From: Branchiostoma floridae
Lineage: Eukaryota; Chordata; Leptocardii; Amphioxiformes; Branchiostomatidae
Reading direction: 5' to 3'
Assembly (NCBI RefSeq): GCF_000003815.2
Contig: NC_049996.1
Coordinates: forward strand, 13,551,297 to 13,615,296
DNA: 64,000 bases
Below, piece by piece: positions 1 through 64,000 of this stretch. Below the pieces are notes generated by a model. The model saw only the letters and a program-made list of their open reading frames with translations, had not been told where the DNA came from and did no database searches. Every line of letters starts with the position of its first letter. Position 1 is the stretch's first letter. The position numbers and the translations under genes were made by a program.

Positions 1-388
1 CCAGTGACCACGAACCTCCAGTACCGCGCTGTTCCCAGGAACGCGCCGAACTCCTGGTACCGGTTCGTTCCTTCCTGTACGTTAGCAACGGACACGACAT
101 CCTCCCAGCTGTACGGACTCCCAACCTGCGAGTTTTCTAACTCGAAGTTTGTAATGTCATGCGTGATGTCTCCGTAGTTGCTGACTGCAATGCGGGTGAG
201 AGTTGTGGGCGCTGCGAGGTCCAGTACGATGTACCAGTTGTTGTAGTACTGACCCATGTCCCCTGGGTTCCAGTAGGTTTTAATGTCCCAATCCAAGGCC
301 TTTGTGGCATCGTATGTAATACCGTTACTGACCCAAGGAATTCCAGATGAGTTAACAACCCATGCCGAGTCCTGTTCCAACCATGCAC
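1..388 (-). CDS. Gene A: F5/8 type C (discoidin) domain exon, partial
   Basis: This exon encodes about 129 residues of an F5/8 type C / discoidin-like galactose-binding domain, which in this family mediates extracellular binding to carbohydrate, lipid or protein. The open frame reads ...AWLEQDSAWVVNS, then TYDATKALDWDIKTYW, WYIVLDLAAPTTLTRIAVSN and finally ARYWRFVVTG at the window edge. The A-x-D-W...W pattern and the late YWRF are hallmarks of the fold. The acceptor is tttag at 389-390. The exon begins with two bases that complete a split codon, so the preceding intron is phase 1. The 3' part of the exon lies outside the window. By strand, spacing and phase it is the ectodomain of the type II receptor whose membrane exon is at 2635-2786. 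One exon between this and the stalk exon at 2061 appears to be missing, because the phases (0 out, 1 in) do not match directly. Confidence 0.85.
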
Positions 389-2060
389 CTAAACAAGAGT
401 ATATAGAATCGTTAGACTTACTTACTCAGGCTTAATCGTTACTTACTTACTTACTTAATAGTTAGCGAGCTCTATTTAAAAGAGGAGCGTTCAAACTTGA
501 GCTTACACAGGAAATTTCAGCCTATCTAATGGTAGTAAAAATCTCGTACTTTTTCCTTACGCGAAGCAAATTAGGTGGCAATGATTCGTGTTTTGCTCCG
601 TACTTTTTACATGGAAATCATAGAACATAATCTTTCCAGACATATTCTGATGATACAGAAGTAAAAATGGTGTTCTTGTGTCAATGACATTAAAGTTACA
701 TTCCACACATTCTAAGAACATTCTTTAAATACATTATTGTGATCATCATGTTGCAGGCGACACCCAGTAACGTTAGGTAAGGGATAACGAAAAAAAAAGG
801 TGGACAATCGATCTGCAACCTGAGGTGTGAGGTCAAATTGTCTGATCACACTTCACCCTTCTTTTTCTCCCCACTTACCTTCTAATTTAGAAAAAACGAA
901 TGCCTGGAAAGTAATGACTCCAATGATTTGTAATTTGGAGGATATTGATAAAAGACTTCATACTATGAAGTTGTGCCTGAAAATCTGAGTTGTGCTTGTT
1001 ATTTCTTGGTGAGGCCAAGAACTTATTGAACCCCCCTCGTAACTCCATTAGTACCCAAAACGACGTGTTTAACTTCACTTCATGTGACCACATGGGTTCC
1101 GTTAAGACCCTAGCTGTATACGCCTAAGTGCGGTATCAGCATTTTCAATAATGGAAAAATGAGATATGTACAGGTGTAGACAACTATCTCCCACCGTTCT
1201 CGGTCGCTAATGCATGTTGCTTGTGTGGATTGTTTGTCTTCTTTTCTCGCCTTACGCTGGTCGCATTTGATGAAAGCTGGAGATTTAAAAAAATGATATG
1301 TACATCCTAATTATAAACCGGACAGACTTCCTTAACACAGTAAAGAAGATTACATTTCGTGGCCATTAGTACTAACCATACATTTTATGCAAGGAACCGT
1401 CCATTGACGAAGAAAGAAAAATAACTTAAAGAATAGATCGAAATGTCGAAAAGTGACACATCGTAAAAAAAGAAAGATTAAATGGATGGGGGATTAGGTT
1501 GGAAGATTTTCGGTTGTGGTGACCAAACTGTAAAATACTAAGACTATCTGATAGATGTGATAAGTACAGTTCACATGGCATTCAACAACATATAAGCCTG
1601 TGTTACCAACACCTTATACATAAAAACATGTCAGCAAACCGAAAACCTTCAAAGGGTATTTTGTCATGCAGGAACTGACAAGCCAATTGCCAGATACAAG
1701 ACCTACACCAGTACCAGTATATACATCAAATGTTGATATTACTTTGGGTATTATAGCTCTCATATTTAACAGTACTAGTGGCTCCAATAGATTCAAGGCA
1801 CGCAAGGGAAGACATTGTGTCAACTTGCTTAGCCTGCTGAAAGCAGACCTAAAGCACAGGGGCCGAACCCTTCCTACAACAGCAAAAGAAACTCCTGGAG
1901 CTAAGGGAGCTCGAAGGATGCAAAGCGCAGTGGAAAAGGATGAAACAAGACTGAATGCATCTACAGGACTTTTCAAAGGCTGTAGATGCAGAATGCAGTG
2001 AATGATGATGAGTGCTGGTATTGCTTTCCTAAATCCTTGGGGGTTAGTTGTCATTATTAC
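389..2060. other. Gene A intron region with a mariner-like relic
   Basis: No supported exon was found here. The region contains (ctta)n-like sequence at about 428-457 and the right-hand third of a mariner-like repeat at 735-1039, which closely matches 20780-21079. Open frames on both strands around 1614-2129 lack family similarity, apart from the small stalk exon at the right edge. A phase 0-to-1 exon needed to join the stalk to the F5/8 exon should lie here. Confidence 0.4.
735..1039. repeat. Truncated mariner-like non-autonomous element
   Basis: Sequence from the gtgatcat core to a right terminus ending CCCTCG followed by TA matches the right third of the complete element at 20185-21079. 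Shared landmarks are caggcgacacccagtaacg, gggataacgaaaaaaa and the inverted-repeat stretch around the two matching ttcatactatgaagttgtg segments. The left end is not present here, so the copy is truncated. Confidence 0.65.
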
Positions 2061-2132
2061 CTGAATGTACGCGATGGTTACATCATTGGCCGAAGCAGGG
2101 GTGACAGACTGAATGGCTGTAGTCGTCAAATC
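2061..2132 (-). CDS. Gene A: extracellular stalk exon (24 codons)
   Basis: This 72-bp open exon is bounded by an acceptor (ttacccag, minus strand) and a donor (CAG|gtaata). It encodes a Thr/Ser/Ala-rich linker starting DLTTTAIQSVTP. It begins and ends in phase 0. Length and phases are identical to the stalk exon of gene C at 32698-32769, and the composition is similar. The preceding membrane exon (2635-2786) ends in phase 0, so the join is in frame. It probably forms a juxtamembrane stem. The assignment rests on splice sites, phase and the paralogous exon, not on a recognisable domain. Confidence 0.55.
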
Positions 2133-2634
2133 CTGGGTAAAGAATAAAACATAATTTAAACGATAGTGATAGTAACACTATAACAACAAGAGTTCTGAGA
2201 GCTCATATCTCCAGGAAATATTCTGATATGCAAATGGTCACATCTGCATGACTTAGGATTTTCTTTGTAAACATTTATTTAACTTACACAGGTAACACTG
2301 TCGACAATCGAACCATCCCATTTCAATTCTTTTATAGTATTTTTAGAGTACTTTGCACTAGTACATTATGCTAATAACCAATTCATTTGGTATATACGTA
2401 TCTTCCACCAGCAACAAACTACATTCGTTACACGAGTCCTATCATGGAAACACCATAAACTTTCCTCAATAAATTTGCACATGTACATCTATGCCTAAGA
2501 TAACTACGACCTGCATTGTAAATACCATAAAAATCAGTTCGGGACCAGAGGGTATTTATCTATATAGGTTGTAAAAAAATAAGTTACAAAAATACTGACA
2601 TATTTGTGCATTGAAAGTAAGATACGACACTAAC

Positions 2635-2786
2635 CGTTTGGATGTCTGTTCCGTTCTCAGGTTTATAAGCAAGATGCATTGCCGTTAGACAACTAGATGC
2701 CGCCAGAAGTGCAGCTACAACAGCGAGGATAACGACTCGAAGTAGACAGGAGCGGGAACACACCATGCAACACATTTTGAATGAAC
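2635..2786 (-). CDS. Gene A: signal-anchor transmembrane exon
   Basis: The exon reads GSFKMCCMVCSRSC, then a hydrophobic run LLRVVILAVVAALLAASSCL, then HLAYKPENGTDIQT. A basic residue on the N-terminal side and no signal-peptidase context indicate a type II signal anchor with the tail inside. The Cys-rich start (CCMVCSRSC) could be palmitoylated. The acceptor taacag precedes a phase-1 start, and the donor ACG|gttagt gives phase 0. The pattern R-[GV]-x-I-[IL]-A... followed by PEN is shared with membrane exons of gene B (24836-24984) and gene C (33538-33686), so the three are paralogous. The N of ENGT is a potential N-glycosylation site just outside the membrane. Confidence 0.8.
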
Positions 2787-2906
2787 CTGTTACTGTTACG
2801 AAAAAAAAAAACAGTCGGCGTTAGAACACTACAACATATGTCAGTGTATGCTGTTTATGTTCTTATTTTATCATTAAAAAGGGTGACCCTGTATTAGGTT
2901 TTAGGT

Positions 2907-3055
2907 AGTCTCCAAGCAGACCCTACGGTGCCTTAGAAATAGTATCAAAGGTGCCCGTTTGACTCCCTTAGCCGGCTATCTCCCTTTGGCCAGCTATACT
3001 CCTTTGGCAGCTTTGATACTATCTCTAAGGCACCGTTGGATCTGCTTGGAGACTA
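2907..3055. mobile_element. Hairpin MITE with ~45-bp terminal inverted repeats
   Basis: The left arm at 2907-2951 (agtctccaagcaga...agtatcaaag) is the near-perfect inverse of the right arm at 3011-3055 (ctttgatact...tctgcttggagact). Between them is a roughly 59-bp spacer with repeated ggct-type motifs. An 11-bp direct repeat, aggttttaggt, flanks the hairpin on both sides and is a candidate target-site duplication. The element carries no coding sequence. It lies in the gene A intron between the membrane exon and the 3625 tail exon. Confidence 0.75.
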
Positions 3056-3624
3056 GGTTTTAGGTGACACTATTTTAGGTAAATATTGTCTATTAGTGAA
3101 AACATGTGAGGTGGAAGATAGTTATTCAAAGACTGGCAGATTGTAAAGCTTTGTATTGCCAGGGTAAAACTGGTAAAAAGGCAGGCAAGAAGTTTGTAAT
3201 GCTTTTAAGTAAGTAAGTAATTAAAGTAAGAAACATCAAGGTTTGCTGTGTTCAAAGCATGTTCAGTGTTAAATGTACATATCTGTAGCATATTGTAATA
3301 TATTTTTTATAAATGCACGTGAAAGAGTTGCTATTTTTTTAAGTGCCCCTTTTTAGGTTTCCTCTTTTTTTGCATACTAGACACTGACAAGAATGTTTCA
3401 GTTCCAGAATGGTTCAGAAATGTTATCTTATTTTTTGTCTTCCATTTTGTGAGGTTTGTTGTAACTGTTTCGGAGCTACTGGGATAACGCATATGACAGT
3501 TTGCAAGAAATCTACAATTATAATGAATAAAACTAAAATATCAGAAAGTAATAATTATTAAGAGAGGTATAAGACGTTAGATTTAGTTTTTGGGCTGGAG
3601 TTCAAGCTGTAGTTCAAACAGTAC

Positions 3625-3858
3625 CTTCTTCATTCTGTCCACCAGACACGTACATGGGGTTGGTAAGCAAGCCAGAGGCGTGCCTTCGTGATTTAATGGG
3701 TAGTGTAGTGTTTTTCTTGTCCGCTGACTGTCGAAAAGTATGTCCTTGGTTTTCAATCCCAGCTGCGTCGAATGACTGATACACGTGGCTGGCAGGACCA
3801 TCAGCAGGAGTGCATTCGATTTCTGCTCCTTCGTCCATAGTAGACGCTGCTGGTTGTT
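3625..3858 (-). CDS. Gene A: cytoplasmic tail exon A1 (HVYQSF and NPMY motifs)
   Basis: This symmetric phase 1-1 exon of 77 full codons follows the acceptor tttgcacag and ends at the donor GAAG|gtactg. It carries two tyrosine motifs: DGPASHVYQSF, whose Tyr codon is 3779-3781, and LTNPMYVSGG, an NPxY motif of the kind that binds PTB domains or clathrin adaptors. A basic patch (KSRRH) lies between them. It joins in phase to the membrane exon at 2635-2786, giving EE-G-SFKM. An in-frame ATG at 3838 could also serve as a start if this were a first exon. However, the open frame and a good acceptor upstream of the ATG, and the homologous internal exons in genes B and D, favour an internal exon. It shares its flanking intron sequence (4090-4340) with exon A2. 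Confidence 0.8.
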
Positions 3859-4089
3859 CTGTGCAAATGATGTGAAAAGTAGAACTCAATACCGTGAAGT
3901 AAAAGAAAAAGCTGAAGAAAATGTGTCTGTTAAATATATAAACATTTAGAATTATTTGAACTAATATAGGGCCAAGAGAGCGCTCAGTAAACAATTTTGT
4001 TCGCCATGTCTCAGTCTTTATAATTTTTTTTTTTTTTTCGAATTATTTTGATCAACAGATGAACGGAAAAGAAAAGATATAGACACCCA

Positions 4090-4340
4090 ACTAGCCAGCG
4101 GGGGGCTTAAGGTGTCCTTCAGACAGGTGATAAATACATTTTGAATAATTCATATTTAATATAATGACCTTAGGGAAAACAGAAATGCCGCAAGAGATAA
4201 AAGTGACACGTGTCCTAACAATATACCGCCGAGGTTGATACCCGCTGTGCCTCCTACGTTTTGTCCTTAGGAAAGGCACGTTACACGACCTTCCTCACGT
4301 GTAAAATGGGTACCTGATTTCGGTCGGGATGGTAAAAGAA
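4090..4340. repeat. Diverged repeat with SINE-like segment, copy 1
   Basis: This stretch matches 17355-17610, beginning with gcggggggcttaaggtgt and continuing through a segment with gaggttgatacccgc (a B-box-like sequence) followed by ggaaaggcac...ttacacgacc and gggtacctgatttcgg. The second half resembles tRNA-derived SINE bodies of deuterostomes. The family assignment is from memory and tentative. The shared block next to exons A1 and A2 suggests that exon and intron were duplicated together. Confidence 0.5.
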
Positions 4341-5495
4341 AATGTGCTTAGGAAGATATGTTTCTTGAATATATCAAGATTTAAATTCTTTCAACTAGGG
4401 TGGCGAGCGCACTGTGACCCAATATAAGCCCAAGTGCTCAGTAAGCATCTTTGTTCGTGATGTCTCAAGGACAGGTCAATCACCACCATTCACACCATTA
4501 CTATAGTGATCTTTTTAAAATGTATATAAAATTTTGGTTAAAGAACGGCACCCATTTGTCCTGGAGCGTTTCTAACAGTTTGGGATGGTTAGACGCCTAG
4601 TGGAAAGAGGTCGTATGGAAAGTAAAACTAACCATCTTTATTTCATGGCAATCTCGTTTGCTTGCCAAGGTCCGAAAAACACGTTTTAAGCCCCAGACAA
4701 ATTCAACTGTTGCAATTTTAGGCTTAGTATATGCATGAACCTTATTATGTTGAGGGTGTGCATGGAGAGTCTCAGTGTTACTCTACGTCGACGTCTACAT
4801 TGCCGAACTTAAATAAAAGATACGTGTTACTTTGTCTATTATACTTATTAGTTGACAAGTCTGTAAAGGCTCCTTCATACGAGAGCAAGAATGAGCTGGA
4901 ATGTATTCAAAGTGGATTCTAACTGCATTATGACCGCATTCTATGGCATTCCGACATTATTCGAAACGTTCTTATCACATTCGGTGGAGAACCAAAAGGG
5001 CAAGTCACTTCAAATCCTGTCAGAATCTAGCCAAACGAATCTAGAATATACTACGGATTCACTGAAATAGAAAATTAATTTCATACTGACGGCACTTTGG
5101 CTCATTCATTTTAGTGTGAAGGGGACATAAGGTTCATTTCGAATTACCGCTCGGTTACTTCGGTTTCAGTGTGAATGCCGTATTAAGCGTATGCTAACTT
5201 GATAGGGAATGACGTGAAATCTTACAAAATCCTGTTGACCTTTTTGGGTCGGCAGCTCGCAAGGACATCCAATTTCTTAACTTACATAAGTGGGGCGATG
5301 TAAAAGGATTGACTGTATTTCAACTCTATTAAAATCATCTACGTCTGTCTATAATGAAGAGCTTAACTGCATTTGCTGGGTCACTTCTACTAAAAAAGAG
5401 AATATCTACTGACCCTAGTTTTGCCGTAACCATAAAAACATTTTTTTTTCCTTGGGCTTAACTGGTAAAATGCAAAATACAAATGATTGCATTAA

Positions 5496-6410
5496 CAACC
5501 CTATCTAGACCAGGGGGGGGGGCTAAAAGTGCCCGCGCCAACTTTGACGTCGTATAACTGGCGAACGACGTGTGCTAGGACTACGAAACTTGGTGACTTT
5601 TCCTAAAATATTGTTGGCAACAATTCTGTGAAAAAAATTTTAGTTTGTAATTTTTCGTGTTGCCATGGCAACGGGTTTCTGACAGGCATATTTTCCCAAA
5701 TTTACTAATTTCAGCTTGAATTATGGGATTTCATGGTTTTATTGCTAGATCAAACTTGTTTATTAATATCATTAACATCCTGTGTAATTTTAAGTCACAT
5801 TTCAAATCAAATATTCATAATTTATGCTAATTTGATGACGTCATGGGTCAACATCCAAGATGGCGGACAATGTCATTTTCAACGATAAATACATGTAATT
5901 TTTGCTAAAATACCGTCAAAATCTTTTATTTTCTTACAAAACACAATCACTTGATCATTTTTAGTCCATTTCTATTGGGTTTTGGGGTTATATGTGGAAA
6001 AAGTCGTATTTTAGAAAATTCATGCTTGTCGATCCAAGATGGCGGACAAATTACGTCATTTTCTGACGTCATATAGACGTCAGTGTCGTCGTCATTGGCA
6101 ACAAAAGTCTTGGCAGACTTAGACACTAATAAGATAAGGTTTATAGTCATCATTTTGTTCAATACATTTATGTATAGCGGAAATTTCATATTTTGACGAT
6201 TTTAGCCCAAAATATGACATTATGACGTCATAATTACGTCATATTGCGTCATAACGATACCAAAAATACAGGAAATATAAAACTTCACTAGTACATCATT
6301 CCCTCCAAATTTAGTGATCGTAACCCAAGCCGTTTTGAAATTACGAAGGGAGGGTCAAAAGAGCCCCCCCCTTGGTCCCAGGAATCCAAAAAAGCCTGGT
6401 CTAGATAGGG
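5496..6410. mobile_element. piggyBac-like non-autonomous element (complete copy)
   Basis: The ends are inverted: ACCCTATCTAGACCAGG on the left and CCTGGTCTAGATAGGGT on the right, with TTAA immediately outside on each side (5492-5495 and 6411-6414). A left-end CAA lies between TTAA and CCCTATC. TTAA targets with CCCT termini are the piggyBac signature. Both ends carry homopolymer G/C tracts, and the interior has repeated tgacgtca and aagatggcgg motifs. There is no transposase. Related ends occur at 18938, 22596 and 53123. The paralogous site in copy 2 (about 8845-8855) is empty. Confidence 0.75.
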
Positions 6411-6541
6411 TTAAAGGGGTTTTATATGTGCGAACACACAAAACTCAGGCAAAAATAACACTCCTTAAGGAGGCAAAGACAAAGGTAGATATGTTGGCAT
6501 AGTTTAGCTAGTTGCTACTGCGAGTGATATTTAATATGTAC

Positions 6542-6724
6542 CAGTTCGTTGGGACGAGCCATGTGCGTACATAGGGTTGATCAGCATGGCGCGGCTTACA
6601 GTACTAATCGCTTCCTTACAGGATGCTTCCTCATCATCATTGTTTTGATGACCAGTCTGTTGGGGGATGATGATGTCTTCTCCCTCAGCAGTATTGAATT
6701 CTGTCTCCGCGGCCTCTGGCATGC
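6542..6724 (-). CDS. Gene A: cytoplasmic tail exon B1 (NPMY motif)
   Basis: This is a symmetric phase 1-1 exon of 60 full codons with acceptor ccagcag and donor ACTG|gtacat. It reads GMPEAAETEFNTAEGEDIII, an acidic middle part (NNDDEEAS), and then MLINPMYAHGSS. The NPMY at the end is an NPxY-type sorting or adaptor motif, equivalent in position to that of exons A1 and B2. The exon has exactly the same length as exon B2 (183 bp), its counterpart in the tandem duplication. Because the length is a multiple of three and both phases are 1, it can be included or skipped without breaking the frame. Confidence 0.75.
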
Positions 6725-8383
6725 CTGCTGGGAACATAGAAGTTATAATGACTGATCGTTTCTGATAGTAGTGTGTGGTTTATTTAGAACTCAACGGTGC
6801 AGATTTACAAGATTCGCTATATTACGCCTTAGATGCAAAATATTTTTAAAAAATTGTAATGGTCGGTAGGTTTATCGTTGCCATCTTTTTCTGATACCTA
6901 ATAAAAAATACACGCCAAACGTCACACTTTACAGTTGTGCATATCTAAAACCATCTATCTATCTAAAGCTTTTTAGTTGCCAAAGTAAAAATAAAATCAC
7001 CTCTCCAGTGGAATTGTTCCTAAAAATTTTTGGAAGAAAGTGATATAACCCTTGAAGATTACAAAAAAAGTGCAGACGCTCTCGTCACGAGTCTTGAAAT
7101 CTTAGTTTAACACAAAATGAGGAGCAACTAATCACAAATCATGAGGCATCTAAGAAGTGATCAAATACCGATTTTTGCTTGCTTGCAAGCAAAGGATTAA
7201 AAATGTCGGTATAAAAGAGAGCATATAAGCGGCAAGCTAAAAACAAAAACTACTAGCCTTATACAAGTGCCACGCCTGTTTCTCATTTTGTCCTTCACAA
7301 GATTCTTCAAGCACAATCACCATAATTAGTGTTTTCTGTAGCTCGGCGCTCTCTGCCATTAACGATCAAACGTCGTGGGGTATAGCTTTTTATAAAAGCT
7401 CCGAAGCAATCATGCGGGGAGTAAGGTTTTGAAGTAACTCAATTGTTGTGCCAGACTAATAATTTGAAGATAAATAAAATTACAACATGCGGATTGGGTA
7501 AAATGTATTATGCATTGCCTTTAACGATTTCATAGGTTTCGTAAAAGTAAAAAGGCATATTATGTGTTTTTTTTTCAATTCATTTTCTTTTTCTTTGCCT
7601 TTCTTTCTGTCTTTTTTACTATAATTCTTCTATCTTTCGTTGTCCCCCTGAAGGCGTTTAGAAAGCAAATCTCGTGGCATCTGCTATCTCTACCACCATG
7701 CATCGTCCGTATGACCAAAATATGACAAAATCACTCTACTCCTTACTACACCCAGTTCATATAATCTCCAGAGCAAAACACTATAATGGAATTGTAAATA
7801 TAATATTGTGAGTTAAAATAATATCGTGACACATGTGAGAAAAAGGTGACGATAATTTTAGTCATGGCGCATAACAGCATTGTTGTTGCTCTATTGGCTA
7901 TCTAAACAATCATCCACCTACAAACATCACAAACCACAGAATGCATGCCTTCTTAGTTTGAATCATCAGGTAAATATTGGCTTTGCAAATAATGCCGACA
8001 TAAAAATGGATTTTTCTAAGTCATCATTTCCCCTACCTTGGGAAAAATGTGTTTCTATATCAACTAAATGTCACCTAACTTTCAGATACGGACGTTAGTG
8101 ACCCAAAGCATACAGTCTTGGTTTACAAATAGCCTAAATGTATGTATGTAAAACCTAAAGTTAATCATACCAAAGTTATCAGTGTAAATAAAGTCAGCTT
8201 GGCATACATTATCTTTACGTTCGATGCACTCTCATGTGTAAAAAATAGGCGGTCATGGGAGTCTGTATAAGAAAAAAAAGCACAAAAATAAATGATTATG
8301 TGTCAACCAAAAATGAGGTACTATGCGCAGATAGTGCTGTGGGTAAATGTCCTTGGCATCCAAGTCCCTAATGTTAAGTATTG

Positions 8384-8403
8384 CCCCCCCCCCCCCCCCC
8401 CCC
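8384..8403 (+). repeat. Poly-C tract, copy 1
   Basis: A run of about 20 C lies directly after gttaagtattg. The same tract, about 16 C, lies at the same place in duplicate copy 2 (15932-15947). The homopolymer therefore predates the duplication. Confidence 0.9.
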
Positions 8404-9970
8404 TCCTAACACATACACAAGCAAAATCCTATATGCGCTTATTGCCCCCATTACCACTTATTGGCAAATGTCAGCCAAAAAAAGAAGAAAATAAGGCAGG
8501 AAGAAAAAAAAAAACACGAAAAAAATATTACTAATAAAATCGCGGAATAGAGTAAATTATAATCAATCTCTGTAAAACTACACGAAAAACTTCAAACATG
8601 GTCACCTATTTTGTTGTTACCCTTAAAGCTGTTCATGTTGTTAATTAAATACACTGTTTTGGCTTAATATGCTACATTTCGTTCTACAATTTCTTCCTGC
8701 AAGAATATTTTTCTTCATAAAAAAATTGTCATGTAGTAAGCAAAACAAGAAAAATATTTTTTGGCAGTGTATCAACATTAATTCTTTATTTTTATTTTCT
8801 ATTGGCTGAACTGGCGACACGCCGGAATAAAAATAATTGCATTATGGGGTTTTATAGCTGCAGACACACAAACTCTGTCAGAAACAAAGTGCTATTGGAG
8901 GCAAACACAAAGATTAATATTTCAGTATAGGTTACACTGTGCGAAAGGGTGTCATTTCCGGACGTTTCTATGTTTGTATACATCCGGATCGGGACCGTTT
9001 CTGGATATATCCGGACAATATCCGGACGAAATCTGACATGACTCCCCTGCGTTTTCGGAAAATTTCAGGAGTCCGGAACGGGACCATTTAATTCCTGCCT
9101 CATATCCGGATTTCCAGTAATGGAACGTTTTCGGACTCTTTGGAGACAAACCACGTTCCGAATATTTCGTATATATCCGGATAATTTCAGAAGTCCGGAA
9201 CGGGACCAAATAATTACGTCTCATATCCGGATTTCCAGTAATGGAACGTGTTCGGACTCTTTGGATACAAATCACGTTCCGAATATTTCGTATTAATCCG
9301 GATAATTTCAGGAGTCAAGAATGGGACCATATAATCATGTCGCATATCCGGATTTCAAGTAATGGAACGTTCTAGGACTCTTTGGAGACAAAACACGTTC
9401 CGAATATTTCATATTTTCTGAGCGCGTTCGGGGCTATTACGCCCCGAAAAGGTTGCATAAACTTAAGATATACTGAAACATCATAGGAACAATACAACAC
9501 ATTATTTCAGAATATCCAGTAACTTAACGATCATGCTAAATACCTAATATTTAACGTTTCCTGTCCGTTTTAACCCCGAAAATGCTAACTCGGTAAGGCT
9601 ACATTTTGTGAAAGCTTTTCAAAGACTTTCCTGTATAAATCAGATGACACAAGTATCACAACAAATACATTATGTGGAGGAACAGATCATGTTAACGTCA
9701 AGGGGCAAATCAATATGCATTTGTCTCTTAGTCTTACTAAGGAAGTTTTAGCTCACTACAACCTCATTGGTCTTCACAAAAAGTGAAGCTCGAATGAAGC
9801 CAAAGTTAAACAGTTCACTGTCAGATCCAATAATATCAAGCCCAAGTCAATAACATCATAACAAAACTGATCAGTTTAAATGTACAATATCAAATGTACA
9901 GTATCCGACACAAGTCTAACGTTATAAACCATACAATCAATATTCGTAGGATAAAAATGTCATTACGAAA

Positions 9971-10309
9971 TCAGTACGACAGTCCATTTTCAAGTCCTCT
10001 ATAAGTCCGTATCGTGTTGACTGTGGAATCATCGTCCGGGGCGCCCTCTTCTGCGTCTTTGTGGTAGTGGACGATCATTGGCGACGGAAGATGCTCTGGC
10101 AAGACCCCGCAATATCGACGGCACGTCTCGAGGACAGTCCGCTCCATTGCATAGTCCAGGCACCGTCCGTCTTCAGAGTAGAAACAGTTCTGGCAGGATA
10201 TTCCGGATACAACGGCACCGGGCACAGACTGTCGTATTAGTGTTACCAGGAGGTAGGCCTCGGTCGTCGGCATGGCAGGACAGGCGATTGGGAAACAGAG
10301 GCTCAGCGG
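9971..10309 (-). CDS. Possible captured terminal exon inside the CACTA-like element
   Basis: An open frame of 112 codons plus stop follows the acceptor-like tttttcattccag on the minus strand. The translation is Cys-rich in the middle (GISCQNCFYSEDGRCLDY, then ETCRRYCGVLPEH), with a hydrophobic beginning (LCFPIACPAM) and an acidic DDDSTVN near the end. I do not recognise the family. Its position well inside the transposon and the presence of a second exon-like segment at about 11110 suggest a captured host gene fragment or the element's own spliced gene. There is no evidence of expression. Confidence 0.35.
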   Translation of the reverse strand, partial: PLSLCFPIACPAMPTTEAYLLVTLIRQSVPGAVVSGISCQNCFYSEDGRCLDYAMERTVLETCRRYCGVLPEHLPSPMIVHYHKDAEEGAPDDDSTVNTIRTYRGLENGLSY

Positions 10310-11109
10310 CTGGAATGAAAAAAAAAACGGCTAGTAACTGCCCCGAACCCATGAACGGTACATGTAAAATTATTCAAACAACACGGCCATAAAAATCACA
10401 GCAGGACAAGACGGGGACAAAGGCAGGAATCTGGAGTCGGCTATCATCAAAGGGTGCGGGCCACACAGATGGCACAGATAAGGACCCCCAGAGAACGAAT
10501 GGAATTTTATATGCACACAATCACATTGGTCCTAGTGTGGAGATTACAGTTTCTCCTTGGTTCTAGTAAAGATTTAGCCAGCCAAAACAACAGGACAGGA
10601 AAGTTTAGAGGCAACCGTTACGGCACTTACAGCTAACTATGGAACGGGCAATTTGTAAACAAGCCGGGGATGACACGCGGGGGTTCCAGCTGAAAGAGAA
10701 GTGATCTATCATACAACAATCTTTACAAAGAGATCACACTACTAATTATTAAATACACAAAACACTAGGAAGGGATAACAGACATTACTGACAGACATAT
10801 ACGGAACTAAGAACGGTAACTGCTATGTATATACAATCTATGAACTAGAGAGCTACACCACTCACTTCTTGGTCCGGTAGCGGCTAGCGGCAGCGGCAAC
10901 TGAGATTCAAATCTAGTTTCAAACCTAACTGCTGTCACCAGCTGGTCTACTATTGGTCTTGTCAAGTCATGTGACTTCCTAATATAGTCTTGTTACCTAA
11001 GGACTCCTCCAGATGGTTCCAAGCAAGTTAGTGTCATCCATCATGCCTGTTTCACGGAAACACATGGCATTGTGCATTTTTTTTGTGAATAAATGCATCA
11101 TGTACTTAC

Positions 11110-11262
11110 CAGTTTCAAAGTTGTACACAGCTGCAAACGCTGTGGCGCGGTGTAGGCTGTTATCTGCAACGACTGCCCCAGTAGGCGCGCCGTTGACATG
11201 CCAACGTACTGGTCTGCTCGGCACTTTGCACAGCTTGCATAACCGCTTTACGAGTAAAGTTG
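11110..11262 (-). CDS. Possible exon inside the CACTA-like element
   Basis: An open frame containing SRPVRWHVNGAPTGAVV and then FAAVYNFETG ends at a strong donor, ACTG|gtaagt (minus strand). The sequence looks protein-like. The 5' boundary is uncertain. The out-phase is 1, but the frame needed to read the 112-codon segment at 9971-10309 from its acceptor is phase 0. The two are therefore not simply adjacent exons, or one boundary is wrong. Confidence 0.25.
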
Positions 11263-11267
11263 CCTCG

Positions 11268-11643
11268 TGATATTGTCCGGATATGGGCCATTCCCACACA
11301 GCAACGCTGATATTCAATATCATGAGTGACTTTTTGTCATGATATTGTCCGGATATGGACCTATCCCAAACTGCACCGCTGGTGTGGAGTGTTTTGACTG
11401 AACTTTTTCAAGATATTGTCCGGATATGGACCTATCCCAAACTGCACCGCTGGGGTGGAGTGTTTTGACTGAACTTTTTCAAGATATTGTCCGGATATGG
11501 ACCTATCCCAAACTGCACCGCTGGGGTGGAGTGTTTTGACTGAACTTTATTCATGATATTGTCCGGATATGGACCTATCCCAAACTGCACCGCTGGGGTG
11601 GAGTGTTTTGACTGAACTTTGTTCAAGATATTGTCCGGATATG
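11268..11643. repeat. 71-72-bp tandem repeat inside the CACTA-like element
   Basis: Units start at 11268, 11340, 11411, 11482, 11554 and (partial) 11626, each opening with gatattgtccggatatg. The middle three are nearly identical (cctatcccaaactgcaccgc...gtgttttgactgaac). The first is diverged. The tccggatat core is the same motif that repeats near the element ends, so the array may have grown from a subterminal binding-site unit. Confidence 0.9.
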
Positions 11644-12719
11644 CAAAGAAACAATAATACTTGGCTCATAATTGTTACCATCGCAAAGATTGCTTTCTGT
11701 GTCATTTGATTGTAAATGTCGATGTCAGTATATTTGCACATGCATATGGAAGTTTAAGCTTCAATTACCAGAAAATTAAAGAGTAAACATACATTGACAT
11801 CGGGCATACTCGTTGTAGAATAAAAACACATATACAGAAACAAAAACGTTAATTACGTGTATTTGACAAGATAGGAAACCTTTTTAAGGATACCCAACAA
11901 AACAATCTCAGATTCATGTATGACAAGAAAAGTAATTTGTTAATCATTAAGTTGTCCGAAAACTTATCTCTGGAATGTTTCTGTTTTGGACATCTGTCGT
12001 AAATGGAACGGAATATGAATTCGGAAGGAGCGAAAATTTCGGCAAAAAAATGCAGTCTTATTTGTTCAGATGCGCAATAAAACAATCACCGGTTCACAAT
12101 TCACGTATAGAATACCTTTATCGGTAACGGTCAGAATATGCTAACTTCGAATCTGTCCTAAAACTAATCCATGGAATATCTGTCGCGGATATGTCTCGTA
12201 AATGGAAAGAAAAGAAAATAGTATGAATTCGAAAACATGAAACGTCCCTGACACGTATTCGGAAGAACGGGAAATTCTATCCGTCCGGGCATGTGCTGAA
12301 ACATTTCATGACTCATGATATTCTGAGACATAATGAATTGAAAATGTCATCTGACAATGGCCCAGAAATAATGCACATCATGCTTCGTGCAAACTCCTAA
12401 TTTGTCCGGGTATTCCTTATCGAAATATATGGACCTTGGATATGTAAAGAATATAGAACATATCACGTATTCGGAGGCAAGAAACGTCAATGGCGCGTAT
12501 CTTGAAAAGCAGGAAAGTCTTATTTGTCCGGATACATAACAAGACAATTCCTGACTCATGATATTTCCAGATATGGGAAATATTGAACATCGTGCCCGGA
12601 CACAGTCCGGATATTTAGCATGTCCAAAAATATGTCAACTCCGACTTTGTCCGGAAATCACACCCTTTCGCACAGTGTTAGCTATTTGGTACTGGGAGTA
12701 ATATTTAGTATATAGGTAC

Positions 12720-12902
12720 CTTCGTCTGCAGTTTGTTGGGACGAGCCATGCTCGTACATCGGGTTGATCATGCCGCGGCCTCCGGTTTTGGAAATTGCAC
12801 CGTAGGATATTTCCTCATCATCATTGAGTGGAGGTCCAGTCCGTTGGGGGATGATAATGTCTTTTATCTCAGCGGAATTGAATTCTGTCTCCGCTTGCAT
12901 GC
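12720..12902 (-). CDS. Gene A: cytoplasmic tail exon B2 (NPMY motif)
   Basis: This phase 1-1 exon of 183 bp is the duplicate of exon B1, with acceptor gtaaacag and donor GAAG|gtacct. It reads MQAETEFNSAEIKDIIIPQR, an acidic stretch NDDEEISYGAIS, and then GMINPMYEHGSSQQ. Both copies keep an open frame, both splice sites, IIIPQ-TG, the acidic block and NPMY although their introns have diverged. That argues for selection on the protein. SYGAIS in this copy adds a tyrosine absent from B1. A CACTA-like transposon begins about 40 bp downstream of its donor. Confidence 0.75.
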
Positions 12903-14664
12903 CTGTTTACATATACAACGTACTAGTTATAATGATTAGCATGGTTTTTATTTTGTAATTGTTCCGCTTCCATAAATTACCTATGCAAAGAGTATAAAAG
13001 TCCCAATATGGAATAGACTTAAAATCATAGGTTTGAATCATCAACAGAGAAGAGATGGGTGTAAAAAAATTCGTGATGCAAGAAATACAAAAAGGTATTT
13101 GTCCACAGGCTAAGTTCTCTTTTAATCATTAAAAAAACGTTGACCAAACTGGGATTTTATGCTGCAGTGGCACAGAAAGCTGCAAGTGGTACTATAATCA
13201 AAATTGCTGTCCAAACACAAAAAAAATAATTTCAAAATGTCGTAATGGTCGGTAGGTTACTTGTTTACATCTTTTTTCGATACCTAATGAAATAATAACA
13301 CACCGAATATCTCAGTCTCACATAGCCATAACTATCGATCTATCTAAAGCTTCTTTAGTTACCAAAGCAAACCAAATCACCTTTCCAGTGGAATTGTTCC
13401 TGAAATGTTTGGACAGAAAGTAATATAACCCTTAATGATTAAAAAAAAAATGCAGACGCTCTCGTCACAATTCTTGGAATCTTGTTTAAACACAGATAGA
13501 GGAGCAATAAATTTTAAAAAAAATTATGAAACCACTAAGAACTGATCAAATACGGAATTGTTTCTGTTGTGAGTGATTGAAATGCCGGTATAAAGGTAGC
13601 ATACAACCGGCAAATTAAAAAAATATATCGGCCTCAAAAGTGACGCTGCTTGTTACTCATTGTGTCCTTCACAAGATGCACAATCAGAATAATTATTGAT
13701 TTCTGTACAGCGGCGCTCTCTGCTATAAACGACCAAACAGCGTAGTGTATGACTTTACAAAAGAAGCACTGAGCAATCATGCAGGGGATTATAGTTTTGA
13801 AGTAAATAACTAAATTGTTGTGCCAGACTAATAACTTATAATTTGAATATAAAAATATTAAAACATGCGTATAGGGTAAACCATATTACAGACGTTACCT
13901 GCAACAATTTTCCTAGCTTTCATAAATTTATATATATAATAAAATGGCTTATTGTGTTTGTTTTTTCTTTGCCTTTCTTTCTGTCTTTTTCATTGTATTT
14001 CTTCTATATTCATTTGTTGTACTAAAGGCCTAAGAAAATATAAAAAAAAATATAGTGGCATCTGCAATCTCTACTACAATGCATTTTATCCGTGGTCAGT
14101 TTGTCCAAGCATCACAAAATCGAGATAAAAAAAAAAATTCTACTCCTTACAATAACATGGTCCTATAGTATCCAGAGCAAAAAAAATTATAACGTAATTG
14201 CAAGTACTATATAGTAAAGTAAGATCATATTTTGACACATGGGAGCAAAAGATGATGATACAGCATTGTTTTCGCTCTTTTGGCATCCATCCACCTAAGT
14301 AACATCACCAACACAAAAAATGCATGATTTCTTATTAGTTTGTATAACCACGTAACTATGGGGTTTGCAAAATTATACCGTCATAAAAAGTTGACTTTTC
14401 TAAGTCATAATTTCCCCTTCCTTGGGCAAAATGTGTTTCTATATGAAAAAAAAAGGTCAGCTAACTTTCATTTACGGACGTAAGGGACTCAAAGCATACA
14501 GTTTTGGTCCACAGATAGCCTAAAACCTAAAGTCCTTTATACTTAAGTTATCAGTGTAAATAAAGACAGGTTGGCATACATAAAGTTTACATTCGATGCT
14601 CTCTCATGTGTCAAAAATAAGCGGTCATAGGAGTCTGTTTGAAAAAAAAGCACAAAAAGAGATT

Positions 14665-15843
14665 ATTGGCTCGTTCTAATTTAAATGTCAAAATGCTGTC
14701 GCCTGACTTTACGCCTTGATATGGAGCAAGTTATAGACAACACAGGGCTCGAAATACTGGGTGCATGTGCACCCAGGTGCACCCAATATTGGAGCTGTGT
14801 GCACCCAAATAAATTCTTACATTTATGTATGTAAAGATATCAAACTATACTAGTATACATCATATTCTTGACATCTAGGTGTTAGAAAGATAATAGAAAT
14901 GTCTGTCATGGTACTTAGTTTTAATATTAGGTTATCACTTAAATTTAAGTAGTGCACCCAAATTTTTTTTGGTACACCCAATTTTTTCAAGCTGGGTGCA
15001 CCAGTGCACCTACAGGTAAACCCAAAAAATGAATTTCGAGCCCTGCAACGTCACTGGCTCCTTCATTTTTCAACAACCCCTGTAATGTTTTACAAAAGAT
15101 GCACAACAACATTCGTATTGGTTGATGACTTAGAATATTATTATAGCCACGGGTGGGGTTTCACCCCCTAAAAAATGTCTGTCGCCTGAGAAGAAATTCA
15201 AATAGTAGCCAAAAATGTAACAATTCAGTTCCCGGAATAACTGTTTGGTAGATGAAACGTCAGGTCGCTGCTGTCAATGATCTTGGACACTGTGTGAGGT
15301 GGTTTGTGCCTCTCGCCAGATTTAGTAACAAACGTTACCACCACGAGTACAAGTACGATCGCCACGGTTATTTCATCCACGTATAACACTAGAAATGGCC
15401 GTTTTTGTGACGCTGTAAAGTTTTTTCCGGATTTCTAAAGAAACAATTTGTATCCCTCCTTGCTTAGCTAAATGTTCTACAGAAATGACTGTAACACACG
15501 TTACCATTGTTCGATGCTGTCTAAGGTTTCTATCTGACCTGGGGTAAAAAAGCCGCCCACTTTTTAAATGTTCCTAGGGACGTCCATTTATACCTAAATG
15601 ATGTAGTCAATAAGGTGAGTCCTTTCGAAGAAAACAGGGTAAAATCTACTGTTGTAACAAACTTTACCATCAACGTTTGTTACCAGCCCTGTAATGCATT
15701 ACCAATGGGACCGAAAATAATAAGTTGGAATTTTTTTGGCTATGGTTAAAAGAGGAATTTTTATAAACAACCACGTAGTTTTCACTGAAAATAAAGCCGA
15801 TTTATTTTTCGACCAATATTATTTCAATACGACCGAGTGTATT
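14665..15843. mobile_element. ~1.2-kb insertion in duplication copy 2 (unclassified)
   Basis: Copy 1 is continuous here (tgattatgtgtcaacc at 8292), while copy 2 is split between gagattat (14660s) and tgtgtcaacc-like sequence at 15846. The boundaries carry TTA-like repeats and weak inverted ends (ctcgttctaatt / its approximate inverse). No transposase was seen. It contains the hAT-like MITE at 14743-15045. Confidence 0.5.
14743..15045. mobile_element. hAT-like MITE, copy 1
   Basis: Ends CAGGGCTCGAAAT and ATTTCGAGCCCTG are perfect inverted repeats of the hAT type (CAGGG...CCCTG). The interior contains further inverted gtgcaccca motifs. The flanks share caaca/caacg but no clean 8-bp duplication. 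A related, more diverged copy lies at 55195-55490, sharing gtaaagatatc...tacatcatattcttgacatct. Confidence 0.75.
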
Positions 15844-16062
15844 ACGTGTCAACCAAAATTAAGGTACCATGCGGCGAGAGTGCTTTGGGTATATGTTCCT
15901 GGCATCCAAGTCCAGTATGTTAAGTATTGCACCCCCCCCCCCCCCCCTACATACAAAAAAAGAAGAACACACCTGTATGCTCTTATTGCCCCTATGACAA
16001 TTTATTGGCAAATGTCAGGCAAAAAAAAGGAGAAAACAAGACAGGGAGAAGAAAGTATTGTT

Positions 16063-16533
16063 TGATGCCAAATCCGAACACAGAAAGAAAGCTTTTTCAT
16101 ACTCAGGGGCGGCGCTCTGGAACTCTCTTTCGTCCCAGTTAAGATCGGCGAGAACACTATCACAGTTTAAACGTTTATATGATCAGGACTAACGTACTCT
16201 GAATGCATATGATATTATGGTCTGAAATGTAATCCGTCATGTCTTTTTCTGTTCACATTGGTAATACTATGCAAATTCCCATTACTTATTTGATTTCACT
16301 TATGATTTGGAGTTATATTAGGATTAACGTTGTACAATTGATTTGCCTTATCTTGTCTTAGTTAGATTGCGTTATTCTTTGTCGATTCTTGCTAAGTTAC
16401 CATTTATTTAATTTTATATTGTCTTTGATTATTGTTATGTATGTACGGGGTTTCCCCCCCAGGGATCTTTGAAGAACGCCGGCCAGGCGACATGTACCCC
16501 TGGATAAATAAACAAACAAACAAACAAACAAAC
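16063..16533 (+). mobile_element. 5'-truncated LINE tail with target-site duplication
   Basis: The start encodes a typical C-terminal reverse-transcriptase tail (FSYSGAALWNSLSSQLRSA then LSQFKRLYDQ and stop). It is followed by a 3' UTR ending cctggataaataaac and an (aaac)n tail. An 11-bp duplication, AAAGTATTGTT, flanks it (16052-16062 and 16534-16544). The WNSL motif and tail suggest a CR1/L2-like clade. It is inserted in duplication copy 2. Confidence 0.8.
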
Positions 16534-16587
16534 AAAGTATTGTTCTCCAAGACTAATCATTTTTTTATAAAGATAATTCATGATATA

Positions 16588-16690
16588 GAGGTATGTGTGT
16601 GTATGTGCGTGTGTGTGTGTTCTGTGTGCATGTATCTTGCGAGCGTGTGTGTGTGTATGCTAGTTTTAGTGTGTGTGTGTGTGTGTGTGC
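16588..16690. repeat. (GT)n-rich microsatellite
   Basis: Interrupted gtgtgtgt tracts run over about 100 bp, with tgtatgtgcgtgtgtg-type imperfections. Open frames across it (CVCMCVCV) are artefacts of the repeat. Confidence 0.9.
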
Positions 16691-16896
16691 GTGTGCTTCC
16701 AGATATATCATCTGAATGGATTGTCATATTTGGTGGATATTGTGGGCCCGAGCGTAAAGGCTGATTTCGGGCGCCCTATTTGTTAGCTTGGCACTGCATA
16801 AAAATTGCGAGTTGTTCATCTTTACCCTTTAACAAGCCATACAGCGTAGAGAGCAAAATTGGTATCAAAGGTATTATGAGTAAAGTAGGTAAGTAC

Positions 16897-17091
16897 CTCG
16901 GACTTCAGCTTGTGGGGAGTTACCACATGCGTACATCGTGCTACTGCTCTCATGGCCAAAAGTCATAGTGTAAGTGTTGGTCACTTCTGCTTGACTTGTT
17001 CGTTCAACATTTCCGTTTGCAGATACGGTTTCCTGGGGGGTAGCAGCATCTTCTCTACCAGTGGAAGTGGATTTGTCTTCGCGTTTCATTT
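16897..17091 (-). CDS. Gene A: cytoplasmic tail exon A2 (NTYTMTF; NPxY lost)
   Basis: This phase 1-1 exon of 64 full codons has acceptor gatttaacacag and donor CGAG|gtactt. It reads EMKREDKSTST, then AEVTNTYTMTFGHE, then SSTMYACGNSPQ. The NTYTMTF tyrosine motif corresponds to HVYQSF of exon A1. The STMYACGNS segment aligns with TNPMYVSGG and INPMYAHGSS, but N-P is replaced by S-T, so the NPxY signature is lost here. The upstream intron shares the 250-bp repeat block seen upstream of A1. This is the first gene A exon visible. An initiating exon must lie further right, or translation may start at the ATG two bases into this exon. Confidence 0.7.
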
Positions 17092-17354
17092 CTGTGTTAA
17101 ATCAAAATCTTTGGTTAGAACATTTTTGACTACCGGTTTTAAGAGTACGCACACCCACAAACAACCAGTGATATCTACCGTACGCAACAACTTGAGACTT
17201 TATTAATTACTACTAAACTTTTGCGAAAAAAAGAAGATAGAAACCTACCTCTTTTGGCGTCTTATCTTTAAGATGATGCTAGATTGTACATAAGCCTTGT
17301 TTCTCAAATTTTGTTGAACTAAGGATGAACGGGATAAAAAAGACACACGAATAG

Positions 17355-17610
17355 CCGGCGGGGGGCTTAAGGTGTCTCTCACACAGGTGATGAAAACATT
17401 TTAAAGCATTCATATTCAATATAGTGACCTTAGTGAAAACAGAAAGAAAAGAGAACAATGCCACGTGTCCTAATCATATCTTTTGATATACTGCCGAGGT
17501 CGATACCCGCCGTGTCCGCTTGTGTCCTTGGGAAAGGCACTTTACACGACCTTTCTCACCTAACTATGGTGTAAAATGGTTATCTGACATCGGTAGGGAA
17601 GGTAAAAGAA
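17355..17610. repeat. Diverged repeat with SINE-like segment, copy 2
   Basis: This is the counterpart of 4090-4340, sharing gcggggggcttaaggtgt, gaggtcgatacccgccgtgt and ttgggaaaggcactttacac. The tRNA-like B-box and following body suggest a SINE, tentatively. It is followed at 17610-17730 by a short LINE-like tail ending gtccaataaagc and (attt)n. Confidence 0.5.
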
Positions 17611-18879
17611 AATATCTCCGTTACATTATGTCTGTGCCTTGTATGTGGCAGTGTTAGTATAAGTTTCCAACTTTAGTGCAGTGCCACATTGTCCTCGTCT
17701 GTCCAATAAAGCATTTATTTATTTATTAATACAAAAAATCTATATATGCCGCCAACTAACAGACAAACAATGCATTTGTAAAATAGCACCTAAATCACAT
17801 GGCTTAAAACATTTTTTAAATCTACATACATCAAGTAAGATTTATAACGATGACGAATAAAAGTTTTAAATTTATACAAAGACGATATTCAGCTAGAAAT
17901 GCAACATGTTAGACCAAATAGAAAGCGGTGTCGCGATTTGTATGTGTTAACGATGTTGAGAATTAATTCTATGGAATACAAAATTATGTAAAGATAATTT
18001 TCTTGGGTGGGAGGCGGTCGTATGTAGAAAATTGCTTACTACTCGAAATTTTAGGGGGGTTGAATGCAAGAAACTTAAACAGAATGGTCTCCCTTTTTTG
18101 ATATATGTAAAATACACTGAAATGAGAAGATTCCAAACTAACTCTTTGTGGCTTATAACAGTAACGCTGAAGTAATGAATCGAAGTCTTAATAATTTTGC
18201 GTTCCCAAAAGAAATGAAATATACCTTTCAACATAATGCAGTGGAGCTGTACGTGCATTTTGAAACTAATTCAGTATATTTTTACCTAAAATAGGCAAAA
18301 TCACTAAGTCCTGTTTACGGTGGGCTTTTATGAAATAATAACAAATATCCATTTAACAAATAGCATTTTTTTCATCATTTTACGGCATATTCTGTAGCTG
18401 ATTTAAAAGAAATGCAATACAGCCGCTAACGTATTTTGGATACAATTAATGATAGAAACAACATTGTCATATTTACCTTACTTTTATTCCAATGATCGGT
18501 TAATGTTAACTCACATGTATCCAAATTTACATTATATCACCCCCCAAAAATCACTATTTAGCCACGCTTTAAAGCATAAGTGCAGATGTTTTAGACAGAA
18601 ACTTGACATTCTTTTTTCTTAATCACAATTGACAGTGACTAAATGACACACGTGCTTTACCATTTTACAGTGTTTAATAAGCATAACAGAGCATACATGC
18701 TTTATTCTAATTTTCCTTTAATTGGCTACCACAGAATATAGATGCTCTATTCTGTACCAGTATCAAGTTAACAAGTCACTACAGGACAAACATGCTGGAA
18801 AAGTTCTTATTATTCTATTTCATCATCTTCTAAAACTTAGTGGCCGTATTCTTTTAAATTTTAGGAGTTTTACTGCGGG

Positions 18880-18938
18880 CCTTTTAAGAGCCACCCTCCC
18901 ATTAAGAAATCGTTCATAAAAGCCAGGTCTGAATAGGG
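18880..18938. mobile_element. piggyBac-like right-end fragment
   Basis: The sequence gagccaccctccc...gccaggtctgaatagggTTAA matches the right terminus of the complete element at 5496-6410. Only the end is recognisable. Confidence 0.5.
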
Positions 18939-18961
18939 TTAATAGGTTAATGTATGACATA

Positions 18962-19667
18962 GAGTCCATTCCAAGACACCGTGCGGATGTTTGTTGCCAT
19001 TGTTTAGAACTGATTTTAAAGTTTTGTAATTATATGTCTAGGACATTTGATACTTCAGAAATATTTTAAACACTGTTTCAACTTTATAAATATTTCCCTG
19101 GTCCTGTAAAACTTTGGAAATATTCATGGTGTGGAATTGGATGCTTCTAATGGTTTCTAAATAATGATAACAGCATTCTACCATTATTTACCATTTTCTA
19201 CCATTTTCTACCATTTTTTGTAAATGGTTCAGTGGGATAGGAAGATAGTAATTCACACATCCTTGCTAAGTATGGTTGGGTGACATGCAACAATGGCCCA
19301 CCACAAAGGATCCACCAGTGCCCAGCAGTGCAATCTAAAAATATACAGATGCAACAATAGGGCTTACTTTTATGGGGGCAATAAACTAATTTTACCATTT
19401 GGCCAGGTTTACCATTTTTTGTAAATATTTGTAAATGTGAAATAATCACAGAGAGGTTTCACAATTATTCTAAATAAAGATATTTTTGTACAGTTACTTT
19501 CAAAATGTTTCTAAAATATTCAAAGAAATTCAAATAAATGAGTATTTTCTTAGTCAATTTTTTGAAAATAATTTAATTATTGTGGATCAGATATTCTTTT
19601 ATTCAAAATAATTCAGACTAATTATAAATATCGCCTAAAAACCCTCATGGTGTCTTGGAATGGACTC
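18962..19667. mobile_element. TA-flanked inverted-repeat element (~706 bp)
   Basis: Termini GAGTCCATTCCAAGACACC and GGTGTCTTGGAATGGACTC are perfect inverse complements, each bordered by TA (18960-18961 and 19668-19669). This is the layout of Tc1/mariner-type elements. The interior is AT-rich with a ttctaccatt short tandem repeat near 19175-19215 and no transposase. Confidence 0.7.
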
Positions 19668-20184
19668 TACATGTTCGTGATCTATCATGTTTTAGTGTCT
19701 ACTATGTTACCCAAGGACATACATGCTCTATATCGTTACATCAGAAACAACGTTTAATCAGTCACTCATCATATATATGGTCTAATCTTTAACAACGTTT
19801 AATAACTGACCAGTTACAGAGTTTAATGGATAACTCAGGATATACATGATCTACCCAATGTAACAGCGTAGTGACAGCATGGCATACATTGTCTACCCTG
19901 TTACAGCATTAGCATTAGATACTTCAAAATATACATGCTCTACCCTGTAACAGCGTTCAATAGTGACAACATCTCAGGGTTGAACAAGTTTTCTAAAACC
20001 TACTTGTCCTATTGGGCAGTGCATAAAACATTTACTTACCCAAACGAAATTTTCCCTTGCCCCAAATTTTAAAACAATTCTATGTATTTTCACTTTCAGC
20101 AATATAATAGAATTCTTTTATCAATGGCACTGTTTTTTTATGTTGACCAATGATTGATTCCATGATTGCAAAATGTAACAAGTA

Positions 20185-21079
20185 CGAGGTGTGATCAATA
20201 AGTTCTCGGCCTCACGTAGAAATAATAAGCGCAACTCAAATTTTGAGGCATAACTTCATAGTATGGAGCCTTTTATCAATATCCGCCAAATTTCAAATCA
20301 CTGCAGTCATTACTTTACAGGCATTCGTTTCTTGCAAATCAGAAGGTAAGTCGCGAGAAAAAATTGTGAATTGTGATCAGACATGTGTGGGTTGAGTTCC
20401 CCATGCCGTAAATTAACAAAATACATTGTCAAAATGTTTCATAATGATTCTCTTCCTATTTCAAGCAAAAAGAATTGGATGTCTGACTTCCAGCAGCGCA
20501 ATTATACCCGCACATCTCAGGTCAGGTCAGTTGTCCACGTTTTTTTCCTTTTCCCTTACCTAGCATTACTGGGTGTCACCTGCAAAATAATGATCACAAT
20601 AATTTGAATTTCGGTGCATATATATATTTACTTACTTTATACTTGACATTTATGCTTGACATCTTGAAATCTGAGCTGTGCTTATTATTTCTCGGTAAAG
20701 CCGAGGATTTATTGATAACCCCGCGTACATGTATAAAGTCTTATATAAATGTGTACCAAAATTCAAATTCTTGTGATCATTACGTTACAGGCGACACCCA
20801 GTAACGTTAGGTAAGGGATAACGAAAAAAAAGAAAGTGGACAATTGATCTGCAACCTGAGGTGTGCGGGTCAAATTGTCTGATCACACTTCACCCTTCAT
20901 TTTCTCGCCACGTACATTCTAATTTAGAAAAAAAAACAAATACTAGGAAATTAATGACTCCAATGATTTGTAATTTGGAGGATATTGATAAAAGGCTTCA
21001 TACTATGAAGTTGTGCCTCAAAATCTGAGTTGTTCTTGTTATTTCTGGGTGAGGCCGAGAACTTCTTGATCACCCCTCG
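20185..21079. mobile_element. Mariner-like non-autonomous element (~895 bp)
   Basis: The left end CGAGGTGTGATCAATAAGTT pairs with a right end whose inverse is CGAGGGGTGATCAAGAAGTT. The inverted repeat extends about 100 bp to the ggatattgataaaagg region. TA flanks both sides (20183-20184 and 21080-21081). The CGAGG...ATCAA.AAGTT terminus is mariner-like. There is no intact transposase. A truncated relative lies at 735-1039. Confidence 0.75.
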
Positions 21080-21554
21080 TATATCAAAATAGAATCTTAC
21101 TTGCACGATCGGACATGCCCTTGCCCGATCTGCACTTCCACATGCCCAGGATAATAGGGCTAGTGGACTTGTCCAACCATGAACATGACATAATGTTCTA
21201 CCATGTTACAGTGTTTAATAAAAGATGACATGGCCATAACCGGCATAGTGTCTAAGTTAGGTGTTAAACTGACAGCCCACTAGAATTACTTTTATTTTGT
21301 TTTTAAATTCCGGGGTATTTTTGGTATGATTTTGGTTTCACTTCAGTTCTGATATCAGCTTGAATCTGTGTGTGCAGCAATATAAAAATCTTACAGTGAT
21401 TTACATTATTTCAGACCATTCCTAAAATTACTGCCAGAGTAATTAGGATGAGGTGTGTCGACTATCTCATAAATGGTGTCGCCTTCCTAGCAAGCGTATG
21501 CAGGAACTCGACACGCCTGAAAATAGAAAAGAAATAATTGTCATTGAGCAATAT

Positions 21555-22064
21555 NNNNNNNNNNNNNNNNNNNNNNNNNNNNNNNNNNNNNNNNNNNNNN
21601 NNNNNNNNNNNNNNNNNNNNNNNNNNNNNNNNNNNNNNNNNNNNNNNNNNNNNNNNNNNNNNNNNNNNNNNNNNNNNNNNNNNNNNNNNNNNNNNNNNNN
21701 NNNNNNNNNNNNNNNNNNNNNNNNNNNNNNNNNNNNNNNNNNNNNNNNNNNNNNNNNNNNNNNNNNNNNNNNNNNNNNNNNNNNNNNNNNNNNNNNNNNN
21801 NNNNNNNNNNNNNNNNNNNNNNNNNNNNNNNNNNNNNNNNNNNNNNNNNNNNNNNNNNNNNNNNNNNNNNNNNNNNNNNNNNNNNNNNNNNNNNNNNNNN
21901 NNNNNNNNNNNNNNNNNNNNNNNNNNNNNNNNNNNNNNNNNNNNNNNNNNNNNNNNNNNNNNNNNNNNNNNNNNNNNNNNNNNNNNNNNNNNNNNNNNNN
22001 NNNNNNNNNNNNNNNNNNNNNNNNNNNNNNNNNNNNNNNNNNNNNNNNNNNNNNNNNNNNNNNN
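21555..22064. other. Assembly gap (510 N)
   Basis: This is a run of N. Sequence to the right resumes inside a piggyBac-like repeat, which probably caused the assembly break. Confidence 1.
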
Positions 22065-22596
22065 GACCTTTATTTTTCAGATACATTTTTTTCACATATA
22101 ACGCTAAAACCCCATGGAAATGGATTAAAAACGTTCACATGAATGTTTTCTGTAAGAAAATACCACGTAGTGATGAAATCTGAGTGAAAATAAGCTTGTT
22201 ATACTTTAAATCATGATATTGTCGGCCATCTTGGATTTTGACCAATTACGTCATCTCATTAGCATAATTTATGAATATTTAATTATAAATGTTTAACTTA
22301 GATGTGTTATATATTAAAGATATATGAAAAGAAGTTAAGTTTAGCAAGAAAATCTTAAAATCCCATTGTTTAAACCAAAATTAGTGATTTTTGTAAAATT
22401 TGCCTTTCAGAAACCCGTTGCCATGGCAACACGCAAAATCATAAACTTACCTAATTTTTTAAAATTGTTGCCAACAATATTTTAGTAAAAATCTCTAAGT
22501 TTGGTTGTTTTAGTTAAAGCCGTTTGAGAGGTATAGGAGGTCAAAGTTGGCGCGGGCACTTTTAGCCCCCCCCCCCCCCCCCCAGTCTGGATAGGG
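22065..22596. mobile_element. piggyBac-like element, right part (left part in gap)
   Basis: It resumes from the gap and ends with a poly-C tract, CCAGTCTGGATAGGG and TTAA (22597-22600). It shares gttgccatggcaac, ggccatcttgga and ggcgcgggcacttttagcc with the complete copy at 5496-6410, in inverse orientation. Confidence 0.7.
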
Positions 22597-22740
22597 TTAA
22601 AATAGTATAGCTAAACATGCTGACCCCCCGTTACAGCAGTATATCTGAACATGCTGACCCACCGTTACAGCAGTATATCTGAACATGCTGAAGGTTTGAT
22701 GAAAAGGCTGGACTGTCTACCTGGCAGCCCAGCCTGTTCA

Positions 22741-22892
22741 TCAAACAACACATCCTGACCCACCGTTACAACAGTAAATCTTGCTGCCCGTCCAGCAGCA
22801 GCGCCCGTCCCCACAGTTGTCACCACGCACCTTGATGCCCGAGTCGCAGGCGCCCGGCTTGCAGAAGGGAAACGTGCCTTCCCAGTAGCACA
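22741..22892 (-). CDS. Gene B: terminal Cys-rich module
   Basis: This is the last coding exon of gene B, 49 full codons plus TGA (22741-22743), entered in phase 1 after the acceptor tgctgcag. It reads VCYWEGTFPFCKPGACDSG, then NCGDGRCCWTGSKIYCC, then NGGSGCVV. The eight-plus cysteines in a pattern C-x7-C-x4-C...C-GDG-x-CC-W-TG-x4-CC form a compact disulphide-rich module. I recall similar CGDG-CCWTG modules in invertebrate extracellular proteins but cannot name a Pfam family with confidence. It joins in phase to the sushi exon at 23546-23731, so it forms the outermost end of the receptor. The 3' end is embedded in satellite-like repeat units. Confidence 0.75.
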
Positions 22893-23545
22893 CTGCAGCA
22901 AGCACAGAAAACACAATCAAAACAACTTGAACCTAAAACAATATACTCAAACGTTGTTTCCTTTTAATACTTCAATAAAAGTTCAAGGGGACTCTGTGGA
23001 TTTCAACAAGGTTAATATTTATGATTCCGAGCAGAATTAATTTCACATGGGAGTGAAATAGGTCATTTGCATCAGGGACCACCAACCAACCCTCAACAAA
23101 GACGGGACCGATACCGAATGCTAAGCACCCTTGACCCTTTCTTGGCGCCACACTTCCGGTCTGGATGTGTAACTTAGGCTTTGAGTCATTTGATCATTAA
23201 CTTGATACGGATTAGAGGACTGATCAAAAGCTTCTTGGTAAGTGCTTTATGTTGTGTATGAATATAGGGTCTATATGTGGGATGTGTTACGTCCCTTTAA
23301 TTTTGTCTTTTGAATTAAACTTAACTGTCAAAGAATTAAATAAATAATATATTAACTATATGATAAATGTATTTCAATCATCGTTCTAGGATATATTTAT
23401 CAACAATATAAGATGAAAACGGAGACCCGGAAAAATTACATGCTTTTCAGGAAATTAATCTATTTCTAAAGCAATATAAGGAATGAGTTCGCTACCTTTA
23501 TCATTGGATATTGACTTATACCATAATGCACATGATATGGCTTAC

Positions 23546-23731
23546 CTTGACGTGTGCAAACCAGGTCCGACCCTAACCACCAGCCACCCGAGCTGCAGGT
23601 GCGGTTCCGAGATCCGCCGGCCAAGAAGTAGTCGCTGTTGCAGCTGTAGGTGCAGATCTCGCCCTCCGTGTAGGGGGTGTCACAGTCCGAGATACTGGCT
23701 ACGCTGAGGACCGGGGGGTTTGGGCACAGGC
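23546..23731 (-). CDS. Gene B: sushi (CCP/SCR) domain exon
   Basis: One complete sushi domain is encoded by a symmetric phase 1-1 exon of 186 bp, with acceptor cctctcag and donor CAAG|gtaagc. The four canonical cysteines are visible: LCPNPPVLSVAS, then GEICTYSCNSDYFLAGGS and NRTCSSGGWWLGSDLVC. The late Gly-x-Trp and x-W-x-G-S-D-L-V-C pattern is diagnostic. NRT is a potential N-glycosylation site. Sushi domains mediate extracellular protein binding, for example in complement regulators and adhesion receptors. The domain follows the stalk exon at 24524-24590 and precedes the Cys-rich module. Confidence 0.95.
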
Positions 23732-24523
23732 CTGAGAGGACAACCACATGGACTATGGATAAGTAAATCCAGTAATTAGCCACTTGTAAACAAGGTTGCA
23801 TAAAAAACAGGCAATGTTCACAAAAAAATACATGAGTGAAAAATTAGGAGCATTTTGTATATTTTTTGCTTTATATTGATTATAAGGCAGTCTATTCTTT
23901 ATTTTCATTTTAACTTGGAATGAATATATATTGTATGTAAGTCTTTCGCTTGGCGAAATTTATATTCATATCCAATAAATAATTTTACGAATGACACTAC
24001 AATTTTACATAATCTATGCGTTTTGTTGTATAACTTACACGTGTCACAATCCCTCACCATTTATAGCAATTGATTTCGGTTAACGTTTCACCCATCAATT
24101 TTGAAGATTAAATTTTCATGATCCGTATGTAAATCTGTGTCTTAAATACCGTTATTTTTTGGCTTCATAACGAATATTACAAAGACTACCGTTCAGTTAT
24201 CATCCTTATTTATTTTCTTTACAGTAAAGAATGCTGCTTCATAGCAACTTCCTAGGGGGCTTTCCGTCTTTTTTATATCACAAACTAACTGACAATGATT
24301 AAGAAATACAATGGCATTTCCGACACAATAGGTACAACGAAGGAAGGCTTGCTGCATTTTTAAGGTCACCAGTGGACCAAAACTCGACCTGGTTCTTCAT
24401 ACAATGACTACAAATATAACCAAACACCCATTTTACGCTAGATATAAATGTTCTGAAACACAAATAAAAACATGCACACACGCACACGCGCATACACACA
24501 AAACATGATGCCGTATTCTTCAC

Positions 24524-24590
24524 CTTTATCTGTCATTGACGTGTTTGGCTTGGATGTCTGGAGATCCCTGCTGGTCGTAGATAACACAAA
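24524..24590 (-). CDS. Gene B: stalk exon
   Basis: This 67-bp exon encodes 22 codons plus one base, rich in Ser/Thr/Lys (FVLSTTSRDLQT then SKPNTSMTDK). The acceptor is ttctatcacag and the donor AAAG|gtgaag. It enters in phase 0 and leaves in phase 1, which joins the membrane exon (phase 0 out) to the sushi exon (phase 1 in). NTS is a potential N-glycosylation site. Confidence 0.7.
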
Positions 24591-24835
24591 CTGTGATAGA
24601 AAGAAGGCACTAGGATGTTTTTCTTTATTCATATGTGTTAAACCTCACTTTAAGTTACCTCAAAGATATAACTCTATTTGAGCAAATTGAGCCCCATGTT
24701 AAGCTTCAGGCCCGAAGAACAAATAATACACAACTGAAGAAGGAGATATCCATTATGACATAAATTAAGTAACCCGACTGTATACATCGAATATATTAAT
24801 ATCTAATTTCATTTAAGCAGATTAATGAAACTGAC

Positions 24836-24984
24836 CTTATTGGGTTCTGCTTTATTCTCTGGTGCCGCAGCAAAATGGATACCGAATATAATTCCTACAA
24901 TAATCGAGGTTATCACCGAGACAGCGATGATGACGCCACGGAGTAGAGATGGACGTTGACAGTTGGAACAGATTTCTGTGGAAT
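24836..24984 (-). CDS. Gene B: signal-anchor transmembrane exon
   Basis: The exon reads DSTEICSNCQRPSLLRG, then a hydrophobic run VIIAVSVITSIIVGIIFGI, then HFAAAPENKAEPNK. It enters in phase 1 (acceptor ctgtgtcacacag-like, 24985-24986) and leaves in phase 0 (AAG|gtcagt). The layout D-S-T-[EK]-I-C-S...R-G-[VF]-I-I-A...A-A-P-E-N-[KE]-A-E is almost the same as gene C at 33538-33686, showing recent common origin. Basic residues on the N-terminal side predict a type II orientation. Confidence 0.9.
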
Positions 24985-25465
24985 CTGTGTGAGGTACAAT
25001 TTTGATACTAATTCTATTTGGTATTTAAGAACTTTACTGTTACAGCATCTTCCACTGCTTTAGATTTAGGTCCCTTTTTCCTTGGTACTGAATTCATTTA
25101 CCTTTAGATTTCTTGTTTGATACATTTTATAGGTTACTTGTTTATATATTGATTTCTTGTAGTATTTGCGCGCACAAACACCTACAGACGTACACACACA
25201 CACGCACACACAAAGATTGATAGATTGAAAGACAAATAAATAGATATTTTGTAATTCTTTGATAAACGATAACCTAGGGTCTCTTGGGGAAAAATTGCAG
25301 CCAGACAGGTACCATTTTAAGGCTTTAAAAATATGTGACCTAATAGCTAGCTACTCTGATCAAAATTAAAATTTTTGCTTGTTTGAGGACGTAATTCTTA
25401 GTGTTAAGGTAGTTACATGGCCATGCTGTCTCATGTTACCATTAAAAATGCTTACATATTTGTAC

Positions 25466-25678
25466 CTTTGTTGTTTTTTTGTCGAAGCGCATCAGGTACG
25501 TAGTTTGGGTTGTTTGGCAAATCCGAGTCGTCCGTCTGTACATTGTCAGACGATACGTCATCTTTCTGTTGATCAGCTCGCTTTTCAAGGTCTGTACCGG
25601 CCTCAGGTAGCCGGTTAATGTAGTCTTCTTCGATAGTATGGTACACGTGATTGGCTGGGTCATTATGGCCGTTATCAG
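25466..25678 (-). CDS. Gene B: cytoplasmic tail exon (HVYHTI, DYIN, NPNY motifs)
   Basis: This phase 1-1 exon of 70 full codons has acceptor catagtag and donor AAAG|gtacaa. It begins ADNGHNDPANHVYHTIEEDY, continues INRLPEAGTD, and near its end has SDLPNNPNYVPDAL. Three tyrosine motifs are present: H-V-Y-H-T-I (ITIM-like, lacking a classical -2 residue), D-Y-I-N (pYxN, Grb2-SH2 type) and N-P-N-Y (NPxY, PTB type). It corresponds to exon A1 of gene A and to the exon at 59252-59386 of gene D. It lies on the cytoplasmic side of the membrane exon at 24836-24984. Confidence 0.85.
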
Positions 25679-26400
25679 CTACTATGATTTAGCAACAAAA
25701 GACAGTATACGACTCTTAAGAGGTCTAAGGGATGATAAAGATAGTAGGATTGCCCGAAATGTTGAAAAGCTACTCTTTTCATACAGTGCTTTAGATTACA
25801 TAAATACATTAAAGATACGTTTGTAAAGAAATGCATAATAGTTCAATTAGATGTCATATAACTCCAAAACTGCTTGTGCTAGTACATTAAGTCGTTTTGA
25901 AATTATGACGAGGTTGAATAAGACCCTCGTAATTTTATTCGTGTTCGTCGTAATTTTATCCAATCCTATAATATTAGAGTCTGCATCTACAACATGATGA
26001 ATTTGTTACGCAAATCATTTACATAGAGCTATAATAGATTGCAAACACATGTTTGCAAAATGAATGAAATCGACAAATACAATTTACAAATAAATGTTGC
26101 TAAAAACAATTATAAACAAAATTGATCCTGCTCAAAACGTCTTTCATAAACTGACGGGGTGAAACAATAGACCTAGTACCTAAAAGCCCTGAAGATTTCA
26201 TACAGGTATTACCAGGTCTCTGATCTCTAGTGTATAACAACATGTATTGTAAAGCTGTAGATATATTTGTGATATACTGTTAATTCTGTCTATATTGTAT
26301 AAACAAAAATTAAAAAGGTGCTCAAGCAACTGTTTGTCCTCTCTTCATGAATACACATAGTGACAAAGTTCAATGAAATAACGAAGCCCGAAAAACATAC

Positions 26401-26491
26401 CTGTAAGTACATTCTGTGTTGAAAATGTCTCTGCATCATAAATATCTCTACTGTAAGCCACCTGACGCAGGTCTTCTTCCTGTGTGCTCAT
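26401..26491 (-). CDS. Gene B: first coding exon
   Basis: The ATG at 26489-26491 opens a 91-bp coding stretch (MSTQEEDLRQVAYSRDIYDA and ten further codons) that ends at donor ACAG|gtatgt in phase 1, matching the next exon. Two tyrosines (AYSRDIYD) lie close together. Two diverged copies of this exon lie just upstream (26904 and 27143). This completes a six-exon model for gene B of about 260 residues: tail, membrane anchor, stalk, sushi, Cys-rich module. Promoter elements were not identified. Confidence 0.75.
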
Positions 26492-26814
26492 CGTCTGTTG
26501 AGTAACAGATGGAACAGCACAGTAAAACCAGAATAGACAACAAAAACTCTTAACCAAAACAACTTAATACGTCTGGTGTGAATTCCATACCAATGAGATT
26601 ATTAAAACATGTCATCTACAGCATCTAGGCATTGATGTAGACGACTTTAGAGCCAACACGGCAGTTAAAAAAAAAGCTAAAAGCCTTTTATGAAGAACAA
26701 ACAAGTAGAATTTACTTTACACCAAAAGTATTTTGTGATATTAGTGACGATGAAATGAGATCGAATGAGTATAATCTCATTTGTATGGAATTCACTCCAG
26801 ACGTATTACATTGT

Positions 26815-26904
26815 TTAGGCGAAGAGTTTTTTGTTGTTGAAAATGACATCATAAATATCTGTACCGTAAGCCGCCTGACGCGGGTCTTTTTCCTGTGTGC
26901 TCAT
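26815..26904 (-). pseudogene. Degenerate duplicate of gene B first exon (copy 2)
   Basis: The ATG at 26904 begins MSTQEKDPRQAAYGTDIYD, clearly homologous to the used first exon. It runs into TAA (26815-26817) where the functional copy has its splice donor, so it cannot splice in the same way. It is probably an inactive duplicate, or a short alternative start with a different donor. Confidence 0.65.
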
Positions 26905-27052
26905 CGCCTGTAACAGATGGAGCAGCACAGTAAAACAAGACTAGACCACAAGAACTCAAAGTCATTTTGTGATATTAAGTGACTATGAAACAATTTCGAT
27001 GAAGTATAATCTACTTTGTATAGAATTCGCACAAGACGTATTAAGTTGTTTG

Positions 27053-27143
27053 AGCGAAGAGTTTTTGTTGTTAAAAATGACTCTAAATCATAAATATCTC
27101 TACTGTAAGCCACCTGACGCGGCTCTCCTCCCTGTGTGCTCAT
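27053..27143 (-). pseudogene. Degenerate duplicate of gene B first exon (copy 3)
   Basis: The ATG at 27143 begins MSTQGGEPRQVAYSRDIYDL, even closer to the functional exon in its middle part. The homologous donor position (ACAG|gtatgt) is not preserved. The surrounding sequence (acttaatacgtct, catgtcatctacagcatc, gacgactttagagc) is also shared among the copies, so the whole exon-plus-flank unit was repeated. Confidence 0.6.
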
Positions 27144-27480
27144 CATTTATCGAGTAAAAGATGGAACAGCACAGTGAAACCAGACTAGGCCACAAGAACC
27201 GTTTACCAAAACAACTTAATACGTCTATAAAAATGAAATTATTCAAAAACATGTCATCTACAGCATCGATATCTAGTTATTGATGTAGACGACTTTAGAG
27301 CTACACGGCAGTTAAAACAAAAGCCAAAAGACTTTGATATAAAGTACAAACAAGAATAATATAGTACTTTACACCACAAGAAGTTTAGTGATATTAATTG
27401 AATATGAAACGACACATATGAAGTATCTATGCGCCTAAACAAATCAAACGCAAAAAGTGTGGCAATTAAAACTATTGCCA

Positions 27481-30279
27481 TGGCGACTGTTTTCTTGTTT
27501 ATAAGTATCAATGATTGTTGTTATAGGTGTGTTCTAGTATTCGTTTTCTGGCTGGAACGTCATGTATGAAAATTGTTTTGCACTATGGATTTTTGTATGG
27601 CATTGCTGTCAACAAAGAAGACTCTCTTGTGGGTGACAAGTGGCCCTTTAATTGATTATACATTTTTCACATAAATCATATTAGTTATCTTTTCTACATT
27701 AACTTGGCGACAATTTGGCGAATTCAAACAGCACCAAAGAACCCAGAAATCTAATAACACTAAACAGAACCAGAACAGCAAAGGGAAAAACAGAAGCATT
27801 GTGCACAAGAATGAAATACTCATTCAAAATCATGCAATTATATCAATTTCTCATTGATTATGCAAATAAGGTAATGATTTGCATACTTGATATTTCTGTC
27901 TTTTCCAGTTACATGTCATATGATTGGCATTATTTTGTAAAAACATTGGTCGAGTAGAAACAAAAATATACTGCAAGAAGCTTGCGGCAAGTAAAAAGGT
28001 CTATAGTTATCAGTTTACATTAATTCGTCTGCAGACGTTCTCCGCAATTTCCAATCTTTCCGAGCTAAATTCACCTTCACAAATAAATCAGACCTCTTCT
28101 GCACAGTCTTAGACCTGACCCCCATGCGGCAACCAAGTACTGTTTTTATGGCATAAATGTTAACTTTAATACAGTGTTTTGGGCGAGAAGGCAAATTTAT
28201 CAAGTTCAATCCCATGACCCCACAGGCCATGAAATTTAAGCTCCCACTGATCGAACAGTAAATTATGGGACAATTCGTGTATCGTTACTTGTGCATTTCA
28301 AGGGCTTCAGCTTGGTGGCAACAAAATTCAAATCTGTCAACTTCAAGCCCAAATATGTCAAAACTCTGACGGGAAGCCAGGGTCAATTTTTTTCACATAA
28401 TATATACTTTGACCCGTCTTATCAGCACATCCAAATTAAAACGATATTTTCTCAATGTAGCGAGCGTCGTTACATCTTTATTTTATGGGCTTTAATTGTG
28501 TGGAGACAAAATTAAAATCAGACAAGGTTTAGCCGACATATGTCCAGAATCCTGTGAGAAAAACTGCCGCCCCTCTCCCCTCCCATATACTGAATAAATC
28601 TGCACAGACTTCTAGTCGATTTCCACATTTTCCTGTCTTACGGGCCTTTCCACATTTACAAGATATCTTCCTTAAGTTACCTACCACAACTGAAACTCAG
28701 GTGGTGGTCCCTTTTTCTTGGCGGCTTTTGGGCAGACATTTCCCCAAACGTGCTTGCTTAGGAATTTTTGTCAAACGGTCGCACACTATAACATTAGACA
28801 GAGCCCCTGAGGCGTCGCCAAAAAATACACCAAAAGTACTTTGAAACTTTTATTAATAATATTAAATCATCCAGATACCATAATGCCAAAGCATTACAAA
28901 AAAAAAGGAATAGAGAATCATGCACAGACACACTTATACCATGACTACTACTAGTATCAAATTCTTTAGACATTGGAAAGGACATTAATGTTATTCTCTA
29001 TATGTTTAGAAATTATAAAAAGAGATAGAATATTCATAGTTTACATTGATTAAAACTTCTGATACTAAAACGTTGTATCAAGTGGTAAGACCCTTTAAAC
29101 GACATACCCCTCTTTCTGTAGTAATAATATTTGCTCGGTAGCGTGCTTTAACAGTACCTTGAAAGTCATCAGAAATTAGTAAAATATGTATACATAAAAT
29201 GATAAATACATATTGATAGTTTAAAAAGATTTTCAATCTAATTAGAAATGATGGGAATTTGTCAATATAAATGACTATAAGAATACTATAACATGCATAT
29301 CACAAAATTCAAAAGATATGCTGTAAAGATAGAATAAAAATTCGTCATTGGCTAGTGAAAAATAAGTGATCGTACGTGAGCCATTTCCAAAAAGGTAAAA
29401 TTAACGTTATATGATGTAGGATCAACGTTATGCTCACAGGATAACATAATATGTTAGTTTACAGCCTTTGAGTACGTTTTTTGTGTTGACACATACACAA
29501 TATGTTAACACAATTTGTGCATGCTAGCACATCCTGCTTTATTTGCTTCTAAAAATCCTTAGAACACCATTCTTCTATAAATATTGTAATCATGGCTATT
29601 ATCATGGAAACAAATTTAGAATACTGAAAAAGGTCACTTGGTTTTCTCTCAGCATTATGTAACCCAAATATAAAATCAAATAACATTTTGCTCTACTTGC
29701 ATGAAATTGTGACTCAGTGATAACCATTTCTTCATCTTTGTGACTCACAAGACGTTTAGGTCTTTCCCCGGGTGATTCTTGTTGCTCAATCAGTTCCTAA
29801 TTCTCGTTGTAAATATAACAGGTAATTATGAGGCTTTCTAAACAAATCAACATTAATCATTTAATCTGTTTAAGAGAAAAGTACCTTATACTATATTCTT
29901 TACCTCTTATCATTTCCTTATCATGGCACAACAAGAAAAACAAAATACTGCTGTCATAAAAAGAATTGATATTTGTCTATACTTCTTTATACTTCACACG
30001 TTATAAATGATATATCTGTATTTATACATGGGTTAATATTTTCAGACATTTTAATTCTGTAACGTGTTGTTTTAATAGTATGGCATTTTACTATTCAATT
30101 ACCCAAATATGTCCATGCCGTACTGCATGTCAAAAGTCACAAAAGACGGGGATTTTTTTCTAATTCTCCAAATCGAAATATTCATGTAATATTATTCCAG
30201 CACCTTATTGTATCATGCATATTGATGTCATCATACGCTGTATTGATAAGCAAAAATGCAATTTATTATTTTTTTTAAT
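27481..30279. other. Intergenic region between genes C and B
   Basis: I see no supportable gene. Two diverged direct repeats about 190 bp apart (28283-28370 and 28468-28555) share ggtggcaacaaaattcaaatc-type sequence followed by gccnaaatatgtc. The rest is AT-rich unique sequence. Confidence 0.4.
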
Positions 30280-30432
30280 TTACGCCAAAAAGGTCTGACA
30301 AATAAACCCGCGTCTACGAGAGCATCCGAGGTCATTCCACATAGGATAGCCAGTACGACCTGGCCAGTAGTGTACACACAGTCTCGTTCGATGGGTCAGT
30401 CTACGGTTATTTGGCACTCCTGGATTCCACCC
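30280..30432 (-). CDS. Gene C: C-type lectin domain, C-terminal exon
   Basis: This terminal exon (50 codons plus TAA at 30280-30282) follows the acceptor gttttaacag in phase 0. It reads GWNPGVPNNRRLTHRTRLCV, then YPMWNDLGCSRRRGFICQT. Conserved elements are the P-N-N after the canonical E/Q-P-N/D position, the W-N-D motif and the last three cysteines of the fold. The Ca-ligand Glu of EPN is replaced by Val (VPN) while WND is kept, so classical Ca-dependent mannose binding is doubtful. An AATAAA on the minus strand (30262-30267) lies just past the stop and may be the poly(A) signal. Confidence 0.9.
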   Translation of the reverse strand, partial: GWNPGVPNNRRLTHRTRLCVHYWPGRTGYPMWNDLGCSRRRGFICQTFLA

Positions 30433-30949
30433 CTGTTAAAACATAAACCCAAAGTTAAAATATTATGTTGTCTTAACTTTACAATCCAATTCATATCATT
30501 CCATACATGCATATATTTGGTAGCAATATAAGTCAAATAGACCTATATCTAGTACAGAAGGACGATACCATCAGTAAAAAGTAAGGTGCAGCAAACAGTG
30601 CAACATTAGCATAGTACGTATGACAAAAAATACAAAAAGTACACCTGCAGTTAGTATTCTGATCATATCAATCCAGCTATTGCTAACATAACGTTTACTT
30701 TATCATTTCCTCAAAGTCAGATTTAAGATTCACAAACGTATTTTGAAAAACAACTGTGAGACCCATGAATAAAACTTTCCTTTAAGAAAGAAACACGGAA
30801 CAGAATATCATGCAGTTGCTTAAATTTCCAATACAATGTAGGAATGACATTACAAACGTCCTTTTGTGTTTAAATTTGTTTAAAAATTTGGAGTGAGTCC
30901 CAATTAAATTAGTGTCGGTCAGTCAAAGTATAATTTATACATAACTTAC

Positions 30950-31236
30950 TTTGTAGTTGCGCAAGGCAGACCCATCTTCCCATTGCCACTGTCTTTTAAG
31001 AAGACGAAAGTAGTTATTGTCCTTCAGACCAATCCAAGGTTCGAGGTTGTGACCTTCCTTGCTGACAAGGTTTCTCAACGCCAGGTCCAACTCTTTTGTT
31101 TTAGGCATGGCTAGTGTAGCCCCCTCCCTCTCGCAGGCCTCCCTGGCGCCCCAGTAGTTCTTTTGTCGGAAATCGACCCGGATGCAGGTCGTGAGAAGGA
31201 GTTTGTATCCTGTTTGGCAGCCGTTTCGCGTCAAAG
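30950..31236 (-). CDS. Gene C: C-type lectin domain, N-terminal exon
   Basis: This 287-bp exon enters in phase 1 (acceptor tttgttacag) and leaves in phase 0 (donor AAA|gtaagt). It encodes NGCQTGYKLLLTTCIRV, then WGAREACEREGATLAMPKT, then EPWIGLKDNN and RQWQWEDGSALRNYK. The extra N-terminal Cys pair marks a long-form C-type lectin domain. The WIGL motif and A-C-x-x-x-G-A-x-L-A are canonical. It joins exon 30280-30432 as NYK-GWNPG, the usual join in this fold. Confidence 0.95.
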
Positions 31237-31646
31237 CTGTAACAAAATGTGGAAGCCCATTTTTGATCAAGCGCAAGTGGAAAATGATAAGGCTATAAGG
31301 TGTCAAATAAGTATTCAGCAACACATTACAAAAGTAATTTTTATCAAACTTTATCATTGATATTATTACTAACATTGTTCTTGTTATAAACATTAACATA
31401 ATGAAAATTTGTTCAGACCAAGTCTGGATATAAATTTAAGTTTATGCCAATGTTTTTAACAATTAAGACATATGCTGTTTACACACAGACACCGACACAA
31501 ACACGCTCAAAACATAATCTTCTGGCGAAGGTAGAAATGTGTTCAAAATGGTCACAGTTATAAAATATGGCAAAATTGTACAAAGGAATACATTAAACAT
31601 CTTCAAAGCCAGCGTTAAAGACAAAGCATTGTTGCCGGGTCGGGCT

Positions 31647-31887
31647 AAACACCACAAACGAGCGCAAACGGGTCTATTCATTGTCCCATGAATGGCGGCC
31701 AGAAATCCCTTCGAACTTGAAACAAGCGGAATAACTATTAAAAAAACGGGTAAATACTTATGATTTGCCGTGTTTTTTTTATGAAATATTGCACAGACTT
31801 TACATACATTGTATCTAGAGCGTCAAACAAGGCCAGTGTCCTATGAACACTGCATAATAGACCCGTTTGCGCTCGTTTGTGGTGTTT
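31647..31887. mobile_element. Inverted-repeat MITE in gene C intron
   Basis: Arms at 31647-31678 and 31856-31887 are perfect inverse complements over 32 bp (AAACACCACAAACGAGCGCA... and its inverse), enclosing about 177 bp of non-coding sequence. The right arm ends about 22 bp before the donor of the 31910-31967 exon. No clean target duplication was identified. Confidence 0.75.
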
Positions 31888-31909
31888 ACGCATACCGAGT
31901 GTTGCCCAC

Positions 31910-31967
31910 CTTTATTGGCCGTTGATTTATTAGACATTAGATGCACGCTGGTCGGAGGTACCCAAAT
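31910..31967 (-). CDS. Gene C: stalk exon 2
   Basis: This 58-bp exon, phase 0 in and phase 1 out, has acceptor ttatcatcacag and donor AAAG|gtgggc. It encodes IWVPPTSVHLMSNKSTANK. It supplies exactly the phase change needed between stalk exon 1 (phase 0 out) and the lectin exon (phase 1 in). NKS is a potential N-glycosylation site. The ending K-G resembles the gene B stalk exon (TDK-G). Confidence 0.65.
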
Positions 31968-32697
31968 CTGTGATGATAAGAAAACGATGTTATTCTTTAC
32001 ATTAAGGTATACCTATGAAAGTTTAAACAAGCTAATTTTGCAATATATTTTAGTGAAAATAAAATTATCTTGAGATAAAGAGGGAGAACCATACGAGGAC
32101 AGGTAAGTAGTGGCCATTTGACATATATTGATATCCTTTCAAAAATAACAAAATGAACAACGAAGTCTATGGTACAATTGCATTGGAATTCAGCTGCTGA
32201 ACTTAAGTATCACAATTTAAACACATTTTATCATCGTCATCGTCGCGGGCTGCTTGCCCGGACCAGGTCCACTCTCTCGTTCCAAACACATTTTTTTTTG
32301 ACCAGATGAAAGGGTTCTGCAAGTACCCAATCTATGATGTTAAATATTTACTATGATATTTTGCTAAGTTAAATAGGGAGCCTGCAACTAATTCATTAAT
32401 ATATTAACTTTCCTTTTTAATATTTAACGTCAGGGTTTATACAATAGACAGGCATTGATAAATATTTGTGACTATTGAATAACACCAAACGTTTCGTAAA
32501 GGTAATTCATTAAAAACCAAAAGGGGACACTGCCTATACACTTACACATGTCTCACACGATTTGCAAGATCTAAACATCCAAAAAAAGATCTAATGCACT
32601 ACAACGTGGTAGTTTACAAATAAATAGGACAACCTGTATCTTCATGTTTAAAAATGTTGCAAATTCGGTTGAAACAACAAGCATTAATTGATCTCAC

Positions 32698-32769
32698 CTT
32701 AGTCATGGCCGGCTCTGTCGTTGACACATTTGCCAGTAAAATTGCCGTCGTGAGATTATGACTGGCAGC
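32698..32769 (-). CDS. Gene C: stalk exon 1
   Basis: This 72-bp exon is phase 0 at both ends (acceptor ccggtag, donor AAG|gtgaga). It encodes AASHNLTTAILLANVSTTEP and AMTK, with NLT and NVS as potential glycosylation sites. It has the same length and phase as the gene A stalk exon at 2061-2132. Confidence 0.65.
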
Positions 32770-33537
32770 CTACCGGGATAAAGAATATGCAAATGCATTT
32801 CTGATTAAAAACTATGGCAAAATGATATAATATTTAATGGACCAACATTACCATTAAACGAAAACAAACATTAAATAAGATATTATTCCCATTGAATAAC
32901 ATAGTCGATAGTATCCATAGATGTCAGTGACAAAATAGCGAGGCATAAGAATTAGATGTTTGTGATATTCCTAGATAAAAAACAAAGACATAGTAAACGT
33001 AAAAATTACTACAAATATCAAAACAGAATAAAGCTGTATAATTTTGGGTCCCCTAACATTTGATTATGGAACAGTAGGTGCGTTTTGTAAAAAAAAAAGA
33101 AAAAAAAAACTTGAAAGAAGATAACTATAGAAATAAAGAAGCGTCAATTTCAGTAATCTAGGGTGTGTAAGTAAATTGTATTGATACATAAAAATTAGGT
33201 ATCAGAGAAGTTCATTTCCGAAACAAATTAGAACATTCTGTGATTATATTTTTTTTGTAATATGGATTTTAATTTATGTAACATATGCATTCAACGTTAT
33301 TTTCATATATAAATATAAAAAGATACGTTATAAACGATTATCATATCACATATTATGCAAAGAAGTAAGTTTGAAGCATCTGTACCATATGCATCGGCTA
33401 TGTAATGTGGAATACGCACTAGATAAAAATATTTTATAATTCATAATGCGTGTGTTTGGTATTCGGAATACAAATGAGAAGCCTGTCAACATATCAAGGA
33501 CAAGCTATTTGGTAAGTACATGACAAAGAAAATTCAC

Positions 33538-33686
33538 CAGGCTATGTTCTGCTTCATTCTCTGGTGCGGCCGTGAAAATAAGGCCTACAACAACTCCTGT
33601 AACAATCACGGCCATCACTGCAGCAGCTATGATGAATCCACGGCATAGATAGGAGCCGAAAATGATGGAACAGATCTTCGTCGAAT
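33538..33686 (-). CDS. Gene C: signal-anchor transmembrane exon
   Basis: The exon encodes DSTKICSIIFGSYLCRG, then FIIAAAVMAVIVTGVVVGL, then IFTAAPENEAEHSL. Its phases (1 in, 0 out) and length (149 bp) are identical to the gene B membrane exon, and the sequences align end to end. A single Arg before the hydrophobic run fits a type II anchor. Confidence 0.9.
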
Positions 33687-35589
33687 CTGTGAAATAAACA
33701 TTTTTTTACTGCTACGAGAAGAGTTTGCTAAAGTAATCCCTTGCTTAGTGTCCAAAAATATTTTTTTGGGGGTTGTTAAAGTTATTCTTATTGTCGACCT
33801 GCATGGTTTACTTCTCATTGCTCAAGCTTCATCATCATCATCGTCATCGGTCGGCTGCAGCACAGGCGACTGAGTGCCAATATTGTATTTAATTGAGAAC
33901 GTTATTATATAAAATCTAATGCTTTTAATTTATACAGGTACAAGATGCAAAAATTCTAAAAGCCCTACTTAGGCCGAGAAGACAACAACAAAAAGGGGCA
34001 AACTGCTGTTCTGTTTGAAATGAAATCTTAAATGTATATCCTGATGACACAATGATATAACTAAACAAATAATTATCTTTATCTTACTGTTTTGTATTGG
34101 ATTTTTATTATGTTACGTGGGCCATTTAGTTTCTACTCTCATGAAGAGCTGAATTGCGAGAAGCTTAGAATAATGGGCAATATTGATTATTCGTAATCCC
34201 TGGCATCTATTGTTGACGCTAGAAAAATGGATAGAATTTCATGTACTACGTTAGTATATCAATGAAAACAACGCAATAAATGAAGTTGAATAGTTTTGTC
34301 GTTTTTTGTCTCAAATGTAAAGACGGTGCTGTGTTTGCTTTATAGTAACCGTTATTGTGGAAAAAAAGCTCTTGGAAACGAGAAAACTTGACATATACAT
34401 ATTAGCTATATTTCTTTTGAACTTTAGGGTTCGGGAGCAGTTCTGTTACAAAATGAGAGAAAGGATAGGTCAATCAATGGCAGTGTTTATCTGTCAGCAA
34501 CATTGATAAAGATCAATGTACTAATAATGCAAACTATGACAAGATTTGTATAATAAATGAGGAAACAAAATTAGATTTACATAGCGCTGCATAAGAAGCC
34601 GCTACTCTTTAACCATGTATTATGAAAAAAATACGAGAAATAAAGAGTAAATATCTGAGATAATTTGCATCAAAACAGAATATTTTGCTTCCCTGGTTGC
34701 AAATGATGGCATCACTACTAGTGACATGTATAGTTTAGATAAGAAGATAATCAGGAAGAGACGATGTTAATTTTAATCTTATTTGCATAATTGATGAGGA
34801 TACGTAGCAGTACATTATTGAAAAAAACTACATTTGGAACGTTTTTTTTATGTTAGTTTAAAATTTATTTGCGTACGATTTGCATTGTAAAGACACAAAA
34901 TTGCTGAACAAAGATTTAAAATCTAGGCAATAGTTTTGTACTTTTTTGTCAATGATGTTAGCAGAAATGTTTGCTATTCTTCAGGATGGCATAAATTATA
35001 CTGACATGACATTTTGGTAATAAAAATACATACACATACAACGGACATTAGCGACTGAAAAATGGTTACACTAGGATCATTGATCTTCCATCTCTCTGTG
35101 ATCTTACATCTTTACCCAACATAATCAAAAACACCATAAATCCAACCTTCTTTTTTGTGTATAGACATCATACTATGGTAGATCCATCAGGGTTGGCTAA
35201 TTAGTTACTACAGGCTGACAAGATAAAATTAGACGTAATTTACCTGAAAATCACATTCTTTCAAAGATGTATTTTCGTATAAAGAATACAACTATAAATG
35301 ACCATCTGTGGTAGTGATTCGGTTTTGAAGATGGCATGTTTGTATAGTGTGAGGTGCTGTAACATTCCTCACTGAATATCGGTATGCAATACTATTTGGA
35401 CAAGAAAATGGCAGAAAAAAACTAATTATTGTCTTGTCCTTAGCATGTATAGTGCAGATTTAACAGTCCTAAAGTAACTATTTGGTTTTGAACATATTAT
35501 GCTACCTTGAAAAAACTCTCTTTAAATTCTTCAGAGCTATGAAGAAAATATAAAGAAAGTTGAAGATGTATGGACAAGACGCCACATAC

Positions 35590-35875
35590 CTCCGGCATCT
35601 CCATTATCTGGGCGTGACAGCGCCTCTGGATCAGCTTGGTTTGACACTTGTGGTGGCGGCGGGAGATCTTCGTCACGAATTGTAAAGTACACATTCTGTG
35701 CTTCTTCGTACGTGTCAGAAATCTTACTTGACTCTTCTTTACAGCTGTGAGAAGGATTATTACAGTAGTGGATGCTAATTTTACGGGTTTGACAAGATTT
35801 GAACGGAGGGTTTCTTGTTTTTCCGTTGCTGGGCCCCGCGCCGGAGGCCCCAACTGGCTCCGCTTCTCCGTCCAT
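35590..35875 (-). CDS. Gene C: first coding exon, cytoplasmic tail
   Basis: The ATG at 35873-35875 (G at -3 and G at +4) opens 95 codons plus one base, ending at donor GGAG|gtatgt in phase 1, which joins the membrane exon at 33538-33686. The tail starts MDGEAEPVGASGAGPSNGKT and later reads ISDTYEEAQNVYFTIRDEDL followed by PPPPQVSNQ. N-V-Y-F-T-I matches the tyrosine motif of the other receptors. The PPPP run is a possible SH3/EVH1 ligand. No separate initiating exon is needed. The whole protein would be about 290 residues: tail, anchor, stalk, C-type lectin domain. Confidence 0.75.
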
Positions 35876-36227
35876 TACAGTACGTACACTACTTGTAAAA
35901 GATGGAACGTTTATACAAGTGAGAGATGTGTGAATATACAGAGTGATGCTGTCATTATTAGTCTACAGATGAAAAAAAAAGGTTTGTTTACATTTACCCT
36001 TATCTACAAAGACATGCGTGGGTTTATCAATGATGTAATGTCCTTGGTTTGACGTATTCCGATAGCACGTTGTTTTTCAAAACGGGTAGACTAATCTGGG
36101 GTATTGTGAGTTCGAATATACAGATTATGCTTTTGAGGAGCATATCTTCAAAGTTTTGGTGCATTTTCATTCCATTTCAATGTGTAGGATGAATATGTAA
36201 TGTAATGCATTAAATCCTGCCGTCTAC

Positions 36228-36858
36228 AGGGGTGCCTAAGCATTTGCACGAACCCTATGAAATTCGTACGAATATTATGTGATACACACGAATCACTATG
36301 CGAAAACGCACGAAAATTATGAAATTCGCACGAATCACTANNNNNNNNNNNNNNNNNNNNNNNNNNNNNNNNNNNNNNNNNNNNNNNNNNNNNNNNNNNN
36401 NNNNNNNNNNNNNNNNNNNNNNNNNNNNNNNNNNNNNNNNNNNNNNNNNNNNNNNNNNNNNNNNNGCGGGATTTTCACGATGGCGGCTTCGCCGCTTCGG
36501 CGACTGAAAATACGATGTAACACGCCGAAATGAAGCTAAACAGTAGCTCACAGGCTATGAAATACATCTTTGCGACGGTAAATGTCCATTCCATGCCTTG
36601 AAATATAAATATCTCGGTTAGAAACGCTCAAACTCATGCCTCCTCCCGGCCGCCGTTTTTGCATAAGGATCGTGCAAATCACATAAGGCTCGTGTGTGTC
36701 ACATAGTGATTCGTGCGAATTTCATAAAATTCGTACGATTTCGCATAGTGATTCGTGCGAATTTCATAATATTCGTGCGTTTTCGCATAGTGATTCGTGT
36801 GTATCACATAATATTCGTACGAATTTCATAGGGTTCGTGCAAATGCTTAGGCACCCCT
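36228..36858. mobile_element. Long inverted-repeat element built of TTCGTGCGAA-like units
   Basis: The ends AGGGGTGCCTAAGCATTTGC and GCAAATGCTTAGGCACCCCT are perfect inverse complements. The inverted arms continue for more than 100 bp as repeats of attcgtgcgaatttcata and attcgtgtgtatcacataat. A 6-bp direct repeat GTCTAC (36222-36227 and 36860-36865) flanks the element. The centre holds the assembly gap and a segment with gatggcggcttcgcc. There is no coding sequence. Confidence 0.8.
36341..36465. other. Assembly gap (125 N)
   Basis: This run of N lies within the inverted-repeat element, so its size may be inexact. Confidence 1.
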
Positions 36859-39800
36859 AGTCTACGTACAAAATCCTTCACCTGGCTTAACTTTGAGGTC
36901 ATTAACTTACCCGTGCCCCAGAGGGCTCACTTCGCATGCGTGGACTGTTCAATTATGCGGGGGAACCATTATAATCTTGTACATCATCATAGCGTTCCGT
37001 GCCAGTACTGCAGCCACACTACAAAAAATGCCTTTTCTTATTTTTTCTTGAACAAATCTGATCTTTCTGAAAGAATACGATTCTGTATACAAGAATTCCT
37101 GTTTTGAGAAAATTCAAGAAACCCATATTTTTCTTGTGCCAAGATTCTAGAAAGAACGTTTTTTCTTATCACCAATGGTAGATCCTGGTTGGAAGTGTTG
37201 GGGGCTAATGCGCAGTCTGAATCTTTGTAATCAAATAGGTTTTAAAAGTATTATCTAGTTTGATGTACTTGATAAAATTTTTCTGTCTGTATAATGTCTC
37301 ACTATTGAATTTGGGTTACTATATAGGCATGGCCAAAGTACACGACGTAAAACTCCTGGGTTCAATATCCTAAATTTTGTAAAAACTTTTTTTTTTATTT
37401 TAGCTGGCAGTGCGTACTTTAATTCGTCATTTGTAAAATTGTGTATAGAAACAGATCTGCCAACGCAGCATAGGCAATCTAGTTATGCAAACTACAAATG
37501 CCCATTAGTTCAATACATCCAAGTAAAGAACTCCATAAAAATTAATACAAAGACGAGTATAGCAATATATTAATTCATTATCTTGTTATTTTGACAGACT
37601 GGCGCGTCGTGAGAGGTGATCATCCGTCATTTCCCGAAATAACATTGGAGCATGACACTGGCCTTTAAAACAATGTGTGGCAACATTGTTTGAGAGGAGT
37701 TTGGTCCACATACTTTTTGTTGTTCCAGGGGCAACTGGAAACAACAATAAATTTTTATAAATTTATCATTTCAGACATTCCTTCCTTTGGCAAGAGCACA
37801 AATGCATGATTTGTTCCGAACTCTTCTCAATAAAGTTATGATTCATATCTTTGGCAAAACGAAATTTCACAAATAAGACCTTTGGATTCGGAAGGGAATA
37901 AAGTGCTGAGTCTATAGTTAGGTTAGGGATGTGTTTTATTCCACTCCTTACTGTCATCATGTAGCTGAACAGTATGCATATATTTTTTACATTCATATAT
38001 ATATATATATAATGTTTTACTAGCAAGTAATGGTCTACTTGTAGATCTGTCGTGAAAAACAATATACCTGACTGTGTAGCAAATACATTCGAATTGTAGA
38101 ATTCATCTTTATGTACATACATACATGTATAACATTATCTATGACTTGACTTGACTTACTTGACTATGATTCACTATGTAGACAATAAGTAAAGCATATC
38201 TAAACTGTCCTGAACTTTGAACACTTCATATGTGTAGTTTGTACCATCTTGCAATGCACTAGGCTACATGTATATACTTCTGATTAAAGTTGAATAAAAA
38301 CAGAAAATGTAAACATAAAAACTGAAACCTATCATGAATAAACATCCTTTCAACACACAGAAAATTGCTATGGGCCCTTAGCTCAATAGAGTAATTTTTA
38401 TTTTCTGAACTGCAACCGGACTCGGGATGTGATATGTCAAAATAACGTTATCTTGCTGTCTCTATCTATGGTTTTTCGCACGCAAAAATATTTGTCGCCA
38501 TTTTTATTGTTTACAGGCCTTTGACAAGAAAGGTGATGCCAGTAAGACGTGTTTTTTTTTTATTATTGAATAATGCCCGTGCTGAATTAGAGCACACCTG
38601 GTAACTTTCCAGGGCGAATCATACATGTTGATATTTGTTTGGAATATACACTGTGAACAAGTGCTATATGCATCTAGTGGTGTGAGCTTGTTTTGTTTTT
38701 TTTTGGTAAAAATTCTTTCCATCCCACTCCAGCCCTTGTGGATATGCTGACCAAAATTTAACTCCTTGGGAGAGCTGGGCATCCTTCATTGTACATATAC
38801 TTAATCTCGCAAAGCCCGTACTCAAACTAAAACACCAGGGCAACAAAATGATAGTGACATAATTTTCTGTAATACAAGGCCTAGACTTTTCTCTCGTATA
38901 GTAAGAATATATGATGGCTTCATAAGACAGGAAGAAGACATCGATAAGAGGCCATATTACTATGTGGTCTAATGCAAAATAAAGCCAGTTTCAAGTTGAC
39001 AGCACTAAATGCACTAAATGCAATTCATAATGTTAATTCACAAGTACTGCCCTACAAACAAAGACATGAGAAACATTACGACATGGACAAGAGATCACCC
39101 AAGAGGTTCAAAAAAGGACCAAGCCAATCGGAAGGCATAGAAATAGAATTTCCAGTACACCCTTTAGTTATTTAATCAAAGGATAATAGGCATTGAGAAG
39201 TTACATGAAAAAATAACTAAACCACAGCAATGAAAGCACACAGTAGTTGTGTACGTCCTCTTGTTTGTGAAACTAGGTTGAGCCCATCTTACAACACTGC
39301 CATCATACACAAATCAATTTAGTGCCCAGAAGTGGTCTCTGCATTGTGCACTGAGCAACCTTGAAAGAAAAAAAATTCTCATCCTGCATTATTTATTCAA
39401 AACACTTGTCATGGCAATATTTAAGAACAGTATCTATCACTAGGGAACTCCATAATGGCCACGTACTTTCTCTTACAGATGCTGACCTCAAGAAGGCAAG
39501 CGGGCGATGATTGCCACATCTACTACCGACCTAGCAAGCAGCAGAAGGATGGCACCAACATAAAACTTTTCTTTGTTGTTGTTGCTACTGGTACCAGTCT
39601 GCTTGGCAGCAGAGACTGCTGAGCAAGTACGGCCAAAAAATATGACTGTAAGATGTCACGTACAGGACATGTCGCTATTCGGTCACCTTATTCTTCCTGT
39701 GCGTTCTCACTTACGTATGCTACGTTGTTGTCGGTGTGTTTGTGCCCCTTTCAGAGAACACCAAAGCTGTCCAGGAGGCCCTTAACATGTTCATGGGCTG

Positions 39801-40162
39801 GAAAGCCGAATAAAAACCGACCAACTTTATGGTTGACTTTTCCCAAGCTGCCCTGGAGTGCTTCCAGCTGAAACTTAGTCTTCATATGTCCTGGTTACTA
39901 CCCTACTATAAGGGGAACCAAAATTTAATTTAAGCAAAATAGTATCTCCCCCTATTACAAGAAGTGTGTGGTAATCCTACAATATACATCAGAGCTCTAG
40001 CCAGCTCGAATTACCTTCATTCCTATTGACCTAAAAGTCCTTCCGAAATTCCATTTTCCGTCATCATGGACACATTTTCGTCATAAGACTAACATTACAA
40101 ACCAATGCCGCGTCAACTGACGGAAAAACGGACGCTGCCAGAGAACCTAATATACATTAAAG

Positions 40163-40782
40163 TTGCAAAAAGGAAAGGAAGGAGGGATTATGCAGCTGCT
40201 TTACTGTATGGTTCCTTTTTTATCTTTGAAACGGCCGAAGATTGATACCGAAATTGAACAACAGAACGCGTACCTAAACATGCTCCAGCAGCAGCAGGTA
40301 CATTTTCCAAAAGACATTACTGAGAGTGTCCAGAGAATGGACCAGCAATTGCAATAGATTGAGACAAGCAGGCAAAAAGAAAGGAGGCGAGAGGACCATA
40401 TGGAGAAAAATGGAAAGACAAGAATCACAATGAACTATAATACCTCTATTTATTGTTTGTTTATTTAACCAAGGGAATTAGGGGTGGGCTCGGGTGGGTG
40501 GTTTAGTTCCCCAGACATGAACAATGGATGATAAAATGAAAGATACAAATAAATACATTGAGCTTGTAAGTCCATTTTCTAAATATGGATATTTCATTCA
40601 ACATTATCAGTATGGAAGAACAGAAGGCCGTCATGGCAATGCTGCAACAGCAGCACGATAAGTTCGCTAGCCAGATTGCAGGAAAGTTTGAGAGGGTAAA
40701 GAAAGGGTACTCGATGAAAAAGAAAATACAGCCAAATCGCATATTAGCAAGATGGGTTTTCCAACAATACATCCCGAGTTAA
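40163..40782 (+). pseudogene. Decayed coiled-coil ORF fragments
   Basis: Two open segments separated by stops read EIEQQNAYLNMLQQQQVHF then ITESVQRMDQQLQ (about 40245-40357), and EEQKAVMAMLQQQHDKFASQ (about 40612-40680). Gln-rich MLQQQ helices that close with R-M-D-Q-Q-L-Q recall C-termini of Myb/SANT-like proteins linked to DNA transposons. That identification is weak. No intact gene structure was seen. Confidence 0.25.
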
Positions 40783-41197
40783 AATGCCTTATTACTCGTT
40801 AGTTGCAGATAGTTTCTGGAATAACATTTATTAAGGCAACTGCTCTGACTAAAGGTTGCCGAAAAGGAGTATATGGCCATTTAGTGTGTGTCCCATCAGA
40901 TGTACATGTAAGTTATTTCGAGACTACTTATGGGTCGCAGTTTGTAAATCCAGTACAAACAAATATGTCCGTTAAAGGTCGATGCTGCTTTGCAGTACAT
41001 TGTATAAAATAATTAATGAACATTACAGTGTATGGACACTGACTGGGAATTGCCTTGGAGGACAGCGAGTGAGGAAAAACTTTCGGTCTCTCAACTCTGC
41101 GGCCAGGAAGCAGTTTGGACACAATAAAGGATTGTGACAAAGAATTCCAGAGTCGCACAAATTTGAAGCTTTGGCGCACAAATTTGAAAGTTTTCAG

Positions 41198-41267
41198 ACC
41201 ACCGAATAGCCTTTTACACATAATATTTACATGTATTAACTTTCAACGCTTACTTGCGAGTTCAACA
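41198..41267. repeat. Block shared with the 5' flank of the coiled-coil gene
   Basis: The sequence accaccgaatagcctt...cgagttcaac is repeated at 54381-54448, just upstream of the ATG at 54491. It may mark a relic of a duplicated copy of that gene or a shared repeat. Confidence 0.6.
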
Positions 41268-43612
41268 ATTTCAAGTTGTCCATGAGTTCAACTCTGCGAC
41301 CAGGAAGCAGTACTCGACTCATTTTTCACTTAAGTCACGGAATGCCTTGCCGCAAGCTAAACGAAGCCTCCACACCAAGAACTGCCAGAAGTGCATTTTT
41401 AAATAAGCCACATAATAAGGTTAGCAGGCTATGTCCGGATGCTCGTGCTACGTTAGAGCTTAAAATCGGAGAATTACCCTACCTTTACCCTAAAGGGTAG
41501 AAGTGCTAGGTCAGTGGCAAGGCAAGTCCTGAATGACCTGAAAAAATCTTTCCAAAAGTCATTCAGTGTGTCGAATCAAGAGCTGTTAGATAAACTTCCT
41601 GAGGCCAATCTTTGAAAGAAAAAAAGAGAAGATGCAAAAAAAGGAACAACGCAAGACATTCAAGGAATGTGTTAGATCAGTTGAAAAGAAATGGGAGGAA
41701 AACTAGGCTACAAACTTTCTACCAACAAGGGAGTCTTATGCCAAGCACCAAGCAAGGCGAATGAATCAATTCTCCGAATCTTTGAACATTACACATACAC
41801 GCGTTCCTTCCAGATACCTCATCGGACACGTTGTCAAGCCCGCAGCCATATCTAAGATGACATTCTTGAACTGTTGATATTGCCAGCCAATGTCATTTAA
41901 CTTTATACACATGTTAGATTTTCTGCAATCTTTTATAGTTGTAAAATCCAACACATCAGAATCAATTAGCAAGCAATATCATATTCTATTTTGTAAATGC
42001 ACCTATATAATTTTTTCAAACTTTCAAGAAGTAAGCTGGTAATTGTTCATTATTCTGCAGCTGGACATTAGCGGAAGAAGAAGCTTTGATACATTTATCA
42101 CAAACGTGTAAATGTTTCTATGTGGTCCCAAAATTAATTAAAAAGAATTGCAAGAATCTAATCCTAATAAATGCATTTAGTAATTATAGTAAATGTCCCG
42201 GACTCCCGGTCCTGCTGCAATAATACGACACAGCATTTCTGAGTCAAAACCTTTAGTAAGCGTATCAATCTGTAGTGTGTAAGTCCGAGGACTATGAGGT
42301 GTCAACACGTAACCAGACAGATTGTCCGGAATGGCAGAAACTCAGATGCAATCGGCTGACATCATCCAGATACAGAATGTGTGTTAATTATTTAGCTCAG
42401 CGTCTCCTTCGAAAGACAATTCAGACCAGTGCCATGGCAAGGGGATTGGAAATAGAATCAACTGATGCCGTATAGTATATAAATATATGCCAGAGACAAG
42501 GGTGTTAATGTATGCAACATCGTCAATGTAGCAAAGTATGCAATATTTCTGTCATGGTCTAGATATAAAGATAATCCTTTGTTACTTCAAAGACACAATA
42601 TCCTACAGTTATACAATGCACTGTGTGATTCCGTAATTCCAGTCAATATATAGGTCATAGCAATATATGTGTATTAATGATATATGTGTATTAATGATGA
42701 CATTATGGCATTGTCTCACATGTACGGCATCTTGTACACTTGATTATTGCTGATGGAATAAAAGTAATGGAAAAAAAGGTGTTAATGTATACACAATTGA
42801 GGTAATCTAGCATCTATGTACTTCCTTTGCCAGGTAAATAAACTAACCATGTTTAGTTGACATTGTACTATGTTGCTTATCACCTCCAAATCAAACTGAA
42901 TCGAATTCAAAGACGGTGCAAAGATGGAAAGGAGTACACTGTGCGAATGCACTTCTATGATGAAGCGCTCGTTTGTGAGGGCTACATCGCATGCGTCTAT
43001 TGGTGGTTTGGGCCGTATTACTTATTAAAACAGCGTATTTTTCGATAAAAGTCTCGAATCTCTGTCAAACAGGCTTTCCTATTTCATCAACATGCCGAAA
43101 GTGAACGTTTCACAAATAAAGTGAAATAAACAGATTCACACAAAAAAAGAAGCAAGTTTTCATTTAAACTACGGAAAATGGCATCCAGGGCATTATTCCT
43201 GGCTTATATGCTAAAAGTTGCGAATCAGCCCTCTCCCCGGCTGAAGTGGACATGTACTGCCTTGTCTTCTCCGAATGCAGTGGGGTTGTTCCAAGTGTAG
43301 ATGCATTTTTTACGTAGCTCAGTTTTTCCTAATTTTAACTTTCCTTCTATCATCTCTTTCATGTCTTCTTTAAATCCAAAGGTATTGATTTGCGATATGA
43401 ATAGAGAAAAGGCCTGTTAAGACTAGTGCTGGAAGGGTGAACACGGGGTGCGTGATGTGCGAGACAGTATCCTTAAGCTCATTAGAAACCTCGCCAATGC
43501 TTTTACTTAAAGAGACGTATGCTGCACACCTCTATGTGCTGCAATATATATATTTTTTTAAATGAGGTAAGATTTTATTCCTAAGCAAATGTTTCTTTTC
43601 ACACGGGTTTAG

Positions 43613-43660
43613 GAGGAGCTGGCTCGCAATAAGAGCGAGAACGCCAAGCTCAGGGAATAG
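43613..43660 (+). pseudogene. Exon-like relic encoding a short coiled coil
   Basis: After an acceptor-like cacgggtttag, sixteen codons including the stop read EELARNKSENAKLRE. Charge pattern and heptad spacing resemble the EEENEALSKRVQRLE segment of the gene at 54491. It could be a relic of a related gene. Confidence 0.25.
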
Positions 43661-45259
43661 GTAGGGTTTGCTTCCGATCCTTTTTTGTTGTGAAGAATTT
43701 TATTCCTGTTATTATTAAAAGGATCTTCAACTTCTACTTCTACTTGATGCCACAAAACTCTTCAAGTACTAGTGAGCAATTCATTATGACTGAAATCACA
43801 AACACTGATATCCTTTTGACACCCTACTATCTTTACTGTTATTTGTAGCTATGCCCGATAGGGTATGTAGTCAGTGAATGAGACAAACCCTCTTTCAAAC
43901 GGATTTTCACTAATTGTGCTGAACACGTTGAGATTCAATCTTCAAGCAACTATAAAGGTGATGAGCCGCCAATAGGTAGATTTTTTTGTTTGTTTTCGTT
44001 TGATAATGTCACAGGTAAAAAAGAGGATCTACAAATACTAAGTTATTAAAGTTCATAGCCGAAGACTCACTGATTTGTAGCGCACTGAGTAAAAAGCCGA
44101 AACAAATTCTGCGTACAGTCAGTGACACCTTTTTTGACAATTATAGCAGGGAACTTATGTCAATCACCAAAAGCAGAACAACTGATTGGTTCCTTTAAAC
44201 ATGTAACCATCTGTCAATAGCCTTTAATCTATACAATAGGACTTTCCAGACTATAGATGCAGAACCCAGTGACTGATGGTGATGATGGGTCTGGCAGTAC
44301 TTTATCTTCCTTTTTAGAAAATGCATACGAGACTTGGTACTGATATAACGTTATACCGCAAATAAGATATTCTGTCACAAATTTTCTTTTATTCTTGCCT
44401 TAATGCATTTACTTCAATCAGGAAGCTTTCTCATAATCTCACCCAGATTCCGGCGCGGGAAAACTTGTAATCCGATACCGTCTTTACAGGCAGATAAAAG
44501 CGACAGCTAAGCCAAGTCCATCAGGAATTAAACAAAGGCAAATAGTACGTATTTTTGCTGTGTAATATTCTAAGGCGACTTTTTAAATATGAGACTATCC
44601 TGTGTGTTTTCCCAACAATGCTGCTCTCTTTTTATCTAAAATTTATTTTAGGATGGCTGCTGAGTAAGTTACATTTGCGTTTATAACGAAAGGTGCCTTA
44701 ACTTCGGCATACCTGCAACTTCCTAATTTTCAATTGTTTCAATATGCAGAAGTGAAGCATGTTTGTTTTTATCCAGAGCGCTGAATAAAATCATTATGAA
44801 CATAAGCCTATGCATAGAGGTGTTTACAAATAAATGCAACGTTAATATTAGCAAAGGTACCGATTATTTTGTCACTAAGTAGAATTTGAACACCAAATAA
44901 TGGCTACGCTTGCGAAAGGTCACAGTTTACCGATGATTGTCAAACAAAAAGAAATACATCTGCCAAGCAAACAGCACAAATTTACATAATAGATAAAGCT
45001 GTACAAAACACGAAACAACTCTCAGTGAGTTTATTTGGCGAATAAACTGGCAGCAAATACAATACTACATGACCATAATGACAAAAGTGTTTTAAAGCGT
45101 TGTGATTGACAAGACCATCACATCAAGCTACAACAGGCAACCTTCTGTACCAGAACCTCTGTAAGTGTGGCAGAAACATCAGCAAGTTGATGGTGGCCAC
45201 CTAAACACTAAGAAAAAGAAGAGAAGAAGTTAAATCGACAGCATGGCACATGATATAAG

Positions 45260-45446
45260 ATATTGCAAATGCAGAAATGTTCGCGGTGGATTAATGTTCG
45301 CGGTTTTCGCGAACTTAAACCAACGCGAACATTTTTCTGTTATTGTATTAGACTGCAGTCTTTGGTGTTACCGCGAAATTAAAACCACCGCGAAAAGTCC
45401 TTTTCCCCGCTACCGCGAAATTAAATCCCCGCGAACTTAAATGCAT
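45260..45446. repeat. GCGAA-rich inverted repeat block
   Basis: Alternating gttcgcggt, tcgcgaactta, accgcgaaatta and ccccgcgaactta motifs occur in both orientations over about 190 bp. This is a common style of dispersed invertebrate MITE. Boundaries are approximate and no target duplication was found. Confidence 0.6.
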
Positions 45447-45847
45447 TTAAGTAATGTAACATCCAAATGATAACGCAATCTCGCATTATCTGAGCCTGTG
45501 CCCAGCCGGCAGTACCGTCAATGGGTAAAAGAATACGTCCAAAGTGCTCTTCGTGTGAAGAGCGGACATCGGTGTATGCCGTGTCTAAAGCATACAACTT
45601 GCCACGTAGCACCTTAGACGACCGGTTTAAGGAAAGACAATGATAGAGAGTCGGGAGACCTTCAAAGCTAGACCATATGCCCCCTGTAACGCCCACCAAT
45701 AATACGCCTATCAAACCCCTGCTCTAATACCCAGTCAAGGCTAGAGGCAGAGTAGGTCATGTAATGAATGCCACCAGCGGGACACCTGTGCAGGCCACCA
45801 CCACACAACTGTAAATTGGCACATATCCAGATGTAACTGATATCACC

Positions 45848-47010
45848 CTAATGTCTCCTGCACGAAGGCTGTCCTTGACAAGCGCATTTCAATGTAATGC
45901 CGTCCTCATTGAACGGGAATATTCCCGTTTTGATCTTGTCCGCGTTGAATACCTGGTCTTGCACTGAGGCAAAGATCCTCGGAAACGTCGTCTTTCTTGC
46001 CTGAAACCTGGAGTCGAAGGCCTGTAGTATCTCTAGGGTTGTAGCCCACTTTGTCTTCAGCACACTGAACACGGTCATACCCAGGGGCTGCGTAAAATGG
46101 GAGGTATGGGGAAGGAGCCCATGGATTATGATCTTTTGCTCCATGGCCAACTTCAGCATCTTCAGGGAGAGGTGGGTACCGTGTTGGTCGAGCACAAGTA
46201 GAATGGGCCTCTCCTTGTGGCAATGGGGTAAGAAAATCTTGAAGTACCACTGCTTAAACAACTATTTGTTGATGGAGCCTGACTCAGACAATGCGTACAA
46301 AGCACCTGAGGGTCCTCCATCAGAAATCTTACCAGACGGCAGATCCTTGTTGAACACGATCAATGGGGGAATCACCACTCCTGCAGCGCTCACGCAAGAC
46401 ATGACTGAGATATAGTCACGGCCTCCTGATCTTATGGAGGGCGCTCTCTTAGACGCTGTTGGTACAGTAACTCTCGATTTCTTGGCGTCGAGGGCCATTC
46501 CCGTTTCATCGGCATTGTATATCTGAAATGGCCGGTTTTGCAGCTTGTTCTCCTCCAAGATCTCCCCTACTTTTAGGAAGAGGTCGTCAAAATCTTATCA
46601 TTGCTCATGGCTGCCCTCACTTTTTCTAGTCTGTTCGCTGATCTTAGGGAGATTTCTGGATTGCCGCCGTCTGAAGGCCACCCACCACCGTTTTCCAGTC
46701 ATTTTGCCACCGAATCGAGGTTTCTGGTTTCTCTCTTACTACTACTTATTACTGCTACTACATATATCATCTACTTCTTTAGCGAGGGCCTTTATCACCC
46801 CCGGGGTGAGAGGGAACCCATTTGCGGCCATTAACATTGAGTACGTATAGGGCCACTTCGTTCTCGGGGGATAGTTCGTTCTATCAACTTGTTCGCCGTG
46901 CCTCTCATGGTATCTGTCATCTAGCGTGATTTGGGGCAAATACTATTCTTTTGCCACGGCATAAATCGCTTTTCTCTCTTCTTTTATGGCTTTGTATTTC
47001 CTGAGTGTGC
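45848..47010 (-). pseudogene. Decayed pogo/Tigger-like DDE transposase
   Basis: Fragments run in order on the minus strand: SSTLRKYKAIKEERKAIYAV (N-terminal region, about 47000); KWPYTYSMLMAANGFPLTPG and WWVAFRRR (central DNA-binding part); then FQIYNADETGMALDAKK (first catalytic Asp), PILLVLDQHGTHLSLKML (second) and LLPHTSHFTQPLGMTVFSVL. At the last site the family normally has QPLDVGVF, so the third catalytic Asp is Gly here. Frameshifts near 46560-46740 and a stop near 46262 break the frame. The element was a Tc1/mariner-superfamily pogo type and is now inactive. Confidence 0.8.
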
Positions 47011-47226
47011 TAGACATCAGGCTATCATTCTTTGTGTTGATGGATGAACGATGAAAATTTAATCTGTTGGCCAACTGTTGTTTGGTGCGTTGATTTTTTT
47101 TGCGGTCTTCGAAGATTTCCTTAGTTCTTTTGGAGAGTGATGATTGCTTGTAGGTATGGGCTGTATGTGGTGACCAGGGCTGTACGTTTTTACGGTGTAG
47201 TCGATTTCTTTTCTACCAGTGCTTCT

Positions 47227-47660
47227 TCACGGGGGCATGCTTGCGCGTGCATAGGTACTTGAGTTTGTCCGTCGGTTTGGTGTAAAGGTCTGTGGTGATT
47301 TCCTTCCGATATGATGACTGTGACATACGTCTAGGAGGTTGATCGACGGATTAGATGTTTTCACTGTGAACTTGAATGTTCTGTGGGCTTCGTTCAGGTC
47401 CTTGATAAAGGACTTAAGTTCTTCCTCTGATCTAGACAAGACTACAAAGTTCTTTTGTAAAAATGTAGTTCTTCAAAGTTCCCAATGAATAAGTTTGCGT
47501 ACGATGGAGCCACCTCATGTTCCCATTGCCGTGCCATGGACAGGGTCAAAGTGTCATTGTTGAAGTCAAAGTTGTTGAGTATTCTGTCCAATAAAAGGCA
47601 TATGCTTTCTGTGGGGAATAAAATTCCGCTGCAAGGTATGGTTTTAAACAATAACGACTA
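47227..47660 (-). pseudogene. Penelope-like reverse transcriptase fragment
   Basis: Two open segments read ILNNFDFNNDTLTLSMARQW, then HEVAPSYANLFIGNFEE, and in a neighbouring frame EEELKSFIKDLNEAHRTFKF and FTPNRRTNSSTY. The APSYANLF-G...E block and the following FIKDLN-x(5)-F-x-F segment are characteristic of Penelope-like (GIY-YIG-associated) reverse transcriptases. No endonuclease or intact frame remains. It abuts the pogo-like pseudogene. Confidence 0.6.
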
Positions 47661-47805
47661 TTTGGTTTTGGGATCATTTAAACGTGGTCTATGTTTTAGT
47701 TCAACAGTACATGGTCCGATCTGAAGGGGGTCTTCCGTTGAAAATGTATAAGAATATATTAACTTGTGCGTTTCTATGATAATGCATATATTGACCAGCG
47801 TCACT

Positions 47806-48042
47806 TCAGTTCAGTTCATCCTCATATGAGGTGCCATTAACAATGTCTAACCATGCATCTCTATCAAGCATGGCGGCTAGCGGGTTGTAGTCCTTTAAAC
47901 CGACCTCATCCGAAGGAACTTTCTTGAGTGTCAGGTTCGGTAGGAAACTGTTTAGTTTATAAATATGCCTTTCGTGACAAATTACACAGGTGGTATCGTG
48001 ACCTTTAACCTCTGGTAAAGGAAAATCCTCCAAAGTTCGCAC
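47806..48042 (-). other. Unrecognised ORF
   Basis: A 78-codon open frame contains DTTCVICHERHIYKLNSF and AMLDRDAWLDIVNGTSYEDE. The CVIC-H pattern hints at a small zinc-binding site, but I cannot name a family. Its position next to decayed transposons suggests transposon origin. Confidence 0.25.
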
Positions 48043-48304
48043 ATCTGTAGCTCAGTTTCAAACCTGTCTTCCGATATTTCACACATAACAGCATCCACTG
48101 GTGTTTTTTCACACCTGAACTTCGCCAATGAATGAGTAAATAGGGGTGAAAAAAGACACATTTTGCGCTACCGCCTATGTTGTTTTGTCAGTACAATGTG
48201 TGTCATACTTTATATACTTTTACAATATACAGCTTTATGTTATCTTTTCTTACCAAAAACTGTCACAGCAAAGAATGGCAGCTATATTGACAGCCTTAAT
48301 ATGA

Positions 48305-48400
48305 GAAGAGGTTTATTTGCAAGTTCGTGCCCGAGGGCTAATTGCAAGTACATGGTATACACATAGTGACAATGGACAGTCATAAACAATATAATAAAAA
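48305..48400 (-). mobile_element. LINE 3' end fragment
   Basis: The sequence agaggtttatttgcaagttc followed by gtgcccgagggctaattgca matches 61543-61640 next to a LINE reverse-transcriptase tail. It is read as a minus-strand 3' UTR end (gcaaataaac). Confidence 0.6.
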
Positions 48401-48649
48401 TATTACAAGGTTAAATTGGTTCAAGGACAAATGTCTAATTGTGTGAATATGATGCCAAGTAAACATACAATGTACACAGATATCTGGGATATTTTAGCAG
48501 GTATAGGTACTGCACTTCCACTTACACGTATCTAATCACCATGGCGATAATGTATCGAAACAATTTTTTTTTGCAAAAGCAACAGTCTTAATTATTTATG
48601 TGGTACAAGCAACCAACCATTACAAATAAGCTTGATTAATGATAAGTGT

Positions 48650-49560
48650 AACTGGCGTCATAATTTTCCAACTTTACGTTCGTCTTCTACCCCCAGGCAG
48701 TTGGTACATTCCACCTGGAAAACAAATTGTTTCTTTATGATAGTGTCGAACATGAAGATGATGTTTGTCCATTTGTGTCGATATTGACCTATTCTATCAC
48801 CACACCAGCATCGCACTGCGTTTATTTTTAAGCTGTGACTGTGAATAAAGTCACATGCAGTCACATGCAGTCTAATTGACTGCATGTGACTGAATTCTAT
48901 TACATCCATTTGAGATAAGAAAAAAATATATTAATTGCAACATAAGTAGACAAATACCTGCAACTGGATTGAAGAAGGTAAGTGTGAAAGTTTCTGTCCC
49001 ATCATTCACCGCCGAGCCCGGATACCAGGCAGGTTTGTCATTGCTGTCGCTCTACCACACAGCAACGAATTCTCCCAGTTTGTAGAAAACTGGCTCCTGA
49101 TAGAGGAGACAAGAATATAATACTGTAGGTTAGTACAATAAATTAAATAATTAATGATTTTTTTTCTACACCATCCATACCAGCTAAGTCAAACGGAAGA
49201 CCCAGTGGCACAGAAAGAACTTACAGTTCCACAATATTGTTATAACAAGCTTAAATCAAGTTTTAACTTAACATTGAACACTTACCTTTTTCATATTTTG
49301 CACTCCTACTTCAGCCTCATCCGTCATCTTCTTTTTCTTCTGTGAGAATGCCTTCACCTTCTTGCCTTGTGTTGTCGCTGTAGTTCTTATGTGTTGTTTA
49401 GCTTTCATTGTCCTCTTCTCTTCTTCTGAGTGACATTCTTGCTTTTCTTTGCTTGCACATCCTCTTTAGCATTTTCTTCATCTTGAGTCTTCCTGTCAAC
49501 ACGATTTCTCCTCTATTCTTCACCTTCTCCATGTATGAAAACTTTAGAGCGCTCACTTGA
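48650..49560 (-). pseudogene. Decayed coding fragments, probably transposon-derived
   Basis: Short minus-strand segments look protein-like: KLGEFVAVW then SDSNDKPAWYPG (about 49010-49095, stop in frame), KKKMTDEAEVGVQNMKK ending at a good donor gtaagt (about 49286-49340), and VECTNCLGVEDERK (about 48670-48715). None forms an intact exon set. The FVAVW...WYPG pattern recalls a domain seen in some DNA-transposon proteins, tentatively. Confidence 0.3.
48858..48892. repeat. Perfect 15-bp hairpin
   Basis: The arms CAGTCACATGCAGTC (48858-48872) and GACTGCATGTGACTG (48878-48892) are exact inverse complements around a 5-nt loop. A further tcacatgcag (48851-48860) precedes as a direct repeat. Confidence 0.9.
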
Positions 49561-51498
49561 GGCTGATGATGACTGGCTTATTATTATAAAAACAATTCAG
49601 ACATACAAGGCTAGGTTGGCAGCCCGAGGGCTGAACTGTCGGACAAGTTTACAATTGCGGAATTAAAAGCAGAACTATTTACAAATGTCACTATTAGGTT
49701 AAGCAAAATTATTTACACAAAGTCATCACTGGGCAACGTGAAATAAAAGACTGTTTATACAATGTCATCACTAAATAAAGACATCATGTGGTAGATAGGA
49801 CTTTTCGTCAAACGAGTGGTGTTAGCTCTGACAGCCTGCAGTCTGTTACTCGACCGAATCTTACGGCCAGAAAGGGCCTCACGGCAAGGAGGGAACCAGT
49901 TCCCGAAGACCCAGGGGATCTGTAGAGAGAACGGGCATACGATCTGCATAGGACATGTGGTCGCTAGGCCATTGGTGTGAGAGGAGTTCAATAAGTGCTG
50001 ACCTGTAGTAGGCGTACACTGCCTTTCAGGTGAAAAGGAATTGACAAGATCAGGTCTTAGATTTGGTTCCGGCTCAGCTGGCTATGTTGCTTTAGCAATG
50101 ATGAATGGCTTTCAGCTGCTCAGAAGACGGCTTCTTACTCCCTGATGAAATTGAAAACTCTTGCTCCTTTCCTGCAACTATCTTGTACTCTTCCACAAGG
50201 GCCTCTATGTTCACGTACTTTTTCAATGAATTCTTGCATCATGGTGATTCTGTTCTTCTCTTTTTCCTCATTTCGCTACTTGTTGTCTATTTTACGTATT
50301 TTGCTTGACACGAAGAGTAACACTTCTTGACGGCAGTGCAGTGCTGCTTTGTTATGACTTATGCTTTCCACCAAGGAGATAGTGTCAGCCCAACTCCCTT
50401 TTCTATGTATGTGTGTTTTGGGTTGTTTTACTTTATCTAAGGTTAACAGAATTGTTTGAGCTGCACAGCACATAATTTTTACGTTGTGACATTGTAGCCA
50501 TCTTATTGCCGCTGCTTTGTAATACCTGTAGCCTCGTACTTGTGTAGTGACATGTTGGAACATGAATTCTTTTATTTTTTTTTGTTATTGGGTGGGCCGA
50601 CTACTCACTCTTTGCAGCCAGGGGTTGAATCGCGAGGAGCTTACAATAGGCGGGGCTAAATCGCAAGGGTCTGGAGCGAGCTGCCATTCGGCGCCACTCA
50701 GGTGACCTCAATACGACAGTAATTGCCCCAGGGACGGCCAATATACTGAAGGTTTTGAACCACTCACACCGCACCATCGCACATGTGGCGAGTTCTTTAA
50801 CGTGCCCGGGGTGTGGCTCTCCCCGACACGGGACCTCCATTTAACGTCCTATCCGAGGACAGTGCTTATAAAAAGTGTGTATCCAAATTTTGTTATGAGC
50901 TTTATCCTTAGTAGGAGCTTGAGAACAAAATATGACTGCAAGGCTTAATTTAGAGGTCACGTGTTTACCGAAAGCCTCAACTCAATCATGCTAAAGTACG
51001 AGCCTGAAAGAACCCAGCAAACTTACTAAAAAGATTTGGGTCGGTCATACCCAGTGTGATGAAATGAACTGTCTGGATATGCAGATTTGTACTTATCACT
51101 ACAAACCAGGCGTGTTACACTATAACGTATTTTCTTGAATAATGTACAGACTTTTATACTTTCAGAAATTAAAAAGGGGCTACAAGTGCAAAGTTGGCGT
51201 AAGTATTTCGAGGTTGTTGCACACTAACAGTGGGGATTTATTAAAAATAACCATGGGGAAACATCACACTTTTGAATTTAACCAGTTCAAGATCTGCCCA
51301 AAATTGGTAGAGGAAGGGTGCATACTTCATTTGAGTTTTTTTCTAATTATATTAATAAATTTTTGTCTGAAACGCCGAAACAGGGGTGCGTATTTTAATT
51401 GTAATGCTTATTTTATTCAAGAAAATAAAGGCAGTTTACTAGGTCTGCAAGAAAAAAGATAATCTTATTGAGAAACAAAAAGGTGAATGGGTATTGCC
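49561..51498. other. No supported gene; probable dispersed repeats
   Basis: The block at 50610-50870 (cgcacatgtggcgagttctt, cgacacgggacctccattta) looks like a dispersed repeat I have seen in many invertebrate sequences, without a firm name. Open frames here have no recognisable domain. Confidence 0.3.
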
Positions 51499-52319
51499 TT
51501 AATTTTGGGGCAAGATTGGTACAAGTGCATTTTTGTACACGACGAGGTGCCCGTCCCCACCTACAGCAACACGCAGTGGTGTCTTGATGTAGGCAACGGT
51601 GCAGACATGATCCCCCTCAGCCGTGAACATCTCCACCCGGTGGTTCACAGTATCAGCCACAATCACACGGCCCCAACCGTCCACACTGACTCCCCTGGGC
51701 CTATGAAGGCTCCCCGACCCAAGACCTTGACTACCAAAACTGGAGACGTAGACTCCATTCTTGTCATACTTGAGAACACGATGGTTATACCTGTCTGCAA
51801 TGAAGATGTTCCCTTTTCTGTCCACTGTGACAGACCGTGCATAACTCCCTTCTATCGTCCCAAACCTGCTCAAGTTACATATCGGCTTCCCATTCGTGTA
51901 AGCAGGACGGAACCACACTGCCTCCGCCTGGCTGGTTTTACCGGAACGTCGTGTTATTGTCAGTACGATTTTGTCGGAAATCCTGTCCACTGCAATGTCG
52001 TAGATTCTAAATCGGCCGTTGCACTTGTACGTGGCAATGACGTGGCCCTTTTTGCTATACTGAGCTACAGCGTTTAGGCTGCCGCCTCCCTGCAGAACGA
52101 CCCAAAGGGAGTTGTTGTTGCCTGTGGCTATACCGCATGGCTGCATGGCTGTAGGGAACCATCGAAGTTTAACACCCTTCATGCTGAAGACTTGAATTCT
52201 TTTGTGGTTCGGTTCAGTCACAAATATCTCATTATCCGAAGATACAGCCAGGCCTCCTGTTTTCGGGTAGTAGTCTGATACTAGTGGGATACTTACTCTC
52301 CCTGTCTCTTTCTTTTCTG
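51499..52319 (-). CDS. NHL-repeat protein, terminal exon
   Basis: An open exon of 273 codons plus stop follows an acceptor-like gtttcaccag on the minus strand. It encodes tandem NHL beta-propeller blades: GGLAVSSDNEIFVTEPNHKR then IQVFSMKG; SVTVDRKGNIFIADRYNHRV then LKYDKNG; GVSVDGWGRVIVADTVNHRV then EMFTAEG. The D-x-x-G-x-[IV]-x-V-[AT]-D-x-x-N-H-R-[VI] pattern is diagnostic. NHL propellers bind RNA or protein and often form the C-terminus of TRIM2/3/71-type ligases. No RING, B-box or coiled coil was found upstream within the window, so this is either the last exon of a larger gene with distant exons or an orphan propeller. A LINE fragment on the opposite strand directly follows upstream. Confidence 0.8.
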
Positions 52320-52339
52320 CTGGTGAAACAAAGGAATAC

Positions 52340-52675
52340 AGTTTAGTGCACGTGGCTGTAGAAACAAGAACCAGAGGTCACCAGTTGAAATTAAAAAGAC
52401 CCTTGGCGAAAACAAATACACGGCTATACTCCTTTCCGAATCGGGTCGTCAGCTGGTGGAACAGTCTCCCAGAGGAAGTAGTGATGGCACCAACTGTGAA
52501 CGGGTTTAAAATAAGATTTGACAAACACATGAAAGACCATCTTGTCGTATACAACTATAGGGCACTGGACCATCCCCTAAGACTGACAATGTCAGTTTCC
52601 AGAATTGAAGAGCAGGCCAAACTGGAGTGGATAACCCTACCGGACTGAAAAAACTCTACTCTACTCTGGTTAGTG
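52340..52675 (+). mobile_element. LINE C-terminal/3' fragment
   Basis: The open frame reads ETRTRGHQLKLKRPLA, then FPNRVVSWWNSLPEEVVMAP, then VNGFKIRFDKH, which is the typical post-reverse-transcriptase tail of non-LTR elements. It ends with a stop and a ctctactctactctgg microsatellite tail. It is 5'-truncated and belongs to a different clade from the element at 16063. Confidence 0.8.
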
Positions 52676-53122
52676 GGCGCTACTTTTTAGACTTAAGATA
52701 CAAATGAAGGTAAATTCCATCTCAGAGATGACCGTTATATTGATGACATCCTCTGGGAACAACAAAACTGTGCAAATTAAAAAAAAAATTGGCAGAAAAA
52801 AAGTTGCCATTATTATGAAATATTCAACGTCAGGAAGGAATACCAAATAACTAAACACACCTTAAAAGGTAATTTTGGTTACAACAATAGATAATTTATT
52901 TTTGCTGCTTCACGTCTGCTTCTTTGAGTCTCGCATTCAAAAACATTCTTAATAATATCCGTCTTCAAGATTTTTTTTTCAATTTGCGGCATCAGTTTGT
53001 TTTCATTTTGTAAACAAGACGGCCAACTCATAACAACAAATGACCTTGCTGATAACTGAATATTAATCATGGTCCGAAGAAGGTTGGGAGGCCATGGTTG
53101 GCTATGTGTGACAGGGGCTTAA

Positions 53123-53690
53123 CCCTATCCAGACTGGGCATTCCCTGGAATAGGCGGGGGGGGGGGGAGCTCATTTGACCCCCCCACCCCCACCTTCGTA
53201 ATTTCAAAACGGCTTACTGTACGATCACCAAATTTGCAGGGGGTGATATGCTTGTCCAATTTGATAATTTCTGAAATTTTTATATCACTATGACGTAACT
53301 CGACGTAATTATGACATTAATTGATTTTTTTTGCTAAAACGGGAAAACCCCACTATACCTAAATGTTTCACACGAAATGTTAACAATAAATGTTTTTTAT
53401 CAATATTTACGTGTTATGAGACTTCTGTTGTCAAAAGCTAACGCAACAATGTCTAAAATGACGCCATTGATGACGCCATCTGTAGTTAAGCTATCCAGCA
53501 TATTAGATTATCAACCTTAAATTCATAAGACACGTTTTTTTTATTAACATATAACGCTCAAATCCCATAAAAAGGGACTGAAAACGTTCAAAAGAATGTT
53601 TTCTGTAAGATTATGCCAAGTAGTGATTAAATCTGAGAGAAAAAAAGCTGGTTATTCTTTTCATCATAATTTTGCCGGCCATCTTAGATA
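53123..53690. mobile_element. piggyBac-like element, left part
   Basis: TTAA (53119-53122) is followed by CCCTATCCAGACTGGG, a G tract, a C tract and ttcgtaatttcaaaacggct, the inverse of the right end of the copy at 5496-6410. Homology fades after ggccatctta at about 53690 and no right end is present. Confidence 0.7.
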
Positions 53691-54380
53691 TTAGCTGCAT
53701 ATGCTTGCAGAACAATTTTTCCCAGCGGTTATATTTGAAGGCTTTTTAAACCCTACAACAAAATTTTTTATTGAACACAATTATTGACAAAGTTGGAATG
53801 TCATTTAAGACTCGTTAGTACAATACCTCAAAGCTGTATGATGATTTTTCAGCAAAGACAATATCCCCATGTCTCAAATTAACCAAAGTGAAATTTTTTA
53901 GCCTAGAACATCAAAATTTGTACGAACACTTATAGTATGCTGAATACTTCTTTCCCTGTCTGTTGTGCATGTATTACATACATTCAAAAGGTCATTGCTG
54001 CTATTGCAAAATGATTATGTAAATAATTTTATAAGCTGAACAAACGGTTGGGATTGTTTATGATTAGGCTAGGCACCCAAGGTAAACAATATTCAAAATA
54101 AATATCTGATTTTTATCCGCTTGATTATAAGAAGCTTGAGCATTTTTTTTAGTTATTTGTTGTGTATCACTTGATGAAATTATTTTACCAGTTCTAGAGT
54201 CTAACCTCTCTTCAAGCTTTAATTTTTTACCGCCCCCCCCCCCTAAAAAAACCCGCCGCTTCTAAAGACTGCAAATAATGCTATAAAGGGGACAGAGCAT
54301 CTTTTGGACTTTGCACTAAAGCATGGGTCAGCACCACAGAATAACCTTTTCCTCATAACGGCTATTAATTATTAACGCAG
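53691..54380. other. AT-rich non-coding stretch
   Basis: I see no gene, only a poly-C tract at 54233-54242 and short A/T runs. It forms the 5' flank of the plus-strand coiled-coil gene. Confidence 0.5.
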
Positions 54381-54490
54381 ACCACCGAATAGCCTTCTCC
54401 ACATAACTTCTATCAATTATTAACGCTCACTCACGAGTTCAACACTTCCCTTATAAACCTAAACCCCTTATAAATTTCTCCAGTTTAACC

Positions 54491-54730
54491 ATGCCAAGTT
54501 CTTTGTTGTGGTGGGCTGTGCGAGTTATTCTTCTGCTTGTTGTTCTCGGCTTCTACAACCACCACAACCGTGTTGAAGAAGAAAACGAGGCACTGTCTAA
54601 AAGGGTGCAGCGGTTGGAGATAGAATTACAGAAACTTCAGGAACAATGCAGTTCAAAGAATACTCTGGATAATGCTGGGGTCCAAAACGATTCGAGTGAC
54701 AGTGACGTAGGAAACATAGGGCACAAAGAG
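54491..54730 (+). CDS. Gene E: membrane-anchored coiled-coil protein, exon 1
   Basis: The ATG at 54491 opens 80 codons ending at donor GAG|gtacgt in phase 0. The N-terminus MPSSLLWWAVRVILLLVVLG is a signal peptide or signal anchor. It is followed by a heptad-patterned, highly charged helix (VEEENEALSKRVQRLEIELQ, then KLQEQCSSK) and an Asp/Ser-rich stretch (NDSSDSDVGN). Leu at regular spacing predicts a short parallel coiled coil, and the single Cys after it could link dimers. No family is recognised. It is the only intact plus-strand gene in the window. Confidence 0.65.
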
Positions 54731-55194
54731 GTACGTAGAAAAGGGGAAGACAGCTAGGTGATGTGTTATGTTCTAAAATCAATCTCAGTCAGATACAATT
54801 ATTGACAAATTTTCCATTTACAAACATTGCAAGTATGGGACCTATGTTATATTTTGTTACACTAGCGTGCTACGGCATCAATGTTGACGCGGATTAATAT
54901 ACATTTTATCCAATTTATGCATTGATATTCCATGTCTTTTCTTGTATTGTATTGTTGGAGAAAAAAAAATTACGAGCAAGGACTGTGCAAACACTTGTAT
55001 TATCGAACGGGTCAAAGTCCTGCAATTTACATGTAGCTAAGATACTTTATTCTTTATTTTACTTGTGCCCAAGTCCCGTTTTTTTTTTTAATATATATAT
55101 CTTGGAGATAACAAAACTAGATATGTATTACTTCTTACTTTATAACCGACATATTGTTCTAAATACACAACAAGAGCGTTCAACAGTCTTTATG

Positions 55195-55490
55195 CAGGGC
55201 TCGAAATAATTGAAGTTGTGCACTCATTTTTTTTTTCTGTGGGTGCACTGGCGCACCCAAACATCTTAGTTTTACATATGTAAAGATATCTAAGTATACT
55301 ACTACTAGAAGTATACATCATATTCTTGACATCTAAGTGATAGAAAGATGTTGAAAGTATCTGTCATTCAATAGATTGTAATTCAGTTTACTATGTGGTG
55401 CACCCAAAGAAAATTGTTGAACTCAATTTTCAAGCTGAGTGCACAAGTGCACCTAATCCCCCCAAAATGTTATGAAATCAATTCGTTACA
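55195..55490. mobile_element. hAT-like MITE, copy 2 (in intron of gene E)
   Basis: It begins CAGGGCTCGAAAT like the copy at 14743 and shares gtaaagatatc, tacatcatattcttgacatct and gtgcaccca motifs. The right terminus is eroded. Confidence 0.65.
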
Positions 55491-55639
55491 GCTTCTATCA
55501 ACCATTTTAATCAGTTTAAAGGGGCTACAAATTCAAGAAAACTTAAGTATCTGAAGGTGTTGATGCTTATAAATTCTACATGAAAATACAATCGTGGCTG
55601 GAGAAAATACTAACTTTTGGTTAAAATTTTGCCCTCTAG

Positions 55640-55706
55640 AAGGAAAAGGAGACGGAAGATAAAAAGGAGGAATCAAGAAAGACTGAACCATCCACAGTCG
55701 GAAATG
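55640..55706 (+). CDS. Gene E: exon 2
   Basis: This 67-bp exon after acceptor tttgccctctag encodes KEKETEDKKEESRKTEPSTV plus GN, phase 0 in and phase 1 out (AATG|gtaagt). It is extremely rich in Lys and Glu. Confidence 0.6.
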
Positions 55707-55856
55707 GTAAGTATCATCATAGAACTAGTGTATTTGCAACAAATAAGTCCTGTAAATCTGCACTACCATTGAGAGTATGTATTGAGCAATGAAGTTATGA
55801 TGAATTCTTAATGTAATCAGTTGGAAACTAATGAATCTCACTTTTTTGTTTTACAG

Positions 55857-55933
55857 ATTGGGAATTCACCAAGAAACATGTCCCCGAAAAAGAAACTGAG
55901 GAAACAAACATTCTGGGTGTAAAGGATCTGTAA
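55857..55933 (+). CDS. Gene E: exon 3 (terminal)
   Basis: It enters in phase 1 after acceptor tttgttttacag and reads DWEFTKKHVPEKETEETNIL then GVKDL and TAA (55931-55933). With exons 1 and 2 it completes a protein of about 127 residues. All three joins are in frame with consensus splice sites. Confidence 0.6.
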
Positions 55934-56472
55934 AGACACTGGTGAAAAAAGAAATTGCAATCAAATGCATATAATATGATGATTAACAGATGTTTTCGCA
56001 TTCAACCATCGTATTGCGATAAAATTGTGTGACTTATTGTCTTCTGTTTAAAAGGCATTTTCACCAGACTCTGCCGCGAAGGCACAAAATTACATGCCTT
56101 GTACCCACCATTCCTAGTTACCCCCACAGTAAATTCTAAAACTGCTGAGGAGAAAGAAGGAAACTGCGTGAAGGTTAAAATACAATGATCATTAAAGGCC
56201 TAACCAAAATACATTGGCAAAGATGAGCAAAGGAAATACTTGCAATAGATAAAGGCATCCCTAGAGGCTAAATTCTTCGATTGTATTGTTTTAAATTTTT
56301 GGAATATAACAAAGGGTAATTTTTAGCAAAACTAAGAGGCAGACTTATAAAAAAATTGTCTCATTATTACGCCGCAAAGCATTTCATTTGAAACGAATGA
56401 AACGTTAAAAAGGATAAAAAATATTCGAACGTTAAAGCTCTAAACTGGGAGTTAAGGTTGCAAAAATACATA

Positions 56473-56538
<66 letters not shown>

Positions 56539-57630
56539 AATTGAAAAAAAAATTACTCTTTAAGACTTGATTAAGAATCCAGCTCTTTTCACAGGAATGC
56601 AAATTAATGTTCTTTTTAACCTTTGTTCTGCCAAACCTTTGTTCTTGCAATGAGTCTTTGTGCACGAAAAAAGAAGTTCTCACCGGCACTTTGACCTTAG
56701 TTTTTGTGTTATTGTTTGTATTCCAACGATGTTGTTTGGTGGCAATGTGCTTTAATACACGTGGCACAAGCACTATTATGCCGTAGTAGCACAGTCAAAA
56801 TCAGATTCGGGTACTTCTTCAAAGTATAACAGGTCATTGACCGACTCCGACAAAAACATCATTACATTATGAATGTTTATTTTACAATTTACACCGCCAG
56901 CACGTACTTAATTGTAATTCAATATTTACCTTACTACACATGTTTTAAACATGCTTTTACATCAGTAAAAGACTGAGGATCACAATTGGATTGTATCTAA
57001 AAAGATAACGACCTTTCTGTCAACCTTTCTGCTTCAGCACTATTCAAGTAAAACAACCATTTAGCCACCCAAGTCAAACAATCTTTTGTCAAATTAATTG
57101 TCAACGCATTTACTCCACAAAAATGTTTGCAACAATAACAACATCAACATCGAAATTCAGCTAAAAAAAACGTCCATTTTTACCGAAGTAATGCTGTGTT
57201 AGATGTTTTTTTTTATTCAGTGAGAATAAACATGACTTCTACCCTCAGCCAAGAAGCTCCCATTTTATTTGGATATATCCACATAGCGTGGAACTATGAA
57301 AAAGCACAGTGACAACCTGTGAGGCTATTTGATACATATAAGGAAAAGGTGTACCATGAAGAAAAACAGTGGTGATATCAGACTTAATATTCATTTTGAA
57401 ATATGCATAAATTATATTAATTAAATTTTGTAATTGATCAAAACTTAATTTATTAAACACCTACGTATGTTTTGTATACATTCTTATTAGTCGAATGTAC
57501 TCAGCAATATCTTTTTATATTTTTAAATAGCTTATTCGTGCACACAATTAGAAGTCACCACATACTACAAATGTACGTATACAACGTATGCGTAGTTAAA
57601 ACACAATTTGCGCTTTTTCAGTGAGACCAT
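55934..57630. other. Convergent 3' region between gene E and gene D
   Basis: No coding sequence was recognised. The region contains the (TA)n microsatellite at 56476-56535. An AATAAA on the minus strand at 57449-57454, about 180 bp past the gene D stop, is a candidate poly(A) signal. Confidence 0.4.
56476..56535. repeat. (AT)30 microsatellite
   Basis: This is an uninterrupted AT dinucleotide run of 60 bp. Reading frames through it (IYIYIY) are artefacts. Confidence 0.98.
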
Positions 57631-58392
57631 CTATACTTGTCTTTGAACAAATGCTGATGGTCTTATCATCATACGTGTTGTTTTCATATTGTAAGGTCGA
57701 GCTATAGCCCAATAAATATTATCCCAACGATAAGGGACTTTGGCTTCAATATAAGGACCATTCAGGTTACATATACCCGTATGTTCGTGCCACCAGCCTC
57801 CGCGTTTGCTTTCAACGTGAAACACCCGTCTGTTATGAGTATACTCAAAATCACCATCAGTATTAAGGTCTTCATGGTTAAGTGCATCCCCAGCCGTTCC
57901 TCTATAATCTCCAACGCTAAGCCGGTACCTGTCAAACGCGTTACTGATATTAAAATTACTGTATTGAGCATAAGCAGTCTTGTTATCCCAATCCTCCAAA
58001 TCAATTCTTAAGTCATAAGTATTCTGACTCACAATGTTGTATATGTTTTCTAACCCGAGCCAGAATTCACCGTTTACATAACCGAACCCGTCCCTGTAAT
58101 CATCCCAACTTTTCTCAAAACTCACACTACCGTTAACCCTACGCTGGATCACAGTCCAGCCACCCTGTCCAGTGTCCATCTCACACAGGACCCGGATGGA
58201 ATTCTTCATACCCATTGGCTGGATGCTGTAGACCCATGTGGTCATGTGACCTGTCGTGTAGACAGCAGCGCAGTCACAAGGAACTCGGATGGAATTCTCC
58301 ATACTCATTGGCTGGGTGCTGTAGACCACTGTAGTTACATGACCTGTAGTCACATGACCAGTGGCACAACCAAGGCTTGGCATTGTTTTCAG
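57631..58392 (-). CDS. Gene D: fibrinogen-related domain exon
   Basis: This terminal exon ends in a stop at 57631-57633. The start is placed at acceptor cttccacag (58393-58394), which gives phase 0 and follows the phase-0 membrane exon; this start is uncertain. The fibrinogen C-terminal domain is clear: DCAAVYTTGHMTTWVYSIQP, then VLCEMDTGQGGWTVIQRRVN, GFGYVNGEFWLGLENIYNI, then RGGWWHEHTGICNLNGPYIE and TRMMIRPSAF. Such domains bind acetylated or other glycans in ficolins, tachylectins and FREPs. The normal Ca-binding D-x-D-N-D and the following N-C-A Cys are not present. The early segment YTTGHxTTxVYSxQPMxM is duplicated just upstream. Confidence 0.9.
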   Translation of the reverse strand: MKTMPSLGCATGHVTTGHVTTVVYSTQPMSMENSIRVPCDCAAVYTTGHMTTWVYSIQPMGMKNSIRVLCEMDTGQGGWTVIQRRVNGSVSFEKSWDDYRDGFGYVNGEFWLGLENIYNIVSQNTYDLRIDLEDWDNKTAYAQYSNFNISNAFDRYRLSVGDYRGTAGDALNHEDLNTDGDFEYTHNRRVFHVESKRGGWWHEHTGICNLNGPYIEAKVPYRWDNIYWAIARPYNMKTTRMMIRPSAFVQRQV

Positions 58393-58518
58393 CTGTGGAA
58401 GTGTTGAAACTCTCGTCAAGTCCAGAACAGAGTAAGGAAGCATAAGCAAAATAATCAACAAAAAATTCAAGAACGTTACAATACATCTACCTTGTGGAAA
58501 GTTTAAAATTTGTTCCAA

Positions 58519-58676
58519 CACAAAAAAAAGACTAACCATAAATGTTCGGTCGAGAGCTCCGACCTTCGTCAGACAACTTCTGACGACTTCCGGAACATCA
58601 GAACAGCGAGTCATCTATTTGACTGGCGAAGGTCGGAGTTTTCGACCGAATATTTATGGTGAGTCTTCTTAGTGTG
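58519..58676. mobile_element. Hairpin MITE in gene D intron
   Basis: The arms aagactaaccataaatgttc...ccgaccttcgtcag and its inverse (ctggcgaaggtcgg...atttatggtgagtctt) pair over about 45 bp. The outer ends read CACA...TGTG, flanked by ttccaaca/ttcaaaca, a possible 8-bp target duplication with one mismatch. There is no coding sequence. Confidence 0.75.
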
Positions 58677-58729
58677 TTCAAACAAAGTTTTTCACTATGG
58701 AATTTACGAATACAAATGAACTATTAGTC

Positions 58730-58730
<1 letters not shown>

Positions 58731-58768
<38 letters not shown>
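58731..58768. repeat. (TA)n microsatellite abutting a splice donor
   Basis: This is an uninterrupted TA run. On the minus strand the intron after exon 58770-58981 begins gtatatatat, so the repeat starts within the donor itself. Confidence 0.95.
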
Positions 58769-58769
<1 letters not shown>

Positions 58770-58772
<3 letters not shown>

Positions 58773-58981
58773 GTGGCCCTTTGCCTTCACATCCTGTGTT
58801 AGCAAAGTGAAGGCAATAACGGCAAAGATCGCGCTGACGACGACAGTAGTGAGTAAAGCCGTGGTGCAAACGAGGCAGAGACGTGAATTCTTCACCAGTT
58901 GACGCATTTGCTTAAAGACGTTCCTGCTCTCATTGTCACCTGCCTTTCCATCATTGTCACCATTGTCCGTACTGCATCGTT
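58770..58981 (-). CDS. Gene D: transmembrane exon
   Basis: It enters in phase 1 (acceptor atattttag) and leaves in phase 0 (CACAAG|gtatat). It encodes an Asp/Asn-rich start (ERCSTDNGDNDGKAGDNESR), then QMRQLVKNSRLCLVC, a hydrophobic run TTALLTTVVVSAIFAVIAFT and LLTQDVKAKGHK. Three basic residues on the N-terminal side predict a type II anchor. Phases match the membrane exons of genes A-C but the sequence is more distant and lacks PEN. Confidence 0.85.
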
Positions 58982-59251
58982 CTAAAATATAACAGTGGTT
59001 TATTTCTAAAATCTGTTATCATTGTTCTGAATTGCTGTTATAATAACGCGTAAAAATGATCTAAATTGATTTTTTGTTCTTCATTAGACAAAATCATTTA
59101 TTGTCAAAAAATTAGTTCACTTAATAATTTAAATGTCAAACCATTACATTTTGTATATTTGTGATACCCCTGATGAAAGTTTGAAGGCAGTATAAGAAAA
59201 ACATGCTATTCGTCATTATAAAAATATCCCTACTTCCCAAATGTGACTGAC

Positions 59252-59386
59252 CTTGTAGATGTTGAATTGCACGTTTGTTTCTGCACACATTTGTAAGTTG
59301 ACCAAGCGAATCAACGTACGTGTAGGTGTGGTCATCCGGGTCATCAACAGATGGTAAAGGACACTGATAACCATCGTCATTGTGTT
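59252..59386 (-). CDS. Gene D: cytoplasmic tail exon (HTYTYV motif)
   Basis: This phase 1-1 exon of 44 full codons, acceptor attaatag and donor CAAG|gtcagt, reads EHNDDGYQCPLPSVDDPDDH, then TYTYVDSLGQL and CRNKRAIQHLQ. D-D-P-x-x-H-T-Y-T-Y-V aligns with N-D-P-x-x-H-V-Y-H-T-I of gene B and D-G-P-x-x-H-V-Y-Q-S-F of gene A, so these exons share ancestry. Confidence 0.8.
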
Positions 59387-59855
59387 CTATTAATGTGCGA
59401 CATCATAGTATTAGATATTGTATTGGAATGTATTTGCTGTACCATATTCACACTACGAAAAACAACTTAGGATCCATCAATGATGATATATACCGGATAT
59501 ATCTGAAACTGGTTGTTTTAGGTGACGCGTGCCGATTATAGATTTCCCGGATGTTTTGCTTTATTTTTTATTTTTTTTATGTATGGACTAAGTACAAGAT
59601 TATGTTTAGGGAAGTTCAGTTAGGTACGTCTTAAAAGGGCTGTGATGACAAAATGGATGTCTCCGACATCAATTAGCCGAAACAGCAATTAACATGCAGG
59701 CATACATTGTTATTGGTAACCCTCACTTAAAATTCCATGGATGGAACTGACAGCATCAGCTTATACAGTATCATTACATTAAAACATTTTTGGTTGTAAA
59801 GCAAAAAAGTAAAAATAATTTTTATTTGGGAAAACAAATCCATTCAAATACGTAC

Positions 59856-59963
59856 CACTGGACTGTGGCTCTTGCTTCAAAGCGTCTTCCGATTCCGCGC
59901 TCACAGCACTCGTTGCCTGGTGATTTGTTTGGTTGTGTTGACCGGACGATGATGCTTCAGCTC
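59856..59963 (-). CDS. Gene D: cytoplasmic linker exon
   Basis: This 108-bp phase 1-1 exon has acceptor ttttttaaag and donor AGTG|gtacgt. It encodes AEASSSGQHNQTNHQATSAV then SAESEDALKQEPQSSG. It is low-complexity, Ser/Gln/Ala-rich and without tyrosine. It can be skipped without breaking the frame. Confidence 0.65.
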
Positions 59964-60156
59964 CTTTAAAAAACAGATAGCGTGTTATAATTCTTGAGAG
60001 AACATGCGTAATTACTCCGTTAATAGTTTCATCAGGTTGGTAGATCAATCAAACAAATTCGCCTTTGTTACGTACACAGCATTCTTTTGATTATTCCGTA
60101 GAAGAATCGACGACAAAAGACTTCTTCAGAATAATTGTGCAAAGGGCTGTGTAATA

Positions 60157-60384
60157 CCCCTGTCACAGTATCCACGATCTCCTGGCGTATCGATGAAATA
60201 TCGGCCATGTATAAGATCGGTAGAGGGTTGCGCGTATTTTTCACATGAAAACCATCCCTGTCACATATAAGCCTTACTTTGTACCTTGTAAAACTGTTGT
60301 GCAATAAAGGTCTTATTATAAGCAAGGCTCGGGCGATCGCCGCAGAATCGTCGTCCGATCGATTTTCGCCAAATGTGACAGGGG
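60157..60384. mobile_element. Short inverted-repeat MITE in gene D intron
   Basis: The ends CCCCTGTCACA and TGTGACAGGGG are perfect inverse complements enclosing about 206 bp. The outer flanks read taata and cataa, so no clean duplication is seen. Open frames through it are not coding. Confidence 0.6.
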
Positions 60385-60614
60385 CATAACGAAGAAGACT
60401 TTGTTCAATATGCAATCAATATTTTACCTACTGCCTGTTTAATTAGGCCGAAGCATATTACTGAAACTGAACATCGAAATACCTTTATCGTGTCCTTTTT
60501 TTAGTTAAGTTTGAAATGAAAGTATGACATTATACAACAAAATATGGAAAACATGTAAGCAATGTATTTTGACTCATAAGTAACTGAAAAAGATTGATTA
60601 ATCTCATCTCTTAC

Positions 60615-61011
60615 TTGGGTTTTCCGTCGCAAAATGTGTATCCGTAGGATATTCATTTTCGATTTCTGAGCTTTGTCCGTTATCTTGAGTACGATCTTCG
60701 TCACAAGGGGCAGCCGCAACGTACGATTCCGACTCACTCTGTTGCAAGGACGTCATGTTGTTATATGCTTCAGACAACCCTTGATCTAAGTGTAAATCTT
60801 GAGTACGATCTTCGCCAAAAGAGGCAGCCGTAACGTACGATGCCGACTCACTCTGTTGCAAGGACGTCATGTTATTATATGCGCCATACACCATCCGGTC
60901 TGAGTGTAAATCTACATCATGTCCTTCGTACAGTTTACCCTCCGCCTGCATTTCACTAGTATTTGCCATTGGCTCACCAGTATGGGCATCTGAACAATTT
61001 ACAAACTCCAT
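60615..61011 (-). CDS. Gene D: first coding exon with duplicated YNNM motif
   Basis: The ATG at 61009-61011 opens 132 codons plus one base, ending at donor CCAA|gtaaga in phase 1. The tail starts MEFVNCSDAHTGEPMANTSE. It contains an internal tandem repeat: GAYNNMTSLQQSESASYV then ...EDRTQDL, followed by EAYNNMTSLQQSESESYV then ...EDRTQD. YNNM combines the pYxxM (PI3-kinase p85 SH2) and pYxN (Grb2 SH2) consensus sequences, as in the co-stimulatory receptor tail of CD28. Further tyrosines follow in ASYV/ESYV and NEYPTD. With the other four exons this makes a type II receptor of about 500 residues. Confidence 0.8.
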
Positions 61012-61533
61012 TCTACTCCGTTAGCAGACAACAAATATTTGCACCCAGTTTATTAACCACTGGAATAAGAAATTTTGTATTTTGGCTCAGACAATCTTAA
61101 ATGTTTATTCAATGATATTCATTTTAGCACGTGGCAGGTTTCATCTGTAGTGTAGAATGTCTTGAAAGAATACCAATTTGATAATCAAACAGCATTTTAT
61201 TTACAGAGGCGAAATCAAACGACATACGATTTTCTGCCAGCAATCATATTAAACAAAATAACGGGAAAGTACGGTCGATGCATTTGCAGATTGTATACAA
61301 AATATTACCCAAAAAATATTGTAAAACCATTTTTCTCGATGTTTTTCATTTATTTGCAGTATTCGATTCCCTGCATACAAAGTATAAATTATTAGATTAT
61401 AATGATAAAAACAATGCAGATGAAGTAGGAGTTGGATCATTCCTGCAAATCTTGATACGATTTGCTTATCAATCAATTTAATTCTGCTAGTGTTATTGGT
61501 CTGCATTAAAAAAAAAAAAGAAAAGAAAAGAAA

Positions 61534-61900
61534 AGAAGTTTATTTGCAAGTTCGTGCCCGAGGGCTAATTGCAAGTACATGGTATAAACATAGTAGATGT
61601 AGACATTATACAAGTAACAATGGGCAGTTATAAACAATATTCTACTCTAATACTAGTGTTGGCTATTTCTAAACAGGTTGGGTTTGACTTCTTTTTTGGA
61701 AGCAGAAGGAGACGAATTTTTTTTCTGAAATGTGTAGGTTTCCGCGATTTCAAGAGAAAAGTGGTTTTCTGTTCGTCTGTCAATGTGGGGAAGTTGGGAT
61801 AAGTCTTTGTGACTTCTTCAAATAGAATGATTCTTTCGGTTTGGTTGAATGGACATTTAGGCGGAATGGACATCATAATTAGGTCATCTCAAGTTTCATC
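61534..61900 (-). mobile_element. LINE 3' fragment with reverse-transcriptase tail
   Basis: The minus-strand frame reads KCPFNQTERIILFEEVTKTY, then FPTLTDEQKTTFLL, the Cys-x-x-[YF]...R-x-x-L-F pattern that follows the reverse transcriptase in CR1/L2-like elements. The 3' end reads gcaaataaacttc followed by a ttttc repeat tail, seen on the plus strand as gaaaagaaaag. The same 3' end occurs at 48305. Confidence 0.7.
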
Positions 61901-62996
61901 ACCTGGTACCAACAGGTGCACACAATCATTTAAGGTGTATCGGCAAGTTATAATTTACCCAGGTAGCCATGTGCACAAAAAGCTCCCGAAGAAAATAAAA
62001 TATATGATGAAAACACCAATTCTATATCTTCATAGAGAACGAGAAATTATATAATGAACGGGTCGAACTGCGTGTATTTCATACTTTAATTATATAAAAG
62101 AAAAACTACATGAATAAGCAGGAATTGCTCTTTCCTTCCAGTTCTTGGACCACAAGTAAAAGCTATACGGAGTTTCTCTACGCCTCAGACACGAGTGTGG
62201 TGAGGTTATGTCATTCCATGCTTGTTCTGGAATGGCACCTTCCATGTTCCAAGGTGCCAGCTCCAATAGGTTGGCACTGCGAGCTTTGGACCGCTGAGCT
62301 GAGCTGTCCTATGGCTTAGGAGATCACTAGTTCTCTGTCTGGGAATTTAGTGTCTCAAAAAACTAGGGCCCTCCGCGGTGCCCTCAAGGCTAGTCTGGCC
62401 ACGCCAGGCTGTGCCGCAAGACGTCACGTAACACGATGTCGCATTATGGGAGACTTATACAAAATAAATACAAATAAAATTAAATTCACTCATTATATGT
62501 TCATTTTCCCACAATTTCCCAGACCTCTTCTAGCCCTCCCCTCAATACAAGGTGTAATATTGAATGGAAACCAATAGTATTGTTGTTCAAGCCTCTTGTC
62601 ACCCCAGCCCCCCTACACCCCACCAAATTTTTACAGTACCTATACAAAATGCATATTTCACTCGTGGTTTTGATATCAAAAAGACCATTTGGGTAAATTA
62701 TGTTCATCATGCACCTGTAACACAGGTGAGTGTAATTAATCTGAATACATCAATTGCTAACTTGCAAACTATGTGTGGTGGCCAAGACTATTCCAGGACC
62801 TATTAGTTTGCTACTTGGCAGAATCTGGCGTGAGAATGAAAAGACAAACAAAGACTGACAAGCAGATCGTGGACATTTTTTCTTTATTCAAAAAGCTAAG
62901 CATGGACAAGAACAGAAAACAATAGAAACTGAGTTCCATTCTAATATAAATGCTACAAATCCGACTATCCAAGACTATCTAAGTAACATACATTCG

Positions 62997-63199
62997 CATA
63001 ATTCCACCAGGTGTCATTATACCACCACCTCAAAAACGTTGTTACAGAGGCCTTCTCAAGATTGTTTTCAACACCTAGATATCTGAATTGTGTATTACAT
63101 TTAGGATATTTAACATTCGGTGTTGAAGACAATCTTGGGAAGACCTCCATACTAACGATTTTTTGAGGTGGTGGTATTATGGCACCTGGCGGAATTATG
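62997..63199. mobile_element. Hairpin MITE with ~78-bp arms
   Basis: The left arm at 62997-63074 (cataattccaccaggtgtca...ttttcaacacc) pairs with the right arm at 63119-63199 (ggtgttgaagacaatcttgg...ggaattatg). The match is imperfect and extends weakly beyond. About 44 bp separate the arms. There is no coding sequence. Confidence 0.75.
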
Positions 63200-64000
63200 A
63201 TAGTCGATGTTACACCGAAATCAACACTGCTCTACACGTAGACAAAGTAACATGCCCATGACCCATGTACAAAGTCTTAATCCTAACACGTATAAGGAAA
63301 AGTTACTTTAGTTAACATTAGATATTTTGTAACAACAGACATCTACGATCTTTACTGAACTAACAACGTTACACACCGCATAGTTGGTCAAGTTCAACAG
63401 ATACATGCCACAGCGTTACTGAAATAAGATCAGTAAATTATATTGTGTACCACATTCCTCTCTAAGATAATCGTCTTGTGACATTCAAGACGGAGCGGTA
63501 CACAAATGAAGCTGCACACGATACATAATATGTAAATACATTTGTATGTACGTAGAGCATTCTTAAGTCGGCATATTGGCATTTGGTAAGTTTTGACGAG
63601 TAATTAGCTTCTTAGTCAGCGTACTGATGAGTTATTACACTACTTTCACAGTGCACCTTTAGCTTGTGGGACAGTCACTAAAAGCCACCTGGATAAATCA
63701 TGTTGATGTGCATCTGTAACACATGTGAATATAATTACGGTTATCAATCGCTAAATATTGTATATATAAATGCTTTTACAACTGTATTCTCATTTTCTGT
63801 TAGTCCATGTGATTTAGTTACAGATATACCACTAATACTCACAAAGTTTACATTAAAACATTTGCTTGGTGCCGTACATGCAGAATGCATGTTAGTTGGA
63901 ACGGAAAGCGAAAACAAAGACCTTTGTAACATAAACAGACTAACATACGAGCGATCGCGATGGTGTCACGGTGACGCAGTGGTAGGAAAAAAGCAGGTGT

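Follow-up and report, generated by a model that had tools for sequence, protein, structure and literature searches.

Lancelet genomes show extreme exon shuffling, faster than in the other metazoans compared and involving exons of phase 1-1 (PMC4284660). The combinations described in the excerpts of that report resemble the locus analysed here in their 1-1 exons, their added or replaced recognition modules and their fast turnover, whereas those excerpts do not describe ectodomains that vary in front of a common pool of membrane and tail exons. The mammalian natural killer gene complex contains clustered type II C-type lectin-like receptors (PMC2704933); the lancelet locus likewise holds clustered type II receptors with a C-type lectin domain (CTLD), but with a tail of several phase-1 exons and with some members carrying F5/8C, sushi or fibrinogen modules. 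Among amphioxus receptors, BbLcLRR acts through phosphorylated tyrosines and an Lck homologue is present (PMC8211107), and an exon-shuffling origin has been proposed for FrLRR (PMC10199209); the likeness is one of description, and both have LRR ectodomains. The matches listed in a literature search of open-licence papers contained nothing about this cluster, which does not establish absence. Vertebrate paired receptors have similar ectodomains and different tails. The lancelet cluster would likewise be a case of two receptor halves evolving separately, but reversed, with similar inner halves and different ectodomains. We describe four genes, A to D, that probably encode type II single-pass receptors of a family centred on contig C18, in which an inner plan is shared and the outer half, usually a CTLD, can be extended or replaced by other modules; such a family fits the rapid exon shuffling of lancelets.

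Results

Exon organization of the cluster

The window, the whole stretch of 64,000 nucleotides analysed, lies on contig C18, and the genome searched comprised 513 Mb in 431 contigs. Genes A, B, C and D adjoin one another on the minus strand. Their predicted exons are listed below in window positions; fractions are shuffle-test counts, E1 to E3 are tail exons of a putative gene at 5.1 Mb, and L numbers denote genomic loci.

16897..17091, minus strand: gene A tail exon A17k, phase 1-1, STMY near its end; A6k-like (0/1000)
12720..12902, minus strand: gene A tail exon A12k, phase 1-1, NPMY; 64% identical to A6k; E2-like (0/2000)
6542..6724, minus strand: gene A tail exon A6k, phase 1-1, NPMY; E2-like (2/2000)
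3625..3858, minus strand: gene A tail exon A3k, phase 1-1, HVYQSFD and NPMY; E2- and E3-like (0/2000)
2635..2786, minus strand: gene A membrane exon, phase 1-0; 2792 is a possible other acceptor
1..388, continuing to -64 outside the window, minus strand: gene A F5/8C exon, phase 1-1; Pfam 1.6e-7
L009:6903-6617 and 6395-6243, outside the window, minus strand: putative gene A CTLD exons; the first matches Lectin_C (1.1e-6, 29.8 bits)
26401..26494, minus strand: gene B first coding exon B1, ATG 26491, phase-1 end
25466..25681, minus strand: gene B tail exon B2, phase 1-1, HVYHTIEE and NPNY; E3-like (0/2000)
24836..24984, minus strand: gene B membrane exon, phase 1-0; 17 genome matches counting itself
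24524..24590, minus strand: gene B stalk exon, phase 0-1; against the stalks of L034 13/2000, L036 88/2000 and gene C 252/2000
23546..23731, minus strand: gene B sushi exon, phase 1-1; Pfam 1.5e-5
22764..22892, minus strand: gene B Cys-rich exon, phase 1-1
35590..35875, minus strand: gene C first coding exon C1, the whole tail, ATG 35875, phase-1 end, NVYFTIRD
33538..33686, minus strand: gene C membrane exon, phase 1-0
32698..32769, minus strand: gene C stalk exon 1, phase 0-0; similar in L037, L034 and L038 (0/2000 each)
31910..31967, minus strand: gene C stalk exon 2, phase 0-1; similar in L036 and L034 (0/2000 each) and L035 (4/2000)
30950..31236, minus strand: gene C CTLD exon 1, phase 1-0; Pfam 2.4e-8; 77% identical in L037
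30280..30432, minus strand: gene C CTLD exon 2, including the stop; WND is conserved, and VPN stands at the EPN/QPD position
60615..61011, minus strand: gene D first coding exon D1, phase-1 end; two copies of AYNNMTSLQQSES-SYV
59856..59963, minus strand: gene D tail exon D2, phase 1-1; without demonstrated relative
59252..59386, minus strand: gene D tail exon D3, phase 1-1, weak acceptor, DDPDDHTYTYVD; E3-like (1/2000 over 14 residues)
58770..58981, minus strand: gene D membrane exon, phase 1-0; kinship with A-C not established
57632..58392, minus strand: gene D exon for the fibrinogen domain, including the stop; its start may be 58392 (phase 0), 58343 or 58250 (both phase 1)

The exon grammar proposed in the initial annotation was borne out from the sequence, a gene A stalk exon excepted: 10 tail exons end in phase 1 (7 are 1-1 and 3 start with ATG), the membrane exons of 4 of 4 genes are compatible with phase 1-0, and the stalk exons are 0-0 and 0-1 in gene C and a single 0-1 in gene B. 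Pfam agreed with all four ectodomain types that had been named, F5/8C (1.6e-7), sushi (1.5e-5), C-type lectin (Lectin_C, 2.4e-8) and fibrinogen-related (Fibrinogen_C, 1.8e-53). With a simple matrix, acceptors were weak (0.8-3.8 bits) at 59386, 25681, 33686, 58981, 24984 and 17091. An Rfam scan of the window gave 0 matches at gathering scores.

Membrane exon family

Shuffle tests that kept the hydrophobic core related the membrane exon of B to those of C and A (0/2000 each); the A-C pair was weak on its own (248/2000). Against a profile of 17 exons, the gene A exon scored 28.8 bits, reached by 0/1000 shuffles, and left-out members (L033, L029, L024, B and C) scored 44.8-87.1 bits against best shuffles of 19.8-32.7. 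Judged by these sequence comparisons, the membrane exons of A, B and C, earlier described as alignable, are one family. A genome search with the B exon as query returned 17 matches from 17 candidates, itself included, with 15 outside the window; 7 of the 17 were weak (E > 0.01), and all 17 were compatible with a phase-1 acceptor and a phase-0 donor. With the C exon as query, 15 of 16 candidates matched, and relatives 73% identical to it lie on C18 at 7.994 and 8.015 Mb. Beyond the 17 places found by search, the family includes the exons of gene A and of the 5.1 Mb gene. The C-L026 membrane exon pair had a dN/dS of 0.72.

An arginine precedes, and acidic residues follow, the hydrophobic stretch in the B and C exons, which also carry the DST-x-I-C-S start; this signature, initially given for the family, is absent from A and D. 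The D exon agrees with the family in its phases, and its kinship with A-C was demonstrated neither by shuffles (31/2000, 194/2000 and 1125/2000 against A, B and C) nor by the profile (9.4 bits, reached by 11/1000 shuffles).

Ectodomains in the window and across the genome

Spliced as drawn, gene C forms one open frame of 334 codons in six exons, from ATG 35875 to the stop at 30280, and its CTLD scored 35.1 bits against a Pfam cut-off of 22.6. The C1 relative in L037 is 61% identical, with a dN/dS of 0.35; the CTLD exons of the two loci gave 0.37 and 0.38. Four different ectodomains had been counted for the cluster, but CTLD exons outside the window indicate that gene A combines F5/8C with a CTLD. 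The two exons, whose membership of gene A is predicted, are 57.8% and 62.5% identical to those of gene C, and no membrane-exon match lies between them and the F5/8C exon, which would be an added 1-1 exon rather than a replacement of the CTLD. The exon order in C and A matches the clustered arrangement of N-terminal tail, one membrane helix and C-terminal CTLD, a likeness of arrangement only with topology as predicted. The dN/dS was high in the C-A CTLD comparison (0.81) and for A12k-A6k (0.81).

Between 17.1k and 22.7k, which includes a 510-base gap at 21555-22064, no CTLD for gene B was found at E < 0.5 (query gene C CTLD, ORFs of at least 18 aa). Its Cys-rich exon had 0 Pfam matches at E 0.1. 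The tail-to-membrane parts of B and of D read as open frames when joined.

The search for further membrane exons and their ectodomains, suggested at the outset, gave 15 additional places. Nine of these 15 were followed for 10 kb downstream, and 7 of the 9 had a gene-C-type CTLD (L034-L038, L041 and L046; that of L036 lay under the Pfam cut-off, at 18 bits). L042 had another CTLD (Pfam 9.9e-7), and L040 a CTLD-like exon by eye. In the loci sampled, the outer half was mostly kept as a CTLD and not swapped; the core idea of a shared inner half with changed outer modules stood up better in the genome-wide search than it could in the window by itself. In CTLDs, EPN or QPD together with WND is the sugar-binding motif. 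WND is kept in the C and A domains, with VPN in C and TPD in A at the EPN/QPD position; relatives have QPD (L035 and L038), EPN (L041), GPD (L037) and QPN (the 5.1 Mb gene, E).

Tail exons and gene D

At 5.1 Mb, exons E1-E3, with D-, A- and B-type tails in that order, precede a CTLD; that they form one gene is judged from order and phase across 20 kb. Among 33 pairs tested, E1-D1, E2-A12k, E2-A3k, E3-A3k and E3-B2 gave 0/2000 each and E3-D3 gave 1/2000; D2 could not be related to E2 (999/2000). The tails of A, B and D can be linked because this gene joins their exon types. Testing of 45 pairs of window tail exons gave a clear A12k-A6k pair (0/1000), with A17k-A6k at 0/1000, A3k-A6k at 1/1000 and A17k-A3k at 938/1000; A3k-D3 (1/1000) and A3k-B2 (4/1000) amount to hints once the 45 tests are allowed for, and links of the C tail were significant neither here (B2-C1 60/1000, A6k-C1 32/1000) nor among the 33 pairs. 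Of the single inside half ascribed to the four genes, the link of A, B and D is made through the 5.1 Mb gene, and the tail of C lacks demonstrable kinship.

A Y-x-x-[IVF] motif occurs in the A, B, C and D tails, a pattern picked post hoc, borne by five exons of which four are related and not matched by C's L037 relative. NPxY occurs in A and B, and YNNM twice in D. One ITIM pattern (ISYGAI in A12k) occurs across the 13 tail exons of the window and the 5.1 Mb gene. Acidic-tyrosine (acidic-YxxL-like, hemITAM-like) counts were no higher than in shuffles (P 0.12-0.46), and no hemITAM reading is made. The 12k, 6k and 3k tail exons of gene A and its membrane exon read open when joined, and blocks at ~6.5-8.3k and 12.7-14.7k are duplicated, noncoding flanks included.

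D1 contains a stronger donor at 60978 (10.1 bits) than that taken at 60615 (7.2 bits; simple matrix). Its matches, itself included, fall at 5 loci, every one of them on C18; an E2-like exon (64% identical) comes after the match at 13.44 Mb, and the D1-like match at 12.964 Mb contains a stop. Pfam shows no CTLD in the gene D ectodomain exon. Provided that the 5.1 Mb exons are one gene, a D-type tail carries a CTLD there, and the fibrinogen domain of D looks like a real ectodomain change.

Discussion

The common plan that we propose would consist of a tail of at least one phase-1 exon with tyrosine motifs, a 1-0 membrane exon, 0-0/0-1 stalks and a two-exon CTLD. Gene C would keep this plan; an F5/8C exon of phase 1-1 may have entered the phase-1 intron ahead of the gene A CTLD; the expected CTLD position of gene B would be occupied by its sushi and Cys-rich exons, both 1-1; and gene D would have a fibrinogen domain behind a tail whose exon types elsewhere precede a CTLD. 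The most likely source of these changes is symmetric 1-1 exons that were shuffled and duplicated in tandem. If the exons are spliced as drawn, the outer modules might bind glycans, microbial or cell surfaces, and binding could lead to tyrosine phosphorylation of the tail, engagement of SH2 or PTB proteins, and uptake or signalling. The receptors may have an immune or adhesion role, and they may be comparable with NK-receptor-like complexes.

The four tail exons of gene A (17k, 12k, 6k and 3.6k) may, as a possibility somewhat short of probable, be alternative first exons, so that one ectodomain would come with several tails and not with a single long one. All four have an in-frame ATG shortly after the acceptor and a phase-1 end, and the duplicated blocks carry noncoding flanks; against this, an AG acceptor precedes each exon (3.8, 4.3, 10.6 and 7.0), as for inner exons, and the 12k-6k-3k-membrane join is an open frame. 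That gene D is an unrelated fibrinogen-domain receptor lying by chance beside a CTLD receptor cluster A-C seems unlikely to us: its membrane exon is without established kinship to the family and ~22 kb, holding an NHL-repeat exon and a piece of DDE transposase (Pfam), separate it from C, but D1 and D3 resemble E1 and E3, which precede a CTLD (0/2000 and 1/2000), and all five D1-matching loci are on C18, the one at 13.44 Mb being followed by an A/E2-type tail exon.

We also consider it improbable that the cluster is partly decayed, with duplicated exons and some genes as pseudogene remnants and no swapped receptors made. Three observations point towards decay: two tandem B1 copies (~26835-26958 and 27069-27199) showed nothing equivalent to the 26401 donor, a B1-like exon at 7.988 Mb is followed by 14 kb that gave neither a membrane nor an ectodomain match, and no gene B CTLD was found; some copies may be loosely constrained, given dN/dS values of 0.72-0.81 in three pairs (A12k-A6k, C-A CTLD and C-L026 membrane). 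Gene C, however, is open through six exons, and its tail and CTLD have a dN/dS of ~0.35-0.38 against L037. A role of the receptors in cell adhesion or development instead of immunity is conceivable but rather doubtful. Nothing in the sequence is specifically immune, and fibrinogen, F5/8C and sushi modules are found in adhesion proteins too. Dispensable genes of two lancelets are enriched in CTLD genes (PMC12373286), which fits defence better and concerns CTLD genes generally, not this family.

Returning to the receptor family with a shared inner plan, we raise tentatively a broader version: a modular system on C18 in which pooled phase-1 tyrosine tails and a 1-0 membrane exon are dealt among genes with a default CTLD or captured modules, A-like genes varying their tails. 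If this is true, alternative use of gene A's four tail exons would provide one recognition domain with several signalling tails. The cluster brings into view the constant side of shuffled lancelet proteins, namely one membrane exon family and a few tail exon types, and its outer end varies at two scales, the sugar-motif position of the lectin and the whole module. It would thus offer a testable case in which the signalling end of a receptor family stays the same and recognition changes.

Window contents and gene models

The exon phases that the initial annotation had proposed for the four minus-strand genes (A to D) are present in the sequence, and Pfam recovered the F5/8C, sushi, C-type lectin and fibrinogen modules it had named. 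The window corresponds to C18:13,551,297-13,615,296 of the genome. The main features are as follows.

Pfam matches and gene C exons in the window
3-425, minus, F5/8C (Pfam)
23469-23843, minus, sushi (Pfam)
30938-31435, minus, Lectin_C (Pfam)
57634-58614, minus, Fibrinogen_C (Pfam)
35875-35590, minus, gene C first coding exon
33686-33538, minus, gene C membrane exon
32769-32698, minus, gene C stalk exon (phase 0-0)
31967-31910, minus, gene C stalk exon (phase 0-1)
31236-30950, minus, gene C first C-type lectin domain (CTLD) exon
30432-30280, minus, gene C second CTLD exon, with stop

Spliced together, the gene C exons form one open reading frame, 334 codons long, and the predicted gene appears to lie whole within the window. 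Relatives of both its stalk exons adjoin other family members; of six comparisons, five gave 0/2000 shuffles and one 4/2000. With a simple scoring matrix, some exons have weak splice acceptors, and a donor inside D1, a gene D tail exon, scores higher than the donor chosen for the model; both points slightly reduce the strength of the model. Between genes C and D lies an NHL-repeat protein exon (51502-52377, minus; Pfam 1.6e-20), and a piece of a DDE_1 transposase was found at 45851-46261 (minus; Pfam 1.4e-9).

The F5/8C exon of gene A ends in phase 1 at position -64, to the left of the window. Beyond it are two CTLD exons of 287 bases, also the length of the first CTLD exon of gene C, and 153 bases with a stop; they are 57.8% and 62.5% identical to those of gene C. 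With no membrane-exon match between them and the F5/8C exon, they probably belong to predicted gene A. F5/8C is thus probably a symmetric insert ahead of the CTLD. The claim of four different ectodomains is revised accordingly to F5/8C plus CTLD (A), sushi plus Cys-rich (B), CTLD (C) and fibrinogen (D). The start of the gene D fibrinogen domain is partly duplicated (58181-58350, 82% over 77 bases).

Membrane-exon family

Membrane exons were compared pairwise with shuffles that hold the hydrophobic core separate from the flanks. The kinship proposed for A, B and C was borne out for B-C and A-B (0/2000 each) and, by a profile of the 17 membrane exons matched in the genome by that of B (below), for A (28.8 bits, 0/1000), whereas A-C alone was weak (248/2000). 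Comparisons with D gave 31/2000 (A), 194/2000 (B) and 1125/2000 (C). Against the profile, D scored 9.4 bits (11/1000) and gene E, a further predicted gene at 5.1 Mb of C18, 22.8 bits (2/1000); five left-out members scored 44.8-87.1 bits, with best shuffles of 19.8-32.7.

The search for further membrane exons that had been suggested covered 513,431,437 bases in 431 contigs. The B exon gave 17 matches from 17 candidates, 15 of them beyond the window, ten on C18 and seven with E above 0.01; a phase-1 acceptor and phase-0 donor fit the reading frame in all 17, several with more than one candidate site. The C exon gave 15 matches from 16 candidates. These counts are lower bounds, because both searches missed the gene A membrane exon. 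Divergent membrane-exon pairs about 16-17 kb apart occur on C18 at 5.08/5.10 Mb and 12.986/13.003 Mb; the latter two exons are almost identical to each other.

Ectodomain exons downstream of related membrane exons

Of the 15 membrane-exon matches beyond the window, nine were followed for 10 kb downstream (the remaining six being L023, L027, L030, L031, L032 and L033). Seven of the nine loci carry a CTLD of the gene C type, with 59-77% identity in L034-L038, 60% in L041 and 52% in L046; that of L036 is shortened and falls under the Pfam cut-off. L042 has a CTLD of a different kind (Pfam 9.9e-7), and L040, a stretch including 3,792 N, has an exon that is CTLD-like by eye, with no Pfam match at E 0.01. 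Genome-wide, the Lectin_C model gave at least 150 matches from 1565 candidates, as would be expected if lectin genes are numerous.

The EPN/QPD position of a CTLD is its sugar motif. Among seven aligned CTLDs it reads VPN in C, TPD in A, GPD in L037, QPD in L035 and L038, EPN in L041 and QPN in E; WND is intact in six and WDD in one, and L046, outside the alignment, has WAD there. If the motif has its usual meaning here, this variability suggests that ligands differ among the relatives, and the C and A domains may not bind sugar in the ordinary fashion.

For gene C against L037, dN/dS was 0.35 in the tail and 0.37 and 0.38 in the CTLD exons; the CTLD gave 0.33 against L035, and the membrane exon 0.49, 0.72 and 0.52 against L020, L026 and B. 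Gene C looks maintained. Constraint is less clear for gene A (0.81 for the CTLD of C versus A, and for its tail exons A12k-A6k).

Tail exons and gene E

Among 45 tail-exon pairs in the window (1000 shuffles each), similarity within gene A was clear for A12k-A6k (0/1000), with A17k-A6k (0/1000) and A6k-A3k (1/1000) next, and the A17k-A3k comparison was negative (938/1000); A3k-D3 (1/1000) and A3k-B2 (4/1000) are hints among that many pairs. In gene E (C18:5.106-5.126 Mb, plus), three tail exons precede a membrane exon, after which come a stretch rich in Thr and Ser and then a CTLD whose identity to the two gene C exons is 56% and 53%; order and phase over 20 kb suggest one gene. E1 resembles D1 (0/2000); E2 resembles A12k and A3k (0/2000 each), A6k (2/2000) and, weakly, A17k (106/2000); E3 resembles A3k and B2 (0/2000 each) and, over 14 residues, D3 (1/2000). 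Predicted gene E bridges the tail types of A, B and D. Comparisons of the window and gene E tails showed no relation of C1, the gene C tail exon, to the others; its relative in L037 is 61% identical.

A genome search with D1 gave seven matches at five loci including D1 itself, all on C18, with D1-like exons at 2.449, 12.964 and 13.440 Mb among them; one match contains a stop, and the pieces at 13.44 Mb are weak (E 0.006 and 0.47), with an E2-like exon (64%) coming next. Blocks 6494-8297 and 12667-14667, comprising tail exons and noncoding flanks, are duplicated (about 73-75% identical DNA), and the first exon of gene B is copied in tandem at 26417-27412, with a donor counterpart in one copy alone. 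The E3 donor (L044 ~4165-4195, C18:5.1219 Mb) is GTATCCTTT, which we take to resemble the U12-type intron consensus; the B2 donor is unlike it. GTAC starts six of ten tail-exon donors (A17k, A12k, A6k, A3k, B2 and D2), possibly a trace of common origin.

NPxY occurs in three exons of A (0/5000 shuffled tails reach three) and singly in B (P 0.03) and E (P 0.02). The pattern [HN][VIT]Yxx[IVF]x?[DE], picked post hoc, occurs once each in A to E (P 0.0004-0.006 per gene); the exons that carry it in A, B, D and E are related to each other, and the relative of C1 at L037 lacks a match to it. YNNM occurs twice in D1, within an internal repeat, and is absent from E1. We assume that these tail motifs are SH2- or PTB-type sites.

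Place among known systems

In the part of the literature consulted, shuffling of 1-1 exons is already known as a mechanism of change in lancelets (PMC4284660); what genes A to D would add is a constant inner half, together with the case of gene D. Their receptor function is predicted from sequence. On balance we think it rather probable that they belong to a lancelet-type receptor family centred on C18, with a lectin as the default and outer modules altered in some members.
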